Assembly (NCBI RefSeq): GCF_017377715.1
Contig: NZ_JAFVMF010000010.1
Coordinates: 1 to 64,000 of the forward strand
From: Acetobacter sacchari
Lineage (GTDB): Bacteria > Pseudomonadota > Alphaproteobacteria > Acetobacterales > Acetobacteraceae
Direction of reading: 5' to 3'
DNA length: 64,000 nt
A model generated the notes under the pieces. That model made no database searches and was not told the origin of the DNA. It was given only the letters and a program-made list of their open reading frames with translations. Position numbers and translations under genes: made by a program. Of the stretch, positions 1 to 64,000 are shown piece by piece. Each line of letters starts with the position of its first letter. Position 1 is the first letter of the stretch.

Positions 1-2
1 GA

Positions 3-2354
3 TTACGCGACGAGCCGTCTTGATAGTTCGTGAATCCTCCGCGCCAGAACCCGTGGTTCAGAAGGCTCGGGTAGCTCGGCCTCGTAGCGCCGGGCGTCAC
101 CAATAACGCGCGCCCGGACGCCGAGAAGCAGGAGAGCCTGTTTGCGGGCAACCCCGGGTCGCGGATCGATGGTGCGCTCGATCGCGTCGAGCGTGCCCAG
201 CAAAACGCCATCCAGAGGCGGACGCGGAGAGGGTGGTGTCCGATAGCCGGGCTTGGGAGATAACGCGGCGTCCCGCAACATAATGGTGAAAGGTGTTCGT
301 TCCGCCTCTTCACGGCGTGCGGGAAAGCTGATCAGGGCATTATCTGATCCCGGAACGGGTTCGACGGAAAGCCCGACGAGTGCGCTGGAGATGACAGGGA
401 ACGCCCGGCCGAGAGATGCGGCATCATCCCCTATACTCCTGATTTCAGCGCACAGGCGCTCAAAGGCCGGTTCTGTGACAGGGGTATGAAGTTCTGAGCG
501 ATAGCTGCCGTTTTCTATGGTTTCGAGCACGGCGCGCGTCTCATCGTCCGGAGCGCTACCGTCCAGAACGATCGGCGCGGAAAGCATGACGGGTTGGGCC
601 GTGCGGATGACGCCAGTACGTCCGTTGACCTTCGCAAAGAATGTTTTCGAATGCACCACGCGGCCCGCAAACATGGTGATGGCCTCACCCTCGATCAGGG
701 ACTGGAGATCGGCCCATGGAATCCGCGCGACTTCCCGGATCTCGGCGCCACGTCCCTCACGGTAGCTGCCGGCGGAATTACCCTCATAGTGGGTCGCCTG
801 CGTCACTTCCACACGGTCTGATTGTTTCTCGATCCACTCGCGGGTCCGCATGGCGTCCTGCAAACGCATCGCATGGGTCAGGTTTGCGTTGCCGAGAAGA
901 GTGAACGCTTTGTCGCCGATCCGGGTGGTAAGGCCGGGCAGGTCCTGGAATCCGAGCCAGAACATGCAATTCAGCCCGCGTCCCATAGCGAGCATACGGT
1001 CCATGCCGTCAGTGGCGTAGGCGCTCAGTTCGTCGAAGAAGAACTGGTATGGCGCGTCGCCAGATCCTGCCTTCAGTTTGAAAATCTCCTCGGCCGGACC
1101 ATTAAGCCTCGCTCCAAGAAGCTGGGCCATCACGGCGCGCACAGACGCGACGATGATTTTGCCGAGCCCGGCGAGAGTGTCGGAAGAGTTTTCGAGAGAG
1201 GGAAGGATCACCAGCAACACGCGGCGATTGAGCACCACATCGCGCATGTCGATATCGCCATTCTCCACCTTGAAGATATGACCAAGACTTACGGCGAACT
1301 GCGTGAAGATCTTCGAGAAATACATGGTCGCGAAACCATGTTGTTCCGATGGTCGACTTTCCTTTTGCTGGTTCCACTCAAGGCCGATGTCATAACCAGG
1401 CAATTCGCCCAGATAGGCCTGAAACGGGTAGAGCACATCGTCAGGTATGTCCGGAACCGGTATTTTGACTGGCTGGTTCTGGCCGGGATTTCGCACAAGG
1501 AATATCCGGTGGCGCGCGAGCGTCGCCAGCCAGCGAAGTTCGGTCGCGAAACGGATCGTCTCGATATTGATGGAGACGCCATGCCTGTCGCGCATCCATA
1601 CCAGCGCCGGCGTGAGAGTGCCGATAAGATTCACGGCGCGATCACGGAAGACGCCGTTAGCGTCATTGGCGACGGGCTCTCCGAGCTGGCTGACGAGCAT
1701 TTCGCGTATGGCGTCAGCGTTGCCGGTAGCAAATGGATTGAAGGTATTGGATTCCCTGATCGAACTCGCCGTCAGGAGATTCAGGCTCAAGATCTGATCG
1801 TCCAGTCCGTACCGGCGAGTCAGGGCCAACCCGTCGCCGTAAACGGTGTTGTCTCCCTTCCCGTCGATCAGGAGAAAACCTGAGCCATGCGCAAGGGGGT
1901 TGGCCAACAGTGAAATTGCAGACGTGGTTTTGCCTGCGCCGGTCGTTCCTGGCATGGCCGCGTGCTGGCGGGCTGCATCAGATGACAGCCATAGTTGTTG
2001 TCCGGTCCTCGCCTCTGTCCCGAGATAAACGATGCCGCCAGCTTTTTTGGGCTTCCGCGTCTCAGGATCCAGGTCGTGTTCATCCGCAAGCCCAGAATAC
2101 CGTGGCATGTGGAATGGCAGCACTGGTCTGCGTGTCACGACCCATATGGTCACCAGAATTGCGAGAGGCAAGGTCAGTCCTATGACCGCTGGCGCTAACC
2201 ACGAAACACCCGCCAGGACGAAGAGCACGAAACCGGACGTTGATGTCCGCATCTCCTCGACAAAGCGGTCGAGGAGAGGGCGTGTATCACGGTAGGTTGC
2301 TCCACGCCGGATCTGCTGGTGGCTCTGAGGGCCGCCAATCTGACGTTTCACCAT
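3..2354 (-). CDS. dotL: Type IVB secretion coupling ATPase DotL/IcmO (TrbC of IncI plasmids)
   Basis: This is the inner-membrane coupling protein that recruits DNA-protein substrates to the type IVB conjugation channel. The 783-residue length equals Legionella DotL. Two hydrophobic segments lie at about residues 40-75. They are followed by a Walker A motif (GTTGAGKTT, near 136), a FLLIDGKGDN strand and a Walker B-like FFFDELSAYAT segment near 440. The ATG follows GGAG by about nine bases and lies just after the stop of the preceding gene. The TAA stop is at positions 3-5, so the gene is complete but ends at the window edge. Its place last in a dotI-to-dotL operon fits the role. The family assignment is firm; the substrate (relaxase) is not visible here. 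Confidence 0.95.
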   Translation of the reverse strand: MVKRQIGGPQSHQQIRRGATYRDTRPLLDRFVEEMRTSTSGFVLFVLAGVSWLAPAVIGLTLPLAILVTIWVVTRRPVLPFHMPRYSGLADEHDLDPETRKPKKAGGIVYLGTEARTGQQLWLSSDAARQHAAMPGTTGAGKTTSAISLLANPLAHGSGFLLIDGKGDNTVYGDGLALTRRYGLDDQILSLNLLTASSIRESNTFNPFATGNADAIREMLVSQLGEPVANDANGVFRDRAVNLIGTLTPALVWMRDRHGVSINIETIRFATELRWLATLARHRIFLVRNPGQNQPVKIPVPDIPDDVLYPFQAYLGELPGYDIGLEWNQQKESRPSEQHGFATMYFSKIFTQFAVSLGHIFKVENGDIDMRDVVLNRRVLLVILPSLENSSDTLAGLGKIIVASVRAVMAQLLGARLNGPAEEIFKLKAGSGDAPYQFFFDELSAYATDGMDRMLAMGRGLNCMFWLGFQDLPGLTTRIGDKAFTLLGNANLTHAMRLQDAMRTREWIEKQSDRVEVTQATHYEGNSAGSYREGRGAEIREVARIPWADLQSLIEGEAITMFAGRVVHSKTFFAKVNGRTGVIRTAQPVMLSAPIVLDGSAPDDETRAVLETIENGSYRSELHTPVTEPAFERLCAEIRSIGDDAASLGRAFPVISSALVGLSVEPVPGSDNALISFPARREEAERTPFTIMLRDAALSPKPGYRTPPSPRPPLDGVLLGTLDAIERTIDPRPGVARKQALLLLGVRARVIGDARRYEAELPEPSEPRVLARRIHELSRRLVA

Positions 2355-2357
2355 AAA

Positions 2358-2984
2358 TCAGGGCTCCAGACCGAATGGCGCCGCCGCGTTGCCTGCGCCA
2401 GACTTTGGTTGTTCCGGCGCTCCGACTGTAGGGGCTCCCTGGATAGTCGGGGCGACGCCAGCAGTGGGAGCGCCACCCTGATTTTGATCCGATCGCGAAG
2501 CTGATGATCCTGCTCCATTCATCGGATACGGAGCGCCAGATGAGGAAAGCGACCGCTGAGTGTCCTGTATCGCCTGATTAACACTGCGAGGTCGGCCGAG
2601 ACCGCCCTGTCCTGACCAGTCAGGTGACGTCGCCGAGCCGATAGGCCCACCAGGCAGAGGGGGCAGCAGCGGTTGCTGTGGAACTGTCCCGTCCTGAATT
2701 CCGCCATCCTGACTGATTGCGGCCGGAACGGGAGCTGATCGCGACCCCACGATCACGAGCGCGGCGAGAACGCCCATGGCGAGGCCAGGGGCGTAGTCTC
2801 TGACGCGCTTTTTCCAGCCGCTTTGCGGACGTGTTGAGGCTTCGACGATCGGGGCGTCCGGAGAAGGATACCAGTCCGTTGGTAACGCGGCGGCTTCAGG
2901 TTGTCCGATATGGACGGCCTGCGTCGCTCCAATCGCGATGACGATCGGGGCCTGGCCTTCAGTTTCGATGGTGATGGTGGTCAT
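2358..2984 (-). CDS. Unknown bitopic membrane protein between dotM and dotL
   Basis: A 208-residue protein that I do not recognise. I start it at the ATG at 2984, which has AAGGAG upstream. A longer reading to 3185 only overlaps dotM and is Arg-rich, as expected of an out-of-frame shadow. It has a short cytoplasmic head with a beta-rich start, a basic stretch (WKKRVRDYAPG) and one membrane helix near residues 55-72. The rest is a long Pro/Gly/Ser/Gln-rich, probably periplasmic tail ending in APFGLEP. Its position between dotM and dotL, with a four-base gap to dotL, suggests a partner of the coupling complex. No function can be assigned from sequence. Confidence 0.8.
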   Translation of the reverse strand: MTTITIETEGQAPIVIAIGATQAVHIGQPEAAALPTDWYPSPDAPIVEASTRPQSGWKKRVRDYAPGLAMGVLAALVIVGSRSAPVPAAISQDGGIQDGTVPQQPLLPPLPGGPIGSATSPDWSGQGGLGRPRSVNQAIQDTQRSLSSSGAPYPMNGAGSSASRSDQNQGGAPTAGVAPTIQGAPTVGAPEQPKSGAGNAAAPFGLEP

Positions 2985-2995
2985 GATGGGCTCCT

Positions 2996-4144
2996 TCAGG
3001 GGGTCGTGGGGCGGGGGCGAATGGTGTCGACGGCGACGGAGACGGCAGGCGTGTAGATGGGACGGCGCGCCTTGCGTTCGGCCTCCCAGTGCGCTCTGGC
3101 GCCGGCGGCTTCCACGCGCGGGTTTGGATGGACGTCTTCTTCGGGGCGCTCCTGTGGAAACCCGAGAGAATGCAGCGCGTACCACAGCGGACGGTCGATC
3201 AGCTTCACGATGGCAAAGGCAGGCGGGGCAAGAACGCCCGCCTTGCGGCGCGCTTCGGTGAGCAGGGTCATGAGCGCGGTCGTGGTCCAGCCATTACGCG
3301 CGCAGATCTCTTCGATCCTGCCTGACACGCCAGGCGAAGCCAGATGTTCATCGGCTTGAGCCACGATGTCGGGGGGCACGGTCAGCGGCGCCTTCGGACC
3401 TTCCGGCCCGTCCAGACCGGCGGAGCGGAGACTGTCTGACAGCTTGCCCAGCATCGTCATGGCCTCGGCGCGATGCTGTCCATAATGGGCTGAGAAAACC
3501 GCAAACAGGACGCGCTCCACTGGAGACGCCTTGTTCAGCCCCGTCCAGTGTCGGCCGAGCTGAGCGGAGAAAGCCGAAATCGCCCCGGCTTCGCTAAAGC
3601 CGCCCTTGCTGTCAGTTGCGTAACGGGCGCGCCACTCCCCGGCGTGGAGGGCTGGATCGGCCGGGCGGGGCGCGCCGTCAGCCGGAGCGATGAGCTTCGT
3701 CAGTTTGCGGTCCGCAAAACCACGCAGCGTTGGAAACATGCGCGCCTGAACGTCGATCAGCCCTTCAAGGTCGAGCGCCTTTGCGAACCGGCCCGGGGCG
3801 GCTCTGAGAACGCACGTAACCCCCAGCGCAGCTATGACAATGGCGACCGGCCAGCGCAGCGCCGTGCCCAGAATCATGAGACCATACCAGAGCTGAACGG
3901 CCCTGATGCGATCGGGCCACCACGAAGCGGTCACAAGTTGCTGGCGGAGCTGAAGGATAGCCGGGCTGTGCAGATGCAAAACGTCGATCTGCCAGACCAG
4001 CGCACGAATGTACCAAAAGGATATCTGCGCGTGCCAATTCGTCCAGAGCATATAGGACAGGACGGCGCCGCCGAGGATGATGGCGAGCGTGGAAAATAGC
4101 GCGTAGTCGTCGCCAGAGGCCCAGGGGCTGCGACTGGAGCTCAT
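2996..4144 (-). CDS. dotM: Type IVB coupling-complex protein DotM/IcmP (TrbA-like)
   Basis: DotM/IcmP is an inner-membrane partner of DotL in the type IV coupling complex, and its cytoplasmic domain handles substrates. The 382 residues match the usual size (about 376). Hydrophobic segments lie near residues 17-35 and 85-112. They are followed by a soluble domain with the characteristic LWYALHSLGFP segment close to the C terminus, a hallmark of this family. The ATG overlaps the TGA of the transglycosylase gene (ATGA), indicating translational coupling. The gene order dotM-(unknown)-dotL parallels trbA-trbB-trbC of IncI plasmids, although the middle gene here is not TrbB-like. The assignment is confident. 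Confidence 0.92.
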   Translation of the reverse strand: MSSSRSPWASGDDYALFSTLAIILGGAVLSYMLWTNWHAQISFWYIRALVWQIDVLHLHSPAILQLRQQLVTASWWPDRIRAVQLWYGLMILGTALRWPVAIVIAALGVTCVLRAAPGRFAKALDLEGLIDVQARMFPTLRGFADRKLTKLIAPADGAPRPADPALHAGEWRARYATDSKGGFSEAGAISAFSAQLGRHWTGLNKASPVERVLFAVFSAHYGQHRAEAMTMLGKLSDSLRSAGLDGPEGPKAPLTVPPDIVAQADEHLASPGVSGRIEEICARNGWTTTALMTLLTEARRKAGVLAPPAFAIVKLIDRPLWYALHSLGFPQERPEEDVHPNPRVEAAGARAHWEAERKARRPIYTPAVSVAVDTIRPRPTTP

Positions 4145-4656
4145 GACGGCCGCCCTTTCTGAGTGCGGGCCATCATGTCCGTCGCGATATGGTAAAAACG
4201 CCTCAGGTAGTCGTCACCGAAACGTGGCGTGTGCGAATGGTAGAACGCCACGGCCTGCCAGAGATCACCGTGCGTCTCCGTCATCGCCTGCCCAAGGATC
4301 CAGCTTCCCGCCTCGATGTTTGCGCATACGTTGTCGCGCAGGGCGAGGTAGGCGTGCTGTGGTGTGCTGCGCCAGTGTTGCGCGACCTTGGGAATCCACG
4401 TCGAATTGACCTGCATCGGTCCCAGATCCACGGTTCCGTTGCTGTTGTCGCTGACGGTTCCCGAACGACCGCCCTCGACATAGAGCAGCACCAGAAGAAC
4501 GCCGGTCGGAACATGCGCGTTGGTCGCCGCGGCGGAGAGGCAGGCCTGGACCCGGCGCCCCTGGGTCAGCGCGTCCTCAGACGTGATTTGCGCATGAGCG
4601 GAGTGTGACAGGCCGACGATCATGCCGATCGCGGCCGCAGCAGAAGCGAAGCGCAT
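4141..4656 (-). CDS. Exported lytic transglycosylase of the conjugation system (SLT fold)
   Basis: This enzyme should cleave periplasmic peptidoglycan so the secretion channel can be assembled, like VirB1 or IpgF. The 171-residue protein begins with a signal peptide (cleavage expected after SAHA, near residue 23). The SLT core contains the catalytic glutamate in LLYVEGGRSG (near 61). It is followed by NSNGTVDLGPMQVNSTW, the usual N-x-NGS-x-D-x-G-x-MQ pattern. A YHSHTPRFGDDYLRRFY motif near the C terminus matches the end of these domains. The ATG is fused with the preceding stop as TAATG, and the stop overlaps dotM, so it sits inside the tra operon. Confidence 0.92.
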   Translation of the reverse strand: MRFASAAAAIGMIVGLSHSAHAQITSEDALTQGRRVQACLSAAATNAHVPTGVLLVLLYVEGGRSGTVSDNSNGTVDLGPMQVNSTWIPKVAQHWRSTPQHAYLALRDNVCANIEAGSWILGQAMTETHGDLWQAVAFYHSHTPRFGDDYLRRFYHIATDMMARTQKGRPS

Positions 4657-5096
4657 TATCCTTCCTCCTGGATCTGAACAGGAACAGTCCTGAGCCGGGA
4701 TCGGGCGTCTCCCCAGAGGTCGACGAAGTCGACCAGCCGGATTGGGCCGTCACTGACGGGCAGGGATTCAAAAGCGTCGATGACGCAGAGCATCAGGGCC
4801 GACCATGAGCCGGCGCGAATGGCGTTGAGCGCGTAACCAAGAGTCGCATCAGCGCTCTCACGGATTTCCAGAGCGAACCCTGTTCCCGTGAGGTCGAGCC
4901 ACAGGGCTTCGGCGGCGACGACGATAACGGGCAGATAGCCGTCGGACCGCGCCAGCTCTTCATGGCTGACCGGGCTTTCAAGACCTGTGGCGGGATCATG
5001 GACGATCGCAGGTCGACCAATTTCCTTCAGGAGCGCAAGGACGGCGGTGGAAACGTCGTCAAGGCGGACGGCAGGAACTGTAGCCATGACGTTCAT
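4656..5096 (-). CDS. Unknown conserved-position protein between icmT and the transglycosylase
   Basis: A 146-residue soluble protein with no family that I recognise. I chose the ATG at 5096 because it forms an ATGA overlap with the icmT stop. A GTG at 5117 and an ATG at 5087 are alternatives. It is rich in hydrophobic beta/alpha alternation (VIVVAAEALWLDL, LMLCVIDAFESLP), has no signal peptide and no membrane segment, and ends in an acidic IQEEG. Overlaps on both sides show that it belongs to the transfer operon. A small cytoplasmic chaperone or adaptor (by analogy with IcmS/IcmW) is possible, but nothing in the sequence proves it. Confidence 0.75.
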   Translation of the reverse strand: MNVMATVPAVRLDDVSTAVLALLKEIGRPAIVHDPATGLESPVSHEELARSDGYLPVIVVAAEALWLDLTGTGFALEIRESADATLGYALNAIRAGSWSALMLCVIDAFESLPVSDGPIRLVDFVDLWGDARSRLRTVPVQIQEEG

Positions 5097-5341
5097 GAGA
5101 AGCGCCGCCGCTTCCACGTCGGCAGGGCAGTCCGACGGTTGCCGACAAGCCAGCGCCGTGCCGCGCGTAACGCCGCCGGCATTGTGAGCCCGAAGAAGGA
5201 GATGACGCCGAAGAAGACCGTGCTGACGAGACCGATGATCAGCGTGGTCCAGCTCCAGTCAACCACCGCCAGAAGGATAGGCAGGCAGCTACGCGCGTCG
5301 AGAATGAAGACCCTTACGGGCAGGCCTGTTCCACGCCACAT
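5093..5341 (-). CDS. icmT: Type IVB secretion protein IcmT (TraK-like)
   Basis: A small inner-membrane protein (82 residues; Legionella IcmT has 86) needed for type IVB export. The sequence has the family pattern of an N-terminal WR...RVFILDARSCLPIL followed by two hydrophobic helices (about residues 18-32 and 35-58) and a short basic tail (RRWLVGNRRTALP). I chose the ATG at 5341, which overlaps the dotB stop as ATGA; a TTG one codon earlier is possible. Its position directly after dotB matches traJ-traK of IncI plasmids. The assignment is confident despite the small size because both motif and synteny agree. Confidence 0.9.
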   Translation of the reverse strand: MWRGTGLPVRVFILDARSCLPILLAVVDWSWTTLIIGLVSTVFFGVISFFGLTMPAALRAARRWLVGNRRTALPTWKRRRFS

Positions 5342-6507
5342 CAATCGTCTCTCCTTTTTTCCATGAGGGCGGTCTCCTCGGTGATCAGGCCCTGATCGAG
5401 CCGCATGTCGATCGAACGTTCGTAGCTCTGGCCGTCAGTTTTCAGAACATCTGCAATGAATTCCGGCCATGAATCAGGATCTGTCCGCATCAGCTTGAAG
5501 CGCAGATCCCTGTCGAATCTCAGAAACTCCCTGATCGCGACACGCCCGCCGCCCTTTCGGGGCACGAGGCGCTGGTTGAGACAGAAGCGCATGGACTGCG
5601 CGAGAGCCGAGACCAGGTTGTCGCGCTCCTCGCGCGCGCACAGAGAGACGGCCCGCTGCATCATGAGAGGAACGTTGTCGGCGTGGATGGTGGTCCCGAG
5701 AATGCCGCCGGTCATTGCGCAGTTGATGGCCGCTCCCATGGTTTCGCTGTCGCGGCATTCGCCAACGATAAGTTCGCTCATTTCTCGCCGCATCGTGCCG
5801 CGCACGAAGGTGGCGAACGTCATGTGCGGCGGGCGAATTTCCGTCTGGGTAATTTTGGAGCCCGTCGGCGAGCGGATGTAATCCATCAGGAACTCGACGG
5901 GGGCTTCGCCTGACGCGATGTTGAAATTCGCGTCCGGACGCATGACCTTGTCTTCCGCGAGCGCGAACGTCAGTGACGATTTCCCGGACCCGGTCGCGCC
6001 GCCCGTCAGTTTCATGCCCGAGCGGATGTCGTTGCTGGCGATCACTTCGGGTTCGACGTTCTGGGATTCCAGGCTGGGCGGGCGGAAGGGAATGGGGCGC
6101 ATGACGATATGCACGCCCTGTCCGCGCAGCACCTCGCACGGGGTGTAGTTCACCCGGAAGCGCAGCGTTTCACGCCGGTTCAGTGAAACGGAGTAAGCGC
6201 TGTCCAGATCATGATAGATGGCCAGCATCGACATGCCGTCCTGGGCATACATGTGTCCCACAATGTCGCCGATGGCGAAATCATCCGTGGTTCCGAGCGT
6301 GGCGAAGCGGACCTGTCCGTGGACATTGATGGTCACAGGGTGACCTGTCTTGAAATCGATCCGAGATGCGCCCAGCCTGTATGCCCATTTCAGAAGGTCA
6401 TCGAGACCAGGCGCATGCTTGCGACGTTCCGCCACCCAGCCGTAGCCCGCGCGGCCTTCATTGTCCCATGTCTCGCGATCTCTGGCAGGCGGGACGATGA
6501 TGTTCAT
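5341..6507 (-). CDS. dotB: Type IVB secretion ATPase DotB (TraJ-like, PilT/VirB11 family)
   Basis: A cytoplasmic hexameric ATPase that energises the type IVB machine. The 388 residues compare with 377 in Legionella. An N-terminal domain carries YRLGASRIDFKTGHPVTI. It is followed by Walker A (GGATGSGKSS, near 170), an Asp box region (IASGEAPVEFLMDY), Walker B (ELIVGECRDSETM) and a His box (ILGTTIHADNVP). This is the motif order of PilT/VirB11 enzymes. I favour the ATG at 6507, an ATGA overlap with dotC. An in-frame ATG at 6513 would add two residues. The gene is intact. Confidence 0.95.
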   Translation of the reverse strand: MNIIVPPARDRETWDNEGRAGYGWVAERRKHAPGLDDLLKWAYRLGASRIDFKTGHPVTINVHGQVRFATLGTTDDFAIGDIVGHMYAQDGMSMLAIYHDLDSAYSVSLNRRETLRFRVNYTPCEVLRGQGVHIVMRPIPFRPPSLESQNVEPEVIASNDIRSGMKLTGGATGSGKSSLTFALAEDKVMRPDANFNIASGEAPVEFLMDYIRSPTGSKITQTEIRPPHMTFATFVRGTMRREMSELIVGECRDSETMGAAINCAMTGGILGTTIHADNVPLMMQRAVSLCAREERDNLVSALAQSMRFCLNQRLVPRKGGGRVAIREFLRFDRDLRFKLMRTDPDSWPEFIADVLKTDGQSYERSIDMRLDQGLITEETALMEKRRDD

Positions 6508-7541
6508 CGGCATCGATCCGGATAGAACGGAGCGCTGTATCCGTAGCCACGATCGCGTCGAAGGCCCTGAAGCCCCGGCTGGCTGGTGATGCGGATCACC
6601 CGATCGCCGACATGCAGGGTGTCGCCGCCGCCCACGCTCGCTTTTTGCTCGAATACAACATGCGGCTGTTCAACGCGGCCGTTGGCCAGCAGGACTCGGT
6701 AGCGCGCCATCCCGACAATATCGCGTTGCAGACGGGCAAGGTCGGAAAGGAAAATCTCGGTGGCCTGCTTTTCTCCGTCCGCCCACCCTTCTGCGACCCA
6801 GTCGTTCCAGTAGCCGACTTCCTTTTCGCTTGTAGGCAGAGCAGCCGCCGCGGGATGCTGTGGCTTGTTCCAGCTCCGGACGAGATAGGTCCGCCAGTTG
6901 GGCGGCGCCGACGTCAGTTGCGCCTCGCGTGTGATTTCGAACACGCATTCGGTTTCGTGCGCCACCTGGCCTGTGCCGTTCAGGGCGAAAGCCATCTGGG
7001 CCTCGGTCACGATGGGGGGTTGCAGAAGAGTCTGTCCACCGCCGATCGGCAACACCAGAGATCGAAAATCATAGGTGGAGTCGAGCGTGTCTTCGTAGCG
7101 ACGCAGCATCTCGTTGATAGCGAAGCTGCGGGCGGCCAGCCCGCCCTGCGCACCGTAAATATGCGCCGCCTCCTCAAGCGCTTCTTTCCGGCCGGGCTTT
7201 AACCCGTCAGACGCTTCGTCATTGGGGCGGGCGTTCTGCAGCGCTTCAAGCGAGAGCGGACGATCGCCCCCGACAATCTTGTCGAGTTCCTGCGCCCCCG
7301 TGATCGGCTTGTTGACCGGGTTGGCCAGCTCTGGCTCCGCCTGTTGTATGTCGTCAGCCGCGGGCTGTGGCGGCTGGGGCATCGGCACGAGCGTACCGTT
7401 CGGGGCGGGCGGGAGCGGACTGTTGCGGTAGGGGATGATGCGCCCGTCCGGACCAGTGTCGGCGGATCGCGCCGGGTGCGTGAGAGCGAGGCCCGCGAGG
7501 ATCGTGCAGGCCAGAAGGGCCGGGTTGATCGTCTTACGCAT
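6504..7541 (-). CDS. dotC: Type IVB outer-membrane core protein DotC (TraI-like)
   Basis: DotC helps bring DotH to the outer membrane in the core complex. The protein starts at the ATG at 7541, overlapping the end of dotD by eight bases. A longer upstream reading is out of context. It has 345 residues, with a signal peptide ending near THPARSA. It lacks an evident lipobox cysteine, unlike Legionella DotC. The diagnostic central block reads EEAAHIYGAQGGLAARS, then YDFRSLVLPIGGGQTLLQPP, then a WRTYLVRSW segment and an ADGEKQATEIF region. A Pro-rich N-terminal insert accounts for the extra length. dotD-dotC-dotB order is conserved in type IVB loci. Confidence 0.92.
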   Translation of the reverse strand: MRKTINPALLACTILAGLALTHPARSADTGPDGRIIPYRNSPLPPAPNGTLVPMPQPPQPAADDIQQAEPELANPVNKPITGAQELDKIVGGDRPLSLEALQNARPNDEASDGLKPGRKEALEEAAHIYGAQGGLAARSFAINEMLRRYEDTLDSTYDFRSLVLPIGGGQTLLQPPIVTEAQMAFALNGTGQVAHETECVFEITREAQLTSAPPNWRTYLVRSWNKPQHPAAAALPTSEKEVGYWNDWVAEGWADGEKQATEIFLSDLARLQRDIVGMARYRVLLANGRVEQPHVVFEQKASVGGGDTLHVGDRVIRITSQPGLQGLRRDRGYGYSAPFYPDRCR

Positions 7542-7992
7542 GGTAGACCACCGCAATCTGATGATGGAGCGTGTCGACCTGGACGGCGGCGGCGTCGCCA
7601 GCCTGATCGCCAAGCGAGCGCAGGATGTCCAGAACGGAATTGACCCCGTTGGTCTGGACCGGAACGTCGTGGCTCCTGCCGAAGACCGTGACGGTGTAGC
7701 CGATCTCCTTGCCGAGTTTGCGCACGCCGGCGTTCAGGGGGCCTTTCCAGACGAACCAGATCTGTCGGTTGATATCGTCAGGCGTTTTGTTCTGCGCGAG
7801 GACGTTTGCGGGCGGTGACGCCCGCATGGTCCCGAGTTCTCTGAGATCGGAAGTTGTGCTCGCCACCGAGCGCTGGAGGGCGAGTTCCGGGCTGGGCATG
7901 CCCGCGGTCTCGATGGGGGCGGGATCGACATGGGCGGAGCACGCCGAGAGGCCCGCCGAGACGATCGCAAGAAGGATGGGAATGGGTTTCAT
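7534..7992 (-). CDS. dotD: Type IVB outer-membrane lipoprotein DotD (TraH-like)
   Basis: DotD is a small outer-membrane lipoprotein with a secretin N1-like domain that works with DotC to position DotH. The 152-residue protein has a lipoprotein signal with lipobox LSAC (Cys18). A linker follows, then a C-terminal domain (IWFVWKGPLNAGVRKLGKEIGYTV...VQVDTLHHQIAVVYHA) typical of DotD. Its start codon is preceded by GGAGAAG, which lies in the 3' arm of a hairpin in the leader (7996-8016), so translation initiation may be controlled. dotC overlaps its 3' end. Confidence 0.92.
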   Translation of the reverse strand: MKPIPILLAIVSAGLSACSAHVDPAPIETAGMPSPELALQRSVASTTSDLRELGTMRASPPANVLAQNKTPDDINRQIWFVWKGPLNAGVRKLGKEIGYTVTVFGRSHDVPVQTNGVNSVLDILRSLGDQAGDAAAVQVDTLHHQIAVVYHA

Positions 7993-7995
7993 GGT

Positions 7996-8040
7996 CTTCT
8001 CCGCTGTTGGGAGAAGCCTGAACCCTCATGATGCGACGAG
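7996..8040 (-). promoter_or_regulatory. Leader of dotD: GTCGCATCATGA motif plus RBS-sequestering hairpin
   Basis: On the minus strand a T-rich tract is followed by CTCGTCGCATCATGAG (8025-8040). After it comes a perfect 7-bp stem, CTTCTCC/GGAGAAG (8010-8016 and 7996-8002), with a 7-nt loop. The 3' arm GGAGAAG is the ribosome binding site of dotD. The same motif-plus-hairpin layout is seen ahead of other transfer genes. A regulatory role is inferred. Confidence 0.6.
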
Positions 8041-8170
8041 ATTCAAAAAAATGCCTGATCGTTGAATTATCGACGATCTCTTCGCTCGACTTACTCGTGC
8101 GATTTGGAGTGGTTGGGAACGAAGCCGAAACTTGGCTGTGCGAAGCGGCGCCGCCCTTCGGGGGCCTGGA

Positions 8171-8197
8171 ATGAATGGGAGTTTTCCGCCCATTCAT
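8171..8197 (-). terminator. Putative terminator after the cargo gene
   Basis: A perfect 9-bp inverted repeat (ATGAATGGG 8171-8179, CCCATTCAT 8189-8197) with a 9-nt loop lies ten bases after the stop of the minus-strand gene at 8207. There is no strong U tract, so an intrinsic terminator is likely but not certain. The approximately 215-bp gap up to dotD otherwise holds the dotD leader. Confidence 0.5.
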
Positions 8198-8206
8198 CCT
8201 GAAAGG

Positions 8207-9934
8207 TCAGGTTAGAAGGTTGGCATTCGAAACGTGCGTCGTTAGCGCAGCAACCATGGTCTGTCCAAGAGAAGCGGAAGAAGCCACTGCGGACGCTACG
8301 GTCGTAGATGACGTTCCATTCATAGCCGCCGCGATGTCGTTCGACCAAAGGTTGGCGGCGGCCTGAAATGAACCCGGCGCATCGGCTGGTAGAAAAGATA
8401 TCGGATTCACATCAGAAACGCCCAGAACGGTTGAGCTTGATCCGTTTTCATAGGTAGTGGTGCCCATGGTCTCTTGCTGGGTCTGAGGGTCGTAAGCAGC
8501 GCCATAGGAGATGGTTTTGTCAACCGACCCGGCGGAGCTGTAGAACGATGCAGACCATGCCTGCGAGCCTTCATTGGGCAGATAAAGAATAAGGGAAGTC
8601 CCGTCCGTCTTGTCGAGAGTTATTGAAGAAATGGTGTTGCTTCCCCCTAAAAAATTCATTTGATCCCTGGACCAGTCGCCAGAAACAGGTGTGAACGCCA
8701 CTAATTCTGGAGTTTGATTAGTATCTGGCGTGGTTGCTGACAGAAGCTCGGACGCCACTATATTGCTTCCATCGGCAGACCAGACATCACCGCCGCTTGT
8801 ATAACTCCCATATTGATTCGGCCCAGTGGCGCCACTGATGCTTTCGACTATACCACCAGACGGATTGTAGATATTATTACTTAGTATAGCGCCCAAACCA
8901 TCTGTTACGCTTGCCTGCTGGTAGGTAATGAAACTGTATGACTCATCGTCATTGACATGGGCGCCAACAGAATACCCAAGCTGCAGACCGCCGTCTGAGG
9001 TGTCGCTTTGCGGGGCGTTGCTCCCTCCAAATATGGTACTGTGGGCGGTTCTGTATTGCCTTTCAGCGGAGAGGTCACCTGCCGATAATGTTGGGGCATT
9101 GGCGATGAGGTTTGCGCCTAATTCAGTTGTGGAGGTCGTGACGGACGACCATTTCCCCGTTCCTTCATCATAGATGTTGCCGTCGATGACATCTGGCGAT
9201 CCCACGATTGGCGCCCCTGACGCAATATCGTACATGCGGGAGAAGAGGTCTTCCTTGACGGATAGGGGAGCCGAGGCGTTGTAAGCCGTTTGCCCGATAT
9301 TTTTCAGGTCAGCAAGAAAGCCTGTCACACCATGCGAAAAATCAACAGGGCGGGTATCATTCGCAGCCGCAGCGTTCGCTGCGAGGAATTTGTCGAACTG
9401 GCCGCCTTTATCAAAATCTGTTCCCGAGACTAGAGCTGCCGATATCTGATCGCCAGGTGTCGAGCCTGTCGTCCCATTGGAGTACTGCGGAGCGCTGGTC
9501 CAGTAGTAAAAAGAACCGCCCCACCCGCCGATGGTCAGCCCAAAATCCGAGATCGCGACCGATATGTCCTGACCAAGAAGCTGCGGGAGAGAAAGTATGC
9601 TGGCTGAATCGATAATACTTCCGATGACGTGACGTCCGATATCGTCGGAAACGGCTTGTCCATTATCATCTGGTGTCTTGCCATCAAGCCTTTCCCCATA
9701 GGCTGTTTCCGACCGTATGAAATCGCGTGAGAGAGAGAAACTGCTATTGTCAGGGTCGTTTATCTGGACGGCCTGTTGGTACCAAAACAGCGTGCCCGCA
9801 TCCAGTCCAAGTGTATTCTGGTTCGATGATATATAGGAATAAACGTCCTGATAGCATTGGTATATGCTGCCGTTTCCTGAATTATAGTCGGTCTTTAACT
9901 TCGTTATGAAGTCGGCAGGCAGTGTGTTGCTCAT
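8207..9934 (-). CDS. Unknown 575-residue cargo protein inside the Dot/Icm operon
   Basis: I do not recognise this protein. It has no signal peptide, no clear membrane helix and only one Cys. It is very rich in Ser, Thr, Asn, Gly and Asp, with many Tyr-containing turns (TSAPQYSNGTTG, YGSYTSGGDVWSADGS). The C-terminal 60 residues become Ala-rich and helical. Base composition is visibly more AT-rich than the flanking dot genes, a sign of separate origin. Its start forms an ATGA overlap with the stop of a small membrane protein gene. The pair interrupts the dotO-dotD order. A substrate of the secretion system, or a toxin with its protector, is an attractive inference, but no catalytic motif is recognisable. 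Confidence 0.75.
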   Translation of the reverse strand: MSNTLPADFITKLKTDYNSGNGSIYQCYQDVYSYISSNQNTLGLDAGTLFWYQQAVQINDPDNSSFSLSRDFIRSETAYGERLDGKTPDDNGQAVSDDIGRHVIGSIIDSASILSLPQLLGQDISVAISDFGLTIGGWGGSFYYWTSAPQYSNGTTGSTPGDQISAALVSGTDFDKGGQFDKFLAANAAAANDTRPVDFSHGVTGFLADLKNIGQTAYNASAPLSVKEDLFSRMYDIASGAPIVGSPDVIDGNIYDEGTGKWSSVTTSTTELGANLIANAPTLSAGDLSAERQYRTAHSTIFGGSNAPQSDTSDGGLQLGYSVGAHVNDDESYSFITYQQASVTDGLGAILSNNIYNPSGGIVESISGATGPNQYGSYTSGGDVWSADGSNIVASELLSATTPDTNQTPELVAFTPVSGDWSRDQMNFLGGSNTISSITLDKTDGTSLILYLPNEGSQAWSASFYSSAGSVDKTISYGAAYDPQTQQETMGTTTYENGSSSTVLGVSDVNPISFLPADAPGSFQAAANLWSNDIAAAMNGTSSTTVASAVASSASLGQTMVAALTTHVSNANLLT

Positions 9935-10401
9935 TGGGAAGTATCCTTTCTAAATAGATAAACGATTGATCCAGCCAAGATACCGACAAAGAAGGCAATC
10001 AAAATAGGACCTTTATAAAACATTAAGGTCCACGAAAGCGTGAGTGGTTCGTTGTTACTGATTCTATAGCTAACAGTTATTTGGTAGCTGGTAATGATCG
10101 CGGCTATCCCTCCCGTCAGAACCAAAGATCCAATGCCACGGCCCAGCATTTTCACTAAGAGCAAATGAACAACTATGGAGGTCGGGGCAGACATGGAAAA
10201 GAACAGCGCTGCGAACAGAGCTTCTGCCAGCACGTACACTCTCCCGCAGTCAGGACACCCTATTTTACTCTCTGCTGCGGAAAGATGTTGCGTGAAGTAC
10301 AGAGACAAGGCCATGCAGGGCATGTAAAGAGCAGCCCAAACGCCGGAAAGGACAAGTGGAGGAAAAAGGTATTTCCGAACCATCTTTCGTCTTGATCCCA
10401 T
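9931..10401 (-). CDS. Small polytopic membrane protein coupled to the cargo gene
   Basis: A 156-residue protein with about four hydrophobic helices (approximately residues 10-28, 48-70, 80-100 and 122-145) and a short CPDCGRVYVLAE segment that may be periplasmic. I start it at the ATG at 10401, which has GAGG eight bases upstream; the ATG at 10383 is an alternative. It is AT-rich like its downstream partner and overlaps it by four bases, so the two are made together. By position it could be an immunity, entry-exclusion or anchoring protein for the 575-residue product. Sequence alone cannot decide between these. Confidence 0.75.
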   Translation of the reverse strand: MGSRRKMVRKYLFPPLVLSGVWAALYMPCMALSLYFTQHLSAAESKIGCPDCGRVYVLAEALFAALFFSMSAPTSIVVHLLLVKMLGRGIGSLVLTGGIAAIITSYQITVSYRISNNEPLTLSWTLMFYKGPILIAFFVGILAGSIVYLFRKDTSQ

Positions 10402-10438
10402 ATCCCGCCTCAAAGGCTGCACGACGGCCCAGTGTTTG

Positions 10439-13400
10439 TTACTCAGCGGCGATCGCCATATCCTCGGCCATCTCCATCGAGCGCACCCGGTCATGGACCC
10501 CTGCGGCTATGCCTCGGGCGTCGAGAATCTCGCGGGCGAGTTCGTCGATCACCCCCATCTCGGCGTCCTCGCTGGAAAGACCGGTTTCCTGCACACGGGC
10601 TTCCTTGCGTCGGGTGATCTCTCCCATGGCGGAGCCTCCAGGAAACACCGAAGCCAGATACCGCAAGGCGGTGCGAGACCCTGTCGCCGCCACCAGACGC
10701 GAGCGCAGCGCGGTGTCGCCTGGCGTGGAGCTGAAGCCCCACAATTCTATAGGCCCAAGAACATTGACGAGCTGCACCTCGTATTGGCCTTCAGCGGCGC
10801 GAAGCTGAAGAAAGAAAGGCGCGCCGCCGCGACCCGGGCCGGGGAGGGAGTTCCTCACGACGTAAGCGCTCGCAGGCGTCAGTTCCCAGCGCGAGATGAG
10901 TTCATCAGCATCGCTGGTGTCGCCGGTTTTGAGCACCCAGCGTCCTGTGCTCAGTCCCAGGAGATCGTCGCTGAAATCCCGCGGACGCTGGGATATGAAT
11001 CCCATCTGCACGTTATGTTTGCGTCCCTCACGGACGTCGCGGACCGCCTGTGCGTCGACCTGCGGCGCGGACTGCGCCCTGTGCCATTCATCGAAATCGA
11101 TGCGTTTGACGGTTTCGACCATCTCGGTGAACCGCGCCAGGTGGTAGGCGCGCATCTTGGCAGGCATGACCGGTTCGTCCGCGTAATCCGGATGCAGGAA
11201 GAAGTTTCGGGCGATGAGCTGACGGCCCAGCATATACATCAGCGCGGTCTGACGGTCTGCCGCGACCGATCCCTTTGGCGCCACCTCGGACAGATCGATC
11301 ATGATCACACGGGCGTCGCCCACGTCGAGCTGGGTAGGGGCGGCGAGTGTGGGGAAGTTCTTGATGACGTTCATGATATAGCGGTCGAAGACGTCGATCA
11401 GGCTCTCCCCGGTCTCGATCTTGATTTTCTCGTATCGCTTGGAGATTTCTGGCGTTCTGGCCGCGCGCAGGAGGTCCTGCAGGATCGGCACTGCGTGACG
11501 CTGGGCAATGCCTGCTGCGCGATAATCCCCGACATCGAGCAGGGCCTCGACCACGTCCCGCCACCAGGTCGGGTCGTCGTCGCCGCCATGGTGCGGCAGC
11601 GCAAGACCATGTTTTTCAATGGCCGCGTCAACAAGAAGCTCGGTTCCCGGACGGTAGAGCTTGGGTTCGCCGCCTGAAACATCCGTGCAGAGCCTGTAAG
11701 CTTCGTCGATCACGTCCTGGACCAGGTGATCCATCCCCTCGAAGGGAGGCTTACCCAGAGGCGTTGCGAGAAGGGAAATAAAGTTCTCCAGAAAGACCCG
11801 CTCCAGCGGCAACGGATATTGCAGACCAAGCTGGAGATCGAACACGTTGATTTCATAGCCATGACTTTTCTGAAGCTTAAGAAAAGCAGCCTCGTGCGCG
11901 CGCTCCGGGCCAAGGGCCGATTGCAGGAGATCCACAAAACCTTTCCCGCCCGGGCCGATATCGAGCTTGCCTATGAAGGGCAGTTTCGCGCCCGTCCCGG
12001 ACAGGGCGGCGGAACTCAGAACAAGGCCGAGATTGATCGTGTTGCTCAGAACGGTCTTGCCGCCCCCCATCGGAGCCACGATGATATCGGCCACCGCCTC
12101 ACGCAGGCCGCCGCCCGTTGGATCGAAGGGCCAGATTGAGCCGTCGGGCCTGCGGAAAAGAATGCTGCCCTGTCGCCACGGGGAGGCGCTTCGCGCCCAT
12201 GGCATCTTGGCGAACGCGTCGCCCACCAGCGCAAGAGACGGATTGGCCGTGCTGCCCAGCGCCAATGTGGGGATCGATCCCATGGCGGCTTCCAGCGGAT
12301 CGCCGCTTACGCGTGTCGTCTTGCAGTTGCCCCAGCCCTCGATCGCCTGCGACAGGGCCGAGGCCTGCCGACGCAGTTTCGGCTCCTGCCCGACCGGCGC
12401 CCATGTCGTCGCCGTCATGCGCAACCGGACCGAGTTGTGATTGTGGTGCTCGCGGGCGTCCTTTATGGACGCGAAAGCGCGGCGGATGTCGCCGTTTCCT
12501 GGCAACATCGCCAGAAATCCGGCGCCGATCTGTTTGAAGGCGAACGCCGCGCCGCCCCCGCTTTCAAGAATCATGGCGCTGCGCCATGGCACGCGCTTTT
12601 TTCCCAATACGGCTGAGAGCTCGGAGAAGGGGCGCGGATCTTCCGGACCAATCACCATATCGACGGGCGCGTAGCTGTAATCGCCTACGGTGACGAGCTG
12701 TCCGCCCACGGTGTGAGCGTCGGCGTTATACATCTGATCGCGGATTGCCGGCCAAAGTTCTCCCTCGGGCGTCGGCCCTGGGGCGTCAGGATCATCGGGG
12801 AGGCGCGGCATGATCCGATCGCCGATCAGGCATGGCTTCCAGTTCGTCGCCGTCGTTTCACGATAGATCACCTCACGGGTCACGCTTAGCGCTTCATGGG
12901 GATCGAGGATCGTGCAGGAGATATCGAGACCCTTCAACGCGCCTTCTACTCTTTGGACGAAAGCGTCATGACGGGCCGCCATGATTTCACTACGCAGGGC
13001 GAAACGCTGACTGTATCCGACGCGCGGAAACGCCTTTGCGATCTCCGCCTGTTCTGCGGCGGACTGCTTGCGCTCTTCGCGGGTGAGAACCCCCTTGCGC
13101 GTCCACAGGACGTAATAGGCGGATTCCGAACGCATGACATCCGGCCAGCGGCGACGCCGTTCTCCGAGCAGATCGTCCATATCGAGGCCAATGCGCCTGG
13201 CGATGCCTCGGCATGAGCTGAGGCACATGCGATCGATCTCGGGACCGGCGGTGTCTGGATCCGAGATATACCAGCCTACGATCGCGTGCCCCTTTTCTTC
13301 GAGGAGGCCCTGAAGCTCGATGCGCTGCTGCTCGGCGATGGCCTCGATCTCCTGGCGGGTGCACATCCTGCGCAAACCGCTCACGCGAAGAACAGAGACA

Positions 13401-13522
13401 TACTCACCGCGTTTGGTGACCAGACGATCGCCATGCGTGGTCTCGACGTCACAGAACGCCTGCAGAGGCTGACGGAGAGCGAGGCTGACGCCCGCGAGTA
13501 TGGAGGAGAGATAACCAGCCAT
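10439..13522 (-). CDS. dotO: Type IVB secretion ATPase DotO/IcmB (TraU-like)
   Basis: A large VirB4-like ATPase at the cytoplasmic base of the secretion channel. It has 1027 residues (Legionella DotO has 1009). The N-terminal half carries the family segments RLVTKRGEYVSVLRV and YYVLWTRKG. Walker A (VAPMGGGKTVLSN) sits near 482 and a DLSEVAPKGS/Walker B-like region near 740. A C-terminal ADELISRWELTPAS region resembles other VirB4/TraU proteins. I chose the ATG at 13522; a GTG three codons upstream is possible. It follows icmJ closely. The gene appears intact. Confidence 0.95.
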   Translation of the reverse strand: MAGYLSSILAGVSLALRQPLQAFCDVETTHGDRLVTKRGEYVSVLRVSGLRRMCTRQEIEAIAEQQRIELQGLLEEKGHAIVGWYISDPDTAGPEIDRMCLSSCRGIARRIGLDMDDLLGERRRRWPDVMRSESAYYVLWTRKGVLTREERKQSAAEQAEIAKAFPRVGYSQRFALRSEIMAARHDAFVQRVEGALKGLDISCTILDPHEALSVTREVIYRETTATNWKPCLIGDRIMPRLPDDPDAPGPTPEGELWPAIRDQMYNADAHTVGGQLVTVGDYSYAPVDMVIGPEDPRPFSELSAVLGKKRVPWRSAMILESGGGAAFAFKQIGAGFLAMLPGNGDIRRAFASIKDAREHHNHNSVRLRMTATTWAPVGQEPKLRRQASALSQAIEGWGNCKTTRVSGDPLEAAMGSIPTLALGSTANPSLALVGDAFAKMPWARSASPWRQGSILFRRPDGSIWPFDPTGGGLREAVADIIVAPMGGGKTVLSNTINLGLVLSSAALSGTGAKLPFIGKLDIGPGGKGFVDLLQSALGPERAHEAAFLKLQKSHGYEINVFDLQLGLQYPLPLERVFLENFISLLATPLGKPPFEGMDHLVQDVIDEAYRLCTDVSGGEPKLYRPGTELLVDAAIEKHGLALPHHGGDDDPTWWRDVVEALLDVGDYRAAGIAQRHAVPILQDLLRAARTPEISKRYEKIKIETGESLIDVFDRYIMNVIKNFPTLAAPTQLDVGDARVIMIDLSEVAPKGSVAADRQTALMYMLGRQLIARNFFLHPDYADEPVMPAKMRAYHLARFTEMVETVKRIDFDEWHRAQSAPQVDAQAVRDVREGRKHNVQMGFISQRPRDFSDDLLGLSTGRWVLKTGDTSDADELISRWELTPASAYVVRNSLPGPGRGGAPFFLQLRAAEGQYEVQLVNVLGPIELWGFSSTPGDTALRSRLVAATGSRTALRYLASVFPGGSAMGEITRRKEARVQETGLSSEDAEMGVIDELAREILDARGIAAGVHDRVRSMEMAEDMAIAAE

Positions 13523-13534
13523 GATGTGCACCTG

Positions 13535-14164
13535 TCAGGATGAATGGGAAAGGACGCGCTCACGCGCCATGAGGATGTCAGGATAGATGTCGTCAGCGCC
13601 GTCATAGAGCCGGCCCAGCGGCAACAGCTTCAAATTCGACAAAAGGAATTCAACGCCCTCGGCGACATCCTTGCGGCCGACGTCCGCCATCAGCAGCGCG
13701 GTCGCGACATGGCCTGGCGCTGTCGACTGGAGGCGACGAAAAGCTTCGTCGGAGCGCATGAACAGGGTGCGGTACGCCTGAACGGCTGCGACAGCCTGCG
13801 GCGTCAGCAGTCCGGGCTCCTGCCCCGCGGCCAGCGTGGCCACGAGCTGGCGCCAGACATCGGCCTTCCGCCCGCCTGATCTGAACAGCGCGAGATGGGC
13901 GTGGGCCGCCAGCGCGAATATCTGCCCCTGGTCGAGTTCCGGGCACCAGATCAGGATCGCCTCGCGGTCGATCGTCGGTCGATCGAGAGATTGGAGAAGA
14001 GAACAGACGCGGCAGACGAGAATGTCAGCCGCGTCCGCCCAGTGTTCGCCTGTTGGGACGAGAGGCAGTCCACAACAGGCGCAGGGAGCATTCCCCAAAT
14101 CCGCCTGAGCGACCGCGCGCCCCGAAGAGGGACGCACAGAAAGACGGAATGTGGGCTGCGCCAT
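13535..14164 (-). CDS. icmJ: Type IVB secretion protein IcmJ/DotN (TraT-like)
   Basis: IcmJ (DotN) is a cytoplasmic zinc protein of the coupling complex. The 209-residue length equals the Legionella protein (208). Near the N terminus it has two metal-binding Cys pairs, CACCGLP (near 28-31) and CRVC (near 51-54). Helical segments follow, including IFALAAHAHLALFRSG and a C-terminal LLSNLKLLPLGRLYDGADDIYPDIL, which is characteristic. The ATG at 14164 lies 12 bases after the dotP stop, and dotO begins 12 bases after its own stop. icmJ-icmB adjacency is conserved in Dot/Icm systems. Confidence 0.92.
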   Translation of the reverse strand: MAQPTFRLSVRPSSGRAVAQADLGNAPCACCGLPLVPTGEHWADAADILVCRVCSLLQSLDRPTIDREAILIWCPELDQGQIFALAAHAHLALFRSGGRKADVWRQLVATLAAGQEPGLLTPQAVAAVQAYRTLFMRSDEAFRRLQSTAPGHVATALLMADVGRKDVAEGVEFLLSNLKLLPLGRLYDGADDIYPDILMARERVLSHSS

Positions 14165-14176
14165 TTTATGCCCGCC

Positions 14177-14623
14177 TCAGTTCCCGCCGGTGAACTGATA
14201 GGCCTGCGCCTGGGTGCCCACAGTCGCCTGTCCACCCGAAGCAGTATTGGCCGACTTGTTGATCCAGCCGGGAGCGGTGGCAAAGATACCGGCCAGAACA
14301 AAGCCAGCGAAGCCCATGCCAATAAGACCGGGGCTGCTCTGCCGTTCGTTCCGGCTTTTCCAGAAAGCCCACCCTCCCATCACGAACAGGGCAAAAGCCG
14401 CGCAGTAGCAAACGGCGGCGACGGCATAGCCGAAAGCGGTCAGACCCTCTTGGGACATGCTCTGGACCTGGGCGCCGATGCCGCTGCCATTGCCGCCCGT
14501 GGTCTGGGCAAGCGCATGATTACCCGCCATAGCGGCGCAGACCACGGCGAGAAAACCAGCCTGTTTTGCAAACCGCGCGATTCCGGGGATCCGGCGTGTG
14601 TGCGCTTCCAAAAGCGATTTCAT
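14177..14623 (-). CDS. dotP: Type IVB membrane protein of the IcmD/DotP (TraR) type
   Basis: A 148-residue inner-membrane protein. The start at 14623 has AGGAGT eight bases upstream; a longer reading to 14644 lacks a better site. It has a signal-like or first membrane segment ending near NHALAQ. Two strong hydrophobic helices follow (FGYAVAAVCYCAAFALFVMGG and GLIGMGFAGFVLAGIFATAP). This two-helix pattern after a Gln/Gly-rich linker is shared by DotE/DotP/DotV-like proteins. Its position after the DotE-like gene and before icmJ matches traQ-traR-traT of IncI plasmids. I am confident it is one of this family; the exact ortholog name is less sure. Confidence 0.8.
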   Translation of the reverse strand: MKSLLEAHTRRIPGIARFAKQAGFLAVVCAAMAGNHALAQTTGGNGSGIGAQVQSMSQEGLTAFGYAVAAVCYCAAFALFVMGGWAFWKSRNERQSSPGLIGMGFAGFVLAGIFATAPGWINKSANTASGGQATVGTQAQAYQFTGGN

Positions 14624-14651
14624 AGATAGTACTCCTGTTGTCATGACAAAC

Positions 14652-14698
14652 GGGGATCAGCCCCACAGTTGAGGGAGCCTGTTCATGATGAGACGAAA
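14652..14698 (-). promoter_or_regulatory. Leader of dotP: variant GTCTCATCATGA motif and hairpin
   Basis: On the minus strand TTTCGTCTCATCATGAAC (14681-14698) lies 57 nt before the dotP start. It is followed by a small stem GGGG/CCCC (14652-14664, GGGGCTGATCCCC). The motif differs from the consensus at one core base (GTCTCAT instead of GTCGCAT). The same variant occurs ahead of the gene at 22339. Confidence 0.5.
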
Positions 14699-14715
14699 CA
14701 GACTTATTTTGAGAT

Positions 14716-15252
14716 TCAGTTTGGCCAGTAGCTGAGCAGCCAGTTGGCCTCCTTCACCGGATTCAGGAGGATGACGCCCAGGGTGAACTGACAGATGCAG
14801 CCAAGACGGCTTCGGTTGTTCTTGCCCGTCATGGCTCCCTGCCAGGAAAGGACAGCGAAAAAAGCCACCCACGCCCCAAACGTCTCGAAAAACATGGCGA
14901 AATCCTTGACCACCTCGATGATGGCGTCGTGCGGGCCTGTGCCGGAAATCGGCGAGACGCCGCCCGTGTAGCCAGTGGGCGACGCCGAATTCAGGCTGAC
15001 CTGCACATCGAGATTGGCGGAGTGGGCGGACTTGGTCAGGATCCGGTCGAATGCGGCGAACACCCCCGCGAGGACGATCGACGCGTAAGGAACCCAGGGT
15101 CTGTCGACATAGGGATTTTGAGGCTGACGTTGCTGCCAGATTCCCCATGCGCCGGTGATGAAGCAATAAGAGGCCGCGATGTAGCAGGCCGTGGGAAGAA
15201 ACCACGACCCGCCAACCGCGAGATCATTGAGGAAATTGACCAGGCCTTCCAC
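14716..15252 (-). CDS. dotE: Type IVB membrane protein of the IcmC/DotE (TraQ) type
   Basis: A 178-residue polytopic inner-membrane protein (IcmC/DotE has 194). It starts with GTG at 15252, preceded by GAGGAG at good spacing. Hydrophobic segments lie near residues 15-38, 55-70, 118-135 and 155-170. They are separated by a polar periplasmic loop rich in Ser/Thr/Gly. The signature-like LNDLAVGGSWFLPTACYIAASYCF at the start is typical of DotE-family members. It follows the DotF-like gene by ten bases and precedes dotP, the order seen for traP-traQ-traR. Assignment rests on topology, size and synteny. Confidence 0.8.
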   Translation of the reverse strand: MEGLVNFLNDLAVGGSWFLPTACYIAASYCFITGAWGIWQQRQPQNPYVDRPWVPYASIVLAGVFAAFDRILTKSAHSANLDVQVSLNSASPTGYTGGVSPISGTGPHDAIIEVVKDFAMFFETFGAWVAFFAVLSWQGAMTGKNNRSRLGCICQFTLGVILLNPVKEANWLLSYWPN

Positions 15253-15262
15253 GGCGCGCTCC

Positions 15263-16462
15263 TCAGTTGATCAGACCGTGATCCGTCCGGATCACCCAGT
15301 TCGTGCCCGACTGAGAAATGGATTTGACGACGCCATACCCCCTCAGGTTGGTCCCCGGCTCGACTTCGAGCTGGCTGGGCTCGCCGGCGGGCGCGTTGTC
15401 ATCCTGAACCATCCCCAGAAGAGGCGAGGCGGACACGATGCGGTAATGAGGAACCCAGTTTCGCACGGGCGCCGGGGCAGGTTGGGTCGTAGCTGGTTGC
15501 GCAGTGGATGGCGTCGGGCTCGCGGAAGAAGAGGCTGGGTCGGTTGACGGACGCGCCATGGCGGCTGCAAGGGCGCGTTTGGCCTGATCCGCCGCATCCT
15601 CGCGGGCGCTGGTCTGCACGTCCGCGGCGTCCGCGACGGCTTTCTTCGCTTCGAGCATGGCGAGCCTGCGCAGGATATCCGCGTCATGTTGCGTCGCCGC
15701 CTCATGGTCGCGCTGCAATTCCGTGCGGAGCGCTGCGATTTCGCTGCGTGATTGCTGCACGAGAGAGGCCTCCATCGTCACGAGCTGGAGGACGTCGACC
15801 TGATCTTTTGGGGCGAGGGGTGCGGCGACCAGATGGCTCGCAGCGTCTGCGGCGTTCTGTGGGGTTATCGCAGGAGCCGAAGACGTCGGCGCAGGTTTCT
15901 CCGGGGTTTCCACGGCTTCGGTTGGGCTGGTGGCTGGTGTTGAGGGCGGGTTGGCATGATCTGCGGCTTTCCCATGAGGACCGGCCGCCAGCATCGCATC
16001 GAGATCATTCCCCGGCTGAGCCTGAAGGGCCACTGGTGGCTTCACGGGCGACGGAGAGGCTGCGGAGCTGGAGGGACGAACTACGACCGGAGCGGGTTGG
16101 GTCGCAGGCCGAGGATGCGGTTGGGCGGCGGGGGTTAGGGGCGACGCGACGATGCCGACTTCCTGTCCCACGGGCTGAACAGGACGGGATGCGGGCCGCA
16201 GCGACCATACCCCAAGCGCGACGACGAGGGCGCAGGCCGCGCCGCCTGCAAGGAGGACCTTCTTGTCCGCAAGCCCTGTGCGTGAACGCGCGGCTGGAGG
16301 CGCCTGTGATGCGGCCTCGGTTTCGATGCCGTCGTCCTGCCCGGACTCATTGCCTTCGGCTTCCTCTGGCGACGGAGCGGTGCTCCCGGGATGGAGGCGG
16401 CGGATAGTCGCCGCGCCTGTCTCCGGGAAATTTTGATAGCTGGAGCGTGGTTCTGCTGACAT
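15263..16462 (-). CDS. DotF/IcmG-like bitopic inner-membrane protein (TraP position)
   Basis: A 399-residue protein with a cytoplasmic acidic and disordered head (about 65 residues) and one transmembrane helix (KVLLAGGAACALVVALGVW, near 70-88). A long Pro/Ala-rich spacer is followed by a coiled coil (about 225-290, with VDVLQLVTMEASLVQQS and DILRRLAMLEAKKAV). It ends in a small beta-rich domain (NWVPHYRIVSASPLLGMVQDD). This architecture and the position after dotG match DotF/IcmG and IncI TraP, though direct similarity to DotF is weak, so I leave the symbol blank. DotF-type proteins link the inner membrane to the core complex and can bind substrates. The start codon follows a hairpin that covers its ribosome binding site. 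Confidence 0.75.
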   Translation of the reverse strand: MSAEPRSSYQNFPETGAATIRRLHPGSTAPSPEEAEGNESGQDDGIETEAASQAPPAARSRTGLADKKVLLAGGAACALVVALGVWSLRPASRPVQPVGQEVGIVASPLTPAAQPHPRPATQPAPVVVRPSSSAASPSPVKPPVALQAQPGNDLDAMLAAGPHGKAADHANPPSTPATSPTEAVETPEKPAPTSSAPAITPQNAADAASHLVAAPLAPKDQVDVLQLVTMEASLVQQSRSEIAALRTELQRDHEAATQHDADILRRLAMLEAKKAVADAADVQTSAREDAADQAKRALAAAMARPSTDPASSSASPTPSTAQPATTQPAPAPVRNWVPHYRIVSASPLLGMVQDDNAPAGEPSQLEVEPGTNLRGYGVVKSISQSGTNWVIRTDHGLIN

Positions 16463-16465
16463 GAG

Positions 16466-16522
16466 GCGATCCTGCCCTTTCTGATGAGACTGAGGGCAGG
16501 ATCGCTGGTCGTCATGCGACGG
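16466..16522 (-). promoter_or_regulatory. Leader of the dotF-like gene: motif plus 13-bp hairpin
   Basis: On the minus strand CCGTCGCATGACGACC (16507-16522) follows a T7 tract. It is followed by a perfect 13-bp stem (arms 16493-16505 and 16466-16478) with a 14-nt loop, CAGTCTCATCAGAA. The 3' arm AGGGCAGGATCGC contains the likely ribosome binding site. Loop and stem resemble those in the dotI leader, with a compensatory pair change. A conserved RNA structure is inferred. Confidence 0.65.
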
Positions 16523-16540
16523 AAATGAAAAAAACGCCGT

Positions 16541-17773
16541 TCAATGGCGAGTTTCGACATTCTCCGTAAACATGACCCCGACACTGCCATTCGCCGCCAG
16601 ATTGATTCGGGCCTGCGTCGGCATCTGTTGCATCATGGCGCTGTTCACCTGGCTTGCCGCCTGACCTGCCGCGACACCCAATTGCTGGGGAAAGTTGAGC
16701 CGTTCTACGTAATTCACATTTCCAAGGCCGCCGATCGACCCGACCGTATTTGACGTCGTCTCCAGCGCCTGACCAAGGCCCTGCACGAAAGCGGCAGCGC
16801 CCGGAAGGATGAATCGCTGGACGTAGAGCTGGTCAACGCTCGAGGCGACAGCTGCCTCCATGGTTTTCGGAGCAACGACCATGCCGGTTACCGACAATGT
16901 CTGTCCCTTGTGCATCACCGACCGCACGGAGAGCACCAGCCGGTTCATATGTCCGCCCGCCCGTGAAACCTGTGCGATCATCCTGTCCCCGGCGATTGGT
17001 CCCGTATCCGCCTCGAGAATGACCTGTCCATTCAGATCGCTGTTTGTGGCGGTCACCGTGTGAGCGTAAACGCCGCGCCCGGCCGGGATAAGGACGGTCT
17101 GCTGCGTTGTGGCCGAACTCGTGGCCGCCTGAGACGTGGTGTCCGGCGCGACAGACGCGGCCTTGCTGTCCTTCCGAACGCCGGAATCTCCGTTGTCGTC
17201 GGTCGCAACCTCCTGTTTGTACATGATCGACGTTATCGGAGCATGCCCTTCCATCCCCCGACGCAGCTGCGTGATGGCGTCGGAATACAACTTGCTCCGT
17301 GGGCGGCCGTTGCCTGACTGGTTGTCGACAGGCGCAACCGCATAGGCCGGAGACGTCTGGACCGGCGGGGTCGATGGAACCGGCGCGACTTCGGCCGTTT
17401 TTGGCAAGCGCTTGGCCATAGTCGGATCGTCAGCCTGTCCCACCTCTTCTATTTCGGCGCGGGGAGGGGTGGCCGACTGCCCAGGTGCGATATCCGGCGT
17501 ATAGGATTGTCCGGATTTTCCGGCATTAGTAGCCGCCTCGCGAATATCCTGTTCGCGCAACGCCTCCTGTTTTGGATCAGCATTCAGTCCACCAGGGAGC
17601 GGGTTGACGCCTTGAGTCACCCCGGCATTGGATTGCGGCATCTCCCGATGGCGTATCGAGCTGACCCCGATTACAGCGAGCACGAGAAACGCAGCGACCC
17701 CGATGATGGCGAAGAGACGACGATTTCCACCCTCGCCTGTGCGGCTCAGGATCTGGTTGAATTTTAAAGCCAT
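16541..17773 (-). CDS. dotG: Type IVB core protein DotG/IcmE (TraO-like, VirB10 C-terminal domain)
   Basis: DotG forms the central channel linking inner and outer membranes. This version has 410 residues and lacks the long pentapeptide repeats that make Legionella DotG 1048 residues long; short versions are usual in plasmids. One transmembrane helix lies near residues 21-40. A Pro-rich spacer follows, and then the VirB10-like beta-barrel domain (about 225-400) with LIPAGRGVYAHTV, GDRMIAQVSRAGGHMNRLVL and a late hydrophobic helix region FILPGAAAFVQGLGQ. It ends VGVMFTENVETRH. The start ATG overlaps the dotH stop as TGATG. The assignment is confident. Confidence 0.93.
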   Translation of the reverse strand: MALKFNQILSRTGEGGNRRLFAIIGVAAFLVLAVIGVSSIRHREMPQSNAGVTQGVNPLPGGLNADPKQEALREQDIREAATNAGKSGQSYTPDIAPGQSATPPRAEIEEVGQADDPTMAKRLPKTAEVAPVPSTPPVQTSPAYAVAPVDNQSGNGRPRSKLYSDAITQLRRGMEGHAPITSIMYKQEVATDDNGDSGVRKDSKAASVAPDTTSQAATSSATTQQTVLIPAGRGVYAHTVTATNSDLNGQVILEADTGPIAGDRMIAQVSRAGGHMNRLVLSVRSVMHKGQTLSVTGMVVAPKTMEAAVASSVDQLYVQRFILPGAAAFVQGLGQALETTSNTVGSIGGLGNVNYVERLNFPQQLGVAAGQAASQVNSAMMQQMPTQARINLAANGSVGVMFTENVETRH

Positions 17774-18750
17774 CACTGCGCCTCCCTGATGCTAGCGGAC
17801 ACCGTGCGTCCTGAATCCGAGAGCAGGACATAAGGCGTCTCATGAAATGCGTAGATCATATAACCGCCTTCTCCATGCTCCGAGCTGTCCCACGCGGGCG
17901 TCATCAGAACGAGGCGTGTTCTGAGATACATCTCGTTCCCGATCTTCCATGCGCGCACCTCATCGGGCGACACGCCTTCAACCGACATCGGGGTCGCGGC
18001 GGCAGGCGCTATGCCGCTGAGCATGGCGTTGAGGTAGGGCTCGCCTGTCCCTGGCGCGCCTGGACGCGTATCCACGCGGACTTTCGCATTCGGTCCCTCG
18101 CCCGCGACCCTGATGGTCAGGTTGTCGTCGTAGGATCCACGTCCTGCGATCAGCAGAAAGGAAATTGGCTTTGGCGCGTCCTTCAACGTGACCAGAAGCC
18201 CGCCACGCGGTTGCAGGGAGACAGGTTGGATGTTGATCGTGTTGCTCCCCTGATAGGGAACGCACACATAAAAACCTGAGGTCTGAACGGCGGGAGACCC
18301 CGCGTTGCCTTGCCCGCCAGAAGCCGACGCGCCGCAGTTCGTACCGCCCGACGCGTTGGAGGTCATGCTGCCAAGGTTCCATGCTATCGGCCACGGCTGG
18401 CCCGTGCTGTCCACAAAGGACAACGCCGTTGGATATCCCTTGGACGTGAAAATGATGCTGGTCTGTTGACCGGGCTGGAAAGACACCTGAACGGCGGGCC
18501 GCACGTTGGGCGTCGCCATTTCCGTCTGAACGGCTTCCTGGGCGCGGTCGACTTCTTTCAGTCGGCGGCCAAGTCGCATGATTTCGTCCGGGGTAAGGGG
18601 AATTGCCTCCTGTTCAGCCTGATCACGCGCCACGCGATCCAGATCGGGCGCGCCGCCTTGCGGGGGCGCAGCCGGAGCTGCGGTCTGGGCGTTTGCGCTG
18701 AAGGCCAGAAGGGCAAGCGGAAGAAAAAGGGCGCTGAGTATTGCTTTCAT
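17773..18750 (-). CDS. dotH: Type IVB outer-membrane core protein DotH/IcmK (TraN-like)
   Basis: DotH forms the outer-membrane ring with DotC and DotD (VirB9-like role). I start at the ATG at 18750, giving 325 residues with a signal peptide cleaved near FSANA. The upstream extension to 18912 is out-of-frame shadow over dotI. Family blocks include LTPDEIMRLGRRLKEVDRAQ, VSFQPGQQTSIIFTSKGYPT and SFVDSTGQPWPI. A domain with PRGGLLVTLKDAPKPISFLLI and a C-terminal LRTRLVLMTPAW region follow. Two Cys residues (NCGAS and YVCVPY) could form a disulfide. It begins four bases after dotI. Confidence 0.93.
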   Translation of the reverse strand: MKAILSALFLPLALLAFSANAQTAAPAAPPQGGAPDLDRVARDQAEQEAIPLTPDEIMRLGRRLKEVDRAQEAVQTEMATPNVRPAVQVSFQPGQQTSIIFTSKGYPTALSFVDSTGQPWPIAWNLGSMTSNASGGTNCGASASGGQGNAGSPAVQTSGFYVCVPYQGSNTINIQPVSLQPRGGLLVTLKDAPKPISFLLIAGRGSYDDNLTIRVAGEGPNAKVRVDTRPGAPGTGEPYLNAMLSGIAPAAATPMSVEGVSPDEVRAWKIGNEMYLRTRLVLMTPAWDSSEHGEGGYMIYAFHETPYVLLSDSGRTVSASIREAQ

Positions 18751-18754
18751 GATT

Positions 18755-19390
18755 TTAATTCCGTGCCGGGCCAACAACCAGCTGGCTGATGGCGAGACCA
18801 TCGGGATGGTCCATGTCGTCAACCCGGTCGATGACCAGGGTCGCCATGAGCGTCTGGGTGTTTTGCTGATTGACGTTTTCGCATGTCTGGATGAAGGGAA
18901 ACTGCACGACATACTGGGCGCGGCCGTTTACGACCTTCTGGTCACGGACCGTTGCGGCGCGCGTCGGCTGAGCGAAACACAGCAATTTTGCCTGTTTCAG
19001 CTTGTCGAGATTGCCCTGCTTGATGAAGGACCGTGCGAAACTGTTCCAGCCGTCGATCGTGTAATGAGCGCCCGCTACATTTAGCAGAGACGGGTAGTCC
19101 CGATAATTGATGTTATATGGCGCAATTCCCCATCGAACAGCCCATGACAACAGCTGATCCTGTCCAAGGATCGGACTGTCGAGCGGCACGGCAGGGCGGG
19201 GCGGGTTCTGTCCGTCCACAAAGAAAAACTGCGGCCTCGGCGGATGCACCCAGACGAATACGTCATGAATCGCGAATATCGCCAACAGGATCGCCAGAGC
19301 GATGTTCACCCAGAGCGAGCGTTCGACGACAAGACCTTGAAAATCCGGGTCGCTGAGACGCCGGAGCGTGGCCGTGTTCTGCAATTTCAT
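18755..19390 (-). CDS. dotI: Type IVB inner-membrane protein DotI/IcmL (TraM-like)
   Basis: DotI is an inner-membrane protein of the core with a VirB8-like periplasmic domain. The 211-residue length equals the Legionella protein (212). A short cytoplasmic segment is followed by a transmembrane helix (near 27-47). The periplasmic domain contains RPAVPLDSP, WAVRWGIAPYNINYRDYPS and YTIDGWNSFARSF, closely matching the family pattern. It is the first gene of the minus-strand operon. Its leader (19391-19500) contains the shared motif and hairpin. GGGAGGACGCC gives a normal ribosome binding site. Confidence 0.93.
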   Translation of the reverse strand: MKLQNTATLRRLSDPDFQGLVVERSLWVNIALAILLAIFAIHDVFVWVHPPRPQFFFVDGQNPPRPAVPLDSPILGQDQLLSWAVRWGIAPYNINYRDYPSLLNVAGAHYTIDGWNSFARSFIKQGNLDKLKQAKLLCFAQPTRAATVRDQKVVNGRAQYVVQFPFIQTCENVNQQNTQTLMATLVIDRVDDMDHPDGLAISQLVVGPARN

Positions 19391-19444
19391 GGCGTCCTCC
19401 CGAGGAAGACACCGGCGATGGAAACTCTTCGGCCCGTCATGGGA

Positions 19445-19494
19445 CTGTCCTTTCTGATGTCATTGAGGACAGGGTGACGAGTTCAGATGCGACC
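19445..19494 (-). promoter_or_regulatory. Leader of dotI: motif plus conserved-loop hairpin
   Basis: On the minus strand GGTCGCATCTGAAC (19481-19494) is followed by a perfect 7-bp stem (AGGACAG/CTGTCCT arms, 19466-19472 and 19445-19451) around a 14-nt loop CAATGACATCAGAA. The loop matches the dotF leader loop at 11 of 14 bases. One stem pair differs by compensatory substitution. It lies 55-105 nt upstream of the first gene of the operon. Confidence 0.65.
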
Positions 19495-19527
19495 GAATGC
19501 CAGTTTTTTCAGTTCACGAACGTTTTT

Positions 19528-20415
19528 TTATGCCGCCAGATCATACGTATCGACAATTCCACGCAGTTTGCGGGAATTACGCGCGCGACGGCTGATGCGA
19601 CGCAGTGAGCTGTTAGTCCAGAAACTGGCGTCGTCCAGGATGTTGCACGGGCGGCGGAAGATGTTGCGCGTGCGGATATAATCCAGCGCGTCTTCGGCCA
19701 CGAAATACGCAAGCCGCTTGCGGCGGGAATCCGGAATGCATTCCTCGAGACTTGCGTGCGAACGCACGGAATTGGATGTCAGCAGAAAATCATCTGCGAT
19801 GATGTGGTGGTTTTGCAGGGCGAAATAGCGATGCGCGCACTCGATGTTGGCCGCTTCATTCCAACGGATCTTGTCCGAATTCGGACTGCTGCTCACCGTG
19901 ACCTGATAACGGCAGGCTCTGACCGCCCATGTACGGCCTCTGCGCTCTTGCTGGGTGAGGACGCTCGCCTGCGCCCAGGTCAGGATTTGGTCGGGAGCGC
20001 TCTCAAGGGCGCTTTTGCGTAACGCACAATGATGCGCCATGGCCTGCTCTCGACTCACCTGAATGCGGGCTGGCAGACCCAGAGAGCGGCGCTTGCCTGA
20101 AACGCTGGACCGTGAGCGCTTCAGCGTTTTTGCGATTTCGTCAGCCTGCGCTCCACGGTTCCACATCTGCCCCAGTATGATCAGATCACGGCGACGCCAC
20201 GCCTTTTTCCGGTCAGGAACCTTGTAGCCGTCCATCGCCGGTTTCTTCGCCCAGCCCTCACACGCGGCTTCAGCCTCGCGGATCGTAATTCCCAGCAATT
20301 CAGCCGTTACCGCGAAGTCTCGCGTCAGCCGGCAGACCCGCCTGATCATGTCGGTCGAGACGCTTTGCTCGATCCAGTAGCGGTCGTTGCGAATGATGAG
20401 GGCGCGTTCGGACAT
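19528..20415 (-). CDS. GcrA-like helix-turn-helix DNA-binding protein
   Basis: A 295-residue protein whose central part (about residues 75-120) reads KAWRRRDLIILGQMWNRG then a helix-turn-helix QADEIAKTLKRSRSSVSGKR followed by SLGLPAR. This resembles the N-terminal DNA-binding module of GcrA, an alphaproteobacterial cell-cycle regulator. In GcrA the module is at the N terminus; here it is embedded between unknown segments, so true orthology is unlikely. The C terminus is Arg-rich. I start at the ATG at 20415; a TTG start at 20463 is possible. It is monocistronic, between the two transfer operons, and may regulate them. Two direct repeats lie in its upstream region. Confidence 0.7.
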   Translation of the reverse strand: MSERALIIRNDRYWIEQSVSTDMIRRVCRLTRDFAVTAELLGITIREAEAACEGWAKKPAMDGYKVPDRKKAWRRRDLIILGQMWNRGAQADEIAKTLKRSRSSVSGKRRSLGLPARIQVSREQAMAHHCALRKSALESAPDQILTWAQASVLTQQERRGRTWAVRACRYQVTVSSSPNSDKIRWNEAANIECAHRYFALQNHHIIADDFLLTSNSVRSHASLEECIPDSRRKRLAYFVAEDALDYIRTRNIFRRPCNILDDASFWTNSSLRRISRRARNSRKLRGIVDTYDLAA

Positions 20416-20461
20416 GGCGGTATCCCGACGAAAAATTAATGGCGTCGGAACATAAACGTAC

Positions 20462-20491
20462 AAACACCATCATGGTCAATATAAACACCAT
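20462..20491. repeat. Direct repeat pair upstream of the GcrA-like gene
   Basis: AAACACCAT occurs twice (20462-20470 and 20483-20491), 21 bases apart start to start. That is about two helical turns, as expected for a protein binding one face of the DNA. It lies about 50-75 bases upstream of the ATG at 20415 in an AT-rich stretch (20460-20650) that otherwise shows no gene. Operator function is inferred. Confidence 0.45.
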
Positions 20492-20716
20492 ATACATATG
20501 CCAACCTTAATATCTGAAATAACCCCCCTAAATCCTTTGATTCCCTTATAAATTGTCGATGGTGATGGTTTGGCGCTGGCCTGAATTGCTACGCAATGTT
20601 GAATAGAATAGTCTGGCCCAAGATTAAAATGTTGTTATTAAAGGATTTTATCTTTGTATCGAGATTTTCGCTTTATCCTGGGTAAAGACGTCATCGAAAT
20701 TTGTGGTGCTCGAATC

Positions 20717-20758
20717 AATAAAGCCAAACATCACGCTTTTGTGATGTTTGGCTTTATT
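20717..20758 (-). terminator. Strong hairpin, probable terminator of the XRE regulator gene
   Basis: A perfect 18-bp inverted repeat (20717-20734 and 20741-20758) surrounds a 6-nt loop (GCTTTT on the plus strand). The stem ends in AT-rich sequence, giving a TTTATT tail when read on the minus strand. It lies 45 bases beyond the stop of the regulator gene at 20804 and could work in both directions. Confidence 0.7.
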
Positions 20759-20803
20759 TCGCACGTTTGCAGAGGTTTGCGAGCTTTAGGAGATCTTGAA
20801 CTC

Positions 20804-21649
20804 TCACCCTTGGGGAGGGTTTTCAAATCGACCAATACGACCAGAGGTTCGATAGATATACTCTAAAGTTGCAAGGAGATCGCTGACCTGACTGATCTGA
20901 TCTGCGGCAATCATTGCTGCTGCCCGCTGTTCAAGGTCGACCTGCAGCCGTTCGGCATCATCGTCATACCTTATAAAAAAGCCCGGAGAAACGCGAAGGG
21001 CTTCGGCAAGCTGATACATTGTCTGAAGCGATGGATTTTGCATCCCAGCTTCAATAACAAACACTGACCCAAGAGGTACACCAGATTTTGTGGCAAGTTC
21101 TGATCTGGACCACCCTTTCAGAATTCTTAAACTACGAGTGCGTCTGCCTAGTGTAATGAGGCTCTCCAAAGCATTCGGTGAGGTGATTTTGTAGCTTTCT
21201 TCAGCCGTGAAAACAGCCACTGCCCCGTCTATATTTGGCTTCACCGTTCTGGCGACGTCAGAGAGAAGACGAATCAGATCGAGCATCTGGGGTTTGAACT
21301 CTTGTAGGCGCTCTGTTGTTCGCATCAACTCTTCTGTCTTGTCTTTCGTCAGGAGAGGTTGGAAATCATCCAACGCACCCCCATGTGGAGGTAAAACCTC
21401 CATCGGATCGAGTTGCATGGCTTTAATAATGCCAGATAGTGTCCCGACAGAGAATCCTTTTCCATTCTCTTTACTTATCTCGAAATACTTGACTGTGCTC
21501 ATATTAACGCCGGATATGAGTGATAGTCGCTGAACTGAAAGGTCTATGCTTTTTCTATATTCATGCAACTCCCGACTTATCTCTTTATATAGTGCTCCGT
21601 TTTTAAACAATTTAGCGTTGGCCTGCGTCTCTTTCGGTTTCTTTGCCAT
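20804..21649 (-). CDS. Transcriptional regulator with two XRE-type helix-turn-helix domains
   Basis: A 281-residue protein with a first Cro/C1-type domain near residues 30-85 (RLSLISGVNMSTVKYFEISKE) and a second near 175-235. The second reads RRTRSLRILKGWSRSELATKSGVPLGSVFVIEAG, then PSLQTMYQLAEALRVSP. The two are separated by a helical linker. The start ATG at 21649 has GAGAG upstream; an upstream extension is unsupported. It is divergent from the transfer operon starting at 21851, with two palindromes in the shared intergenic region. Lower GC than the tra genes suggests separate acquisition. A role as regulator of transfer genes or of copy control is inferred from position. Confidence 0.85.
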   Translation of the reverse strand: MAKKPKETQANAKLFKNGALYKEISRELHEYRKSIDLSVQRLSLISGVNMSTVKYFEISKENGKGFSVGTLSGIIKAMQLDPMEVLPPHGGALDDFQPLLTKDKTEELMRTTERLQEFKPQMLDLIRLLSDVARTVKPNIDGAVAVFTAEESYKITSPNALESLITLGRRTRSLRILKGWSRSELATKSGVPLGSVFVIEAGMQNPSLQTMYQLAEALRVSPGFFIRYDDDAERLQVDLEQRAAAMIAADQISQVSDLLATLEYIYRTSGRIGRFENPPQG

Positions 21650-21672
21650 CTCATATACTCTCTCGGCAGGCG

Positions 21673-21718
21673 CCCCGATCGCCATAAGATCGGGGACAGA
21701 GCGCCCTGTTCAGGCGCT
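21673..21718. promoter_or_regulatory. Two adjacent palindromes between divergent regulator and transfer genes
   Basis: CCCCGATC (21673-21680) pairs with GATCGGGG (21688-21695), and AGCGCC (21700-21705) pairs with GGCGCT (21713-21718). Both are perfect inverted repeats with 7-nt spacers. They sit 24-70 bases upstream of the XRE gene start and about 130 bases upstream of the operon at 21851. They could be operators for the XRE protein or leader hairpins. Confidence 0.5.
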
Positions 21719-21807
21719 TGTGGGTCAAGGTGAACGTCCTTTCTTCCGTCTCAGCGTCGGTTGTTCCGTTCTTTGGTATCTAACTGGACTGACATAATAC
21801 GGTTTTT

Positions 21808-21849
21808 GGTCGCATGATATGGGTCTGATCTGGTTTCGAAGGAGAAACC
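21808..21849 (+). promoter_or_regulatory. Leader of the tcpQ-like gene: motif plus hairpin presenting the RBS
   Basis: GGTCGCATGATATG (21808-21821) follows a T5 tract. A stem GGTTTC/GAAACC (21832-21837 and 21844-21849) follows, and its 6-nt loop GAAGGA plus the next bases form the ribosome binding site directly before the ATG at 21851. It has the same arrangement as the other transfer-gene leaders. Confidence 0.6.
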
Positions 21850-21850
21850 G

Positions 21851-22312
21851 ATGATCATTCCCGCCATCATCCTTGCATCTGGCCTAACCGCACCGGGTTA
21901 TCCAGCACCTGCATCGTATCAGAACGTGTCATTCCAGCTCGTGCAGGGCGGACCTGCGCCCCGACAGCCGCAAATCCAGCCTGCCGCCTCGCCGTCTGCT
22001 CCCGTAGACAAAGCCGACGCAGGGCCGGACCAGGCCCCCGTCTCGAAGCCACAAAACCATTTCCGCCTTGCAGCGGGCTATGGCCACAGTGTGCCCCTTG
22101 GCTTCGCCGTTCGCCAGATCGTGCCGAGGGGCGTGAGGGTTTCCTTCGCAGACGGCGTTGACACCCAAACCCCGGTAGACTGGGCTGGCGGGGAAACATG
22201 GAACCGCGTTCTGGCGGCGACGGTCGCTCAAGCCGGTTACCGGATCGATGTCGGCCACAACGAAGTCACCATTCTCTCAAAAAAACCTGTTTCGTCTCAT
22301 CATGAGCCCTGA
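21851..22312 (+). CDS. TcpQ/secretin N-domain-like periplasmic protein
   Basis: A 153-residue protein, probably exported: it has a short hydrophobic N-terminal helix (IIPAIILASGLTAPG). A Pro/Ala/Gln-rich spacer follows. The C-terminal domain (about 75-145) reads VPLGFAVRQIVPRGVRVSFADGVD, then PVDWAGGETWNRVLAATVAQAGY. This pattern (W-x-GG-x-x-W-x-x-VL) is that of toxin-coregulated-pilus Q (TcpQ) or PilL-type domains that bind outer-membrane secretins. It starts the plus-strand transfer operon, and the next gene's leader motif overlaps its 3' end. It may be an outer-membrane accessory of the Dot core; DotD has a related fold. The exact role is unproven. Confidence 0.75.
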   Translation: MIIPAIILASGLTAPGYPAPASYQNVSFQLVQGGPAPRQPQIQPAASPSAPVDKADAGPDQAPVSKPQNHFRLAAGYGHSVPLGFAVRQIVPRGVRVSFADGVDTQTPVDWAGGETWNRVLAATVAQAGYRIDVGHNEVTILSKKPVSSHHEP

Positions 22313-22333
22313 CGCTGGCCTCACCATGGAGGC
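22291..22333 (+). promoter_or_regulatory. Leader of the gene at 22339: variant motif plus RBS hairpin
   Basis: TTCGTCTCATCATGAG (22291-22306) follows an A7 tract and lies over the end of the previous coding region. It is followed by GCCTC/GAGGC (22318-22322 and 22329-22333), a 5-bp stem whose 3' arm contains the GGAGG ribosome binding site. The start codon is six bases further on. The core variant GTCTCAT is shared with the dotP leader. Confidence 0.55.
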
Positions 22334-22338
22334 AAAGC

Positions 22339-22716
22339 ATGAAAACAGGTTCGTCACCGCAAGCTGGCCAACCGCGACCCAGGCACGGCGACGTCCTGAT
22401 CGCGATTGAAAACCTTGCGCAGGATATCACCCAGCACGGGCGCGATTACGTCCTTCAACGTCTGTCCGACCCGGAACTCCGCCAGTTCTGGGCGTCGACC
22501 CTCGACGCCATCCCCCCGGAATACTGGGATGACGTCCGCAAGGCCCTCGATGAACTGACCGGCGAACACGGCAGCGCAGCCGGGCTTCTCCCGGCTGAAT
22601 CGGTCTTCGGGCGTGGGGTTTTTGGCCGGGGACGAGTGGAAACGATCTCCCGGCTTCTGGCCCCCGAGCGCCTGCAGATCCTCGCCAACTTGCTCCCGGC
22701 GAGGGCTCCGGCATGA
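22339..22716 (+). CDS. Unknown small protein of the transfer operon
   Basis: A 125-residue, mostly helical cytoplasmic protein that I do not recognise. It has an early amphipathic segment (DVLIAIENLAQDITQHGRDYVLQRLSDPELRQFW), a loop with FGRGVFGRGRVETISRL and a Leu/Ala-rich C terminus. It has no signal peptide or membrane helix. The start has a GGAGG ribosome binding site in a hairpin, and its stop overlaps the next start as ATGA, so it is translated with the exported protein downstream. A role in the transfer system is inferred from the operon only. Confidence 0.75.
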   Translation: MKTGSSPQAGQPRPRHGDVLIAIENLAQDITQHGRDYVLQRLSDPELRQFWASTLDAIPPEYWDDVRKALDELTGEHGSAAGLLPAESVFGRGVFGRGRVETISRLLAPERLQILANLLPARAPA

Positions 22717-23273
22717 AATTCGTCCCAACCTGCCTCCCCATTGCGGCGTGGCTGACCCTTATGGCCGCGCCTGCGCTGGCTCAGCAGACCGAACAGAGCA
22801 GCTCTGGCTGCGGGGTTCTGACCCAGGCGGCGGCCGACGCCGTAAACCAGCGCGTTCAGGCCAACGACGCCTACGAAAAGCAACCTGACAGCGTCGGAGC
22901 GCTCTCCTGCCTCGACGGGTTCCTGCACGGACAGGGCCTGAACGTCATCTCCAGCGGCCTCGATCCGACCTCTCTTCTGACAAGCCTGGAAAACCAGCTC
23001 GGCAACCAGATCTGCCAGGCCGCCGAGAGCGCATGGGGCAATTCAATGGGAAGCACCCAGTGCAGCCTGAGCGTCTCGGGCGTGAACCTCGGCCTCGGGT
23101 TCGGCAACGTCGGAAGCGGGACGATGTGTCCCTCCCTGAACTTTGGCGGGGGAGGTCCCCCTCTGGCGCAGGGCGGCGTCGGAACCACCACCACAAGCGG
23201 CCTGTATGTCGACGGGAGCCCGACGCTTCCATCGGGATACAGCGCCAGTTCGCTCATTGATGGAGTGTTCTGA
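22713..23273 (+). CDS. Exported protein of the transfer operon, unknown family
   Basis: A 186-residue protein with a classical signal peptide (cleavage expected after APALA, near residue 23). The mature part has several Cys residues (SGCGVLT, LSCLDG, QICQAAE, TQCSLSV, TMCPSL) that could form disulfides. That fits a neighbouring thioredoxin-fold TrbB-like protein. The C-terminal third is Gly-rich (NFGGGGPPLAQGGVG). It overlaps both neighbours (ATGA and TGATG). I cannot name a family; it is likely a periplasmic or surface component of the conjugation apparatus. Confidence 0.78.
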   Translation: MKFVPTCLPIAAWLTLMAAPALAQQTEQSSSGCGVLTQAAADAVNQRVQANDAYEKQPDSVGALSCLDGFLHGQGLNVISSGLDPTSLLTSLENQLGNQICQAAESAWGNSMGSTQCSLSVSGVNLGLGFGNVGSGTMCPSLNFGGGGPPLAQGGVGTTTTSGLYVDGSPTLPSGYSASSLIDGVF

Positions 23274-24448
23274 TGCGATCCAGCCTCTTACGGACGACAG
23301 TCTTCGCAACGGGGGTCTGCGTGTTGACCCTCAGCGTCCAGCCGCAACGCGCCTACGCCTTCGGCGAGGCCGCTGTCGTTTTTGCCATCCACGCCCTTCA
23401 AAGTTTCATGGGCAGGGAAATGGATAAGGTCGGCCAGAACATCACCAACAGCCTCAACGACATGACCAATCCGAATTCCGTGTCGTCCATGATCCGTGAT
23501 GCAGCCACCCAGGAAGCCAATTACGCCAAAGGGCAGGTCGCCGCGCAGGGGCGCATCGCTGACGCTCAGGATACCGCTATGGCGGGCTTCATGCGTCGCC
23601 AGCAGGAAGCCGGGATCCGCGACGAGCATATGATGAATCCGGAATTCTGCGCCGGGCTCGATACGCAGCAGACCACGATCGCTGCGGCCAAGGCGGCGAG
23701 AACGGCGCTGGGCGCCATCGCCACAGTAGCCGAACCGCGCGGCGAGGCCGCAAAAGGCACGCCCTCTTATTACGGACGTGCGCAGGGCGTCGACGCCAAC
23801 ACCAACTTCCATCTGCGTCGCTACTGCTCTCAGGAGGACGTCGACGCGGGGCTTTGCAGCGCCGTTTCCCGCCTTCCGAACGCGGATCAGCGCGCCAGCA
23901 CCATGTTCATGACCGACACGCTGTCCGCTGACGGGGCCGTAGACGCTGCGAACGACTTTTCGACGACGCTGATCCAGCCTGCCGCCCCGGCCGCAATTCG
24001 CGGCGAACAGGCGACCAGCACCATGGGCCGCGAGCAGATGCTGCAACGGCGCGCCTACAACGCCCGCATGTCTCTGGCCCGCTTCGTGATGGCCTTCATC
24101 ACGTCGCTCGAAACGCCGTCAGTGGCGCTGAACGCTGACCAGAAGGCCGAAATGCAGGCTGAGGGCCTTCAGCCGCTCGACAAGTCGTCCTGGCTTCAGG
24201 CGATGAGCCTTGAGGTCAATCGTCGGGTCTCCAGCGTGAAGTGGAACGCCTCGCTTCAGGCCATGCCGCCTGCGAGCGTCATGCGCGAAGTGGCGACCGA
24301 ACTCGCACAGGCGAACTATCTCGCCCTCCAGCATTACCGGCTTGGCCTGTTCCAGGCGTCCATGAGCGCAACGCGTGTCGCCCAGAACGAAGAGGCCCGC
24401 ACACAGCACGCCTCGAACAAGATGCCGTCCCCCACAATCAACCCGTGA
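23273..24448 (+). CDS. TraW-like exported protein of IVB conjugation
   Basis: A 391-residue protein with an N-terminal signal peptide (cleavage near QRAYA). The mature part is largely helical and Ala/Gln/Met-rich. It has NITNSLNDMTNPNSVSSMIRD, two Cys pairs (PEFCAGLD; RRYCSQEDVDAGLCSAV) and a long helical C terminus (SVMREVATELAQANYLALQHY). Position just upstream of the DotA gene, size and export signal suggest the counterpart of IncI TraW, but I see no decisive motif, so no symbol is given. It overlaps the previous gene as TGATG. Its function would be at the envelope in channel assembly. Confidence 0.7.
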   Translation: MRSSLLRTTVFATGVCVLTLSVQPQRAYAFGEAAVVFAIHALQSFMGREMDKVGQNITNSLNDMTNPNSVSSMIRDAATQEANYAKGQVAAQGRIADAQDTAMAGFMRRQQEAGIRDEHMMNPEFCAGLDTQQTTIAAAKAARTALGAIATVAEPRGEAAKGTPSYYGRAQGVDANTNFHLRRYCSQEDVDAGLCSAVSRLPNADQRASTMFMTDTLSADGAVDAANDFSTTLIQPAAPAAIRGEQATSTMGREQMLQRRAYNARMSLARFVMAFITSLETPSVALNADQKAEMQAEGLQPLDKSSWLQAMSLEVNRRVSSVKWNASLQAMPPASVMREVATELAQANYLALQHYRLGLFQASMSATRVAQNEEARTQHASNKMPSPTINP

Positions 24449-24461
24449 AACGAGCCCTCTC

Positions 24462-25844
24462 ATGTCCGAAACGATGACCCAAAGCACCGAGTTAAAGAAC
24501 GTTCTGGACTACCTGGATCGGGCGAAGGAGGTCGTGCGTGAGCGCGCGCCGGACGTCGTCCAGCGATACGAACGACTGAAAGAAGAGGCGGTCCGCGCTC
24601 CGTCGGATGATGCGTATCTTCGCACGCAGGTCGCCTACGCCGTTCAGGACTTCACCCGGGCCGCTGGCCAGGTGCTTCCGGAGACGCACCCTCTGGCCGC
24701 CGAAATGACGGCGCGCGCGACCTCGGCCCCGCATATTCCCTCGCCGGACGTGCAGGACCTGCTTTCCCGCACGCCCTCTCTGACTGACCAGCGACTGGTG
24801 AACCGCATTCGCGGCCTGGTCGGTGAAATCACGGCGGGCGAGGCGGATCTGGAGCATCCGGACGTCCAGTTTTCGATCCAGCAGCTGAACCGGCTCGCCA
24901 ACCCGCATCCGGAGAATGAAGCGCGTGCAGCCCCTCCCTCACAGGGCAGGCCTCCTCATGAAGAAGCGCGGGTTCACGCTTCGCCGGGCGGGGGGCCAGC
25001 GGGAGAGAATGCGGCAGGCCAGCCCGGATCGGACGCGCCGCCGAAAGGCAAGCCGTCAGGTCCTGAAGCTACCGCTCCTGGACAGCCGCAGAAGCCGCCG
25101 CCGGAGCCGGGCAGGCAATCGAACGAAAACGTAACCGGAGCCGACCCTCACAAGGAAACAGAGGCGCAGACGGTTCAGAAGGTCGCCATGGGCGCAGCGG
25201 TGATCGGAGGATTTTCCAGGCTTGCGGGCGCGCTCGCCTCGAAGATCGAGGCTCAGCCGTCATCCGTTACCCCCGGCTGGATGGAGAGGGCGATGGAGAG
25301 GAGCAAAAATCACGCCGAAGCGCGTTCGGAGCGTGAGATGGACCAGACCGCTCGCATGGGGTCGGAAGCCGTAGAGGCCATGCAGGCCCTTCGTCAGGGG
25401 CCGGGATCCAGCATTCTGTCAGCGATCAGGGACGCTGCGGCGAACGACCCCGGCGGCGTATCCGGTGTTCTGTCCGAAATGAAGCCGGGTGGGAAATACG
25501 CCGCCCTGCACAGCCAGTTTGAGACGGAAAAACAGAATAGCCAGTCGTTCGTGGCCGGGCTTGAAGACGCCGCGGCAAAGGTTCAGGCGTACGGAAAAGG
25601 ACGGGAAGCCGCATATAAGCTTGGTGAAACGCTGGGGACGTCGACCCGCGTGGAGCAGCGCTTCGCGCAGATCGACGCCCGGATTGGTCATGAGGCCGCC
25701 AGCGTGCCGGGCGACAGGCCGGGTTCCTCGATGCTGGAGAACATGAGCGAGAAGGCCAGGGAACTTGTCCAGAAGGCGATCGAGGCTGTTTCCCGCATGT
25801 TCCGGGCCGCGCCGTCCAGCGGTCCCACAATGGCGCCAGGCTGA
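24462..25844 (+). CDS. Unknown coiled-coil, Pro-rich cytoplasmic protein upstream of dotA
   Basis: A 460-residue protein with a helical N-terminal domain (about 1-150, with LKNVLDYLDRAKEVVRERAPDVVQRYERL). A disordered Pro/Gly/Glu-rich middle (155-235) is followed by a C-terminal helical part with TVQKVAMGAAVIGGFSRLAGALASK and an amphipathic end (MLENMSEKARELVQKAIEAVSRMF). It has no signal peptide or Cys residues. I start at the ATG at 24462, since the upstream extension overlaps the previous gene out of frame. It directly precedes dotA. No family is recognised; it may be a cytoplasmic adaptor or a substrate. Confidence 0.72.
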   Translation: MSETMTQSTELKNVLDYLDRAKEVVRERAPDVVQRYERLKEEAVRAPSDDAYLRTQVAYAVQDFTRAAGQVLPETHPLAAEMTARATSAPHIPSPDVQDLLSRTPSLTDQRLVNRIRGLVGEITAGEADLEHPDVQFSIQQLNRLANPHPENEARAAPPSQGRPPHEEARVHASPGGGPAGENAAGQPGSDAPPKGKPSGPEATAPGQPQKPPPEPGRQSNENVTGADPHKETEAQTVQKVAMGAAVIGGFSRLAGALASKIEAQPSSVTPGWMERAMERSKNHAEARSEREMDQTARMGSEAVEAMQALRQGPGSSILSAIRDAAANDPGGVSGVLSEMKPGGKYAALHSQFETEKQNSQSFVAGLEDAAAKVQAYGKGREAAYKLGETLGTSTRVEQRFAQIDARIGHEAASVPGDRPGSSMLENMSEKARELVQKAIEAVSRMFRAAPSSGPTMAPG

Positions 25845-25854
25845 GGGGGCGACA

Positions 25855-28227
25855 ATGAAAGCGCGTGGATATCTCTGGTCCCTTCTTGTCGTTCTCGGGT
25901 TGCTGGTCAACGCGCCATCCGCCCTGGCCGACACCGGTTCGGTCGCCGGGAGCACAACCCAGACAGACTCTGGCACTGGTTCTGATTCACACACCGTGAC
26001 ATGGGATCTGCTCGATCCCGGCGATGACTGGACCGCTACGGTGATACGATCGGTGTTCCCGGTGTTTTCGAGCGGCGACACCTCGATCGGCGCCGAAAGC
26101 ACGGTGATCGGCACCATGCTGGCCTGGCTGTCGGCCTTCGCCGGCGCAATCGCCGCCATGTGGGTGACTTATCTCTGGTTTAACACCAATTTCCGTGGCG
26201 CGGAGAAATCCCAGCTTCTGGGGGATAACCAGTCCCAGATGTCCATCGTCAAGATCGGCCTCGCCGCATTGATGATGTTTCCGACAGCCTCAGGATTCAA
26301 CGGCGCTCAGGCCGTCGTCGTGCAAAGCTCCCTGTGGAGCATAGGCATGGCGAGAACCATTTACAGCTACGCCGTGAAGGCCATCGGTCCGGACGGCAAG
26401 GCGATCGCGATGCCGATCGTCCCGGGGACCAAGGGCATCGTGCTCAATCTCGTGAAAGACGAGTTCTGTCGCTCGATCATCAACACAGCCTCGAATAATC
26501 CTGACCTGATCCCGGCGCCGAGCGGGCGCACAATCCCGGCATTGGCGGGCCAGACATTCGGAGTTGTTAACTACGCCTACAACATGATTCTGGGCGACGG
26601 CGCCCCGACCTGCGGCGCGATCAATCTGGAAACGCCCATGGCCGGTCAAACCAACCTGGCGGGCGTCTCCGTGGACACGGCCTCCATGCAGCGCACCATT
26701 CTGGATTCCGTCCTGGTCTCAGACATTCGCGGGCCAGTGGAGACGGTCGCCCGTAATTTCTGGATGTCGAAGAAGACACAGGATCTGGCGCCGTTGCTGC
26801 AGATCGTGACGACCGCGACCAATGACTACACGGCGAGGCTTACCCAGCAGGCCGCACAGTTGCGGTCGCAATTGCAAAAAGCGGTCGGTGACCGCTCGGC
26901 CACGCTGGGGCAGTGGGGATTGGGAACGAATGGCGACGCCACCAACACCGCTAATCGCCTGGACAACATTGGCTGGTCTGGAGCTGGCGCCTATTATCTG
27001 GAGTTCGCTCGCCTGAACGGTCAGACGCTATCCCTGATGACCGCAACGCCGAATGTCACGACGCCCAGCTACAGCGGGCTCGGTTCAGCTCTTGATTCCG
27101 ATATCGCGCCTCTCGTCCAGTCCGCCCATACGTTTTTGGCGAACATCGACGCGATGGTCGCCACGACAGACGGCATGAGCGCCCCGGGGGGCAACGGCGA
27201 CCTGTATTCCGGCGCCATGCCGGGTGGCGACGGATCGAGCATCGTCACCCAGCTCTTCCGGGCGCTTCATCTCAACGATTACGCCTTGCAGACTCTGGTC
27301 GGTTTCATGGAGCCGTCAGGAACCGACGGATACTGGACAGACCCATTCGGCAACCTCATGTCCCTCGGGCACTGGCTCATTACCATTTCCGTGACCGCTA
27401 TGGGCACAGCTTCTGTTCTGTCCTCCAACGCAGGGACTCTCGGAAGCGGGATCCTCTCGCTGATGGCCGGCCAGCCCGAAGGCGTCGTTGCGGCGGGTCT
27501 GGGTCACATGGTGATGCAGTTCTTCTCCACGCCCGTCATGTTGGGCTGTATGGCGATGCTGGTGCCGGGACTGACGATCGCGTTCGTTCTTCCCATGGTG
27601 CCGTTCGTGATGTGGATCGCCGGGATCACAGGTTGGCTCGTCCTGGTCTGCGAGGCCATGGTCGCAGCTCCGCTCTGGATGCTCGCTCATATGACCCTTG
27701 GCGGCGAGGGGCTGCACGGAAATGCGCGACAGGGCTACGCGCTCGTCTTCGAGGTTCTGTTTCGCCCGACCCTAATGCTGTTCGGGCTGTTTCTCGGCTA
27801 TTTCGTGTTCGACGCATCAAGCTGGCTGGTCCACGAGACATTCGGCGTGGCGGCAGGGTTCGCCCTGTCCCACGGCTGGCTGGTGAGCAATTTTCTCGGA
27901 ATGCTCCTGCTCGTCTGGATGTTCGTCCTGCTTCACATGATCCTTGCGGGCGTGTCCTTTCGCCTCATTGCGATCGTGCCAAACCGCGTCCCGCAGATGC
28001 TGGGCTTTGGCGGCGGAGAGCGGATCGACGTCGACGCGTTCAGTCGGGACGTGGCCGCCGTCGGTATGGCGGGGGCCATGCAGAGAATGCAGGAGTCCTT
28101 GCGGCCTAATGTAAACAATGGAGCAAACTCATCGCCACCGAGCGGCACCTATGGTCCGAAGCTAGGAAATAGGAATGGAAATAATGGAGGAATTGGCTTA
28201 GATACGACGATGAATAAAAATTCCTAG
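25855..28227 (+). CDS. dotA: Type IVB polytopic inner-membrane protein DotA (TraY-like)
   Basis: DotA/TraY is a large polytopic membrane protein required for channel function. The 790 residues match plasmid versions (Legionella DotA has 1048). It has a signal peptide (cleavage near SALA, about residue 24) and a hydrophobic region near 85-105. A large periplasmic domain follows (VVVQSSLWSIGMARTIYSYAVK, then MSKKTQDLAPLLQ). A cluster of membrane helices at about 500-720 includes MVPFVMWIAGITGWLVLVCEAMVAAPLW and WMLAHMTLGGEGLHGNARQGY, a hallmark of DotA. The ATG at 25855 has GAGGGGG upstream; the longer frame to 25765 overlaps the previous gene. The C-terminal 40 residues are Asn-rich. Confidence 0.93.
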   Translation: MKARGYLWSLLVVLGLLVNAPSALADTGSVAGSTTQTDSGTGSDSHTVTWDLLDPGDDWTATVIRSVFPVFSSGDTSIGAESTVIGTMLAWLSAFAGAIAAMWVTYLWFNTNFRGAEKSQLLGDNQSQMSIVKIGLAALMMFPTASGFNGAQAVVVQSSLWSIGMARTIYSYAVKAIGPDGKAIAMPIVPGTKGIVLNLVKDEFCRSIINTASNNPDLIPAPSGRTIPALAGQTFGVVNYAYNMILGDGAPTCGAINLETPMAGQTNLAGVSVDTASMQRTILDSVLVSDIRGPVETVARNFWMSKKTQDLAPLLQIVTTATNDYTARLTQQAAQLRSQLQKAVGDRSATLGQWGLGTNGDATNTANRLDNIGWSGAGAYYLEFARLNGQTLSLMTATPNVTTPSYSGLGSALDSDIAPLVQSAHTFLANIDAMVATTDGMSAPGGNGDLYSGAMPGGDGSSIVTQLFRALHLNDYALQTLVGFMEPSGTDGYWTDPFGNLMSLGHWLITISVTAMGTASVLSSNAGTLGSGILSLMAGQPEGVVAAGLGHMVMQFFSTPVMLGCMAMLVPGLTIAFVLPMVPFVMWIAGITGWLVLVCEAMVAAPLWMLAHMTLGGEGLHGNARQGYALVFEVLFRPTLMLFGLFLGYFVFDASSWLVHETFGVAAGFALSHGWLVSNFLGMLLLVWMFVLLHMILAGVSFRLIAIVPNRVPQMLGFGGGERIDVDAFSRDVAAVGMAGAMQRMQESLRPNVNNGANSSPPSGTYGPKLGNRNGNNGGIGLDTTMNKNS

Positions 28228-28252
28228 CAAAAGCGAGGCAAAGGAGGGAGCA

Positions 28253-28663
28253 ATGTCAGACAGTGGATTTGGGGCATTGTTCGCCTATGCCATGGGCCGA
28301 AACGCGGCGAATGATGCTGCCTACACGGCTGAATTCAAAAAAAGAATGAGTGGCGGCTCGCGTTCATGGCAAGATGCCTATTACGAAGTCAAGTTGGCCC
28401 ACGATCAAGATGTCGCCTCAGCACGTAAAGTTTTTGCTGAATATGAAGCGGAACTTGCATCGTTAAGGGCCGTGGTTACTCATGAGCGTGAGAAATCGAC
28501 AGATTTAGATCAGAAACTAGCTCTCGCTAGTGCTGCTTATGATGACCTGAACCGTAGGTTCGCTGAGGAGAAGGCGCGGGCGGATATGCTCGACGAGAGG
28601 TTGTTCGACATCACTTTGCGTCACGCGAAGCTCTGCAAGCGCACGAACACCACTGAGACCTGA
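28253..28663 (+). CDS. Unknown small coiled-coil protein
   Basis: A 136-residue soluble protein with a strong AAAGGAGGG ribosome binding site. An N-terminal segment (FGALFAYAMGRNAANDAAYTAEF) is followed by a long coiled coil from about residue 55 to 125 (VASARKVFAEYEAELASLRAV, then DLDQKLALASAAYDDLNRRF). GC is lower than in dotA. It lies between dotA and a lipoprotein gene in the same orientation. No homologous family is recognised. In IncI plasmids the gene after traY encodes the exclusion protein ExcA, but nothing in this sequence supports that identity beyond position. Confidence 0.75.
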   Translation: MSDSGFGALFAYAMGRNAANDAAYTAEFKKRMSGGSRSWQDAYYEVKLAHDQDVASARKVFAEYEAELASLRAVVTHEREKSTDLDQKLALASAAYDDLNRRFAEEKARADMLDERLFDITLRHAKLCKRTNTTET

Positions 28664-28677
28664 CTCTTTTATCGTAT

Positions 28678-28737
28678 CTGGTCGCAAGATGAGGCCGCAT
28701 CGTCTGATCCATCACAATGGAGATGACAATGCGGCCT
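28678..28737 (+). promoter_or_regulatory. Leader of the lipoprotein gene: motif plus stem overlapping the start codon
   Basis: CTGGTCGCAAGATGAG (28678-28693) overlaps the 5' arm of a perfect 9-bp stem, AGGCCGCAT (28692-28700) and ATGCGGCCT (28729-28737). The 3' arm begins with the start codon itself, and the 28-nt loop holds the GGAG ribosome binding site. A T-rich tract (TCTTTTTTTCTTCC) follows immediately, so the structure looks like an attenuator or terminator inside the 5' end of the gene. Confidence 0.6.
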
Positions 28738-29037
28738 TCTTTTTTTCTTCCGATCGCCCTCACTCTCGCGCTCGCAGCGTGCGACGGCGGCAATGTGGAA
28801 TCAGCCTCACGGGCGCACGGCCCGAAGCCGCCGAGACTTCACAACCAGTATTATGAGCCTAATGGCGCATATGGCTCCGCGCGGGCAGTGTGGGCGCCGC
28901 CGGTGTATAACCGGCAAGGGACGATCGTGAAGCCATCAGACGTCCGGAACGACACCGGGCGGGAGGATTATGAACACGCAACCTGGGCAACGGGCGCTCA
29001 GGGCGGGGATAAGAACGCGCCGCCCGGAACCTGGTGA
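28729..29037 (+). CDS. Small outer-membrane lipoprotein of the transfer region
   Basis: A 102-residue lipoprotein. The start at 28729 has GGAG at eight bases; an in-frame ATG at 28717 is the alternative. The signal peptide ends in lipobox LAAC (Cys18), followed by DGGN. An Asp after the acylated Cys is, in gammaproteobacteria, an inner-membrane retention signal, though its meaning here is uncertain. The mature part is polar with Tyr/Asn/Pro (RLHNQYYEPNGAYGSARAVW) and ends NAPPGTW. No family is recognised. Its start codon lies inside a hairpin followed by a T tract, so expression may be attenuated. Confidence 0.78.
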   Translation: MRPSFFLPIALTLALAACDGGNVESASRAHGPKPPRLHNQYYEPNGAYGSARAVWAPPVYNRQGTIVKPSDVRNDTGREDYEHATWATGAQGGDKNAPPGTW

Positions 29038-29054
29038 AACAACGGGATTGTCCG

Positions 29055-29073
29055 CCCCCCCCCAGTCGGGGGG
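29055..29073. terminator. GC hairpin between convergent genes
   Basis: A run of nine C (29055-29063), the loop AGTC and six G (29068-29073) form a very stable short stem between the convergent genes ending at 29037 and 29081. There is no T tract. It probably acts as a bidirectional barrier or terminator. Confidence 0.5.
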
Positions 29074-29080
29074 AGACGAT

Positions 29081-29626
29081 TCAGGGCAGGCGGGGAAAAA
29101 GGGAATCCGCCCTGTTCAGGAACTCCCGGAATGAGGCGAGCTGCCGGGTTCTGAGCTGCCAGTTCAGGGAACAGTTCCATAGCGACGCGAAGCCCAGAAG
29201 CCCCAGAAACGGCAAAAAGCCGATCGAGGAGAGCAGTCGGCTTCCCGTCCACCGGAAGAACACCATCTCGATCGCCCATACCAGGAAGAGCACGCTGGCC
29301 AATCCTCCAGCCCCCAACGCGGTAAGGAAGGTCTGGCGCTGACGCTGGTGGATCAAGGCCAGAAAATCATTCTCCTGAAGATGTCGGTATGCCCATGCCG
29401 TCCGCAGGTCAGCCAGTGGCTGAGCGCGAACGACCAGACTTGTTCCTTTCTGATCGTCAGAGAGCTTCAACGTTGCCCACAGAAACCGGATTACGGAGAA
29501 GTTGGCGCCGAGTTTCTTCCACCCGACGGCTTCCCCGGGCGTTCCAAAGGCCTGGAAGACCAACCCGACCCATTGCCTGATAGCGCCCTTTTTGGGAGGC
29601 CGACCCCGTTCTCCATCGCCGCTCAT
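29081..29626 (-). CDS. Unknown membrane protein coupled to the TrbB-like gene
   Basis: A 181-residue protein with a basic N terminus (RGRPPKKGAIRQW). Its soluble part includes WKKLGANFSVIRFLWATLKL and ends in a helix at ENDFLALIHQRQRQ. Two closely spaced membrane helices follow (about 98-120 and 130-150; LTALGAGGLASVLFLVWAIEMV and IGFLPFLGLLGFASLW). Its start overlaps the stop of the TrbB-like gene as ATGA. It might occupy the role of IncI TraX, an unknown membrane protein, but I see no diagnostic motif. It is clearly part of the transfer region. Confidence 0.75.
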   Translation of the reverse strand: MSGDGERGRPPKKGAIRQWVGLVFQAFGTPGEAVGWKKLGANFSVIRFLWATLKLSDDQKGTSLVVRAQPLADLRTAWAYRHLQENDFLALIHQRQRQTFLTALGAGGLASVLFLVWAIEMVFFRWTGSRLLSSIGFLPFLGLLGFASLWNCSLNWQLRTRQLASFREFLNRADSLFPRLP

Positions 29627-30648
29627 CGGCCGACCTCGGCCAGAAAGGCTGCAATGTCACGAGGATTGCCCTCATAGCGGCCGAGCGATCCGTCACGACG
29701 GATCCACAGAAATGTGGGCGTGCCCTTCAGGTCGACGCCTTTAGCAAATGCAGCGTTGTCCGCCAGGAACTTCGTCGCAGTGTCCGCCGGCGTATCGGCG
29801 CGGGCGTTCAGCCGTCCGTTCAGCCAGGCGCTGGCCATCTCGTTTTCGGGAAAGGAGAGCATGGCTTTCGCGTTGATCGTGCTCTCCCCGTGGTCCTCAT
29901 AGTCGAGAAGGGAAAGCGGCACGATCTTGAGCCGCAATTGACCGGCCTGAACTGCGGTCATGAGGCTGTGACCGGCCCTGATGGAATACATGCACTGGGG
30001 ATCTATCAGCATGACCACTTCAGGCGCGTTGGCCGAACCGATCTCGCCGCCATGGAGCCCGGTAAGCGCTGCCTGGGTGATCTGTCCGGCGTCCATTCGG
30101 ACAGTGGGCACGGCGCCGGGTATCGAGCGGATCTGCTCGCGTGTGACGTCATGGCCGCTCGCATCCCACAGCGAGCCTGCGATCGCCGCCTGCCCGTCGG
30201 GAGTCGCGTAGATGACCTGGAAATGATCTCCATTTTGCAAAAACATGCCACGAATCCCATGCCACGGGGCGAGTTCGGTCGCGCGCTTTCCGGAAAGGGC
30301 TCGCAAGGTGTCGTATGGAGCGGGAATGGCCGTCCCGCCGAGCACGCCTGCGTGGTCCTTCGGAGTGAAGAAGACGAAAACCCGATCGGGGGCATAGGCG
30401 ACGCCGGTTTCAAAGCCATGAAACGCGCCCTGTGCGGCAATCCTTGCTCCTGAGCCGGTCAACCGCTTGAGAGCGTCGCTATCAGGGGCAGTTTGCGCCT
30501 GTGGAGGAGTTATGTGGTCGGCCAGAGCCATAACTTTTACGTCCGTTGGCGGCGCTACGCCACCAGAGGGAACGGCGCATTGCTGCGCTACCGCCATACC
30601 AGGCGTCAGAAAGCCAATGACAAGGGCGGTCGGAAAAAAACGAGGCAC
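29623..30648 (-). CDS. TrbB-like periplasmic thioredoxin-fold protein (DsbC/DsbG type) with CXXS site
   Basis: A 341-residue exported protein (signal peptide ending near GMAVA) resembling DsbC/DsbG-type isomerases and IncI TrbB. The thioredoxin-like half has VVMLIDPQCMYS where DsbG has a DP-x-C-P-x-C motif. Cys219 is kept but the second Cys is Ser222. A cis-Pro region (LKGTPTFLWIRRDGSLGRYEG) follows. A CXXS site can isomerise or hold mixed disulfides but cannot by itself oxidise. The start is GTG at 30648, with GGGAG in the arm of an upstream hairpin. Nearby exported proteins rich in Cys are plausible clients. An N-terminal linker of about 120 residues is unassigned. Confidence 0.8.
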   Translation of the reverse strand: MPRFFPTALVIGFLTPGMAVAQQCAVPSGGVAPPTDVKVMALADHITPPQAQTAPDSDALKRLTGSGARIAAQGAFHGFETGVAYAPDRVFVFFTPKDHAGVLGGTAIPAPYDTLRALSGKRATELAPWHGIRGMFLQNGDHFQVIYATPDGQAAIAGSLWDASGHDVTREQIRSIPGAVPTVRMDAGQITQAALTGLHGGEIGSANAPEVVMLIDPQCMYSIRAGHSLMTAVQAGQLRLKIVPLSLLDYEDHGESTINAKAMLSFPENEMASAWLNGRLNARADTPADTATKFLADNAAFAKGVDLKGTPTFLWIRRDGSLGRYEGNPRDIAAFLAEVGR

Positions 30649-30655
30649 AGCAATC

Positions 30656-30703
30656 TCCCAACATGATGTTGGGACCAGCGTTACAGAGCCATGATGCGAC
30701 CAG
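30656..30703 (-). promoter_or_regulatory. Leader of the trbB-like gene: motif plus palindrome covering the RBS
   Basis: On the minus strand CTGGTCGCATCATGGC (30688-30703) is followed by TCCCAAC/GTTGGGA (palindrome 30656-30674). The 3' arm includes the GGGAG ribosome binding site just before the GTG start at 30648. The motif overlaps the end of the upstream coding region (30681). Confidence 0.6.
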
Positions 30704-31067
30704 TTGCAGTTGTTTCCACAAAAACGAGGGGCGCCGATGCCGGCGGCGGTTCCCAGCCGGTCGGCTCCGGGGTGACTTCGGGCAAAAGCGGCTTGATGGT
30801 TTTCATAAATCGCGAAATCAGCTTTCGTTCGCCTTGATTCGCTGTGCGGCGGTAACGTCGGATGACGCCGACAAGATATACCCAGTGTTGCTGTGGATAG
30901 ATAATCCTGATCGTCTTGGAAGGGCTCATAATACTATACGGTTGACCGGGGATGGACCTACGCAAGGTGTGCTCAAGAAAAAAAATGGCCTCCCGTACGC
31001 AGGATGGCAGATCTTCTTTTGATAGCGGTCCAAGGGCGGCGAGCGTTCGGTAGTAATCTCCATGCAT
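30681..31067 (-). CDS. Unknown small protein upstream of the trbB-like gene
   Basis: A 128-residue protein starting at the ATG at 31067 (AGGA eight bases upstream); a TTG start at 31094 is possible. It begins with a helical segment (YYRTLAALGPLSKEDLPSC), followed by SKTIRIIYPQQHWVYLVGVIRRY, a beta-like stretch with two aromatic residues. It ends in a basic helix and a Pro-rich tail. It has no signal peptide. I cannot assign a family. The leader motif for the next gene lies over its 3' end, so the two are in one direction but independently controlled. About 265 bases separate it from gapR on the other strand. Confidence 0.65.
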   Translation of the reverse strand: MHGDYYRTLAALGPLSKEDLPSCVREAIFFLEHTLRRSIPGQPYSIMSPSKTIRIIYPQQHWVYLVGVIRRYRRTANQGERKLISRFMKTIKPLLPEVTPEPTGWEPPPASAPLVFVETTATGRIMAL

Positions 31068-31282
31068 GGCAAATTCCTGAAATTCTATTTCCAAATAAAT
31101 GGCGGGATGTTCTTCATCTTCTCCGTTTGTTTATCGTTGCAATTAATGACGGATTGTTGCTGCACGTAAACTGTCTCTCTCTACGTAACATCCGGATTTT
31201 CACGCGTCCGTGATCATCTTGTGCGTTTCAGAGAATGGCTGTGGCGATCATGTCGCGCACGGGTCCATTTTTCTTTCTGTTT

Positions 31283-31296
31283 GGTCGCATCCTGAG
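31283..31296 (+). promoter_or_regulatory. Shared motif in the gapR-like leader
   Basis: GGTCGCATCCTGAG (31283-31296) follows a T-rich stretch and lies 36 bases before the ATG at 31333. Short stems such as GCTG/CAGC follow but are weak. It matches the consensus seen ahead of the transfer genes. Confidence 0.55.
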
Positions 31297-31332
31297 ACAG
31301 CAGGCTGGTGGGACACAGCAAGGAGCGGAGCT

Positions 31333-31608
31333 ATGCTCGCCACAGTGGACCAACATGACGACACCAGCCCCGAAATCGGCGGGATCGCCGTCGACCGCCT
31401 GCGCTCCATCATCGAGCGCGTTGAAAGACTTGAAGAAGAGCGCAAGGCTCTGTCCGGCGACATCAAGGACATCTTCGCCGAGGCCAAATCTGCCGGGTTC
31501 GACGTGCGGACGATCAAACAGATCCTGAAGCTTCGGCGTCTGGAGCCGTCTGCCATCGAGGAACAGGAGACGCTGCTCGACATTTATCGCCGCGCGCTCG
31601 GCATGTAG
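31333..31608 (+). CDS. GapR-like nucleoid-associated protein (DUF2312)
   Basis: A 91-residue protein matching the GapR/DUF2312 family. GapR binds over-twisted AT-rich DNA and assists topoisomerases during replication in alphaproteobacteria. The family pattern is clear: VDRLRSIIERVERLEEERKA, then DIKDIFAEAKSAGFDVRTIKQ and a C-terminal EEQETLLDIYRRALGM. The ATG at 31333 is preceded by AAGGAGCGGAG; the longer reading to 31210 lacks support. Plasmid-borne copies are common next to replication genes, and here repC lies about 1.4 kb downstream. The leader carries the shared transfer-region motif, so it may be co-regulated with conjugation. Confidence 0.9.
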   Translation: MLATVDQHDDTSPEIGGIAVDRLRSIIERVERLEEERKALSGDIKDIFAEAKSAGFDVRTIKQILKLRRLEPSAIEEQETLLDIYRRALGM

Positions 31609-31617
31609 GATCGCAAC

Positions 31618-32517
31618 ATGCCGCATAAACTCCGCACATCTACGCTTGTTGTCGCAAGCTGCCTCCTTCTGGCCGGGTGCAAGGAAAAGCGCCACAGCGA
31701 CAACACGCCACATGTCGCTAAAGCCTCGCTAAACCTGCTTGCGTCTCCAGGCGCCGCGTCTGGGGTGGGCATGGCGAGCGCTCGCGCCCGACAACAGAAA
31801 CTCGCCTACGACCACGATCTCCAGCTCCGCGTTCCGGCCGGGTTGGTCGAGCGCCATTTCAACGCCCTTCGGGACAGCTGTCTTCAAGACGTGGATCTCG
31901 ACTGTACGCTGTTGAATGCGCGTGTTAGTCACGATTTCACGGGCGGGCGACCGTCCGCCCGGATCGAGGCGCGCCTTCCCCATCAGGCCGTGGGCCGCTT
32001 CATCGAAAACGCAACCCGCCCTCTGTCGGGTGAAACAGCCCAGGATGTGGCCGTTACGGCCCAGTCCACAACCGCCGAAGACCTGACGCCGCAGGTCGAG
32101 GACACGGGGCGCAGGATCCGCCAGCTGACGGCCTATCGCGACAGGCTGGAGGCCCTTGGCGGACGGGATAATGTGCGGACGGAAGACCTGATCCGTATCG
32201 CGCACGAGCTGTCGGACGTTCAGACCCAACTCGACGATGCCCAGTCAAATCAACGGGTTCTGGACCACCGGATCGATACCGAGCTGGTGACCGTGAGCTA
32301 TGACTCGCTCGTGCCTGAAGCAGGTCCGACAAGCCCCCTGGCAGAGGCGTGGCGTAACGCCCGGAGCACCTTTATCGAGAGCTGCGCCGACGTCCTTCTG
32401 TTCTGCATGATGGCGATTCCCTGGGTCCCGGTGATCGTGCTTGCGGCCGGAATCGGCCGACTCGCCATGCGCCGCTGGAAATGGCGTCCCTGGACTCGGA
32501 AAAACAGCGTCAAGTAG
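31618..32517 (+). CDS. DUF4349-type lipoprotein
   Basis: A 299-residue lipoprotein with lipobox LLAGC (Cys21). The middle (about 65-240) matches DUF4349 organisation. There is a beta-rich domain (DLQLRVPAGLVERHFNAL, then ARVSHDFTGG, ARIEARLPHQAV). A coiled coil (LTPQVEDTGRRIRQLTAYRDRLE, then ELSDVQTQLDDAQSNQRVL) and a short beta strand follow. The protein ends with a transmembrane helix (about 258-280) and a basic tail. It follows gapR by nine bases, so the two are co-transcribed. The function of DUF4349 proteins is not established. The downstream 500 bases contain no convincing gene. Confidence 0.82.
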   Translation: MPHKLRTSTLVVASCLLLAGCKEKRHSDNTPHVAKASLNLLASPGAASGVGMASARARQQKLAYDHDLQLRVPAGLVERHFNALRDSCLQDVDLDCTLLNARVSHDFTGGRPSARIEARLPHQAVGRFIENATRPLSGETAQDVAVTAQSTTAEDLTPQVEDTGRRIRQLTAYRDRLEALGGRDNVRTEDLIRIAHELSDVQTQLDDAQSNQRVLDHRIDTELVTVSYDSLVPEAGPTSPLAEAWRNARSTFIESCADVLLFCMMAIPWVPVIVLAAGIGRLAMRRWKWRPWTRKNSVK

Positions 32518-33019
32518 CTGTTTTAGCGTCGATAATCGCCTCTTTTGTTGTCGCGGCGCCCCCGAACAACTAAGCCCTTATGGTTGGTCGCATCATGACC
32601 CTGCACCCTGTCTGTCGGGATGCAGGTGTCGTGTCCGCCAGCCGGGCTGTTCGCGCGCCGTCGCCTCTCCCTGCCTCAGGGGAGGACGGGGGAGCGAAAA
32701 CCCGCAACCCGCCTCTGTGCGGCGCATGCCGCGTCGCACCCTGCGTTTCTGAAAGGAGGATCGCCGTGGATTAACCAGACCCCAGAAATGACTGAGGCCC
32801 CGCTTTCGCGAGGCCCACAGGCAAAAAACTCTAAACTGTGGCGCTGAATTACCGAGGTAACGAAGCGCTTACGGGCGATCAGAAGAAATCATGTTTGGCG
32901 ACATTTTCTTCCGACATCGCCCGTGAAATTGCAAGTCTTTTCTTGCCACGGGAGAGGTTTGCCTTGTGGGTTGGGCGCGTCGCGGGACGGTTTTCACCTT
33001 CCGTCGGACATAAAAACAC
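32518..33019 (+). promoter_or_regulatory. Intergenic region upstream of repC with shared motif and hairpins
   Basis: This 500-bp stretch has no convincing long gene. GGTCGCATCATGACC (32586-32600) is the transfer-region motif, followed by CCTGCA/TGCAGG (32600-32605 and 32621-32626). At 32751-32774 a very strong GAAAGGAGGA site precedes GTG GAT TAA, a possible minimal leader ORF. At 32793-32812 GGCCCCGC and GCGAGGCC form an imperfect stem. In repABC plasmids an antisense RNA gene lies just before repC; this stem might be its terminator, but that is inference. Confidence 0.45.
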
Positions 33020-34333
33020 ATGGTCCCAACAGGTTACGCCCAGGTATCGGGCGCAAGAAAAATAACGGCCGCCATGGTGCGCGCACGTTCTGACGTCGAG
33101 GCTTTGCCTCTCAGGCCCGTCAGTCCGGCAGATCTTCATCGCGGGCTACGGCAGGGTCGGCCGGTGCTCGGCCTGACATGCCAGCAACTCGAACTGCTCT
33201 GCTATCTGATCGCCTTTACCGACGCGGCCGACTGGAGCGGCGAGGACGACGCTCTGCCCGTGGCGACCGCATCCAATCTCGACATTCAGCAACGCTTCGA
33301 TCTCGGTCGCACCCGCGTGAAGACGCTTTTGCGGGAGCTGGCCGAGGCGGGATGGATCCTGCACCGCGACAGCGCCAACGGGCATCGTTATCGCCGATCA
33401 AGCGCACATGGCCCGCGTGGCCAGCAGGCCTACGGGTTTGATCTGTCTCCGCTCGCCCGACGGTTCGACGAGATCAGCCGCGCGGCCCAGACCGCCTTGT
33501 GGCGCCAGCAGGAAGGGAGACGGCTGCACAGGGAGGCCATGTCTCTGGCTCGCACCGTTTACGGGCTGGCCCAACCCGCCCTGGAAGCCGGGCTTGCGGA
33601 GAAGACCATCAGTGACGCAACTCGCCGCGCAGCGGCTCTGATCGCAAGACGGGGCCAGGAGCGTGATCCGGCGTGGCTTGATCCGCTCTGCCAGGAGTTG
33701 AGGCGGATCGCCCTCGATCTGGAGCAGGGCATCGCCCTGAGCAGGCGGGCGCATCCGTCTGATGATGAGCCAGCGCTGGAGAAATCTGTGGAAAGTGACC
33801 CCGTGGGGTCACCTGAGCGACCCCACTATACTAATACAAACCTATCCAGTTCAGCTAAAGCTACTGTAGCAGCATCCGGCTCCGCCGGAACAGGCAATGA
33901 GGCGTCGCGTAGTCGATCGTCAGTCGTCTCCCATGCGCCGTCGAAGCAACCTGACCCGACAGGCCGCCCTGACGTGCTTCGTGGCTTCCGTGCGAACCCG
34001 TCCTTCGTGCTGCATATCGCGCCCGCCCTCAGGGAGTTCTGTTCGTCGGACCGCCCGTCAGAAGCCGAGATCGTGCAGGCGGCGCTGTTCGCCTGTCAGG
34101 GGCTGGGTATCTCCCGCCACGCCTGGGCGCAGGGACAGTCGGTGTTCGGCGATTATCCCAACGCGGTCGTGATCGCGGCGATTTCGGCGCGGTCCGACGC
34201 CGGCGAGGTTCGGTCTCCCGGCGGCATGTTGCGCGCGATGATCGGGCGCCATCTGGCCGGAACGCTTGCGCTTGATCGCACGCTCTACGGGCTAGCGGAG
34301 AAACATAGCGGCGGCCCCGGGCGTGTTCAGTAG
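33020..34333 (+). CDS. repC: Plasmid replication initiator RepC
   Basis: A 437-residue initiator of the alphaproteobacterial RepC family. The N-terminal winged-helix region includes FDLGRTRVKTLLRELAEAGW, then RDSANGHRYRR, and the diagnostic QQAYGFDLSPLARRFDEI. A low-complexity linker around 255-310 precedes a C-terminal domain (AEIVQAALFACQGLGISRHAW, then VVIAAISARS, SPGGMLRAMI) that also matches RepC. In RepC plasmids the origin commonly lies within repC itself, often in an AT-rich part; here the linker DNA around 33820-33890 is the most AT-rich segment. No repA or repB partition genes are adjacent. The ATG at 33074 is an alternative start. Confidence 0.88.
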   Translation: MVPTGYAQVSGARKITAAMVRARSDVEALPLRPVSPADLHRGLRQGRPVLGLTCQQLELLCYLIAFTDAADWSGEDDALPVATASNLDIQQRFDLGRTRVKTLLRELAEAGWILHRDSANGHRYRRSSAHGPRGQQAYGFDLSPLARRFDEISRAAQTALWRQQEGRRLHREAMSLARTVYGLAQPALEAGLAEKTISDATRRAAALIARRGQERDPAWLDPLCQELRRIALDLEQGIALSRRAHPSDDEPALEKSVESDPVGSPERPHYTNTNLSSSAKATVAASGSAGTGNEASRSRSSVVSHAPSKQPDPTGRPDVLRGFRANPSFVLHIAPALREFCSSDRPSEAEIVQAALFACQGLGISRHAWAQGQSVFGDYPNAVVIAAISARSDAGEVRSPGGMLRAMIGRHLAGTLALDRTLYGLAEKHSGGPGRVQ

Positions 34334-34366
34334 GGCGTTTGCGCAGAGATGATCGGGCACGGTTTT

Positions 34367-34380
34367 CCGTCGCATCATGG
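34367..34380 (+). promoter_or_regulatory. Shared motif upstream of the Fic-partner gene
   Basis: CCGTCGCATCATGG (34367-34380) follows a T4 run and lies 33 bases before the ATG at 34414, which has AAGGAG. Possible pairing GGC/GCC follows but is weak. It is the most downstream copy found. Confidence 0.5.
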
Positions 34381-34413
34381 CGTGGCTGACTCGGCCGGGA
34401 AGGAGCACAGGCG

Positions 34414-34770
34414 ATGCGGACAACACCGGATGCTGGTCCCCGTCGGCTCGACGCCACCGTAAGGACTCAGGACGTTATGGCCGAACCAACCCGTTTTCCA
34501 CGCGTCGAGCGCTATCGCGAGGAAATCGCACAGAGCGTATTCGAGCCGATGTCGTCAGAGACTGCAGCATTTTGCCGCCATCTGATTCAGGACGCTGTGA
34601 GCGCCGCACTGAGAGAGGACGAGAATGCCCAAATGCAGATGGCTGAACTCCGATCAATGATGATCATCATGATAGAAGCGCGCGTGTCGTTTGAAATATT
34701 TAATCAGACTCTGGAGCGCCTCATAGAGGATCAGGCGCGTGGGGCAGCGTCGCCGGAAGGAGAAGGCTGA
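34414..34770 (+). CDS. Small protein overlapping and preceding the Fic-like gene
   Basis: A 118-residue protein starting at 34414 (AAGGAG upstream); an ATG at 34477 would give a 97-residue form. It is helical (VERYREEIAQSVFEPMSSETA, then MRSM-like Met-rich AELRSMMIIMIEARVSFEIFN) and ends SPEGEG. Its stop and the Fic start share a base (TGATG). In Fic systems such as VbhA-VbhT a small helical inhibitor gene precedes and overlaps the fic gene, so this may be the antitoxin equivalent. The inhibitory S/T-x-x-x-E-G/N motif is matched only by the extreme C terminus, which could be chance. Confidence 0.65.
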   Translation: MRTTPDAGPRRLDATVRTQDVMAEPTRFPRVERYREEIAQSVFEPMSSETAAFCRHLIQDAVSAALREDENAQMQMAELRSMMIIMIEARVSFEIFNQTLERLIEDQARGAASPEGEG

Positions 34771-35810
34771 TGTCGTCACAGGACCCCTACACCTATCCCG
34801 GCACAGATATCCTGACGAACACACGCGGCTATCAGGACAGGACGCGTCTCGCAGTGTTCGAATACGCAATGTACCTCAAGCGCTCGCTCTCCATGCCGCT
34901 CGTGACGGACACCCCGGCGAAATACAGAGAGCTTCATCGGCATCTCTTCCAGGACGTCTATGACTGGGCCGGAAAATACCGCGCGAGCGATCTTGCGGTC
35001 GACGGCCGCTCAGGCGTCTCACCCGATCGCGTGCCGCTCGCCGTAACCGAACGGTTTCATCAGCTTGAGGCGATGGACGGTCTGCGCAATCTGTCGGCAG
35101 ACCGGTTCGCCCGCGCCGCTGCGACGCATATCGCCGGATTGCAGGAAATTCTTCCCTTCCGACACGGAAACCACCAGGTGAGCTTGCTGCACATGGCGCA
35201 GCTCGCTCGCAACGCGGGTCACGAATTCGAACTCAGTCGTCTCGACCAGGACCTGTGGACCAGGGCAAGTCTCAAGGCCGGGAATAATGACGAACGGCTC
35301 ATGACCCACGCCATCGCGACGCTGTTTCCGGAAGTCCGGACAATGACGCCGGATCAGGCGCGACGAGAAGTTCTTGAACTGCGCGCGCCGGCGCTGGGGG
35401 AGATCAGCGACCGGATCGACGCCCTGCAGGCGGCGGTGAAGACAGGCGCGGGCGGCGGACTTGTCACGCGGGAACTCAGGGGTCTACGGGAAGAAAGGAC
35501 GGCGCTGGAATCCGATAGGCAGAGCGGCGCGGTTTTGCAGCGCATCGACCAGGCGCAAAAAGCAGGCGTCACCGAATTTCAGGTGTTGCCGGGCCGCAAC
35601 GGCTCTGCCCAGGACGCGGTCTACGCGATCGGTCGGGCCGTCGCGCGTGCGACAGAACTGGCTGAGGATCTGCGTGTCGCTCACGCTGCTGAATCAGGGA
35701 TCTCCCATGCAACGTCTCGCTTCGATCGAGCCAGCCATAAACTCGCAGATCCAGAAGGCGGTGCGCCATCTCAGGCGGCGACAAGATCTTCGGGACCAGG
35801 GATCGGCTGA
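34770..35810 (+). CDS. Fic-domain protein with degenerate catalytic motif
   Basis: A 346-residue protein whose first 185 residues are a Fic domain. It has the family start YPGTDILTNTRGYQD, the helix YRELHRHLFQDVYDWAGKYR and the segment FARAAATHIAGLQEI. The catalytic loop, normally H-P-F-x-D/E-G-N-G-R, reads LPFRHGNHQ (near 127-135). The His, acidic residue, second Gly and Arg are all changed while GN is kept. Canonical AMP transfer is therefore unlikely. The C-terminal half is helical with a coiled-coil part (REERTALESDRQ). It resembles Bartonella Bep-type Fic proteins in the N-terminal part. The ORF is otherwise intact, which argues against simple decay. Confidence 0.8.
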   Translation: MSSQDPYTYPGTDILTNTRGYQDRTRLAVFEYAMYLKRSLSMPLVTDTPAKYRELHRHLFQDVYDWAGKYRASDLAVDGRSGVSPDRVPLAVTERFHQLEAMDGLRNLSADRFARAAATHIAGLQEILPFRHGNHQVSLLHMAQLARNAGHEFELSRLDQDLWTRASLKAGNNDERLMTHAIATLFPEVRTMTPDQARREVLELRAPALGEISDRIDALQAAVKTGAGGGLVTRELRGLREERTALESDRQSGAVLQRIDQAQKAGVTEFQVLPGRNGSAQDAVYAIGRAVARATELAEDLRVAHAAESGISHATSRFDRASHKLADPEGGAPSQAATRSSGPGIG

Positions 35811-35886
35811 CATCTTCCCCGGGCTAAAGGACCACCTGAGGCAACCATTGTGTTTTAGCAAAAATGAAGAAAGAAAGGTTCAAGCC

Positions 35887-36114
35887 ATGAACAACGAAAA
35901 CGAGGCTCTCTGGACGAAATCGTTTGTAATTACCATTATTCACGTTGCGATCATTGGCTTTCTGTTTCTGCTCACCCTAGATATTCATGATATATTATCA
36001 AAATACAGGTTCGATTACAGAAATATTGCCATAGCGCAATTTGGAATTATGTTTGTTTTGGGCGTCGATGCGATGTATTTGGTAGCCGCACGGCAAAATG
36101 ACCCAAAGGTTTAA
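35887..36114 (+). CDS. Small two-helix membrane protein
   Basis: A 75-residue protein with a start at 35887 preceded by AGAAAGG. It has two hydrophobic helices (about 10-30, SFVITIIHVAIIGFLFLLTL, and 48-66, AIAQFGIMFVLGVDAMYLVA) separated by a charged loop. It is AT-rich and monocistronic. It ends at the border of an IS30 remnant. No family is recognised. Confidence 0.6.
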   Translation: MNNENEALWTKSFVITIIHVAIIGFLFLLTLDIHDILSKYRFDYRNIAIAQFGIMFVLGVDAMYLVAARQNDPKV

Positions 36115-36159
36115 GACGAGATCTGAAAATTTCGACGCCGCGTGCGCGAGCATCAACAT

Positions 36160-36336
36160 CTCCTTGCAGCACAATTCTCGTGAGATCGTCGAGTAGCGAC
36201 AGTCCGTCTTGCGGGCGATCTCGCGCAGGCTGAAATGGACATATCCACGTGGCATAGAGTGGCTCCATCAGAAGGCGTAACCACGATAGAACTTCGCATG
36301 TTGCACTTCAGGTTAGAATCCACCCGCTAACAAAAG
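36160..36336 (-). pseudogene. IS30-family transposase remnant (5' end)
   Basis: The minus strand from 36255 encodes MPRGYVHF followed by SLREIARKTDCRYSTISREL. This matches the N terminus of the IS30 transposase at 40769 (MPRGYVHIS, then SLREIARRTGRHYSTIWREL) with about 17 residues deleted between. The upstream 80 bases (to about 36336) match the terminal region of the other copy, including ATGTTGCACTTCAGGTTAGAATCCACC-like sequence split by few changes. The rest of the element is missing. Confidence 0.8.
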
Positions 36337-36633
36337 TTGTCCTACAAAATCGCCGCCTATCAGGCTGTGCTGGAAAGCTATCTGCAGGGGGCCGCATTTC
36401 GAGGAAAAAAAAGTCTGAGGGTGGAGAATATATTTCCTTTACCCGTAGGGCATTTAACATCCCACCTCCCTACTTCAAACGACCACTTAAGAAGCGCTAC
36501 GGAAGTATCGCAGAAAATTTAGCAGCGTAAGCAGCATAAGTGGGTCTACCCATCGATTACACTACCCCTGCCAAGTAGCGTCCTTGCCGCGCGCCAATCT
36601 CATCCCTAGGTTCAGGTCAAAGGGGGAAGTGAT
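36337..36633. other. Intergenic stretch with no recognisable gene
   Basis: About 300 bases between the IS30 remnant and the gene at 36634. I see no credible coding region, RNA gene or clear repeat. AAAGGGGGAAGTG near 36625 is the ribosome binding site of the next gene. Confidence 0.4.
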
Positions 36634-37140
36634 ATGATTGAGGCAGACAATACCGTTGTCGAATTTCCGAACGTTAAACCAACCAGAAAACTTTCCTCTA
36701 CCGAAGAGATTTGGGGGAAGGCGGTGATCGGCCACGGTTATGCTGGAATTCCCTCGATGCTTATTCGATCTCAGGGGCGTCTTAACCTGAGCCCTATGCA
36801 GTTCAATATCATTATTCAGCTTTCGGAGTACTGGTTCGACCCCAGCCGTCCTCCACTTCCCACCAAGCAAGATATTGCAAATCGTATGGGAGCGAGCGTC
36901 AAGGCCATCCAACTCAATATAGCGACGCTGCAAAAGGCTGGTCTAATTCGCCGCGAGTTCCGACGCACCGCTGTGGGGGATTACGACAGCAATATCTATC
37001 ATCTTGATGGACTCATAGCGAAGGTCCGCGCTCTGGAGCCAGATTTTGCACGTGAGAAAGCTGCGAGGCGCGCTGCCCGCCAAGCGCGGGAGGATGCACA
37101 ACTCTCACCGCTTCGGCGGAGATCCAAGGCAAAAGATTAG
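36634..37140 (+). CDS. Winged-helix DNA-binding protein
   Basis: A 168-residue protein with a helix-turn-helix or winged-helix domain at about residues 50-120. It reads GRLNLSPMQFNIIIQLSEYWFD, then TKQDIANRMGASVKAIQLNIATLQKAGLIRRE, with a beta-wing ending YDSNIYHLDGL. The C terminus is a basic helix (AREKAARRAARQAREDA). This architecture is typical of plasmid or mobile-element regulators that resemble replication-protein N-terminal domains. A good AAAGGGGG site precedes the ATG. It is alone, with a structured inverted repeat downstream. The target is unknown. Confidence 0.8.
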   Translation: MIEADNTVVEFPNVKPTRKLSSTEEIWGKAVIGHGYAGIPSMLIRSQGRLNLSPMQFNIIIQLSEYWFDPSRPPLPTKQDIANRMGASVKAIQLNIATLQKAGLIRREFRRTAVGDYDSNIYHLDGLIAKVRALEPDFAREKAARRAARQAREDAQLSPLRRRSKAKD

Positions 37141-37154
37141 CCTGTAAAAAGGTT

Positions 37155-37196
37155 GCCCCGGCCGCATGTCATCACTGACAGAGACGGTACCGGGGC
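37155..37196. terminator. Nested inverted repeat after the winged-helix gene
   Basis: GCCCCGG (37155-37161) pairs perfectly with CCGGGGC (37190-37196). Inside the loop TGTCA and TGACA form a second perfect 5-bp stem with a 4-nt loop. It lies 15 bases after the stop of the upstream gene. It may be a terminator without a U tract, or a structured RNA. Confidence 0.45.
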
Positions 37197-37255
37197 TTAC
37201 GCGGGTATATGTAGGTCAACCGACGTCCTGAGGCAAGGTCTCTGGTCGCGATGGG

Positions 37256-37915
37256 GTGTGTAGGAACGTGGGCGAGGAACTTGAGCAGGCGCTCTCATTG
37301 GAACGGTTCAGCCGTTATCTGAGTTGGGCTGGAGGCGATCGTCAAAAAGCGATTGATCTCTACGCTCTTAACACGCGTTTGTCTGAGGCTTTGTATGTAC
37401 CGCTCCAAATGCTCGAAGTGGCATTACGAAATCGCGTGCATGCCGTGCTGTCGGATAGCAAGGGAAGCCGATGGTACGAAACGCCCAATTTTCTTGTTGG
37501 CCGCCATCAGGAAGAACAGGTAGCTGCTGTCGTCACGGAACTGTCTCGCCTGGGCAAGGAGGCCACGCCCGGACGTGTAGTGGCGGCTCTCACATTAAGC
37601 TTCTGGACCACAATGGTGGGCAAACCCTATGAAGACCTGTGGCAAACCGAATTATACCAGATTGCCAGGCACAGAGATGGGAAAGGGCTAACGCGCAAGC
37701 ATTTATCAGGCCCGCTGACGCCTATTCGAATACTTCGCAATCGGATAGCGCATCATGAGCCGATTTTAGCGTGGGACCTGAAAAAACATCATTTCATGAC
37801 TCTCCAGATAACAGAATGGCTTTCTCTCGAAGCAGCGGACTGGTGCCGTTCGCTCGATCGCTTCCAGCAGGTCTTCCCATCGGGCGGCATCACCCTGAAG
37901 CTGGAAAGCGGTTAA
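37256..37915 (+). CDS. Abi-like protein with HEPN-type RNxxxH motif
   Basis: A 219-residue protein of the abortive-infection Abi (AbiD/AbiF-like) type. The N-terminal half has LERFSRYLSWAGGDRQKAIDLYALNTRLSEA-type helices (shortened here) and LQMLEVALRNRVHAVL. The C-terminal half has the diagnostic PIRILRNRIAHHEPIL, containing R-N-x-x-x-H. HEPN proteins with this motif are usually RNases that stop growth on phage attack. The start is uncertain: GTG at 37256 or GTG at 37268. It stands alone with no evident antitoxin. Confident as a member of the Abi/HEPN group. Confidence 0.78.
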   Translation: MCRNVGEELEQALSLERFSRYLSWAGGDRQKAIDLYALNTRLSEALYVPLQMLEVALRNRVHAVLSDSKGSRWYETPNFLVGRHQEEQVAAVVTELSRLGKEATPGRVVAALTLSFWTTMVGKPYEDLWQTELYQIARHRDGKGLTRKHLSGPLTPIRILRNRIAHHEPILAWDLKKHHFMTLQITEWLSLEAADWCRSLDRFQQVFPSGGITLKLESG

Positions 37916-37983
37916 CGTCGGCAATTAAGAGCCATGGCGAAGCGTGCGCGCGAGGCGGGCAAAAAGCCGATAAAGGCTTACTA

Positions 37984-39041
37984 TTAAGCGGCAAGGCAGT
38001 TCGTCACACGCCTCATGGCAGCCTCGGCATGCGCTATGGCCCTGTCGAGTTCATCGTAGTCGATAGGCGGGAGCCTGAGTGTGACGCCGTCAGGACCCGG
38101 ATCACACAGCTCATCCGCTTCTACAATTTCACCAGCGTCTGTCTTTCTGGGGCGCCCCCGGCTGCGGCCCAGCTTTGACGATGGGGCGGTTGAACCACCT
38201 GGCGCAACGGTTCAAGTCCCCTCAGGGCGAAGAGACGCCTGGCCGCGCGGTGCGTGACTTCCACAATCAGGCCATCCGCCAGAAAACGCTCAAGGTAGAT
38301 GTGGGTCGCCTTGAGGGAGAGACCAATCACTTTGGAGATCCGCGTCGCCGACGCCATCGGGCAGGCGGCAAGAAGATCGATGATTCGTTCGGCCCGGGAG
38401 TTCTTTCTCCGTGCGCCCGATTGGGACCTCGCCAGACGCCATTGGCGCTCCAGTGCGCTGACCCGCCCGCTCATGCCGGCTACTTCGTCGGCCACGCAGG
38501 TCAGGAACACCGGGAGCCATTCATCCGGTTTCTACGGCGCATCCGGCGCGAAGGCGCGGGCGCCGACGAGCGGAAGTCGTGAGTGGAGAAACTGCGCCTT
38601 GCGCCAGTGCAGGACGAGTGCGCCGCGCATTGGCGATCGCCCTCGGCCGTCCTCGATCCAGCGATGAAAGGCTTTTGCCGCCCCAAGGAGTGGGCCGTCT
38701 ACCGTACTGGCGTCGGCGATCCAGGTCAGCGCTTCGGCGATCTGCGCCTCCTGGGATCTGTCAGGGCGTGTAAGCCATTGGTACTGGTCGAAAGCGGTTC
38801 GGGCCGCATCTACAGCCGTGCCGCGCTCGTAAGCGTCCTCGCCAACGGGTCTATGGCGCAATCCCTCCAGTTCGGCCGCAAGCCGCCACGGATCAATCAG
38901 ATGCCCGTCAACGGCTGCGCATCTGCGTGCAGCCTCCAGGCGCTCCCGGAACAGGAATGCCGGGAGCAGAGGATGGCCATCCAGACGCTGGTCCAGCTTG
39001 CCCATTGCAAGCGCGGTTTCTGTAAGACAGCGCGAGATCAT
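37984..39041 (-). pseudogene. RHE_PE00001/DUF1612-type gene broken by an amber codon and a frameshift
   Basis: Read from 39041, the first 169 codons encode a helical protein (LAMGKLDQRLDGHPLLPAF, then RRCAAVDGHLIDPWRLAAEL). They end at TAG (38532-38534) after RAFAPDAP. The same frame continues KPDEWLPVFLTCVADEVAGM and a helix-turn-helix (PMASATRISKVIGLSLKATHIYLERF) to 38121. The expected tail (SRGRPRKTD, then PPIDYDELDRAIAHAEAAMRR) is in another frame down to the TAA at 37984, so a frameshift lies near 38170-38180. The two-part architecture matches the plasmid-associated RHE_PE00001/DUF1612 family. It overlaps vapC by four bases. Confidence 0.8.
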
Positions 39042-39439
39042 GACTGGCGGAAATTTCGCAGAGCAAGCCCATGGACATGACCAAACGCCTGGTCGCTGGT
39101 CACAAGCGGCAGATGACGCGCGAGCGCATGGGCCGCGATCATCAGGTCAAGAGGCGCGAGGGAATGACCTCGCCTCTCCTGTTCTGCGCGCAGTTTGCCA
39201 TATCGCTCAGCGACGTCAGCGTCCCAGGCCAGCACTGTCAGTCGCTCCATTACGGAGCGGGTCAGCCGATGTAGACGTGTTGCGGACGGCCGCTTCGCCA
39301 GCCCAAAGGCGATCTCTCCTGCCGTAATCGCAGAGATGAAGCATTGCCCGACGTCGAGGGTCTCGAGATGCGCGAGCACGGTCTCGTTCCCGCGAATGAT
39401 GTCGCTCACCGTGTTCGTATCGAACATGAGTTCTGTCAC
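39038..39439 (-). CDS. vapC: PIN-domain toxin VapC
   Basis: A PIN-fold endoribonuclease toxin of 133 residues. Acidic catalytic residues are visible: MFDTN (Asp6 and its neighbours), AGEIAFGLAK (Glu), DADVAERYGKLRAEQE (Asp/Glu) and APLDLMIAAHALA (Asp), with a late TSDQAFGHVHGLALRNF typical of VapC. VapC toxins cut tRNA or rRNA. It overlaps vapB by four bases, the normal antitoxin-first order, and is intact. Confidence 0.92.
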   Translation of the reverse strand: MTELMFDTNTVSDIIRGNETVLAHLETLDVGQCFISAITAGEIAFGLAKRPSATRLHRLTRSVMERLTVLAWDADVAERYGKLRAEQERRGHSLAPLDLMIAAHALARHLPLVTSDQAFGHVHGLALRNFRQS

Positions 39440-39690
39440 GAAACGATGCCGTCGAACGGATCACGCTCCTGCTGCCCCTGATCGCGCCCTTGCGGGAACA
39501 GCTCGGCCCCGCCGGAGCGCCGGATTTGCGCAACCACATCGGTCCAGCCTGCGGGCCGTCGGGAGAGAATGACGTCGCCGGTGCGCGGATCACGGCGGAT
39601 CGTCACCTCAGGCGTGTCGAAGCGATAGGCCGCGGGCAGGCGGACGGCCTGGCTTCGCCCGGTCATGAAAATCTTGGCCGTATCGGACAT
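39436..39690 (-). CDS. vapB: AbrB-type antitoxin VapB
   Basis: An 84-residue antitoxin with an N-terminal SpoVT/AbrB swapped-hairpin domain (AKIFMTGRSQAVRLPAAYRF, then VTIRRDPRTGDVILSRR). A C-terminal tail (GGAELFPQGRDQGQQERDPF) wraps the toxin. It binds VapC and the promoter. The upstream region (39691-39740) contains GATAGCTATC and TTTGATAGATATC repeats, likely autoregulatory operators. Confidence 0.92.
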   Translation of the reverse strand: MSDTAKIFMTGRSQAVRLPAAYRFDTPEVTIRRDPRTGDVILSRRPAGWTDVVAQIRRSGGAELFPQGRDQGQQERDPFDGIVS

Positions 39691-39694
39691 TGCG

Positions 39695-39735
39695 GACGCT
39701 CCAGATGATAGCTATCTTTGATAGATATCTTTCGG
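39695..39735 (-). promoter_or_regulatory. Probable vapBC operator
   Basis: The 40 bases upstream of vapB contain GATAGCTATC, a perfect 10-bp palindrome, followed by TTTGATAGATATCTTT, in which the GATA and TATC half-sites recur. VapBC complexes usually bind such repeats. The palindromes are directly visible; the function is inferred. Confidence 0.5.
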
Positions 39736-39776
39736 CGCCCGCGCACACAAGGACTTACCCTAAATAGGCCTTAACT

Positions 39777-40769
39777 TCAGTTTCCGCATTTTTCCGGAAA
39801 TCCGCCCCCTCCCCCTCCACTACTTCCGATAACCACACTTGTCGGAGGGGTGTTACACACCGGTGCAGGTTCAAGCCGAAGTGCGCCACCAGGGCTGAAG
39901 CTTTCGATGAGCCGATCCATCGTCTCGGTTGGCGTGAGGTATCCAAAGCATTTCCGTCGCGTGGTGTTCATCAGGAATTCGATGCTGGCGAGGTCTCTAT
40001 GAGTGAGGGATGCGAGATATGTCCGGGAGGGCAGGAACCTTCGCAGCCTACCATTCATGTTTTCGGCAGATCCTTTCTGCCAGGGCGGGCGGGGATCGCA
40101 GAACCACACATCCCTGCCGCCACGCGTACCCAGCGGCTTATAGTGAAGGAATTCCGAACCGCGATCGAAGGTGAGGGATTGCCTGAGCGCTTGAGGCAGC
40201 GCCGCCAGGGTGCGCAGCAGGGATCCCGTAATTCCAGCCGAGATGCGGCTTTCATGGCGCGAGATCCGGACGAACCGCGTCGTGCGCTCCACCAGGGTCA
40301 TCAGATTGCATTGCTGATTGATCTCGGCATTGAAGATCATCAGATCAGCTTCCCAGTGCCCGGGGATCTCGCGTGCGCCGACACTTTCAGGACGCGAGGA
40401 GATGCTGCGCTCGATGGGAATGCGTGGCCCACGACTACGCCGGTGATGCCGGCGCAGTCTTCCGCTGATCTGCTCGGGCGACCAGAGCCGCTTCAGTCCG
40501 TCACGCACGACGTGCGCCAGATCGGGATCGCGCGACAGACGCGCCTGCAGCCGACGGCGCTGATCCGCGCGATCCTGCGCAGTCACGGGATAATAGCAAG
40601 TCAGATCAATCTCGTCTCTGCGGTGGGCGTTGAGGCACAGCTCGCGCCAGATAGTCGAGTAGTGGCGGCCCGTCCTGCGGGCGATCTCGCGCAGGCTGAC
40701 CCGGGCCTGTCTGAGGGTTGCGATCAGGCGTCGTTCGGGGAGGCTGATATGGACATATCCACGTGGCAT
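39777..40769 (-). CDS. IS30-family transposase with an apparent internal deletion
   Basis: A 330-residue DDE transposase. The N-terminal helix-turn-helix (LREIARRTGRHYSTIWREL) and the catalytic residues are present: HWEADLMIF (Asp), LTFDRGSEF (Asp) and GSAENMNGRLRR (Glu). IS30 enzymes usually have a segment containing an SHETIY-type motif after SPEQISGRL. Here RRHHRRSRGPRIP joins directly to the later part, so roughly 50-60 residues are missing in frame. The last 25 residues run beyond the probable inverted repeat into flanking DNA. Activity is doubtful. Confidence 0.85.
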   Translation of the reverse strand: MPRGYVHISLPERRLIATLRQARVSLREIARRTGRHYSTIWRELCLNAHRRDEIDLTCYYPVTAQDRADQRRRLQARLSRDPDLAHVVRDGLKRLWSPEQISGRLRRHHRRSRGPRIPIERSISSRPESVGAREIPGHWEADLMIFNAEINQQCNLMTLVERTTRFVRISRHESRISAGITGSLLRTLAALPQALRQSLTFDRGSEFLHYKPLGTRGGRDVWFCDPRPPWQKGSAENMNGRLRRFLPSRTYLASLTHRDLASIEFLMNTTRRKCFGYLTPTETMDRLIESFSPGGALRLEPAPVCNTPPTSVVIGSSGGGGGGFPEKCGN

Positions 40770-40836
40770 TGAGCGGCTCCATCAGAAGGCGCAATCACGA
40801 TAGAACCTCGCGTGTTGCACTTCAGATTAGAATCCA
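39868..40836. mobile_element. IS30-family insertion sequence
   Basis: Bounds are approximate. GGTTCAAGCCGAAGTGCGCCACC near 39868 resembles, with gaps, the reverse complement of the right end (GTGTTGCACTTCAGATTAGAATCC-like sequence, about 40812-40836). The right end is also present in the remnant at 36160-36336. No clear target duplication was identified. Confidence 0.55.
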
Positions 40837-41141
40837 CCCCCGCTAACACCCATTGTTGCAACAACGCGGAAATGTACGGGTGTTTAGCAAAGCAGAAATG
40901 TCCGCCTCACTCCCAAACCCGATAGAAATGTCCGCGTGGTGAGACCTGCGAAGCCGTAGGCGTAGTAGGACTCACCACGCGCGACAGTCAGTTAATTTAG
41001 GGGGCGCGCGGAAAGGAGACGGGCGGCTGTCGCCTCATATTGGACATTAAGTCCAACAATCTGGCGTCCGGATAGCGGACAGACCGCAACGGGCTGTCAG
41101 TTTACCGCCTCTTACATCGAATTGCCGATCTTCCATAATGG
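40837..41141. other. Intergenic region with mobile-element debris
   Basis: No gene is seen. AGAAATGTCCGC occurs twice (about 40893 and 40924). Such repeats are typical of the ends of IS21- or IS481-type elements, so this is probably a leftover end of a lost insertion. GGTGAGACC and GACTCACCACG form an imperfect inverted pair around 40940-40980. Confidence 0.4.
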
Positions 41142-41621
41142 TCAGTTAGTGGTATTCGTAGGAGAATTATCTGACCACATATCTCGATGGATCTTCCATT
41201 TTCCATCCTGTTTGAGCAAGACAATCGTCTGCTTGCCGCGCTCAATAACCTGACCTTTGGTATCAAGCATCCTGATTTGAGAGAGGCTGGTTGCAGCGTC
41301 TTCACCACCATAAATCTCGTAGTGATCGAATTTGGCGCCACCGACGAGATCCGGCCGCAAGGTTTTCTCGAAATAAGCGAGGATTGCAGCGCGACCGGAA
41401 ATCGGGTCTGCGTTGGGGGGCAGCAGTCTGGCATCGTCGGTGTAGAGACGTGAAATTGCCTGCAGATCACCTTTGGCGAGATCGTCAGCAAACTGCTCGG
41501 TCACAGCCTTCACGGCAGCCGCATCCGGCGATTGAATATTAGCCGCCAGAGCAGGGACACATTGCAGGGCAAGCGCCATTGAGGCACCCAAAAAAGAGGA
41601 GAGCGGTTTTGTAAATGTCAT
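41142..41621 (-). CDS. Exported NTF2/SnoaL-like protein
   Basis: A 159-residue protein with a signal peptide (cleavage expected after PALA, near residue 26). It is followed by a single NTF2-like domain: VKAVTEQFADDLAKGDLQAISRLYTDDARLLPP, then SGRAAILAYFEKTL, and a C-terminal KWKIHRDMWSDN. This is the DUF4440/SnoaL-like fold, which binds small hydrophobic molecules or acts as an isomerase-like scaffold. It is the 3' neighbour of an SDR gene in the same direction, 49 bases away, so an operon is likely. The specific substrate is unknown. Confidence 0.85.
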   Translation of the reverse strand: MTFTKPLSSFLGASMALALQCVPALAANIQSPDAAAVKAVTEQFADDLAKGDLQAISRLYTDDARLLPPNADPISGRAAILAYFEKTLRPDLVGGAKFDHYEIYGGEDAATSLSQIRMLDTKGQVIERGKQTIVLLKQDGKWKIHRDMWSDNSPTNTTN

Positions 41622-41670
41622 GACGGTTGTCCCGGTAATGAAAAGCCGTGGAGGTAATCAGGTCTATGTT

Positions 41671-42417
41671 TCAAAGCTGCGAGCAACCACCATCGACGAC
41701 CAGTTCTGCGCCGACGACGTATCGGGATTCGTCGCTTGCGAGGTAAAGAACGGCGGCGGCAATTTCTTCGGCCTGGCCCATGCGTCCCAAGGGGACACTT
41801 GCAGCGAACTGTGTTTTGAAGTTTTCCACTTCGGCTTCAGAGAGGCCGATCTTGTTCAGGAGAGGCGTTTCGATACCGCCAGGAGCGACCGCGTTGACGC
41901 GGATTTTGCTGTCAAGGAGTTCGTAGGACCAGCTCCGCGCTAATGAACGGACCGCTGCTTTGGCCGCTGCAACCAACGAAAGACCATGCTTACCAGTCTG
42001 ATCGATAAACGAAGTCGTCAGAATCACGGACGCCCCCTCCCGCAGTGCAGGCAGCGCCGCCTGCATCGTAAACACGGCGCCTTTGACGCTGACATCCATG
42101 ACATCGTCATACTGACGTTCATCAATAGACTGTAATGGTGTCGGAATGACGTAGCCCGCGTTCACAAACAGAATGTCGAGCCCGCCAAATGATTTCACGA
42201 CCCTATCCGCAACAGATTTCATGTCTTCGAAAGACCGCACGTCGGCCGCAAGAACCAGCGCCTCGCCGCCCAGTTCTGCATGCACATAGGCGAACCGGGT
42301 TTCATCACGGCCTGTAACGGCAACGCGGGCGCCTTCAGAGATAAAACGCTTCGCGGTCGCAAGGCCGATACCGCTCGTACCGCCCGTGATGAGGGCAGTT
42401 TTTCCCAAAAGTCTCAT
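41671..42417 (-). CDS. SDR-family oxidoreductase lacking the catalytic tyrosine
   Basis: A 248-residue classical short-chain dehydrogenase/reductase. The cofactor motif TGGTSGIG (near 12-19), the NAG motif (FVNAG), the catalytic-type Ser (LTTSFID) and the Lys of the active site (AAAKAAVRSLARSW) are present. The position four residues before this Lys, normally Tyr in YxxxK, is Val (LSLVAAAK). The family ending (VVGAELVVDGG) is intact. Without Tyr the usual hydride-transfer chemistry should be impaired, so it may be a binding or regulatory homologue. It is divergent from the DJ-1-like gene, with a long inverted repeat between them. Confidence 0.9.
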   Translation of the reverse strand: MRLLGKTALITGGTSGIGLATAKRFISEGARVAVTGRDETRFAYVHAELGGEALVLAADVRSFEDMKSVADRVVKSFGGLDILFVNAGYVIPTPLQSIDERQYDDVMDVSVKGAVFTMQAALPALREGASVILTTSFIDQTGKHGLSLVAAAKAAVRSLARSWSYELLDSKIRVNAVAPGGIETPLLNKIGLSEAEVENFKTQFAASVPLGRMGQAEEIAAAVLYLASDESRYVVGAELVVDGGCSQL

Positions 42418-42503
42418 ATTAGATCCTCATATTAGAAAAATGTGACAGGCGTCCCGGACGCGATCACCAATCCCATTGACCCTAGCAAAATGGAAAATGA
42501 CTT

Positions 42504-42583
42504 AAAGGACATATTTCCCTCTATTTAAGACATAGCATATCGTCGCTTGGGTTGTGACGTAAAACGAGGGAAATAGGTCCTTT
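42504..42583. promoter_or_regulatory. Long inverted repeat between the SDR and DJ-1-like genes
   Basis: AAAGGACATATTTCCCTC (42504-42521) is matched by the reverse complement of GAGGGAAATAGGTCCTTT (42566-42583) at 17 of 18 bases, with a 44-bp gap. The arms lie in the shared divergent promoter region and look like paired operator sites for one regulator. Confidence 0.6.
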
Positions 42584-42662
42584 AGGAAACTCGCATGCGG
42601 CACTACGTCTGATGACCGTCCAGCAACGAGTCCTATGGGACAGGAGAAAAAAGGAATCGGAT

Positions 42663-43478
42663 ATGTATGAAGTTTTCGATGAAACGACCATGGAAGAGTT
42701 GAGCGAGTCAGGAAGTGCGCGGCGTCGCATGATGCTCGTAGGGGGTGCTACGATTGCCGCAACGGCCGCAACACGCCTTCTGCCCCAAAGCGCACGGGCG
42801 GCTGTGCCGGGTAAAGGCGAAAAGCCTATCGATTTTCTGTTTGCGATTTATCCGAACGGGACTCTTCTCGATTTTGCAGGCCCCAATGAAATCCTATCAC
42901 GTATTCCCAACACAAAAGTTCGTTTTGCCAGTCCTGAGGGTGGCCTAGTCACGCTTGAAAAAGGCGTTGTCTTCGGCCCGACGGAAAAACTTTCCGATGT
43001 CGACAAAGTCGATGTGATTTGCGTGCCTGGCGCCCTGAATCTTTCGGCCATGATGAAGCCCGAGATGTTGGGTCATGTAAGGCGTCTGTCCGAGACGGCG
43101 AGATATGTGACTTCCGTCTGTACCGGTTCGATTATCCTTGCGGCTTCAGGGGTTCTGAAGGGACGGCGGAGTGCCTGTCATTGGGCATTTCTGAATGTCC
43201 TCAAGGAGTATGGGGCCATCCCGGATCCGGCTCGCATTGTGAAAGATGGTCGCTTCATGAGCGGTGGCGGGGTGACGGCCGGTATTGATTTCGGTCTGGC
43301 GATCGCGGCTGAGCTTCGTGGGGCACAGGCGGCGCAGGAAGTGCAGCTTCTTGTTCAGTATGATCCGCAGCCACCGTTTCATGCCGGAAACCCTGCGGAG
43401 GCGCCCCCAGAAATTCGTGACGTGGTTTATAAAGAGCTTCCGGGCTCTCAGGATGGGCTGATGCGGCCAATCCTTTAG
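42663..43478 (+). CDS. Tat-exported DJ-1/PfpI-superfamily protein
   Basis: A 271-residue protein starting at 42663 (AAAGGA upstream). The N terminus has a twin-arginine signal (SARRRMMLVGGATIAATAA) ending near ARAA. The DJ-1/PfpI domain follows, with the nucleophile-elbow Cys in TSVCTGSIILAASGVL and a nearby SACHWAFL. It resembles isonitrile-hydratase-like and GlxA N-terminal domains, but has no AraC domain. Periplasmic DJ-1-like proteins are unusual. It may act on reactive aldehydes or isonitriles, but the substrate is not known. It is divergent from the SDR gene. Confidence 0.85.
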   Translation: MYEVFDETTMEELSESGSARRRMMLVGGATIAATAATRLLPQSARAAVPGKGEKPIDFLFAIYPNGTLLDFAGPNEILSRIPNTKVRFASPEGGLVTLEKGVVFGPTEKLSDVDKVDVICVPGALNLSAMMKPEMLGHVRRLSETARYVTSVCTGSIILAASGVLKGRRSACHWAFLNVLKEYGAIPDPARIVKDGRFMSGGGVTAGIDFGLAIAAELRGAQAAQEVQLLVQYDPQPPFHAGNPAEAPPEIRDVVYKELPGSQDGLMRPIL

Positions 43479-43569
43479 TCGGTCGTGCCGATACGCCCCG
43501 AAGACAGAAACGCTGTCCCTCGCGCGTATCGGTATTTGGCGGCGTGTGCTTTGAAATCTTCTGTTCGTC

Positions 43570-44946
43570 TCAAGACCCGGGAGACAAAAGAGTGTCATCG
43601 GCGATCCACTTTCCGTGAAAGCCAAATGGGACCCGGACTGGCAGGCGTATTGTTGCAACAGCCTCCCCGGCAAAATCCTTAGCATCCAGAATAACGACGT
43701 CGCTCAGATTTCGGGTTGCATCGTAAACATAAGACATGATCCAACCCTCGTCTTCGGCAAGAGCCTCTGGCTTGCGCACGAAGATGGGCTCCAGAGTCAT
43801 GCGGTCGGGGCCGTAGTCATGCATTTCCGTAATTCCCCGGATCATGTCATGTTTCATGGCGGGTCCGAAGCGAACGTCCCGGCCCCAGTGGGCTGTATAG
43901 CCGAAGCGATAGGACTGACCGCCGAACCGGTCATTGATCCGTGGAAACTCAGTCCCGTGATCGTCAAGGTGCGTCTCGCTCAAGCGTCCGGTGCGCCGGT
44001 CGAGCGTCCAGCGGACAAGTGTGGGCGCGCCTTCGTTCGGGCCATTGTGATCGCGTTCGAACATGCGGGGATGACGTGCGAGATCGATGATGGTCAGGTG
44101 GCCATCGTCATAGGCATTCACGAAATGGAAGACAAAACAGCGTGGGGCTTCAAACCATTGAAGGTTCATGACGTCTCCGTTGCGGGGCAGCAGCCCGATC
44201 CGCGCATCCCGTCGCTCATCCCAAAGCCAGGGAAATTTCGCCTTCGAATGTTCGGGCTGAAACGTTACGGGCAGATCGGGCACGACGATGAACGACGCAG
44301 TAAATGCCATATCGTGGATCAGTGGAATATGGGGCAGGTCGATCCGAGCTTTTGTTGTGGCACATCCGTTCTCGTCGAGCGAAATATAGCGGACAGGCTG
44401 TCCGGGTTCATAGGCGAGAACGTGCTGTTCGTCAGTTATGGGATCGGATTTTGGATGGCCGGTGAAGCCGGCTTCAAGAGTTCCGTTGAAGTCCGCGCGT
44501 GCGACGCTTTCCAACTCGTAAGTCAGTTCGACAGGGAGGCTTCCCGCTTCGACAACGGCATATAGCTTTCCTGCAACGCTGGTAAAATTCGTGTTCACGC
44601 TGCCATCGCGCAGACCAGCTCCAGGCCCTCCGAGCGGTGGCAATTCCAGAGCGGCGACAACAGATGCGTCCCGGACATAACGGCTGCGATACCACTCTGC
44701 TTTGCCATCCCGCAGGCGCAAGCCATGCGTCATGCCTGAACCTGAAAACCAGTGATAATGCACGGGATCTGGATGGCCGGCAGGGTTGGGACCGATACGG
44801 AGCAGGCGGCCGTTCAGGGCTTCGGGAATATGGCCAATGACTTCCAAATCGAAAGCGGTTGTTTCAGCCGAGATCGGTTTGAAATTATTGGCGAGATAGG
44901 GTGCCCCTGAGGGCGTGGGCGCTTGGGATTTCGAAATCAGGGCCAT
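43570..44946 (-). CDS. Carotenoid cleavage oxygenase family protein
   Basis: A 458-residue non-heme iron oxygenase (carotenoid/stilbene cleavage family). The four His ligands are in the expected segments: TGHPKSDP, IPLIHDMAFTASF, CFVFHFVNAYDD and, near the C terminus, VPFGFHGKW. N-terminal LLRIGPNPAGHPDP and HYHWFSGSGMTHG are also typical. The enzyme would cleave a conjugated double bond in a polyene or stilbene. The start has AGGAA upstream, and its promoter contains a 7-5-7 palindrome likely bound by the divergent TetR protein. The gene is intact. Confidence 0.92.
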   Translation of the reverse strand: MALISKSQAPTPSGAPYLANNFKPISAETTAFDLEVIGHIPEALNGRLLRIGPNPAGHPDPVHYHWFSGSGMTHGLRLRDGKAEWYRSRYVRDASVVAALELPPLGGPGAGLRDGSVNTNFTSVAGKLYAVVEAGSLPVELTYELESVARADFNGTLEAGFTGHPKSDPITDEQHVLAYEPGQPVRYISLDENGCATTKARIDLPHIPLIHDMAFTASFIVVPDLPVTFQPEHSKAKFPWLWDERRDARIGLLPRNGDVMNLQWFEAPRCFVFHFVNAYDDGHLTIIDLARHPRMFERDHNGPNEGAPTLVRWTLDRRTGRLSETHLDDHGTEFPRINDRFGGQSYRFGYTAHWGRDVRFGPAMKHDMIRGITEMHDYGPDRMTLEPIFVRKPEALAEDEGWIMSYVYDATRNLSDVVILDAKDFAGEAVATIRLPVRVPFGFHGKWIADDTLLSPGS

Positions 44947-44957
44947 GACAATTTCCT

Positions 44958-45024
44958 ATGTGATAGATAATCACATCGTTATTCATTGATCCTGTGTCAA
45001 CTTAAATGTAATATGCCATCACAT
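44958..45024. promoter_or_regulatory. Two TetR-type operators in the divergent promoter
   Basis: ATGTGAT-AGATA-ATCACAT (44958-44976) is a perfect inverted repeat. ATGTAAT-ATGCC-ATCACAT (45006-45024) has the same 7-5-7 design with one mismatch and overlaps the tetR start codon at 45023. Together they would let the TetR protein control both its own gene and the oxygenase. Confidence 0.7.
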
Positions 45025-45598
45025 GAAGCAAAACGCGGACGCAAAACCCCCCGGTCCTCGCAAGACCTATCATCATGGCGACCTGCGGAAAGTGTTGCTC
45101 GACGCGGCGCGGGCAGAAATCGCCGCTCATGGGGCACAGGGTCTTTCCATGGCGTCGCTGGCGCGGCGGGCCGGTGTAGCCCAGTCAGCGTCATACCGAC
45201 ATTTCACAGACCGCGAGGATCTCCTCGCGGCCGTTGCGACCGATGGCTTCGAGCGGTTTACCGAGGTTCTTCTCGAAGCCGCGTCGGACGGAGACGATGT
45301 GACTGCGCTAAAACGGATGGCTGTTGCGTATCTTGTGTTTGGGGAGAAGAATGTGGAGCTTTATCGCCTCATGTTCGCATCGGGGCTGGTTCCGGGGGCT
45401 GCATCCGACAGCGCCCTCAAACACGCAGCGACCGCGAGTTTTCAGCCGCTTCTTGATCGCGTTAGGGCCTCAGATCCGGCAGCGTCGTATCTGTCGGCGC
45501 ATGTCAAATGGGGGCAACTTCACGGTCTGGTCATGCTAAAGGCCGACGGGTTCATTCATGGTCCGGTGGAGGCACTGATGGACGCCGTGTTTTTTTGA
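45023..45598 (+). CDS. TetR/AcrR-family regulator (WHG-type C-terminal domain)
   Basis: A 191-residue TetR repressor. The N-terminal helix-turn-helix reads LLDAARAEIAAHGAQGLSMASL, then RRAGVAQSASYRHFTDREDLLAAV. The ligand domain (MAVAYLVFGEKNVELYRLMF, then WGQLHGLVML) is of the WHG type. It is divergent from the carotenoid oxygenase gene with two matching palindromes between them. It is the probable repressor of that enzyme and of itself. The ligand is unknown; an oxygenase substrate or product is plausible. Confidence 0.9.
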   Translation: MKQNADAKPPGPRKTYHHGDLRKVLLDAARAEIAAHGAQGLSMASLARRAGVAQSASYRHFTDREDLLAAVATDGFERFTEVLLEAASDGDDVTALKRMAVAYLVFGEKNVELYRLMFASGLVPGAASDSALKHAATASFQPLLDRVRASDPAASYLSAHVKWGQLHGLVMLKADGFIHGPVEALMDAVFF

Positions 45599-45618
45599 AA
45601 TCGTGACGGTGCCGTCCC

Positions 45619-46566
45619 TCAGAGGGCGCTGTCTTGGCGACCGGCGCGCCGGATTGCCTGCGGCGGGTGGCCGTGGAGTTTGACGAACGCGCGGCGCATC
45701 CGCTCCGGATCGGAAAAACCCACGGATTTTGCGATCTGCTCAATCGGTTCCGACCCGCTTTGCAGGCGGGCACATGCCGCCTCCACGCGCAGACGTTCGA
45801 CCGCTCTCGCTGGTGTTTCGCCCGTCTGACTGCGAAAAGCGCGACCGAACTGACGGACGCTTAACCGGGCCGCTTCGGCCAGACGCTCGATCGGAAGCGG
45901 CTCGACCAGATGATCCCGCGCGAAGGCAAGCGCCATGCGGATACGGTCCGATTCCGGCTCCATCTGGGACATGACCGAAAACTGTGACTGGCCGCCGGAG
46001 CGGCGGTAGGGGACGACAAGCTCACGGGCGACGTCGCGGGCGATTGCAATGCCATGGTCGGTCTCAATGAGGGCCAGTGCCAGATCGATCCCCGCGGAAA
46101 TCCCTGCGGACGTCCACACATTATGGTCCGAGATGAAGATACGGTCGGCCTCGACCCTGATCTGAGGATAACGCTGTTGCAGTTCCGGTGCGAGACGCCA
46201 GTGGGTTGTTGCGCAGCGGCCGTCGAGCAGCCCGGTTTCCGCCAGCAGGAAGGCGCCCGTGCAAACGCTCGCGACGCGGACGGTTCGTGCCGCAAGGTCC
46301 TTTGCAGCAGCTATGGTGTCGGGGTTTTGGAAAGGCCCGATGTCTCCACCGATGAACAGAACCGTGTCAAAAGCCGTGTCGAGGCTGGATTGCGTATCGA
46401 TAGGAACACCCGAACTGCCGACGACGGTGCCACCAAATTCGGAGATCACCGTCAGGCGATAGGCGTCCCCCTCAATGAGGATGTTCGCTTCTTCGAAAGT
46501 CCCCAAAGGGCCTGCGAGATCGAGAATCCGGTGATTCGGGCAGATAAAAAAGCCAACGTGACGCAT
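45619..46566 (-). CDS. GlxA-family transcriptional regulator (DJ-1/PfpI plus AraC domain)
   Basis: A 315-residue regulator. The N-terminal DJ-1/PfpI-like domain has VASVCTGAFLLAETGLLDGR. It is followed by a C-terminal AraC-type double helix-turn-helix (RLAEAARLSVRQFGRAFRSQTG, then IEQIAKSVGFSDPERMRRAFVKLHG, PPQAIRR). This is the classic GlxA architecture. The Cys-containing elbow resembles that of the exported DJ-1 protein at 42663. It ends convergently with the TetR gene. A role in controlling the neighbouring cluster is inferred only. Confidence 0.9.
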   Translation of the reverse strand: MRHVGFFICPNHRILDLAGPLGTFEEANILIEGDAYRLTVISEFGGTVVGSSGVPIDTQSSLDTAFDTVLFIGGDIGPFQNPDTIAAAKDLAARTVRVASVCTGAFLLAETGLLDGRCATTHWRLAPELQQRYPQIRVEADRIFISDHNVWTSAGISAGIDLALALIETDHGIAIARDVARELVVPYRRSGGQSQFSVMSQMEPESDRIRMALAFARDHLVEPLPIERLAEAARLSVRQFGRAFRSQTGETPARAVERLRVEAACARLQSGSEPIEQIAKSVGFSDPERMRRAFVKLHGHPPQAIRRAGRQDSAL

Positions 46567-46652
46567 AGTCCTGATTTAAGGGAAAAATGGAATTTTGGCC
46601 ATATATTTTTCTTGAACGATTGAGGCGCAGAGCCATTTCATAGGCTTTCAAC

Positions 46653-46996
46653 TTAGGAAGCGTCTCGAGGCTCATATCCGTGTAAGCCGTCAGAACGCGA
46701 TATCTGTCCGACGTCGCCGAGTTCCCGCCGTGCTGCGCTATCGTCGATGCGAAACTCCCGACCGATCATCCGCATCATTGAACGCGAGATTGGCGGATCG
46801 CCTTCCTGCCGCAAGAGCCTCCAGGTAGCGTCCATAACGCGGCCAATGATTGTGGCGAGCAATAGGGCATGGAGTGCAGTGTATCGACCGACAGGCCCTG
46901 CACGGCCGCCAGCGATGCAATGAATGAACGGAACGTCGTCTGTTCCCGGTCGGCGACGAAAAAGGCCCGACCGCGCTCTCCGGGCTTGAGAGCTAG
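46653..46996 (-). pseudogene. 3' fragment of an NAD-dependent epimerase/dehydratase gene, IS-truncated
   Basis: The minus strand first encodes LALKPGERGRAFFVADREQ then TTFRSFIASLAAVQG in one frame. After a frameshift near 46870 it encodes WRLLRQEGDPPISRSM, then REFRIDDSAARRELGDV, matching the C-terminal half of extended SDR epimerases. The 5' part is removed by the IS701-type element that begins at 46997. Confidence 0.7.
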
Positions 46997-48356
46997 CACT
47001 ACAGTTGCATTTTATATTGTGAGTGAGATCGCACAGCGTTGGCCTGATGTGTTCGTCGAAAGACGGACCATCTGAGGATATGGCCGATGGATAATCTGCG
47101 TTGTGCAAGCTTTACGACGAGGCGCCTGATTTCCTGTATGGACCAGCGGACGACGATTATCGCGTTCTGTGCTGTGTTTTTTCGGTTTCGTTGAGTTTGC
47201 CTGATACCGCACACTTGCCATGCCGTCATAAGCAAGCATGACCAGAGAGACATGCCGATGCCAACCATGCCAGGAACGGGTTTCGTTATGATCAAGACCG
47301 ACTTCATTTTTGGCTGCCTCGAAACATTCTTCAATCGTCCAGCGCCTCCCTTCAACCTTCACGAGTTCCCGCATGGTTGTCCCTTTCGGGCACCAGGTCG
47401 TAAAATAGGCAAGGTCTCCATCGGCGATGTTCCGACGGATCAACAGGCCACGTGTCAATGGTCCGGCAATAGGGCAGTCAAATTCTTCAGCATCCAGATC
47501 AGCAAGCGCAAGATATGCCCAGTCATACAGTCGCTCACCTTTTGTGCCGTGCCCCGCAGACAGGCGATGCCAGTCCTGCATTGGAAGATTTGGGGCAATG
47601 TCTTTGGCTTCTCCGGCAATCAGCAGGCTTGTCGCCCATGACCCGAACTTTGACGCCAAGGACATATCCTATTCCTGACCGGCGAAGCGTCCGTTCCACA
47701 TCGCCCACGCCAGCCTCAATACTCCGCTCGATCATCATCGAGGCCAAGGCCAGTTTGGTTGCAAACACCACGTCATCGGGAACGTGGGCCTGCTTCAGGC
47801 GCTCACGGTTCGATGTCCAGTCTTTCGGGAGATACAGGGCGCGATCAATAAAGGCATGGCCCCGCGCCGATACATAGGTGGCAAATACCCCAATCTGGCA
47901 GTTGGTGATCTTGCCAGCAGATCCCGTATACTGCCGCCCCACACCGCACGACGCCTGACCCTTCTTCAGAAAACCGGTCTCATCAATGACCATTACGCCA
48001 TCTTCAGTGCCCAGGTGTTCGATCACATAATCCCTGACGACATCACGAAGGGCATCGGCATCCCAGTGCCCGCGTCCCAGAAGCGCCTGCTGCCGCCAGG
48101 GACCAGGATCTCCTGCGGATTCTGCCCGCATCCAACCTGTCTTGCGTGCTTCATTGCCAATCAAAACATCAAGGAAGGCGCTCGCAGAAGCCGCAACACG
48201 TTTCTGCGTAAACAACGGCGCGATCCGATCATTGGCTGATCAAAGCGAACGCGCCCATAAGTCCAGCGTCTCTTCAACAGACGCACCACCCGTCATCATA
48301 TCCTGACTCATGGTTACCCATAGATTCAGAACTCAACACAAAATGCAACTGTAGTG
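46997..48356 (-). mobile_element. IS701-family insertion sequence, inactive copy
   Basis: Perfect terminal inverted repeats CACTACAGTTGCATTTT (from 46997) and AAAATGCAACTGTAGTG (to 48356) bound a 1360-bp element. Flanks are CTAG on the left and CTGG on the right, close to the 4-bp YTAR target duplication known for IS701 elements, with one mismatch. It truncates the epimerase gene. Confidence 0.85.
46999..48311 (-). pseudogene. IS701-family transposase with nonsense codon and frameshifts
   Basis: From the ATG at 48311 the frame reads MSQDMMTGGASVEETLDLWA, then RSL, and stops at TGA (codon 24). It continues SANDRIAPLFTQKRVAASAS, then GVMVIDETGFLKKGQASCGV, the family's conserved catalytic region. 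A frameshift near 47630 moves to a frame with AGEAKDIAPNLP, then EGRRWTIEECFEAAKNEVGL. A second moves to EIRRLVVKLAQRRL. Three lesions make it inactive. Confidence 0.85.
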
Positions 48357-48360
48357 CTGG

Positions 48361-48470
48361 CTCAGGACTCATTCTTTAAGATAGAAGATGAAGGTTGCTG
48401 CGATGTGGATTGCGGACATGAATGTATGAGCGCAGCGGTCGTATCGTGTAGCCACCCGTCGCCAGTCTTT
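48361..48470 (-). pseudogene. IS5-family transposase C-terminal remnant
   Basis: The minus strand encodes KDWRRVATRYDRCAHTF, then MSAIHIAATFIFYLK and a stop, the typical end of IS5-group transposases. GGCTCAGGACTCATT nearby resembles a terminal repeat. The upstream end is cut at a TA dinucleotide (48471) by the IS630 element. Confidence 0.75.
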
Positions 48471-48472
48471 TA

Positions 48473-49491
48473 GAGCGTTTCCACTTTAATCTGGTTCATA
48501 TCTAGAGGCTATAAAGAAACTGGCGCATTAACTGGGAGTGAAAGCCGGAAGCAGCGCGCCGACGGTATCCCACTGAGCACCGACAGTTCGTTCGGCCTTG
48601 ACGCGCAGCAAGGCTTTGAGTTTTGAGAAGGCCATTTCGATGGGGTTAAAGTCTGGGCTGTATGGCGGAAGGAACATCAGTTCCGCCCCTGCCTGCTCAA
48701 TGGCCTTCTGTGTTGCCGGAAGCTTATGCGCCAGAAGATTGTCCATCACGACGATATCGTCCGGCTTCAGTGTCGGGATGAGAACCCGTTCGACATAGAC
48801 CTGAAAGATCATGCACGAAGGGCGCGGTCAGGCCTGTCAGACGCAGCCCCCGGTGAAAGTCGTTGTTTTCCAATGACCGTGCGGCACACCGGCGCGGCAA
48901 CGTTCCCTGCGCAAGACACGCCCGCGCAGACGGGCCATCTTCGTGGAGAGGCTGGTTTCGTCAATGAACACCAAACGCTGCGGAGCAAGGTCAGGCTGGA
49001 GATCAAACCAGTCCTGTCGTCGCTTCAGGACGTCTTCACGCTCCTGCTCCAGTGCATGAGCGGTCTTTTTTTGAATGTCCATCCGTGTTGCCGCAGCCAG
49101 CGATTGAGCATGCTGCGGCCGATCCCGACGGCCCGTTCACTTTCCAGACGCGCCATCATTTCGTGAAGCGTGATGTCTCTCTGCGCTTCGATCATTCCGG
49201 CAATGAACGCTTCATACGCGTCCAGCCGTGATCCGCGCGGTTTGCCCTGGCGACGGGGGTCCGCTCGCCGCTCTCACTTTCCCGACGCAACCAGCGGATC
49301 GCCGTCGAAATCCCAACACCAAACCGCGCCGCAATCGAGCGGGCCGAGCCTCCCGAAAATCCAGCCTCCAGAAACCGCTTCCAAAGATCATCGCTCAACG
49401 CCCGTGCCATCACCGTCTCCATCAATGAAAGCGGTGAATCACAAGACGCCTACAGTGTCACCTCTCGATTCAGGGTCCAGTGGAACTGCTC
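48473..49491 (-). mobile_element. IS630-family insertion sequence, degraded
   Basis: Ends are GAGCGTTTCCACT (from 48473) and, reversed, GAGCAGTTCCACT (to 49491), each next to a TA dinucleotide, the target duplicated by IS630 elements. Inside, the transposase is in three frames. They are MARALSDDLWKRFLEAG (49410 downward), QRLVFIDETSLSTKMARLR (about 48970) and [13 protein letters not shown], then [14 protein letters not shown] (about 48700). A deletion after the first frame join removes part of the middle, and another shift lies near 48535. It is inactive. Confidence 0.85.
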
Positions 49492-49721
49492 TAGAAGACA
49501 CTTGAGGGACTTTTCAGGTGGGGAAACCCGTCGTCTCATTCCAGTTGGCGAGACACCGGATACAGTGGATGTGACGGAAGAGAGCGTTACTGAGAGTTGT
49601 ACTCGGTAACGGGAACTTACGGCTGCATATCGCGTTCTGGGCTGTTGACGGCGAAAGGTCATGGTGAACGAACATCACTTGTGTAACATGAGATCGCATC
49701 CGAGCGAAAATTGAGGGCGGC

Positions 49722-51863
49722 ATGATGGCTAAAGCGAAGACCCAGCAAAACCCACCGGGTTCAAATGGCGGCCCTTCGTCCAAAAGACGCAAGCTCACTA
49801 AGGAAATGGCCATCGGCTCAGGGGGCGAGCTTCATCAGAACAGCCCTATGGGCGCTGGCCCGGCCGGGCTGACCGACAATTTCGGCCATACTGTCGCCGA
49901 CAACCAGAACAGTCTTCGGGCGGGCGAAGGCGGTCCCACGCTTCTGGAAGATTTCTTTTTGCGGGAAAAGATTTTCCATTTCGACCATGAGCGCATTCCG
50001 GAACGCATCGTGCACGCGCGCGGGTCCGGCGCTCACGGGGTATTCGAGTGCACGCGGGCTATCCCGGAATTGACCAGAGCGTCGATCTTCCAGAAGGCAG
50101 GCGCAAGCTGTCCTGTATTCGCACGGTTCTCGACCGTAGCCGGGGGAGCAGGGTCGATCGATACGCCACGCGACGTGCGGGGGTTTGCGGTAAAGCTCTA
50201 CACCGACAGCGGAAACTGGGATCTGGTCGGAAACAACATCCCGGTCTTCTTTATCCAGGACGCCATTAAGTTCCCCGACCTCATCCACAGCGTGAAGATG
50301 GAAGCAGATCGCGGATACCCGCAAGCCGCTTCCGCGCATGACACGTTCTGAGATTTTATCAGTCTCATGCCTGAATCCATGCACATGGTCTTGTGGGCGA
50401 TGTCGGACCGGGCGGTCCCCCGCTCGCTTCGGATGATGGAAGGGTTCGGCGTCCACAGCTTCCGGATGGTCAATGAAAAAGGCGATCATCATTTCGTCAA
50501 GTTTCACTGGAAGCCGGTTCTAGGAATCGAATCGACAACCTGGGATGAAGCTGTCAAAATTGCGGGAACGGACCCCGATTTCCATCGGCGGGATCTGTTC
50601 GAGGCCATTGATGCGGGTGACTATCCCCAGTGGGATCTCGGGATTCAGCTCTTCACCGATGAGTGGGCCGAAAAGCAGCCTTATGATGTGCTCGATGCCA
50701 CCAAGCTGATCCCAGAGGAAGAGATTCCCGTCATCGTCATCGGACGCATGACGCTTAACCGCAACGTGGACAATTTCTTTGCCGAAACTGAACAGGTCGC
50801 GTTCCTGCCGACCAATGTCGTTCCGGGTATCGACTTCACCAATGATCCGCTGCTGCAGGGACGCCTGTTCTCCTATCTCGATACACAGAAATCTCGTTCG
50901 GGGACGACAAATTTCCATCAGATTCCGGTCAATGCCCCCAAATGCCCCTTCCATAATTTTCAGCGCGACGGGATGATGCAGACCCGCGTGCCGACAGGTC
51001 GCGCCAATTATGAGCCGAACAGTCTGGACGAAGCCGGCGAGAAGGCAGGGCCGCGCGCCTGCCCTGAAACGGGTTTCACGACTTTCACTGCCAATGATGA
51101 ACGCAATGACGGCGGGCGGAAACTGCGTATCCGCTCCGAGCGCTTTGCCGACCATTATAGTCAGGCTAGGCTCTTCTATCGTTCGCAAACGGCGAACGAG
51201 CAGGCTCATATCGCCTCGGCTCTGGTGTTCGAACTTTCTAAGGTGCAGCTTGATAATGTCCGGTCGCGCGTTATCTCGCGACTGCGTAACATTGATGAAG
51301 CACTGGCGCAGAGAGTTTCGGACGACCTTGCCATCGAACTGCCGGAAAAGGCTTCGGCAGCCAAGGCGCCGTTCGACATGCCATCTTCCGACGCTCTGTC
51401 CATTCAGAAACAGGCAAAGAACCTTCTCAAAGGCCGCAAGGTCGGAATCCTCTTTGCAGAGGGATCGGACAAGGCCACCGTTGAAACGCTCAAGAGCGAG
51501 ATTGAGAAAGAGGGCGGCACTGCCTTCCTCGTTGCACCGAAAGTGGGCGGCATCGAGGTCAAGGGAGGCGTGCTCAAGGCCGATGGTCAACTCGCCGGAT
51601 CGCCATCCGTGCTGTTCGACGCCGTCGCTTCGATCCTGATGCCCGAAGCGGCGAAAAAACTGACGAAGGACAGTGCGGCTATCCAGTGGTTCATGGATGC
51701 CTATGCGCATTGTAAGACGATCGCGCATTGCAAGGGGACACAGATCCTTCTCGACAAGGCGAACGTCGAAAAGGACGATGGCGTTGTTCCCGTTGAAGAG
51801 TTCAGGAAGGTTGGCGTCAGGCGGCACTGGGCGCGTGAAGCAAAAGTCCGCGATCTTGCCTGA
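49722..51863 (+). pseudogene. katE: Large-subunit catalase (KatE/HPII type) interrupted by an in-frame TGA
   Basis: A 714-codon reading frame for a clade II heme catalase (hydrogen peroxide to water and oxygen). N-terminal [20 protein letters not shown] then [16 protein letters not shown] includes the active-site His. [23 protein letters not shown] follows. The frame stops at TGA (50349-50351, codon 210) exactly where HDTFWDF is expected (Trp TGG to TGA) and continues DFISLMPESMHMVLW in the same frame. The C-terminal DJ-1/GATase-like domain typical of HPII is complete. Unless TGA is read through, only 209 residues are made. A restart at ATG 50385 would lack the heme pocket His. Confidence 0.9.
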
Positions 51864-51878
51864 ACAGGAGCTTTGGAC

Positions 51879-52493
51879 GTGACAAATCGGACCACAACAC
51901 GCCCGGAATCGAAGCGTAACTCCATCTCCAATGCCAAGGCCGTGGCACATGCGAAGTCGCTTGCTCCAGATCTTAGTGCACGTATCGGCAGCACACCACG
52001 AACTAAATTCCGAGGAAACCCGGACCTTTTTGGCCGTCTGGTCGAGGACCATGACCTGCACCGCGCTCTTCTGGCTATGATCGAGGAAACTGAAGGAAGC
52101 TCCACAGACCGTCAGAAGCTGTTTGAAGAGCTGGTGAAGGAGGTTAAATCCCACGCCGCGGCTGAGGATCAGGCGCTCTGGTCCACGGTGCTGCGCGACC
52201 CGGTTACCATGGAGGACGCTCGTCATGCGATCGCCGAACATAAGGAGATAGAGGATATGCTCGCCGACCTGGCCGCGCGGGACATGACCTCTTCCGCGTG
52301 GCTGCGCCGCTTCGCGGGGCTTAAGGAAGAATATCTGCACCATATCCGGGAAGAGGAACAGGAACAGTTCGTTGCGGCTGAAAAACACCTGCGGCTCACT
52401 GACGTCCGCTACATGCTCCGCGTCTTCAATCGCCGGAAGAAGGAGGAAAAAGCCACGGCGACGATCGAAGCAAAGATCAGTCTCAAGGATTGA
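51879..52493 (+). CDS. Hemerythrin-domain protein
   Basis: A 204-residue protein starting at GTG 51879 (AGGAG at eight bases; a TTG at 51873 is too close). The hemerythrin HHE-type four-helix bundle has LVEDHDLHRALLAMIEET, then EVKSHAAAEDQALW, AIAEHKEIEDML and EYLHHIREEEQEQFVAAEKH. These supply His and Glu/Asp ligands for a di-iron centre. Such proteins sense or buffer oxygen, nitric oxide or iron. It follows the catalase gene by 15 bases and precedes a FAD protein, a likely oxidative-stress operon. Confidence 0.88.
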   Translation: MTNRTTTRPESKRNSISNAKAVAHAKSLAPDLSARIGSTPRTKFRGNPDLFGRLVEDHDLHRALLAMIEETEGSSTDRQKLFEELVKEVKSHAAAEDQALWSTVLRDPVTMEDARHAIAEHKEIEDMLADLAARDMTSSAWLRRFAGLKEEYLHHIREEEQEQFVAAEKHLRLTDVRYMLRVFNRRKKEEKATATIEAKISLKD

Positions 52494-52497
52494 TCGC

Positions 52498-54123
52498 ATG
52501 CCGGAAAGCCGCTCATTGAAAAGGGTCGCAATCATCGGTGCGGGTCCAACCGGACTTTACACCTTTTTCTCGCTCCTGAAAGCAGATATTCCATTTGAAA
52601 TCGTCATCTATGAGCAGGCGTTAGAGGCAGGGGTCGGTATGCCCTATAGTGATGAGGAAAATCTCCATCTTATGCTCGCCAATATTGCGAGTATCGAAAT
52701 ACCGCCACTGACATGCACATATCTCGACTGGTTGCGTCGACAGAGCGCCGTCCGGCTGGCACGTTATAATGTCGATATGGCTGAATTGGACGAACGTCAG
52801 TTTCTGCCGCGTATCCTGCTCGGCGAGTATTTTCGGGATCAGTTTCTGGCGCTGGTCCAGCGAGGCAAGGAGGCCGGATTCCAGATTACCGTAAACGAGT
52901 CCTGCCAGGTAACCGATCTGGAAGAGCGGGAGCACGAAGTCAGACTGTGGGCGGAGTGCCACGAGGCTCCCGTATGTTTCGATCTTGCAATTGTCGCGAC
53001 TGGGCATGTCTGGCCTGATGAAGACCAGGCAACCCGCTCTTTTTTCCCCAGCCCATGGTCAGGCCTCCTTGATGCCCATATCCCCGCCTGCAAGGTCGGC
53101 ATTATCGGAACCTCTCTCAGCGCTATAGACGCGGCGATGGCTGTAGCGATTCAGCATGGTCGTTTTGTCGAAGAGGCGGACGATGCGTTGCGGTTCGAGG
53201 CTGACGAACGGAGTCAGACGCTCTCGATCACGCTGATGTCGCGCTCCGGTATCCTGCCCGAGGCCGACTTCTATTGTCCCATTCCCTATGAACCTTTGCA
53301 GATCGCGACGCCTGCTGCCATTTCGCATGCGACTGCTGACGGACCGGACGGCTTGCTCGACCGTGTCTTTACGCTCATGGCGAGGGAAATCAAAGCTGTT
53401 GATCCACACTGGAGCGCGCGCATCGGACTGCGAAACCTTGATGCTGACAGCTTTGCCGATGCCTATTTTGAAGATCGTCATAGCCATGACGCTTTCCGAT
53501 GGTCGGCTTACAATCTGAAGGAAGTGGAGTGCAACAAACGCGAGGGCCGGACAGTTAATTGGCGTTACGCGATTCTACGTCTCCATGAAGCAGTGCAGGA
53601 CGTGGTGCCGCTGTTGACAGACTCAGATCGTCGCCGTTTCGATGTAGGGCTTGCCAGAGTGTTTGTGGACAACTATTCGGCGATCCCTTCGGAATCGATC
53701 CGCAGACTGCTCGCATTACAAAGGTCAGGAATTATTCACCTGCTGGAACTCGGGCTTGATTATACCATGGATCGGAAACCTGACGGGACGACTGTCAACG
53801 TTGGCGGCGTCACTCATGTTTTCAGGGTGTTGATCGACGCGCGGGGCCAGAAGCCGCTCAAGACCGAAAATCTGCCGTTTGGCAGGCTCCGCAGGCAATT
53901 GCTGGCCGCGGGGGAAAGTCGCCCCATCGTGGACGAGGACTATTTTCTGAAAGGTCTAGGCGCTGCATCAGGCCGCATTGCGTTAGGAGCCCTGCCGTAT
54001 CTTATGCATGATCGTCCCTTTATACAGGGCATAACCGCAAGCGCAAAGATTGGCTCCAAAATCGGCAATGCTGCGCTGAGAGTTATATCTGCCAGGCAGG
54101 ACGTAGTGACGATTTCCGAATGA
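52498..54123 (+). CDS. FAD-dependent oxidoreductase of the FAD-NAD(P)-binding (NAD_binding_9) type
   Basis: A 541-residue flavoprotein. An N-terminal dinucleotide motif reads VAIIGAGPTGLYTFFSLL. It is followed by YEQALEAGVGMPYSDEEN, typical of the FAD-NAD(P)-binding family, and a second nucleotide motif region ACKVGIIGTSLSAIDAA near 200. The ATG at 52498 lies four bases after the hemerythrin gene. The long upstream frame is a shadow. The substrate is unknown. Its place after catalase and hemerythrin genes suggests redox defence. Confidence 0.88.
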   Translation: MPESRSLKRVAIIGAGPTGLYTFFSLLKADIPFEIVIYEQALEAGVGMPYSDEENLHLMLANIASIEIPPLTCTYLDWLRRQSAVRLARYNVDMAELDERQFLPRILLGEYFRDQFLALVQRGKEAGFQITVNESCQVTDLEEREHEVRLWAECHEAPVCFDLAIVATGHVWPDEDQATRSFFPSPWSGLLDAHIPACKVGIIGTSLSAIDAAMAVAIQHGRFVEEADDALRFEADERSQTLSITLMSRSGILPEADFYCPIPYEPLQIATPAAISHATADGPDGLLDRVFTLMAREIKAVDPHWSARIGLRNLDADSFADAYFEDRHSHDAFRWSAYNLKEVECNKREGRTVNWRYAILRLHEAVQDVVPLLTDSDRRRFDVGLARVFVDNYSAIPSESIRRLLALQRSGIIHLLELGLDYTMDRKPDGTTVNVGGVTHVFRVLIDARGQKPLKTENLPFGRLRRQLLAAGESRPIVDEDYFLKGLGAASGRIALGALPYLMHDRPFIQGITASAKIGSKIGNAALRVISARQDVVTISE

Positions 54124-54198
54124 GCGAACTTCCCAATGATGCGATATGTGATTTAAGCTCGAGCTTTTTCTATCGGCTTTGAAATTTGACCCTCGATA

Positions 54199-55000
54199 GG
54201 TGATGTCACGTTAGCTTTTTCTGTGTGAGTTATGCGTGGAGGTGTCGGGTTCAGGCTGTCAGTGCGGTGGCGCAGTTCCCGTGGGCAAAGGCGCGAAGAC
54301 GCTGGATCTGTCGTGAGACGGCGTTGTTGAGGGAGGCTGGTGGGACGAACAGATTACGGACGGCGGAAAAAACGGAGACGAAAACGCTGACAACTGCCCG
54401 CGTCGCGAAATATTTGAATAATAACCGCGCGTTTTCGTAATGGCAGGTGGCTATTTTCGTCGCGGTTATTCAGTCCCTTGTGCGACAGATGCCGCACAGA
54501 CAGGATCAGTCTGCGTCTGGCCGCGGCATAGGAAGGAAAGTAGTTTGTCCATGACCATGCGCCTGGGACGGCCACCTGCTTTTTCAGCAGCCGGGTCAAA
54601 AGGCGCCGGGCCGCCTTTGTATTGCGGCGAATCTGCAGGATTTCGTCGAGGACGTAGCCGTCTTGGTGGTCCGCCCGCCACAGCCAGTGCGGCTGGCTCT
54701 GGGACACGATCCGGACTTCATCAAGATGGCAGATATCTCCCGGTCTGGCTGACGTCCGACGCAGAAGGCGGGCGAATGCGGACCCGAATTTCTGGCTCCA
54801 GCGGCGGATCGCCTCATAAGAGACTGTGATCCCGCGATCCATCAGCATCTCCTCGATCAGTCGAAAGCTCAAGGGAAGGCGGAAATACAGCCACACTGCA
54901 TGCGTGATCACCTCGCGCTGAAAACGATGCCGTTTGGAACTCACTGACCTCTTGCTCCTCAGATCAGTGTAGCACGACTCTAAGTTAACGTGACATCACC
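54199..55000 (-). mobile_element. IS6-family insertion sequence, degraded
   Basis: Terminal inverted repeats GGTGATGTCACGTTA (from 54199) and its reverse complement (to 55000) bound an 802-bp element. The 8-bp flanks CCTCGATA and CGACGCAC do not match, so no duplication remains. It cuts the DUF2840 pseudogene on its right side. Confidence 0.85.
54251..54944 (-). pseudogene. IS6-family transposase with several frameshifts
   Basis: The start region reads RHRFQREVITHAVWLYFRLPL, then SYEAIRRWSQKFG, and DICHLDEV with the first catalytic Asp, DGYVLDEILQIRRNTKAARR, and KGLNNRDENSH with the Glu. A pair of compensating shifts occurs around RRPRRMVMDKL (about 54550-54570). An extra base after SCQRF puts the tail (RNLFVPPASLNNAVSRQIQR) in another frame down to 54251. 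It is inactive. Confidence 0.82.
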
Positions 55001-55310
55001 CGACGCACGGCCCTGCACTCTGGTGAAGCAATACCTCTCCCCGGCCGCACACATAGGACGGTCTGGTAGTCTTCGGCCGGATTCACCTGCGCATGATGTC
55101 GATGTGCGATTCAACTGTTCCATACGCGTCGGAGGCCTGGCGAACGAACGAGAACACGCGGCCGTTCGCGAAGCTGACCATGCGCCGCGGACGGTCGAGG
55201 ATCGTATCCGCTAGTGGCCGAACGAAGCGCAGCCAGCGTTCCACATGCTTCTCGAGTCACGTTACTTCGGCCGTCGTACTCATCACCGGAAGGTCTCTAG
55301 ATATCGCCAT
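55001..55310 (-). pseudogene. DUF2840 gene remnant
   Basis: From the ATG at 55310 the minus strand reads MAISRDLPVMSTTAEVT, a TGA where Trp is expected, then LEKHVERWLRFVRPLADTIL, DRPRRMVSFANGRVFSFVRQ and ASDAYGTVESHIDIMRR. Frameshifts follow, and a trace of the RPG-GE-LL motif. DUF2840 genes normally sit near traF-type protease genes of another conjugation system, so this is likely a relic of a different mobile element. Confidence 0.7.
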
Positions 55311-55392
55311 TTAACTCCTTGCGGGCTAGTTCCTGGCGCTCCATATTTTCCGCGTCGTCCGACACTGCTTAACAGACACGGAGGATTCCAAA

Positions 55393-55965
55393 ATGCATTT
55401 TTCTCGTATGATTCAGGCTGGCGCCTTTGTTGCTACACAGGCTTGCAGCGCGGCTGCCCTGCCTGCGCAGGCTCAGGATGCGTTGCGCGTCGTTGACGCG
55501 CGGGGACACCAGGTCGGTATCCTGGTCCCGGTCCAAGGCATCGCGACGACAGCGGCAATGCCTGATATCGACATGTTCGAGGCCGTTGATCGCATGATGG
55601 CACGCAATATGGCTCTCATGGAGGCGGTCGATCGGACATTGGGCTCGCGGCTGGACGGCGTCCTGCGCGCCGTTCCGGCTGTTGGTCATGACCTCCCGAA
55701 ACAGAGCATGTTTTGGCAGCGTTTCGAGGCGGTCAGCACAGGTGGACCCACCGCCTGTACGCAGACGATCACGATCGCATCAAACGATCAGGCGGCGCCA
55801 ATCGTTCATGTGTCACGGATCGGAAGCAAGTCCTGTGCGACGCTCCCCGCGCCGATGGCAGTTGACGATCCCGGAGATCAAAAGACTGGTTCCACGGCTC
55901 TGACGCCCGCCGTCGAGACGCGGACGGAAGTCCCGACAAACGGACGCACTGGAAGCGCTCTCTAA
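55393..55965 (+). CDS. Exported protein of unknown function
   Basis: A 190-residue protein with a signal peptide (cleavage expected after LPAQA, near residue 27). The mature part begins ALRVVDARGHQVGILVP and has a Met/Asp-rich helical middle (MFEAVDRMMARNMALMEAVDR). A Cys pair (TACTQT and KSCATL) probably forms a disulfide. It ends in a polar tail. A terminator-like hairpin follows its stop. Not recognised; possibly a periplasmic metal-related protein because of the Met/Asp content, which is only a guess. Confidence 0.75.
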   Translation: MHFSRMIQAGAFVATQACSAAALPAQAQDALRVVDARGHQVGILVPVQGIATTAAMPDIDMFEAVDRMMARNMALMEAVDRTLGSRLDGVLRAVPAVGHDLPKQSMFWQRFEAVSTGGPTACTQTITIASNDQAAPIVHVSRIGSKSCATLPAPMAVDDPGDQKTGSTALTPAVETRTEVPTNGRTGSAL

Positions 55966-55971
55966 GACAGG

Positions 55972-55998
55972 TGGTGGCCGGAAAACCCCGGGCCACCA
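55972..55998 (+). terminator. Hairpin after the exported-protein gene
   Basis: TGGTGGCC (55972-55979) pairs with GGCCACCA (55991-55998), with extra GG/CC pairing inside the loop, seven bases after the stop codon. There is no U tract. The following 270 bases (to 56273) are AT-rich and hold no recognisable gene. Confidence 0.5.
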
Positions 55999-56273
55999 TC
56001 ATAGAAGGAAAATATATTGATTTTCTGCGATCATCGCCATGACGGTTAACGAAAATCAACAAAAACCATGTAATTTCTGCCCGCAACCGCGCCACAGAAA
56101 ATAAACACAAATACAAGTAATAAAATTATTCATGAAAAAGAATCTGCATTTCGTGCCCTCTTGACGAGGCAAGCATCTCTTCCAATCTTGCTTTCGCTGG
56201 ACGCCATCGGGTCCGGCATAGGCTCTGTGAGCCAGACAACTGAAGTCCATGTTGCTTTAATCGGAGGATGTGG

Positions 56274-56372
56274 ATGTCGACACTGAAAGGACTTTATTCC
56301 CGCTATCGCCGCTCCCTGCGCACAGCCGCCCGGAGATGGCGCAACCGACTGGAGGGAGGCGTATCATGGTGA
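56274..56372 (+). CDS. Very small basic peptide coupled to the next gene
   Basis: A 32-codon ORF with a good GGAGG site, encoding a strongly basic peptide (MSTLKGLYSRYRRSLRTAAR, then RWRNRLEGGVSW). Its last codons overlap the next start (ATGGTGA), and the next gene's ribosome binding site (GGAGGGAGG) lies within it. It could be a leader peptide or a DNA/RNA-binding peptide. Confidence 0.5.
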   Translation: MSTLKGLYSRYRRSLRTAARRWRNRLEGGVSW

Positions 56373-56635
56373 CGCGCCCCCTTTTCGGAGACGATCCGCT
56401 CGCTCCGCGTGTGCTCTCCGTGCTCCGCCGCCTCGGTCATGACGGACGTGGTGTGACGTTAACGTCACTGGTGGCCCATACCGGTATACCGGGGATCAGA
56501 CTTCGCGCCACGCTGGAACGTCTGGTCCAGACGGGCGCGATCGCAGCTGCCGGGTGTGATCCCCTGGCGTCTGATCTCGCGTTCCGTCTCCCCCTACGGG
56601 CAAGAGCCGCACCGCCAGTTTCGGTCGCCGCGTAA
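56366..56635 (+). CDS. Small helix-turn-helix protein
   Basis: An 89-residue protein starting at the ATG at 56366 (GGAGGGAGG upstream). The sequence LAPRVLSVLRRLGHDGRGVTL then TSLVAHTGIPGIRLRATLERLVQTGAI is a winged-helix pattern like those of small regulators, ending in Ala/Pro. It is coupled with the preceding small peptide. Target unknown. Confidence 0.65.
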   Translation: MVTRPLFGDDPLAPRVLSVLRRLGHDGRGVTLTSLVAHTGIPGIRLRATLERLVQTGAIAAAGCDPLASDLAFRLPLRARAAPPVSVAA

Positions 56636-56876
56636 GGCACCGACCGCGCCCGGTAGATTAGAAACGCCTTCTCCGGGCGGAAACGCCGTCTTCCTTGGAA
56701 CGACCGCAGGAATGAGAGGGTGGAACGGGGCCTTCCATCGGAGATCCCGCGTTTCTGAAGATGACGTCAAAAGCAGCGAGAACAGGGAGATGTCGAGTTT
56801 TATCCATTTTCTCAACCTGAAGGCGCTTCAGGACTATTGGAATAACCATCCCCCCGTGCCCCGTTCACGGGGGACC

Positions 56877-57347
56877 ATGCGGCCAGTTTGGTCGCACTCC
56901 GCGGAAAAGACGGAGCGAGCGGAACAGACGGCCAAGCAACCTCGGTGCCTTCGGCATAGGGAGAGGAGGCCACACGTCGCTGTCGGTCTCGTCCTCATGC
57001 TGCTGGTCGGAATGGCCTCGCAGGCATCGGCTGATGCGCCGCATGATGTGCTGTCGTGCGACACAGAAAAGCAGCCGGTAAACATTCCATCCATGCCACT
57101 TGCCCGCGCCATCGAGATATTGGGCCGGCAGACCGGGTGCCCGGTCCTTGTCGACCCGATCCTTATGGACGGCCGGACCTCGGCAGCCGTCAAGGGCGCC
57201 TATACGCCTCAGGCCGCCCTCCTGCATCTGTTCGGGTCCGTGCATGTCGACGTCACCGCCACTGTTTCTGGCTTGAGCGTCAGCCCTCTGGATGCGACGG
57301 CTCTGATATCGCGCGACACGCGGGCCGGCCTGAGGACTGCATCATGA
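56877..57347 (+). CDS. Exported STN-domain (secretin/TonB short N-terminal) protein
   Basis: A 156-residue protein. The start is uncertain: ATG at 56877 or at 56790. After a basic region comes a signal or anchor helix (VAVGLVLMLLVGMASQASA). A single STN domain follows (VNIPSMPLARAIEILGRQTGCPVLVDP, then VKGAYTPQAALLHLFGS). STN domains normally head TonB-dependent receptors and secretins and talk to FecR-type regulators. A stand-alone exported one is unusual. It overlaps the next gene by four bases. Confidence 0.7.
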   Translation: MRPVWSHSAEKTERAEQTAKQPRCLRHRERRPHVAVGLVLMLLVGMASQASADAPHDVLSCDTEKQPVNIPSMPLARAIEILGRQTGCPVLVDPILMDGRTSAAVKGAYTPQAALLHLFGSVHVDVTATVSGLSVSPLDATALISRDTRAGLRTAS

Positions 57348-57721
57348 CTCTTCACACGGACAGGCCGAACAGAATTATGTCGCTTCCGACCGTTCAGATC
57401 GGCACAGAACTGGCGGTCCTGCTGGCCGACTATCTCGGCGACCATGAAAAAGACCATGGATATGAAGGCCTTATGCGTCGGGCGGCTGACCACCGGATTT
57501 ACGATCGGGTTTCTCGCTGGAGAACCGCGCCAGACCCGGAAGCGACGACCGTCGCCGTGGTCCGAAAACTCCTGCCTGTCGCTGACCGCACGCACATGGC
57601 CAAGGCCCTGGGTACGTCGTTGGGAGACCTCGAAAACCAGCTGACATCGGCCTTGCCAAAGGCCGTGCGAGATCATGCCAGAATATTGTCCTGTCGTCTG
57701 CCACGCTGGCACCGGCTCTGA
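57344..57721 (+). CDS. Unknown small protein coupled to the STN gene
   Basis: A 125-residue soluble protein whose ATG overlaps the previous stop as ATGA. It has helical segments (VQIGTELAVLLADYLGDHEKD, then HMAKALGTSLGDLENQLTSAL). The latter could be a degenerate helix-turn-helix. No family is recognised. Operon position suggests co-regulation with the STN protein. Confidence 0.6.
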   Translation: MTLHTDRPNRIMSLPTVQIGTELAVLLADYLGDHEKDHGYEGLMRRAADHRIYDRVSRWRTAPDPEATTVAVVRKLLPVADRTHMAKALGTSLGDLENQLTSALPKAVRDHARILSCRLPRWHRL

Positions 57722-57766
57722 CCCGGATGTGCGCCGGAAGGGCCACGAGCCCTTCCGGAGACTGAT

Positions 57767-57955
57767 TCAATCCGCATGGGGATCCGCATCCACATCCGAG
57801 GGATCGAGCGGTTCGACCAGTCCTTCCTTGTCCGGATCAATTGGTGGCTCTTCTTCGTCAGGCGCCGGACGCGGGCGCTGTTCCTTCTCCGGAGAAGGAA
57901 GCGGAGGCGGTTCGAACGGGCGGTGAGCGCCCATGATCTGTAACGTATCCTGCAT
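57767..57955 (-). CDS. Small acidic Pro-rich protein
   Basis: A 62-residue protein with GGAG eight bases before its ATG. It is almost entirely Pro, Glu and Asp after MQDTLQIMGAHRPFEPPP, so probably disordered. It is antisense to nothing evident and lies between two plus-strand genes. Coding status is likely but not certain. Confidence 0.5.
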   Translation of the reverse strand: MQDTLQIMGAHRPFEPPPLPSPEKEQRPRPAPDEEEPPIDPDKEGLVEPLDPSDVDADPHAD

Positions 57956-58035
57956 GGGGTATTCTCCATCACGGAAAGAAAAATCAGACCCAGGACGTGG
58001 GAACTATAACTCAATTAATAGATGGGAAAACGGCT

Positions 58036-58593
58036 ATGGAAGACCTCTCCATGAAACGTTCCTGGCAGAGCAGGGACTGGTCTCGTTTCATCAAGCTGTT
58101 CAGGGGCCTGACATTCTACGAGCGTTTTGAACAGGCGGTCATTCTGACCCTGATTGCGCTCATCATGCTGGTCACCGCCATCGCGACGATTCATCAGATC
58201 GGCGCGGTATGGCATCTGGTCGTCGATGTCGGAATCGATCCGATCAACCAGACGGTCTTCCAGGCGATTTTTGGCGCGATCTTTACTGTTATCATCGCTC
58301 TTGAGTTCAAACACTCCCTGCTGGTCGTTCTTGCCCAGCATGAGAACGTCATCCGGGTGCGGACCATCGTCCTGATCGCCCTCCTGGCGATTGCCCGCAA
58401 ATTCATCCTGCTGGATCTGCATGATGTGACTGCCATGGAACTGTTCGCTCTCTCGGCGGCTGTTCTGGCGCTGGGCGTCGTCTACTGGCTGGTCTGCGAG
58501 CAGGATGCGCGTGTCGCGCGCGATGCCAGGGAACAGGCGCATCTCGAAGATAATCCTGCGGCCGGCTGTGAGCCTGAACGGTCTTCATCCTGA
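58036..58593 (+). CDS. psiE: PsiE-family membrane protein
   Basis: A 185-residue inner-membrane protein of the phosphate-starvation-inducible E family. It has four helices: about 30-50 (AVILTLIALIMLVTAIATI), 70-90, 105-125 and 135-155. The conserved middle includes FGAIFTVIIALEFKHSLLVV and IVLIALLAIARKFILLDL. I start at 58036; a GTG at 57997 is an alternative. The cellular role of PsiE is unclear. The C-terminal tail is acidic. A hairpin follows the gene. Confidence 0.85.
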   Translation: MEDLSMKRSWQSRDWSRFIKLFRGLTFYERFEQAVILTLIALIMLVTAIATIHQIGAVWHLVVDVGIDPINQTVFQAIFGAIFTVIIALEFKHSLLVVLAQHENVIRVRTIVLIALLAIARKFILLDLHDVTAMELFALSAAVLALGVVYWLVCEQDARVARDAREQAHLEDNPAAGCEPERSSS

Positions 58594-58602
58594 AGAATCG
58601 AG

Positions 58603-58631
58603 GTAAAGGCGGTCTATAACGCCGCCTTTAC
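58603..58631. terminator. Bidirectional terminator between psiE and the next gene
   Basis: GTAAAGGCGG (58603-58612) and CCGCCTTTAC (58622-58631) form a perfect 10-bp stem with a 9-nt loop between convergent genes. The stem is AT-rich at its base, which allows termination in both directions. Confidence 0.75.
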
Positions 58632-58641
58632 TCAATCCCCA

Positions 58642-58998
58642 CTACGTCCCGTGCGATGAGGACGTCTTCTTCGCCGTCTCTGGCCCTGACTGTGCCAGAT
58701 GATCTGTGTCGATGGGCCGGAACGGCGGAATGGGTTGTCCGGGATAATAGACCGGCCCCTTGTAGTTCTGATCCAACTGGCTTGAGTTCAAGCTGTCGAC
58801 CAGCATATCACCTGTGCCGTCTTCGTAATGAGTGCGAGCCCCGGTTTTGGGGATTGTGGACGTTCCCTCAGTCGCCCTCGCATCGAACGATGTTGCAGCC
58901 GCCTGGGCAAGATCAGCAGCATGTGCGTCCGACTGGCTCAGTAGAGACAAGCCCAGAGCAGCGCACGACAGAAATATTTTCATCCTCTTCATGCTCAT
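58642..58998 (-). CDS. Small exported protein, unknown
   Basis: A 118-residue protein with a signal peptide (cleavage expected after DAHA, near residue 27). The mature part is polar, with Asn/Gln/Pro-rich YKGPVYYPGQPIPPFRPI, and no Cys. The start could also be the ATG at 58992. No family is recognised. Confidence 0.65.
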   Translation of the reverse strand: MSMKRMKIFLSCAALGLSLLSQSDAHAADLAQAAATSFDARATEGTSTIPKTGARTHYEDGTGDMLVDSLNSSQLDQNYKGPVYYPGQPIPPFRPIDTDHLAQSGPETAKKTSSSHGT

Positions 58999-59057
58999 GA
59001 ACTTTCGAGACTCTCCCCGGCCGGAGGAATGGCCGGGGGAGAGGTTTCGTCACGCCA

Positions 59058-59540
59058 TCAGGCTGCCTCTTTCTGCGCCTCGATCTGGGGCACGGCTTCC
59101 TCCGCGCGTGTCGTAGAGGACGTAATCGCGATACGACGCGGCTTCATCGCTTCGGGTATCTCACGTTTCAGGGTAATGGACAGAAGCCCGTTCTCGAAGT
59201 GCGCATCGGTGACTTTCATATGCTCGGCCAGATCGAAGCGGCGTTCGAATTCTCTGCCCGCAATACCCCGATGGAGATATTCGGCGGCGCTTTGCGGCTC
59301 CGGTGCCTTTCGTCCTGTCACGACAAGAGTATTGCGCTCCTGGGTGATCGCTAGGTCGTTCTCGGCAAGTCCGGCAACCGCCATGTCGATGCTGTAATCA
59401 TCCTCACCGGTCTTGATGATATCGTAAGGTGGCCAGTTATCGGCCGTCGGAATTCGACCGGCGAGATCAAGGGAATTGAGCATTCTGTCAAAGCCCACGC
59501 TCGAACGGAACAGGGGAGCAAAATCAACGGTGGCTCTCAT
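59058..59540 (-). CDS. Small heat-shock protein Hsp20 (alpha-crystallin domain)
   Basis: A 160-residue holdase chaperone. I start at the ATG at 59540, which is eight bases from AAAGGAGG; an ATG at 59546 is too close. The N terminus (FAPLFRSSVGFDRML) is typical of the IbpA class. The alpha-crystallin domain covers about 38-130: YDIIKTGEDDYSIDMAVAGL, then LVVTGRK, YLHRGIAGREFERRFDLAEH, and the conserved GLLSITLKREIPEAMKPR. It binds unfolding proteins. A long 5' leader (ROSE-type) is not evident. Confidence 0.93.
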   Translation of the reverse strand: MRATVDFAPLFRSSVGFDRMLNSLDLAGRIPTADNWPPYDIIKTGEDDYSIDMAVAGLAENDLAITQERNTLVVTGRKAPEPQSAAEYLHRGIAGREFERRFDLAEHMKVTDAHFENGLLSITLKREIPEAMKPRRIAITSSTTRAEEAVPQIEAQKEAA

Positions 59541-59804
59541 AGCCATATCCTCCTTTGAGCAACATGGACACAAGATCAAAACTGATAGTTCTGTCTGCCG
59601 ACCCCTTCGGCGGCCAGCAGATTCAATCTGGGAACTCCATGCATGGTGTCAAGACGCATCAAAAATGCAGAAGGGCAGGTTTGGGCGTCCTCTATCGTTC
59701 GCGTCTTCAGTGCCCGCGCGTCTTCGCGAGTGAGACGGACCGATGCCCATTTCACGAGCATCATGCTATAAAGCATCATCGCGTGTTCACAGTGGATCAG
59801 AACG

Positions 59805-60119
59805 ATGCCTGATAGCGTCAGATGGAAGTTTCTGGCCGTGGCTTTCGCCGCGACCATGCTGAGTGCGGCTCCGGCGGAGGCCAGGCCGTGGATTTATGCT
59901 GGACCACCAGTTGTCGTTCCACCACCAGTCGTGGTCGCGCCGCCACCTCCGCCTGTCGTGATTGCACCACCTCCCGTCACGATCATTCGCCCCCCACCAC
60001 CGGTGCCACCCTACGAAATGGTGCCCTTGCCACGCCGAGGCTATGTCTGGGAGCCGGGCCGCTGGTTCTGGACTCCTCGCGGCTACATCTGGCGAAGAGG
60101 CTGGTGGCGGCGCTGGTGA
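59805..60119 (+). CDS. Small exported Pro-rich protein with Trp/Tyr-rich C terminus
   Basis: A 104-residue protein with a signal peptide (cleavage near EA/RPW, about residue 27). A low-complexity Pro/Val tract (about 33-68) is followed by GYVWEPGRWFWTPRGYIWRR, similar to the YXWGXW-type repeats in proteobacterial exported proteins. Likely periplasmic or surface. Function unknown. Confidence 0.7.
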   Translation: MPDSVRWKFLAVAFAATMLSAAPAEARPWIYAGPPVVVPPPVVVAPPPPPVVIAPPPVTIIRPPPPVPPYEMVPLPRRGYVWEPGRWFWTPRGYIWRRGWWRRW

Positions 60120-60639
60120 ACCCTGCCGTCTGTGATGCCGCGAAGACCCGTTAAACTCTTGCATGCTTTCCGGAATGAAGAGCCTCGCGTAACGGATAGG
60201 AACATCTACCAACGCGAGCGACCGCATCGCATGCAAGTTGGGCCACGCCCAGCACGGCGCTCGGCTTACCTGGTCTTCAGGCGGCGTTTTGGGGCAGGAA
60301 AACGAAGGGGTTTGCCTGCCCCGTCACGATCCGGCCCCATGGCAAAAGCAGGTGTAGCAACGCCGTGAATTATGCGGCGCTCAACTGAAGATTCTGTGCT
60401 TCTGACGCCTCATCTCATTCACAAAATCACCAGAATAATTAATAGTTATTCATCATATCACCGAACGTTCTCCTTTTGTCGTCCGCTGGATTACTCCCGG
60501 ATACGCCAGAGTACGCAGACGCCGACAATTGCCGACACAAGTACTATTTGCCCGCTTCCGAATTACAATGCGTCTGTCTTGAAGTATTCGTTTTTCATGC
60601 TCCATGCTCCGGTTCTCTCCGGACGGAAAGGGCAGGACG
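60120..60639. other. Region without a recognisable gene
   Basis: About 500 bases. Short open frames here have poor codon character and no good ribosome sites. The part from 60400 to 60600 is AT-rich. No repeat or RNA gene was recognised. It probably marks the left side of the recombinase-linked segment. Confidence 0.4.
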
Positions 60640-60888
60640 ATGACGGACAAGGACCGCAGGACGAAGACTGGGCCGATCGCGCCGGCCAACGATAATAATC
60701 CATCGGGAACCGTGTCCGATCCGGCGATGAAAGCGCGGATGGACGAACTGGTGTTCATCTTCGCCAGGATGCTGGGACGCCAGATCGCCCGCGAGGAGTT
60801 CGAACGGCGGCTGGGTCAGATTGACGCCGCCAACGACAACGATCCGTCGAACCGGAGCATACCAAATCGAGAGGAACCGGATGAGTGA
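60640..60888 (+). CDS. Small protein upstream of the TA module
   Basis: An 82-residue, charged, helical protein with AAAGGGCAGG upstream. It has an Asn-rich IAPANDNNPSG, helix MKARMDELVFIFARMLGRQI and AANDNDPSN near the end. Similar small proteins are often found beside alphaproteobacterial recombinase genes. Function unknown. Confidence 0.6.
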   Translation: MTDKDRRTKTGPIAPANDNNPSGTVSDPAMKARMDELVFIFARMLGRQIAREEFERRLGQIDAANDNDPSNRSIPNREEPDE

Positions 60889-60974
60889 GGCGTGTCCCGA
60901 CCAGGGCGTAACTTCAGGCACGTCGGGATCACCTGTTTTTCCTTTCTTTGTTTATACAGATGCAATACATTTGT

Positions 60975-60994
60975 CCTACAAACAGGAGGAAACC
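60975..60994 (+). promoter_or_regulatory. Candidate operator of the RelBE-type module
   Basis: TTTGT-CCT-ACAAA, a perfect 5-bp inverted repeat, lies just before the AGGAGG ribosome site of the antitoxin gene. It may be the autoregulatory operator. A possible -10 (TACATT) overlaps it. Confidence 0.45.
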
Positions 60995-61258
60995 ATGTCC
61001 GCCGTGACGTTCCGCGTCGATGACGCCCTCAAATCCGCCGCTGTCGCAAAACTCTCCGCGCACGGCCTTTCTCTCTCCGATGTCCTGCGCGATACGCTGG
61101 CTTATATCGCAGAGACCGGCCAGCCGCCGGTCAAGCGGCGGCTTGTAACCGATGAAGATGCAAGGCTGATCGAAATCGTCCGCGAACGCCTCGCCAATCC
61201 CGCCCCCCGCCACCGCATGACGCTGGCGGAACTCAAGGCCCGCCATCCCGATGACTGA
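60995..61258 (+). CDS. RelB/DinJ-type antitoxin
   Basis: An 87-residue ribbon-helix-helix antitoxin with a perfect AGGAGG site. The N-terminal VTFRVDDALKSAAVAKLSAHG then LSLSDVLRDTLAYIAETG is the RelB/DinJ fold. The C terminus (MTLAELKARHPDD) is the toxin-binding part. It overlaps the toxin gene by eight bases. Confidence 0.88.
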   Translation: MSAVTFRVDDALKSAAVAKLSAHGLSLSDVLRDTLAYIAETGQPPVKRRLVTDEDARLIEIVRERLANPAPRHRMTLAELKARHPDD

Positions 61259-61595
61259 ATACGCGATCGAATTTGATGATCGCGCACTTCGGGAATGGGA
61301 CGGGCTGGACGGCAGTATTCGCAGGAAATTCGAGAAAAAGCTCGAAAAGCTTGTTCTGAACCCGCATTCTCCCGGCAATGAACTGCACGGCGATCTCGCC
61401 GGATTCTACAAGATCAAGATGCGCCAGGACGGCTACCGCCTCGTCTATCAGGTTGTGGAACAGCGGATCGTTATTTTCGTCATCGCGGTGGGACGTCGCG
61501 AGGATAATGAAATCTACACGGCGGCAACCGGACGCGTCCCGGAGACGCCAGCCGATCGGACAAGCCCATCCAGCAGTAAACGTCGCAAAAGGTAA
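61251..61595 (+). CDS. RelE/ParE-type toxin
   Basis: A 114-residue toxin of the RelE superfamily: YAIEFDDRALREWDGLDGSI, then KKLEKLVLNPHSPGNELHGD, YKIKMRQDGYRLVYQV and VIFVIAVGRREDNEIY. RelE toxins cut mRNA in the ribosome. Basic and Tyr/Arg residues in the C-terminal strand fit this activity. It has a longer Ser/Lys-rich tail than usual. Confidence 0.9.
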   Translation: MTEYAIEFDDRALREWDGLDGSIRRKFEKKLEKLVLNPHSPGNELHGDLAGFYKIKMRQDGYRLVYQVVEQRIVIFVIAVGRREDNEIYTAATGRVPETPADRTSPSSSKRRKR

Positions 61596-61627
61596 ACCGT
61601 ACGAAATCATTTGCCAGGAGTTTCGCC

Positions 61628-63289
61628 ATGACCCGTGTCGCGCTCTATGCCCGCTATTCCTCGGACAACCAGCGGGCGGCCTCGATCGAGGACCAGTTCC
61701 GTCTCTGCGAAGAACGCGCCACGCGCGAGGGCTGGCAGGTGGTGGATTATTACCGTGACGCGGCGATCTCCGGAGCCAGCATGATCCTGCGTCCCGGCAT
61801 CCAGACCCTGCTGCGCGATGCCCAGGCCGGGCAGTTCGATATCGTGCTGGCCGAGGCGCTGGACCGGGTCTCCCGCGACCAGGCCGACGTCGCCACCCTG
61901 TTCAAGCGGCTGCAATTCGCAGGAGTGACCATCGTCACCCTGGCCGAAGGGGAAATCAGCGAACTGCATGTCGGCCTCAAGGGCACGATGAACGCGCTGT
62001 TCCTCAAGGATCTGGCCATGAAGACCCATCGCGGCCTGCGCGGGCGGGTCGAGGCGGGCAAGTCCGGCGGTGGTCTGTGCTACGGCTACCGCGTCATCCG
62101 GCAATTGGATGCGCATGGCGAGCCGATCCGGGGCGACCGCGAGATTGACGACGCACAGGCGGAAATCGTCCGCCGCATCTTTCGCGAGTTCGCCACCGGG
62201 CGCAGCCCGCTGTCCATCGCCAGCCGCCTGAACGATGAAGGCATCCCCAGCCCCACGGGCGGCAAATGGAACAACACCACCCTGCGTGGCAACGCCCTGC
62301 GCGGGACCGGCATCCTCAATAACGAATTGTATATCGGACGTCTGGTCTGGAACCGGCTGCGCTATCTGAAAGACCCGCAGACGGGCAAGCGCGTCTCGCG
62401 GCTGAACCCGCAATCGGAATGGATCATTACCGAGGTGCCGGAACTGCGGATCATGGATGATGACCTGTGGCAGGCTGTCCGTGCCCGGCAGGCCAGAATT
62501 GCCGAGAAGGGGGCGAACATCAGCGCGGGCATCCGGGCATCCAACAGCAGGCTGAACGGACAGCGCCGCCCGAAATCCCTGCTTTCCGGTCTGGTGTTCT
62601 GTGGCGTCTGCGGTGGCCCCTGCTCGATCCGGGGCGGCGATCGCTTCGCCTGTTCCACCCATATGAGCAACCGGTCCTGCACCAACAAAGCCACCATTCG
62701 CCGGGAGCAACTGGAAGAGCGGATGCTGTCCGGTCTGAAAGACCGGCTGATGACGCCGGAAGCAGCAGCCGAGGCGATGCGCGCCTATGTGGAAGAAACG
62801 AACCGCGCCAACCATGAACGCCGCGCCAGCACGGCGGGATGGCATGCGGAACTCACCAAGCTACGCAAGGGGCTGAAACAGATGCTCCAGGTCATCGAGG
62901 ATGGCGGCTACACGCGCGGCATGGTCGAGCGCATGCGTGAGATGGAAGCCCGCGAGGATGAACTGGTCGCCCTGCTCGCCGCCCGGCCGCAGGACGTGCC
63001 GGATATCCATCCCAATGTCGCGGCGATCTTCAAACAGAAGGTCGAGCGCCTGGCTGAGACCCTGAACCATCCCGAGGACCGGCAGGAAGCCTCCGAGGCC
63101 ATCCGTGCCCTGATCGAGAAGATCGTGCTTCATCCCGGCAAGGGCCGAGGCGAAATGCACGCTACGCTCCATGGCGAGCTCGGAAACCTGCTGGATTTCG
63201 CGGCCTCACGCGATCAGGGGGCCAAAAACACGAACACTCCCGGAGCCAGGGCTTCGGGAGTGTCGGTATCGGGTATTGCGGGGACATAA
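61628..63289 (+). CDS. Large serine recombinase
   Basis: A 553-residue site-specific recombinase of the large serine family. The N-terminal catalytic domain has VALYARYSSDNQRAASIEDQ with the nucleophile Ser and a YRDAAISGASMILRPGIQTL segment. The recombinase domain follows (GRVEAGKSGGGLCYGYRV, then RLNDEGIPSPTGGKW), and then a zinc ribbon (FCGVCGGPCS, FACSTHMSNRSCTN) and a coiled coil (about 385-450). Such enzymes integrate or excise mobile elements. The adjacent 63290-63397 gap to the MFS gene may hold an attachment site. The gene is intact. Confidence 0.93.
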   Translation: MTRVALYARYSSDNQRAASIEDQFRLCEERATREGWQVVDYYRDAAISGASMILRPGIQTLLRDAQAGQFDIVLAEALDRVSRDQADVATLFKRLQFAGVTIVTLAEGEISELHVGLKGTMNALFLKDLAMKTHRGLRGRVEAGKSGGGLCYGYRVIRQLDAHGEPIRGDREIDDAQAEIVRRIFREFATGRSPLSIASRLNDEGIPSPTGGKWNNTTLRGNALRGTGILNNELYIGRLVWNRLRYLKDPQTGKRVSRLNPQSEWIITEVPELRIMDDDLWQAVRARQARIAEKGANISAGIRASNSRLNGQRRPKSLLSGLVFCGVCGGPCSIRGGDRFACSTHMSNRSCTNKATIRREQLEERMLSGLKDRLMTPEAAAEAMRAYVEETNRANHERRASTAGWHAELTKLRKGLKQMLQVIEDGGYTRGMVERMREMEAREDELVALLAARPQDVPDIHPNVAAIFKQKVERLAETLNHPEDRQEASEAIRALIEKIVLHPGKGRGEMHATLHGELGNLLDFAASRDQGAKNTNTPGARASGVSVSGIAGT

Positions 63290-63397
63290 TCTAACCGATG
63301 CCGACATTCGTTGTCAGCAGTCATCTAAGGGCGAAGGCAGGAGAGTTTCACGATACGACGAAAAGGCAATGATAGATTTCTCGGATTATACAAATCT

Positions 63398-64000
63398 TCA
63401 CTCGATCTTTTGTACAGCCCAGCCTGTTTCGCGCAGCGGAAATGAAAGGGCGATCGCGATGACGATGCCGATGATCAACGGCATGAAGGCGTGCCGATAA
63501 TCCGTCATCGAAAGGTCCGCGCCCTTGTGCATCAGGGCCGAGACCAGTGGCGACATCACGCCCGTCGTGCCGAACACGAGGAAGTTCATAACCCCTGCTG
63601 CCGTTCCCTTGACCTCGGGCGGATTGGCCTCCTTCATGGATGAGAAGGGAATCATCGCAGCGCCAGAAGCAACACCCATGACTAGCGCCACCATGTATTT
63701 CGGCATGACGCCAACAGGAACATACAGGGCAGACAGGCTGGCAGCCAGAAGAACCACCGCGCCACCGATCAGCACAGGTTTGCGACGTCCGATCTTGTCG
63801 GATATCCACCCCAGCAGCGGGCAACCGATTACCCAGCCGATGGGCACCATCGACACGTCCGAAGCTGCAAACGCCATGCTGGTATGTTCACCACCGCTCA
63901 GCATCGACGCCCCCCAGCCAAGCGCGCCAATGGTGGTCGGCACGAACAGCAACCCGCCGATCAGGCCCGCGATCCAGCTTTGCGGGTTGAAGAAAATAAC
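63398..64000 (-). CDS. MFS transporter, 3' part (gene continues beyond the window)
   Basis: The reading frame remains open to the window end, giving about 200 residues of a major facilitator transporter. Visible are the conserved loop GWISDKIGRRKPVLIGGA between helices and at least five further hydrophobic helices (AVVLLAASLSALYVPVG, YMVALVMGVASGAAMIP, VMNFLVFGTTGVM, FMPLIIGIVIAIAL). The C terminus WAVQKIE is complete. The substrate cannot be told. It borders the recombinase segment, so it may be the flanking host or plasmid backbone. Confidence 0.85.
   Translation of the reverse strand, partial: VIFFNPQSWIAGLIGGLLFVPTTIGALGWGASMLSGGEHTSMAFAASDVSMVPIGWVIGCPLLGWISDKIGRRKPVLIGGAVVLLAASLSALYVPVGVMPKYMVALVMGVASGAAMIPFSSMKEANPPEVKGTAAGVMNFLVFGTTGVMSPLVSALMHKGADLSMTDYRHAFMPLIIGIVIAIALSFPLRETGWAVQKIE

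Follow-up and report, generated by a model that had tools for sequence, protein, structure and literature searches.

One short DNA sequence recurs, on a conjugative plasmid of Acetobacter sacchari, ahead of eleven or more sets of genes for transfer, replication and maintenance, and in about half of the leaders that follow it the hairpin found there is real. This repeated element is most likely a DNA promoter element rather than an RNA leader element, and the explanation that serves best as a whole, which we hold to be reasonably probable, is that it constitutes the factor-binding part of a dedicated promoter of one plasmid regulon, complemented by a hairpin lock. The stretch analyzed (the window, 64,000 nt) belongs to a contig of 178 kb that makes up 3.9% of the genome. 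All eleven sites that had been predicted within it were found where they had been placed and in sense orientation (Table 1), and the accompanying proposals, namely, that orientation and distance are fixed and that conjugation, replication and GapR, together with the Fic module, form one regulon, are borne out as well. The start codons of the lipoprotein, gapR-like and dotP genes are probably to be revised to those given in Table 1, and dotI, which had been singled out as a spacing exception (about 90 nt), is less exceptional than it seems: inspection of its leader by hand reveals a hairpin together with a Shine-Dalgarno and, at 53 nt (19440), an ATG that opens a 17-codon leader peptide overlapping the dotI start at 19390.

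Table 1. Promoter elements of the window, their leaders and the candidate regulatory features.
Feature	Position	Strand	Element	-10 box or region	Predicted start	Start codon	Remarks
dotD promoter element	8026..8037	-	GTCGCATCATGA	8015-8020	8008	7992	
dotD hairpin arms	8009-8018 / 7993-8004	-					
dotP promoter element	14683..14694	-	GTCTCATCATGA	14672-14677, CTCCCT, without the A	14665	14623 (probable)	
dotF-like gene promoter element	16509..16520	-	GTCGCATGACGA	16498-16503	16491	16462	13-bp hairpin covering Shine-Dalgarno
dotI promoter element	19482..19493	-	GTCGCATCTGAA	19471-19476	19464		
Candidate activator	19531..20415	-					GcrA-type DNA-binding domain at residues 68-114; other helix-turn-helices predicted
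Direct repeat TAYAAACACCAT x2	20459..20491						upstream of GcrA-like gene
HTH_3 (Cro/C1-type) regulator	20807..21685	-					second candidate
TcpQ-like gene promoter element	21809..21820	+	GTCGCATGATAT	about 21826-21832, without A at +18		21851	hairpin with Shine-Dalgarno in loop
Gene 22339 promoter element	22294..22305	+	GTCTCATCATGA	22311-22316	22323		hairpin GCCTC..GAGGC
Lipoprotein gene promoter element	28681..28692	+	GTCGCAAGATGA	28698-28703	28710	28729 (probable)	
trbB/DsbC-like gene promoter element	30689..30700	-	GTCGCATCATGG	30678-30683, TAACGC, without the T	30671	30648	hairpin CCCAACAT..ATGTTGGG
gapR-like gene promoter element	31284..31295	+	GTCGCATCCTGA	31301-31306	31313	31333 (probable)	orthologues carry DUF2312; hairpin not significant at this site
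repC leader promoter element	32587..32598	+	GTCGCATCATGA	32604-32609	32616	33020	two tandem element copies in the orthologous leaders of Acetobacter
Fic partner gene promoter element	34369..34380	+	GTCGCATCATGG	34386-34391, CTGACT, without the A	34398	34414	hairpin not significant at this site

The enrichment of the bare 12-mer is only moderate, since the exact sequence, with up to two mismatches allowed, has 20 matches in the window versus 9.04 expected (100 shuffles, maximum 16). A matrix over columns -8 to +22, trained on 36 sites, all from other plasmids, scores all 11 window sites at 15.2 or higher and, contig-wide, gives 18 matches at or above 18 (60 Markov controls: mean 0.17, maximum 1) and 24 at or above 14 (controls: mean 1.2, maximum 4). 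When a plain 12-mer matrix is used at a loose threshold, 101 matches are returned, the mean for 100 column-shuffled matrices being 41.9 and one of the 100 going higher (106); hence, the signal sits in the strong sites. Seven more sites of the same layout lie outside the window (contig positions 140661, 149317, 149264, 163450, 164904, 166002 and 168482). Across the whole genome, the pattern GTCGCATSAYGRN6AN3T occurs without mismatches in seven places, six of them on this contig, and with one mismatch in 35, of which 15 are on this contig and 20 elsewhere (three places in all for the reversed pattern with one mismatch). The 20 one-mismatch places in the rest of the genome exceed this control too.

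Beyond this plasmid, the motif stands before orthologous genes on Acetobacter, Kozakia and Komagataeibacter plasmids, and a Gluconobacter plasmid has a drifted version of it (GTCGCAGATC) before several of the same genes. Gluconobacter H24, which lies outside the alignment of 57 sites referred to below, shows nine matches in 50 kb to a drifted core, GTCGCAGA[ATC]C, derived from leaders found with the full matrix. The 57 aligned sites include orthologues and are, therefore, not independent; three of them (two second tandem copies and contig 153111) were dropped in matrix building.

The sole strongly conserved columns downstream of the 12-mer are A(+18) and T(+22), present in 45 and 46 of the 57 aligned sites, respectively (8/11 and 10/11 in the window; 8/9 and 9/9 among the H24 matches), i.e., a fixed A-N3-T six bases past the 12-mer that corresponds to the key bases of the sigma70 -10 box. 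Upstream, the alignment shows a T-rich stretch and an A-or-T tract, in agreement with the homopolymer noted originally, and this tract may take the form of poly-A in one place and poly-T in another, in keeping with a double-stranded DNA signal. No -35 box of the TTGnnn type is conserved among the 57 sites, in which columns -6 to -1 read TWTYYS, and a plain -35/-10 promoter is, for this reason, not claimed. The first -10 position at the motif sites is C, G or T, resembling the preference of mapped Gluconobacter oxydans promoters, the -10 of which is given in the published account as 'nAtnnn', with t (40%) or c (39%) at the first position (PMC5756330). The sixth base of the Gluconobacter -10 is, as far as that account goes, not conserved (PMC5756330), which counts against the promoter reading.

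With respect to the predicted start, the element would occupy -29 to -18. In a small HTH gene, an ATG coincides exactly with +29, the predicted start, in eight of nine fetched copies (five from Acetobacter, two from Kozakia and one from Gluconobacter); the window's own copy has no element. As seven of these eight copies also have an in-frame ATG at +8, within the element, the case for +29 being the true start codon depends on annotation (in two copies) and protein alignment. The same value, 29, is the minimum element-to-start distance for 32 sites of four loci whose annotated start lies 25-110 nt further on, and no Rfam family is matched in the leaders at gathering score (the sole match is ROSE at 59534-59617). 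Given the fixed A-N3-T, the interchangeable poly-A/poly-T tract, the ATG at +29 and the lack of such an Rfam match, the motif is predicted to lie upstream of the transcript instead of inside the 5' UTR, where it had been supposed to be, and as between the two natures originally left open for it, RNA leader element or promoter-proximal operator, the balance tips towards a DNA promoter element. A short upstream ORF within the element was considered and rejected, the ATG of ATGA not being conserved (variants ATCA, ATTG, CTGA and ACGA).

In the promoter that we propose, a plasmid-encoded DNA-binding protein would bind GTCGCATSATGR at about -29 to -18, stand in for the -35 box and recruit sigma70 polymerase of the host to a minimal -10 consisting of A at -11 and T at -7, transcription beginning about 29 nt past the element's first base. 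In about half of the promoters there would additionally be the 5' arm of a significant hairpin with the Shine-Dalgarno in its 3' arm or loop; the promoter's own mRNA, beginning past the 5' arm, should escape the lock and be translatable because that arm is upstream of the predicted start, whereas read-through mRNA from upstream would have both arms and be silent, so that a unit would be expressed only when its own promoter is on. The fullest form of this idea is offered tentatively, as something that falls somewhat short of probable: plasmid-regulon promoters of Acetobacteraceae may sense transcript origin, a multi-helix-turn-helix, GcrA-domain sigma70 cofactor opening a minimal -10 and the promoter DNA also supplying the 5' arm of the lock on the Shine-Dalgarno, with only activator-made mRNA translated and read-through mute.

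The element-binding factor is most likely the GcrA-domain protein of Table 1, the best candidate. Its GcrA-type domain matches GcrA (5yiv), the top structural match of the model, at 0.8 A over 44 residues with 36% identity; Foldseek of the model against solved structures gives no match at E<=0.001, and the sequence profile finds only weak matches there (KorB, E 0.026; GcrA, E 0.13). The gene sits between HTH_3 and dotI in five relatives (those with annotation examined), has an ordinary sigma70-like promoter of its own (TTGAC in 5/5 aligned sequences) and is without the element itself. The protein is missing in three of the six genomes with at least three strict sites (G022, which looks like a derivative having lost transfer-pore genes, G036 and G043), and five genomes that do match it have two or fewer strict sites each. 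GcrA, an alphaproteobacterial cell-cycle regulator, is described as working with sigma70 and acting at YGAKTCG (PMC7987155); the candidate has a GcrA-like DNA-binding domain and, unlike GcrA, is a longer protein with extra domains, and its presumed element contains no YGAKTCG and, in the consensus of the 57 sites, no GANTC. The HTH_3 protein, the second candidate, is possibly a repressor of the GcrA-like gene, and the direct repeat listed in Table 1 is a possible operator. The small HTH protein was rejected as a universal factor, as none of the 50 plasmid records found for it is from Komagataeibacter, yet Komagataeibacter plasmids have sites.

It seems unlikely that the element is, instead, the operator of a repressor (e.g., the HTH_3 protein) in an otherwise weak sigma70 promoter, where binding between -35 and -10 would block the polymerase and release would switch the regulon on. 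Such a location within a promoter is common for repressor sites, GCATSATG(C) is close to a palindrome, and in the five plasmids with annotation examined the HTH_3 and GcrA-like genes are neighbours, the HTH_3 protein matching 22 plasmid records, 20 of which are from Acetobacteraceae; an unaided polymerase would, however, find no conserved -35 box, the orientation is the same at 11/11 window sites, a constancy that a palindromic operator would not require, and the GcrA-like gene itself lacks the element. Quite improbable, too, is a plasmid-encoded or rare alternative sigma factor that would read the element and A-N3-T as its promoter. Such a factor would suit the regulon-wide bipartite sequence, the several predicted helix-turn-helices of the GcrA-like protein and the sigma-factor chains among its insignificant Foldseek rows (E 2.7-4.8), but sigma factors usually have 22-24 bp between their boxes, first base to first base, and here GTCGCAT and the -10 are 17 bp apart by the same measure; moreover, the -10 resembles that of the host sigma70, and it is GcrA that heads the structural matches.

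As to the lock of the proposed promoter, hairpins are significant (p<=0.05; columns 12-28 shuffled, A18 and T22 kept) in 21 of 48 leader clusters (Fisher p 3e-15) and not in the other 27, the leader set having been obtained by removing 27 of 136 matches without a rule-based start and then 19 repeats of identical leaders. They are present in 7/16 motif genes versus 8/95 other genes, in gene tables taken from annotation with some genes omitted. The pairing with the ribosome binding site that had been suggested is supported by paired changes between species: in six orthologous leaders, double changes in arm columns number 11/18, 7/15, 11/14, 9/17, 2/11 and 5/10, counted from single folds because the automatic alignment of the dotF leaders is poor for distant members. 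The arm bases fall mostly in columns 13-29, so with a start predicted at +29, the 5' arm would coincide with the -10 box and precede that start, which, the UTR being short, partly follows from geometry; neither the -10 box nor this position of the 5' arm was part of the original prediction. By a stricter measure than hairpin energy, Shine-Dalgarno accessibility, the long RNA is less accessible in only 10/48 clusters (p<=0.05; after omission of 15 leaders out of 90 whose start lay more than 62 nt away), and hairpin strength shows no clear increase behind co-directional upstream genes (p 0.09, with the same annotation-derived, incomplete gene tables), an increase that insulation would predict.

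These hairpins, real and changing in pairs, could also be accommodated by a transcript that starts upstream and holds the element in its 5' UTR, a bound protein or small RNA opening the hairpin over the ribosome binding site; the constant order of element and hairpin would fit, and the start at +29 is itself a prediction. We nonetheless regard this as very unlikely, given that the upstream poly-A and poly-T are interchangeable, A18 and T22 are fixed relative to the element irrespective of the hairpin, the gene with its ATG at +29 has no room for a leader hairpin and Rfam yields nothing at gathering score. That the leaders, many of which share motif and layout, are recent duplicates of one sequence, similar without function, can practically be dismissed, as paralogous leaders differ in what lies between the motif and the start codon and the motif is conserved across genera, with concerted drift in Gluconobacter.

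The promoter arrangement proposed here has partial counterparts elsewhere. In SXT/R391, one SetCD activator motif reportedly stands before many transfer operons of a conjugative element, and the activators of both this and the AcaCD system of IncA/C plasmids are FlhDC-like. The plasmid regulon shares with these systems one motif before many transfer units, which in the IncA/C plasmids lies at a constant place before the starts; the part of the AcaCD report drawn on here describes a class 2 activator profile and mentions no embedded Shine-Dalgarno hairpins, unlike the present regulon (PMC4207636). In layout only, T4 middle promoters are alike, with a factor site (the MotA box) centred at about -30 that replaces the -35 and works with a sigma70 -10; that box, however, is WWWTGCTTtA and lies 12 bp from the -10, whereas the plasmid element is 12 bp long, at -29 to -18, and 5 bp from the -10 hexamer (PMC2988021). 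A close parallel to the lock is provided by the T4 gene e, soc, 49 and I-TevI leaders, in which a hairpin of the long transcript locks the Shine-Dalgarno, the gene e promoter lying in the DNA of the 5' arm and its own transcript, without that arm, being translated (PMC3014915). The Shine-Dalgarno of the plasmid leaders is likewise held by a conserved hairpin, in its 3' arm or its loop (significant in only the 21 of 48 clusters), but the T4 cases are single phage genes with late promoters, and here the layout is predicted over many promoters of one regulon with a sigma70-type -10. Stem-loops over the ribosome binding site also reduce translation in the IS200 (PMC3196728) and sigG (PMC5942855) leaders, which are single genes rather than a plasmid regulon, the sigG hairpin, as reported, belonging to the normal mRNA, unlike what is predicted for the plasmid leaders.

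No paper was found for the 12-mer, and literature searches covering DotI/GapR on Acetobacter plasmids, as well as conjugative plasmids and promoter motifs of Acetobacter/Komagataeibacter, listed nothing apparently relevant. If true, the proposal would provide a large family of transfer plasmids, whose hosts are acetic acid bacteria of industrial use (vinegar, cellulose, kombucha), with a master regulon that none of these searches found described, and would name a candidate for its regulator. A trick familiar from individual phage genes would, moreover, be extended to many units of a single plasmid, as control in two layers, one half of the translational lock being the promoter sequence itself, and the proposal would thereby offer a testable answer to the question of how a plasmid with closely packed units avoids leaky read-through expression.

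The repeated element is real and conserved, and is most probably a promoter element of a plasmid-borne regulon. The eleven sites of the original prediction, which had placed the element in a fixed orientation ahead of backbone genes, are all present and oriented as claimed, and all were recovered (scores of at least 15.2) by a 31-column matrix whose 36 training sites came exclusively from other plasmids. The window is the initial 64 kb of a 177,937-base contig (C8) in a 4.55-Mb genome, and its nearest named relatives belong to Acetobacteraceae. While the bare 12-mer is only moderately in excess (20 vs. 9.04), C8 holds 18 matrix matches scoring at least 18, against a mean of 0.17 and a maximum of 1 in first-order Markov controls (n = 60). 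The motif might have been just as dense on the chromosome; the full pattern proved rare outside C8, with six of its seven exact places genome-wide falling on this contig, and with one mismatch allowed it occurs at 35 places (15 on C8, 20 scattered across 4.4 Mb; three for the reversed pattern).

The element also precedes orthologous genes (dotD, dotF, dotP, dotI, TcpQ-like, the gene at 22339, lipoprotein, trbB, gapR, repC and the Fic partner) in plasmids of A. oryzoeni, which has the full set of element-bearing leaders, and of A. pomorum, A. ascendens and A. pasteurianus, where the stretches read show some of that set. A genome taken as Kozakia baliensis (G110) carries 15 strict sites, spread over two plasmids that partly duplicate each other, and sites in the Komagataeibacter and Novacetimonas stretches read are fewer and more diverged. 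The exact 12-mer was found in 47 of 100 relatives (reversed control, two places), many of these being single sites that may have arisen by chance; at least one strict site was present in 12 of 49 genomes of the genus, and at least three in six (reversed control, none), and across 299 genomes of the family a site, mostly single, was seen in 33 (reversed control, one). The window's repC leader has a single element vs. a tandem pair, far ahead of repC, in three Acetobacter loci. In a genome taken as A. oryzifermentans (G022; L025, L058-L072), the element is kept ahead of maintenance genes on two plasmids, in neither of which transfer-pore genes or the two regulators were seen in the comparison.

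Coordinates of features on the window, its contig and related plasmids
Feature	Location	Position	Strand	Remark
GcrA-like gene	window	19531-20415	-	candidate activator
Direct repeat TAYAAACACCAT	window	20459-20491		ahead of GcrA-like gene, close to the -35/-10 region predicted for it
Short leader peptide ORF MTGRRVSIAGVFLGRTP	window	19387-19440	-	hand-read; stop overlaps dotI start
Similar leader peptide MKGYKGVVSVFLGGAR	A. ascendens, L034	37135		
ROSE RNA thermometer	window (plasmid)	59534-59617	-	61.5 bits, at gathering score
Two element copies face to face	C8, L015	about 152515-152562		inverted repeat, 19-base arms, 10-base gap
Tandem elements ahead of repC	Acetobacter, L030	8324/8347		23 nt apart
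Tandem elements ahead of repC	A. ascendens, L034	24363/24386		23 nt apart
Tandem elements ahead of repC	Acetobacter, L024	13551/13574		23 nt apart
Second gene with in-frame ATG at +29	Gluconobacter, L095	12690		deposited start at +5
DUF1173/TraM-recognition gene pair, twice	K. nataicola pKNA07, L017	about 0.2-3.9 kb and 19.1-22.8 kb		one of the DUF1173 copies split in two by the annotation

The facing pair differs in arrangement from the remaining element sites and could be a decoy, or yield an RNA with motif and anti-motif; the dotI leader peptide possibly serves translational coupling.

When 57 sites were aligned on the first G (column 0), an A-or-T tract at -15 to -10 and a T-rich stretch at -8 to -2 were seen upstream, a -35 consensus was absent, and only two downstream columns were strongly conserved: A in column +18 (45 of 57 sites) and T in column +22 (46 of 57), a pair four bases apart that corresponds to A(-11) and T(-7) in a putative sigma70 -10 box. 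Mapped Gluconobacter oxydans promoters have a -10 of "nAtnnn" (first position t 40%, c 39%) though with a sixth base showing no conservation (PMC5756330). In Gluconobacter oxydans H24, a drifted core, GTCGCAGA[ATC]C, replaces the motif ahead of dotD, dotF, dotI and other genes (nine sites within the 50 kb read), and these sites, outside the alignment and listed as every match to a core first read from full-matrix leaders, keep the A in 8/9 and the T in 9/9. As the drift spans the whole regulon, it points to a trans-acting DNA-binding protein as the motif's reader.

If column +22 is -7, transcription would start at +29, and none of the 32 sites with an annotated start codon 25-110 nt downstream has it any closer. 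In the gene of a small helix-turn-helix protein the ATG falls precisely on that position in eight of the nine copies fetched, namely five from Acetobacter, two from Kozakia and one from Gluconobacter; the remaining copy, which belongs to the plasmid of the window itself, is without the element. These eight are probably leaderless, though not provenly so, given a further in-frame ATG at +8 in 7/8 and an AGGA ahead of +29 in the Gluconobacter copy. This placement, with the same caveat, speaks against the element lying within the 5' UTR and being bound there by a protein or small RNA, as does the A/T tract, whose interchangeability between strands is unexpected for RNA recognition and argues for DNA being recognised; such an RNA reading appears very improbable.

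The sequence from element to start codon is individual to each leader, yet in many of them a hairpin pairs or loops out the Shine-Dalgarno, as had been predicted: with columns 12-28 shuffled (A18 and T22 held), the native hairpin was stabler at p <= 0.05 in 21 of 48 non-redundant clusters (Fisher p 3e-15), and a comparable test on annotated genes singled out 7/16 motif genes vs. 8/95 others. Paired changes of the arms between orthologues were seen in six leaders, e.g., dotF (window, GATCCTGCCC/GGGCAGGATC; Acetobacter, GATCCTGTCC/GGACAGGATC; Gluconobacter, GATCCTTCTGGC/GCCAGAAGGATC), with double changes at 11/18, 7/15, 11/14, 9/17, 2/11 and 5/10 paired columns, counts that come from separate minimum-energy folds with columns numbered from the element and no phylogenetic null, and that register shifts (TcpQ-like leader) can inflate. 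Shine-Dalgarno accessibility in long RNA, a stricter measure, gave a weaker signal (10/48 at p <= 0.05; Fisher p 0.003), the median unpaired probability being 0.44 vs. 0.52 in own-start RNA.

The hairpin's 5' arm lies chiefly in columns 13-29 and, were transcription to start at +29, would be promoter DNA absent from the promoter's own mRNA, while read-through mRNA would keep it. Long early transcripts of T4 gene e fold an inhibitory structure, and late ones without its 5' part are well translated (PMC3014915); by analogy, we infer a lock of this type, with the 5' arm missing from the own transcript, at hairpin-bearing units only. The lock was predicted to be stronger behind co-directional genes, and a trend only was seen (median z -2.6, n = 9, vs. 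-1.8, n = 12; p 0.09).

The best explanation, and a fairly probable one, is that the element is the factor-binding part of a dedicated regulon promoter, combined with a hairpin lock. More tentatively, a GcrA-domain sigma70 cofactor might serve the entire regulon, with promoter DNA doubling as the Shine-Dalgarno lock arm and read-through kept mute. Neither the 12-mer nor, for plasmids of these hosts, a description of the regulon turned up in the searches made of open-licence papers. Each individual part of the system works like something known; what is new, as far as searched, is the element's sequence and its regulon-wide pairing with Shine-Dalgarno hairpins.
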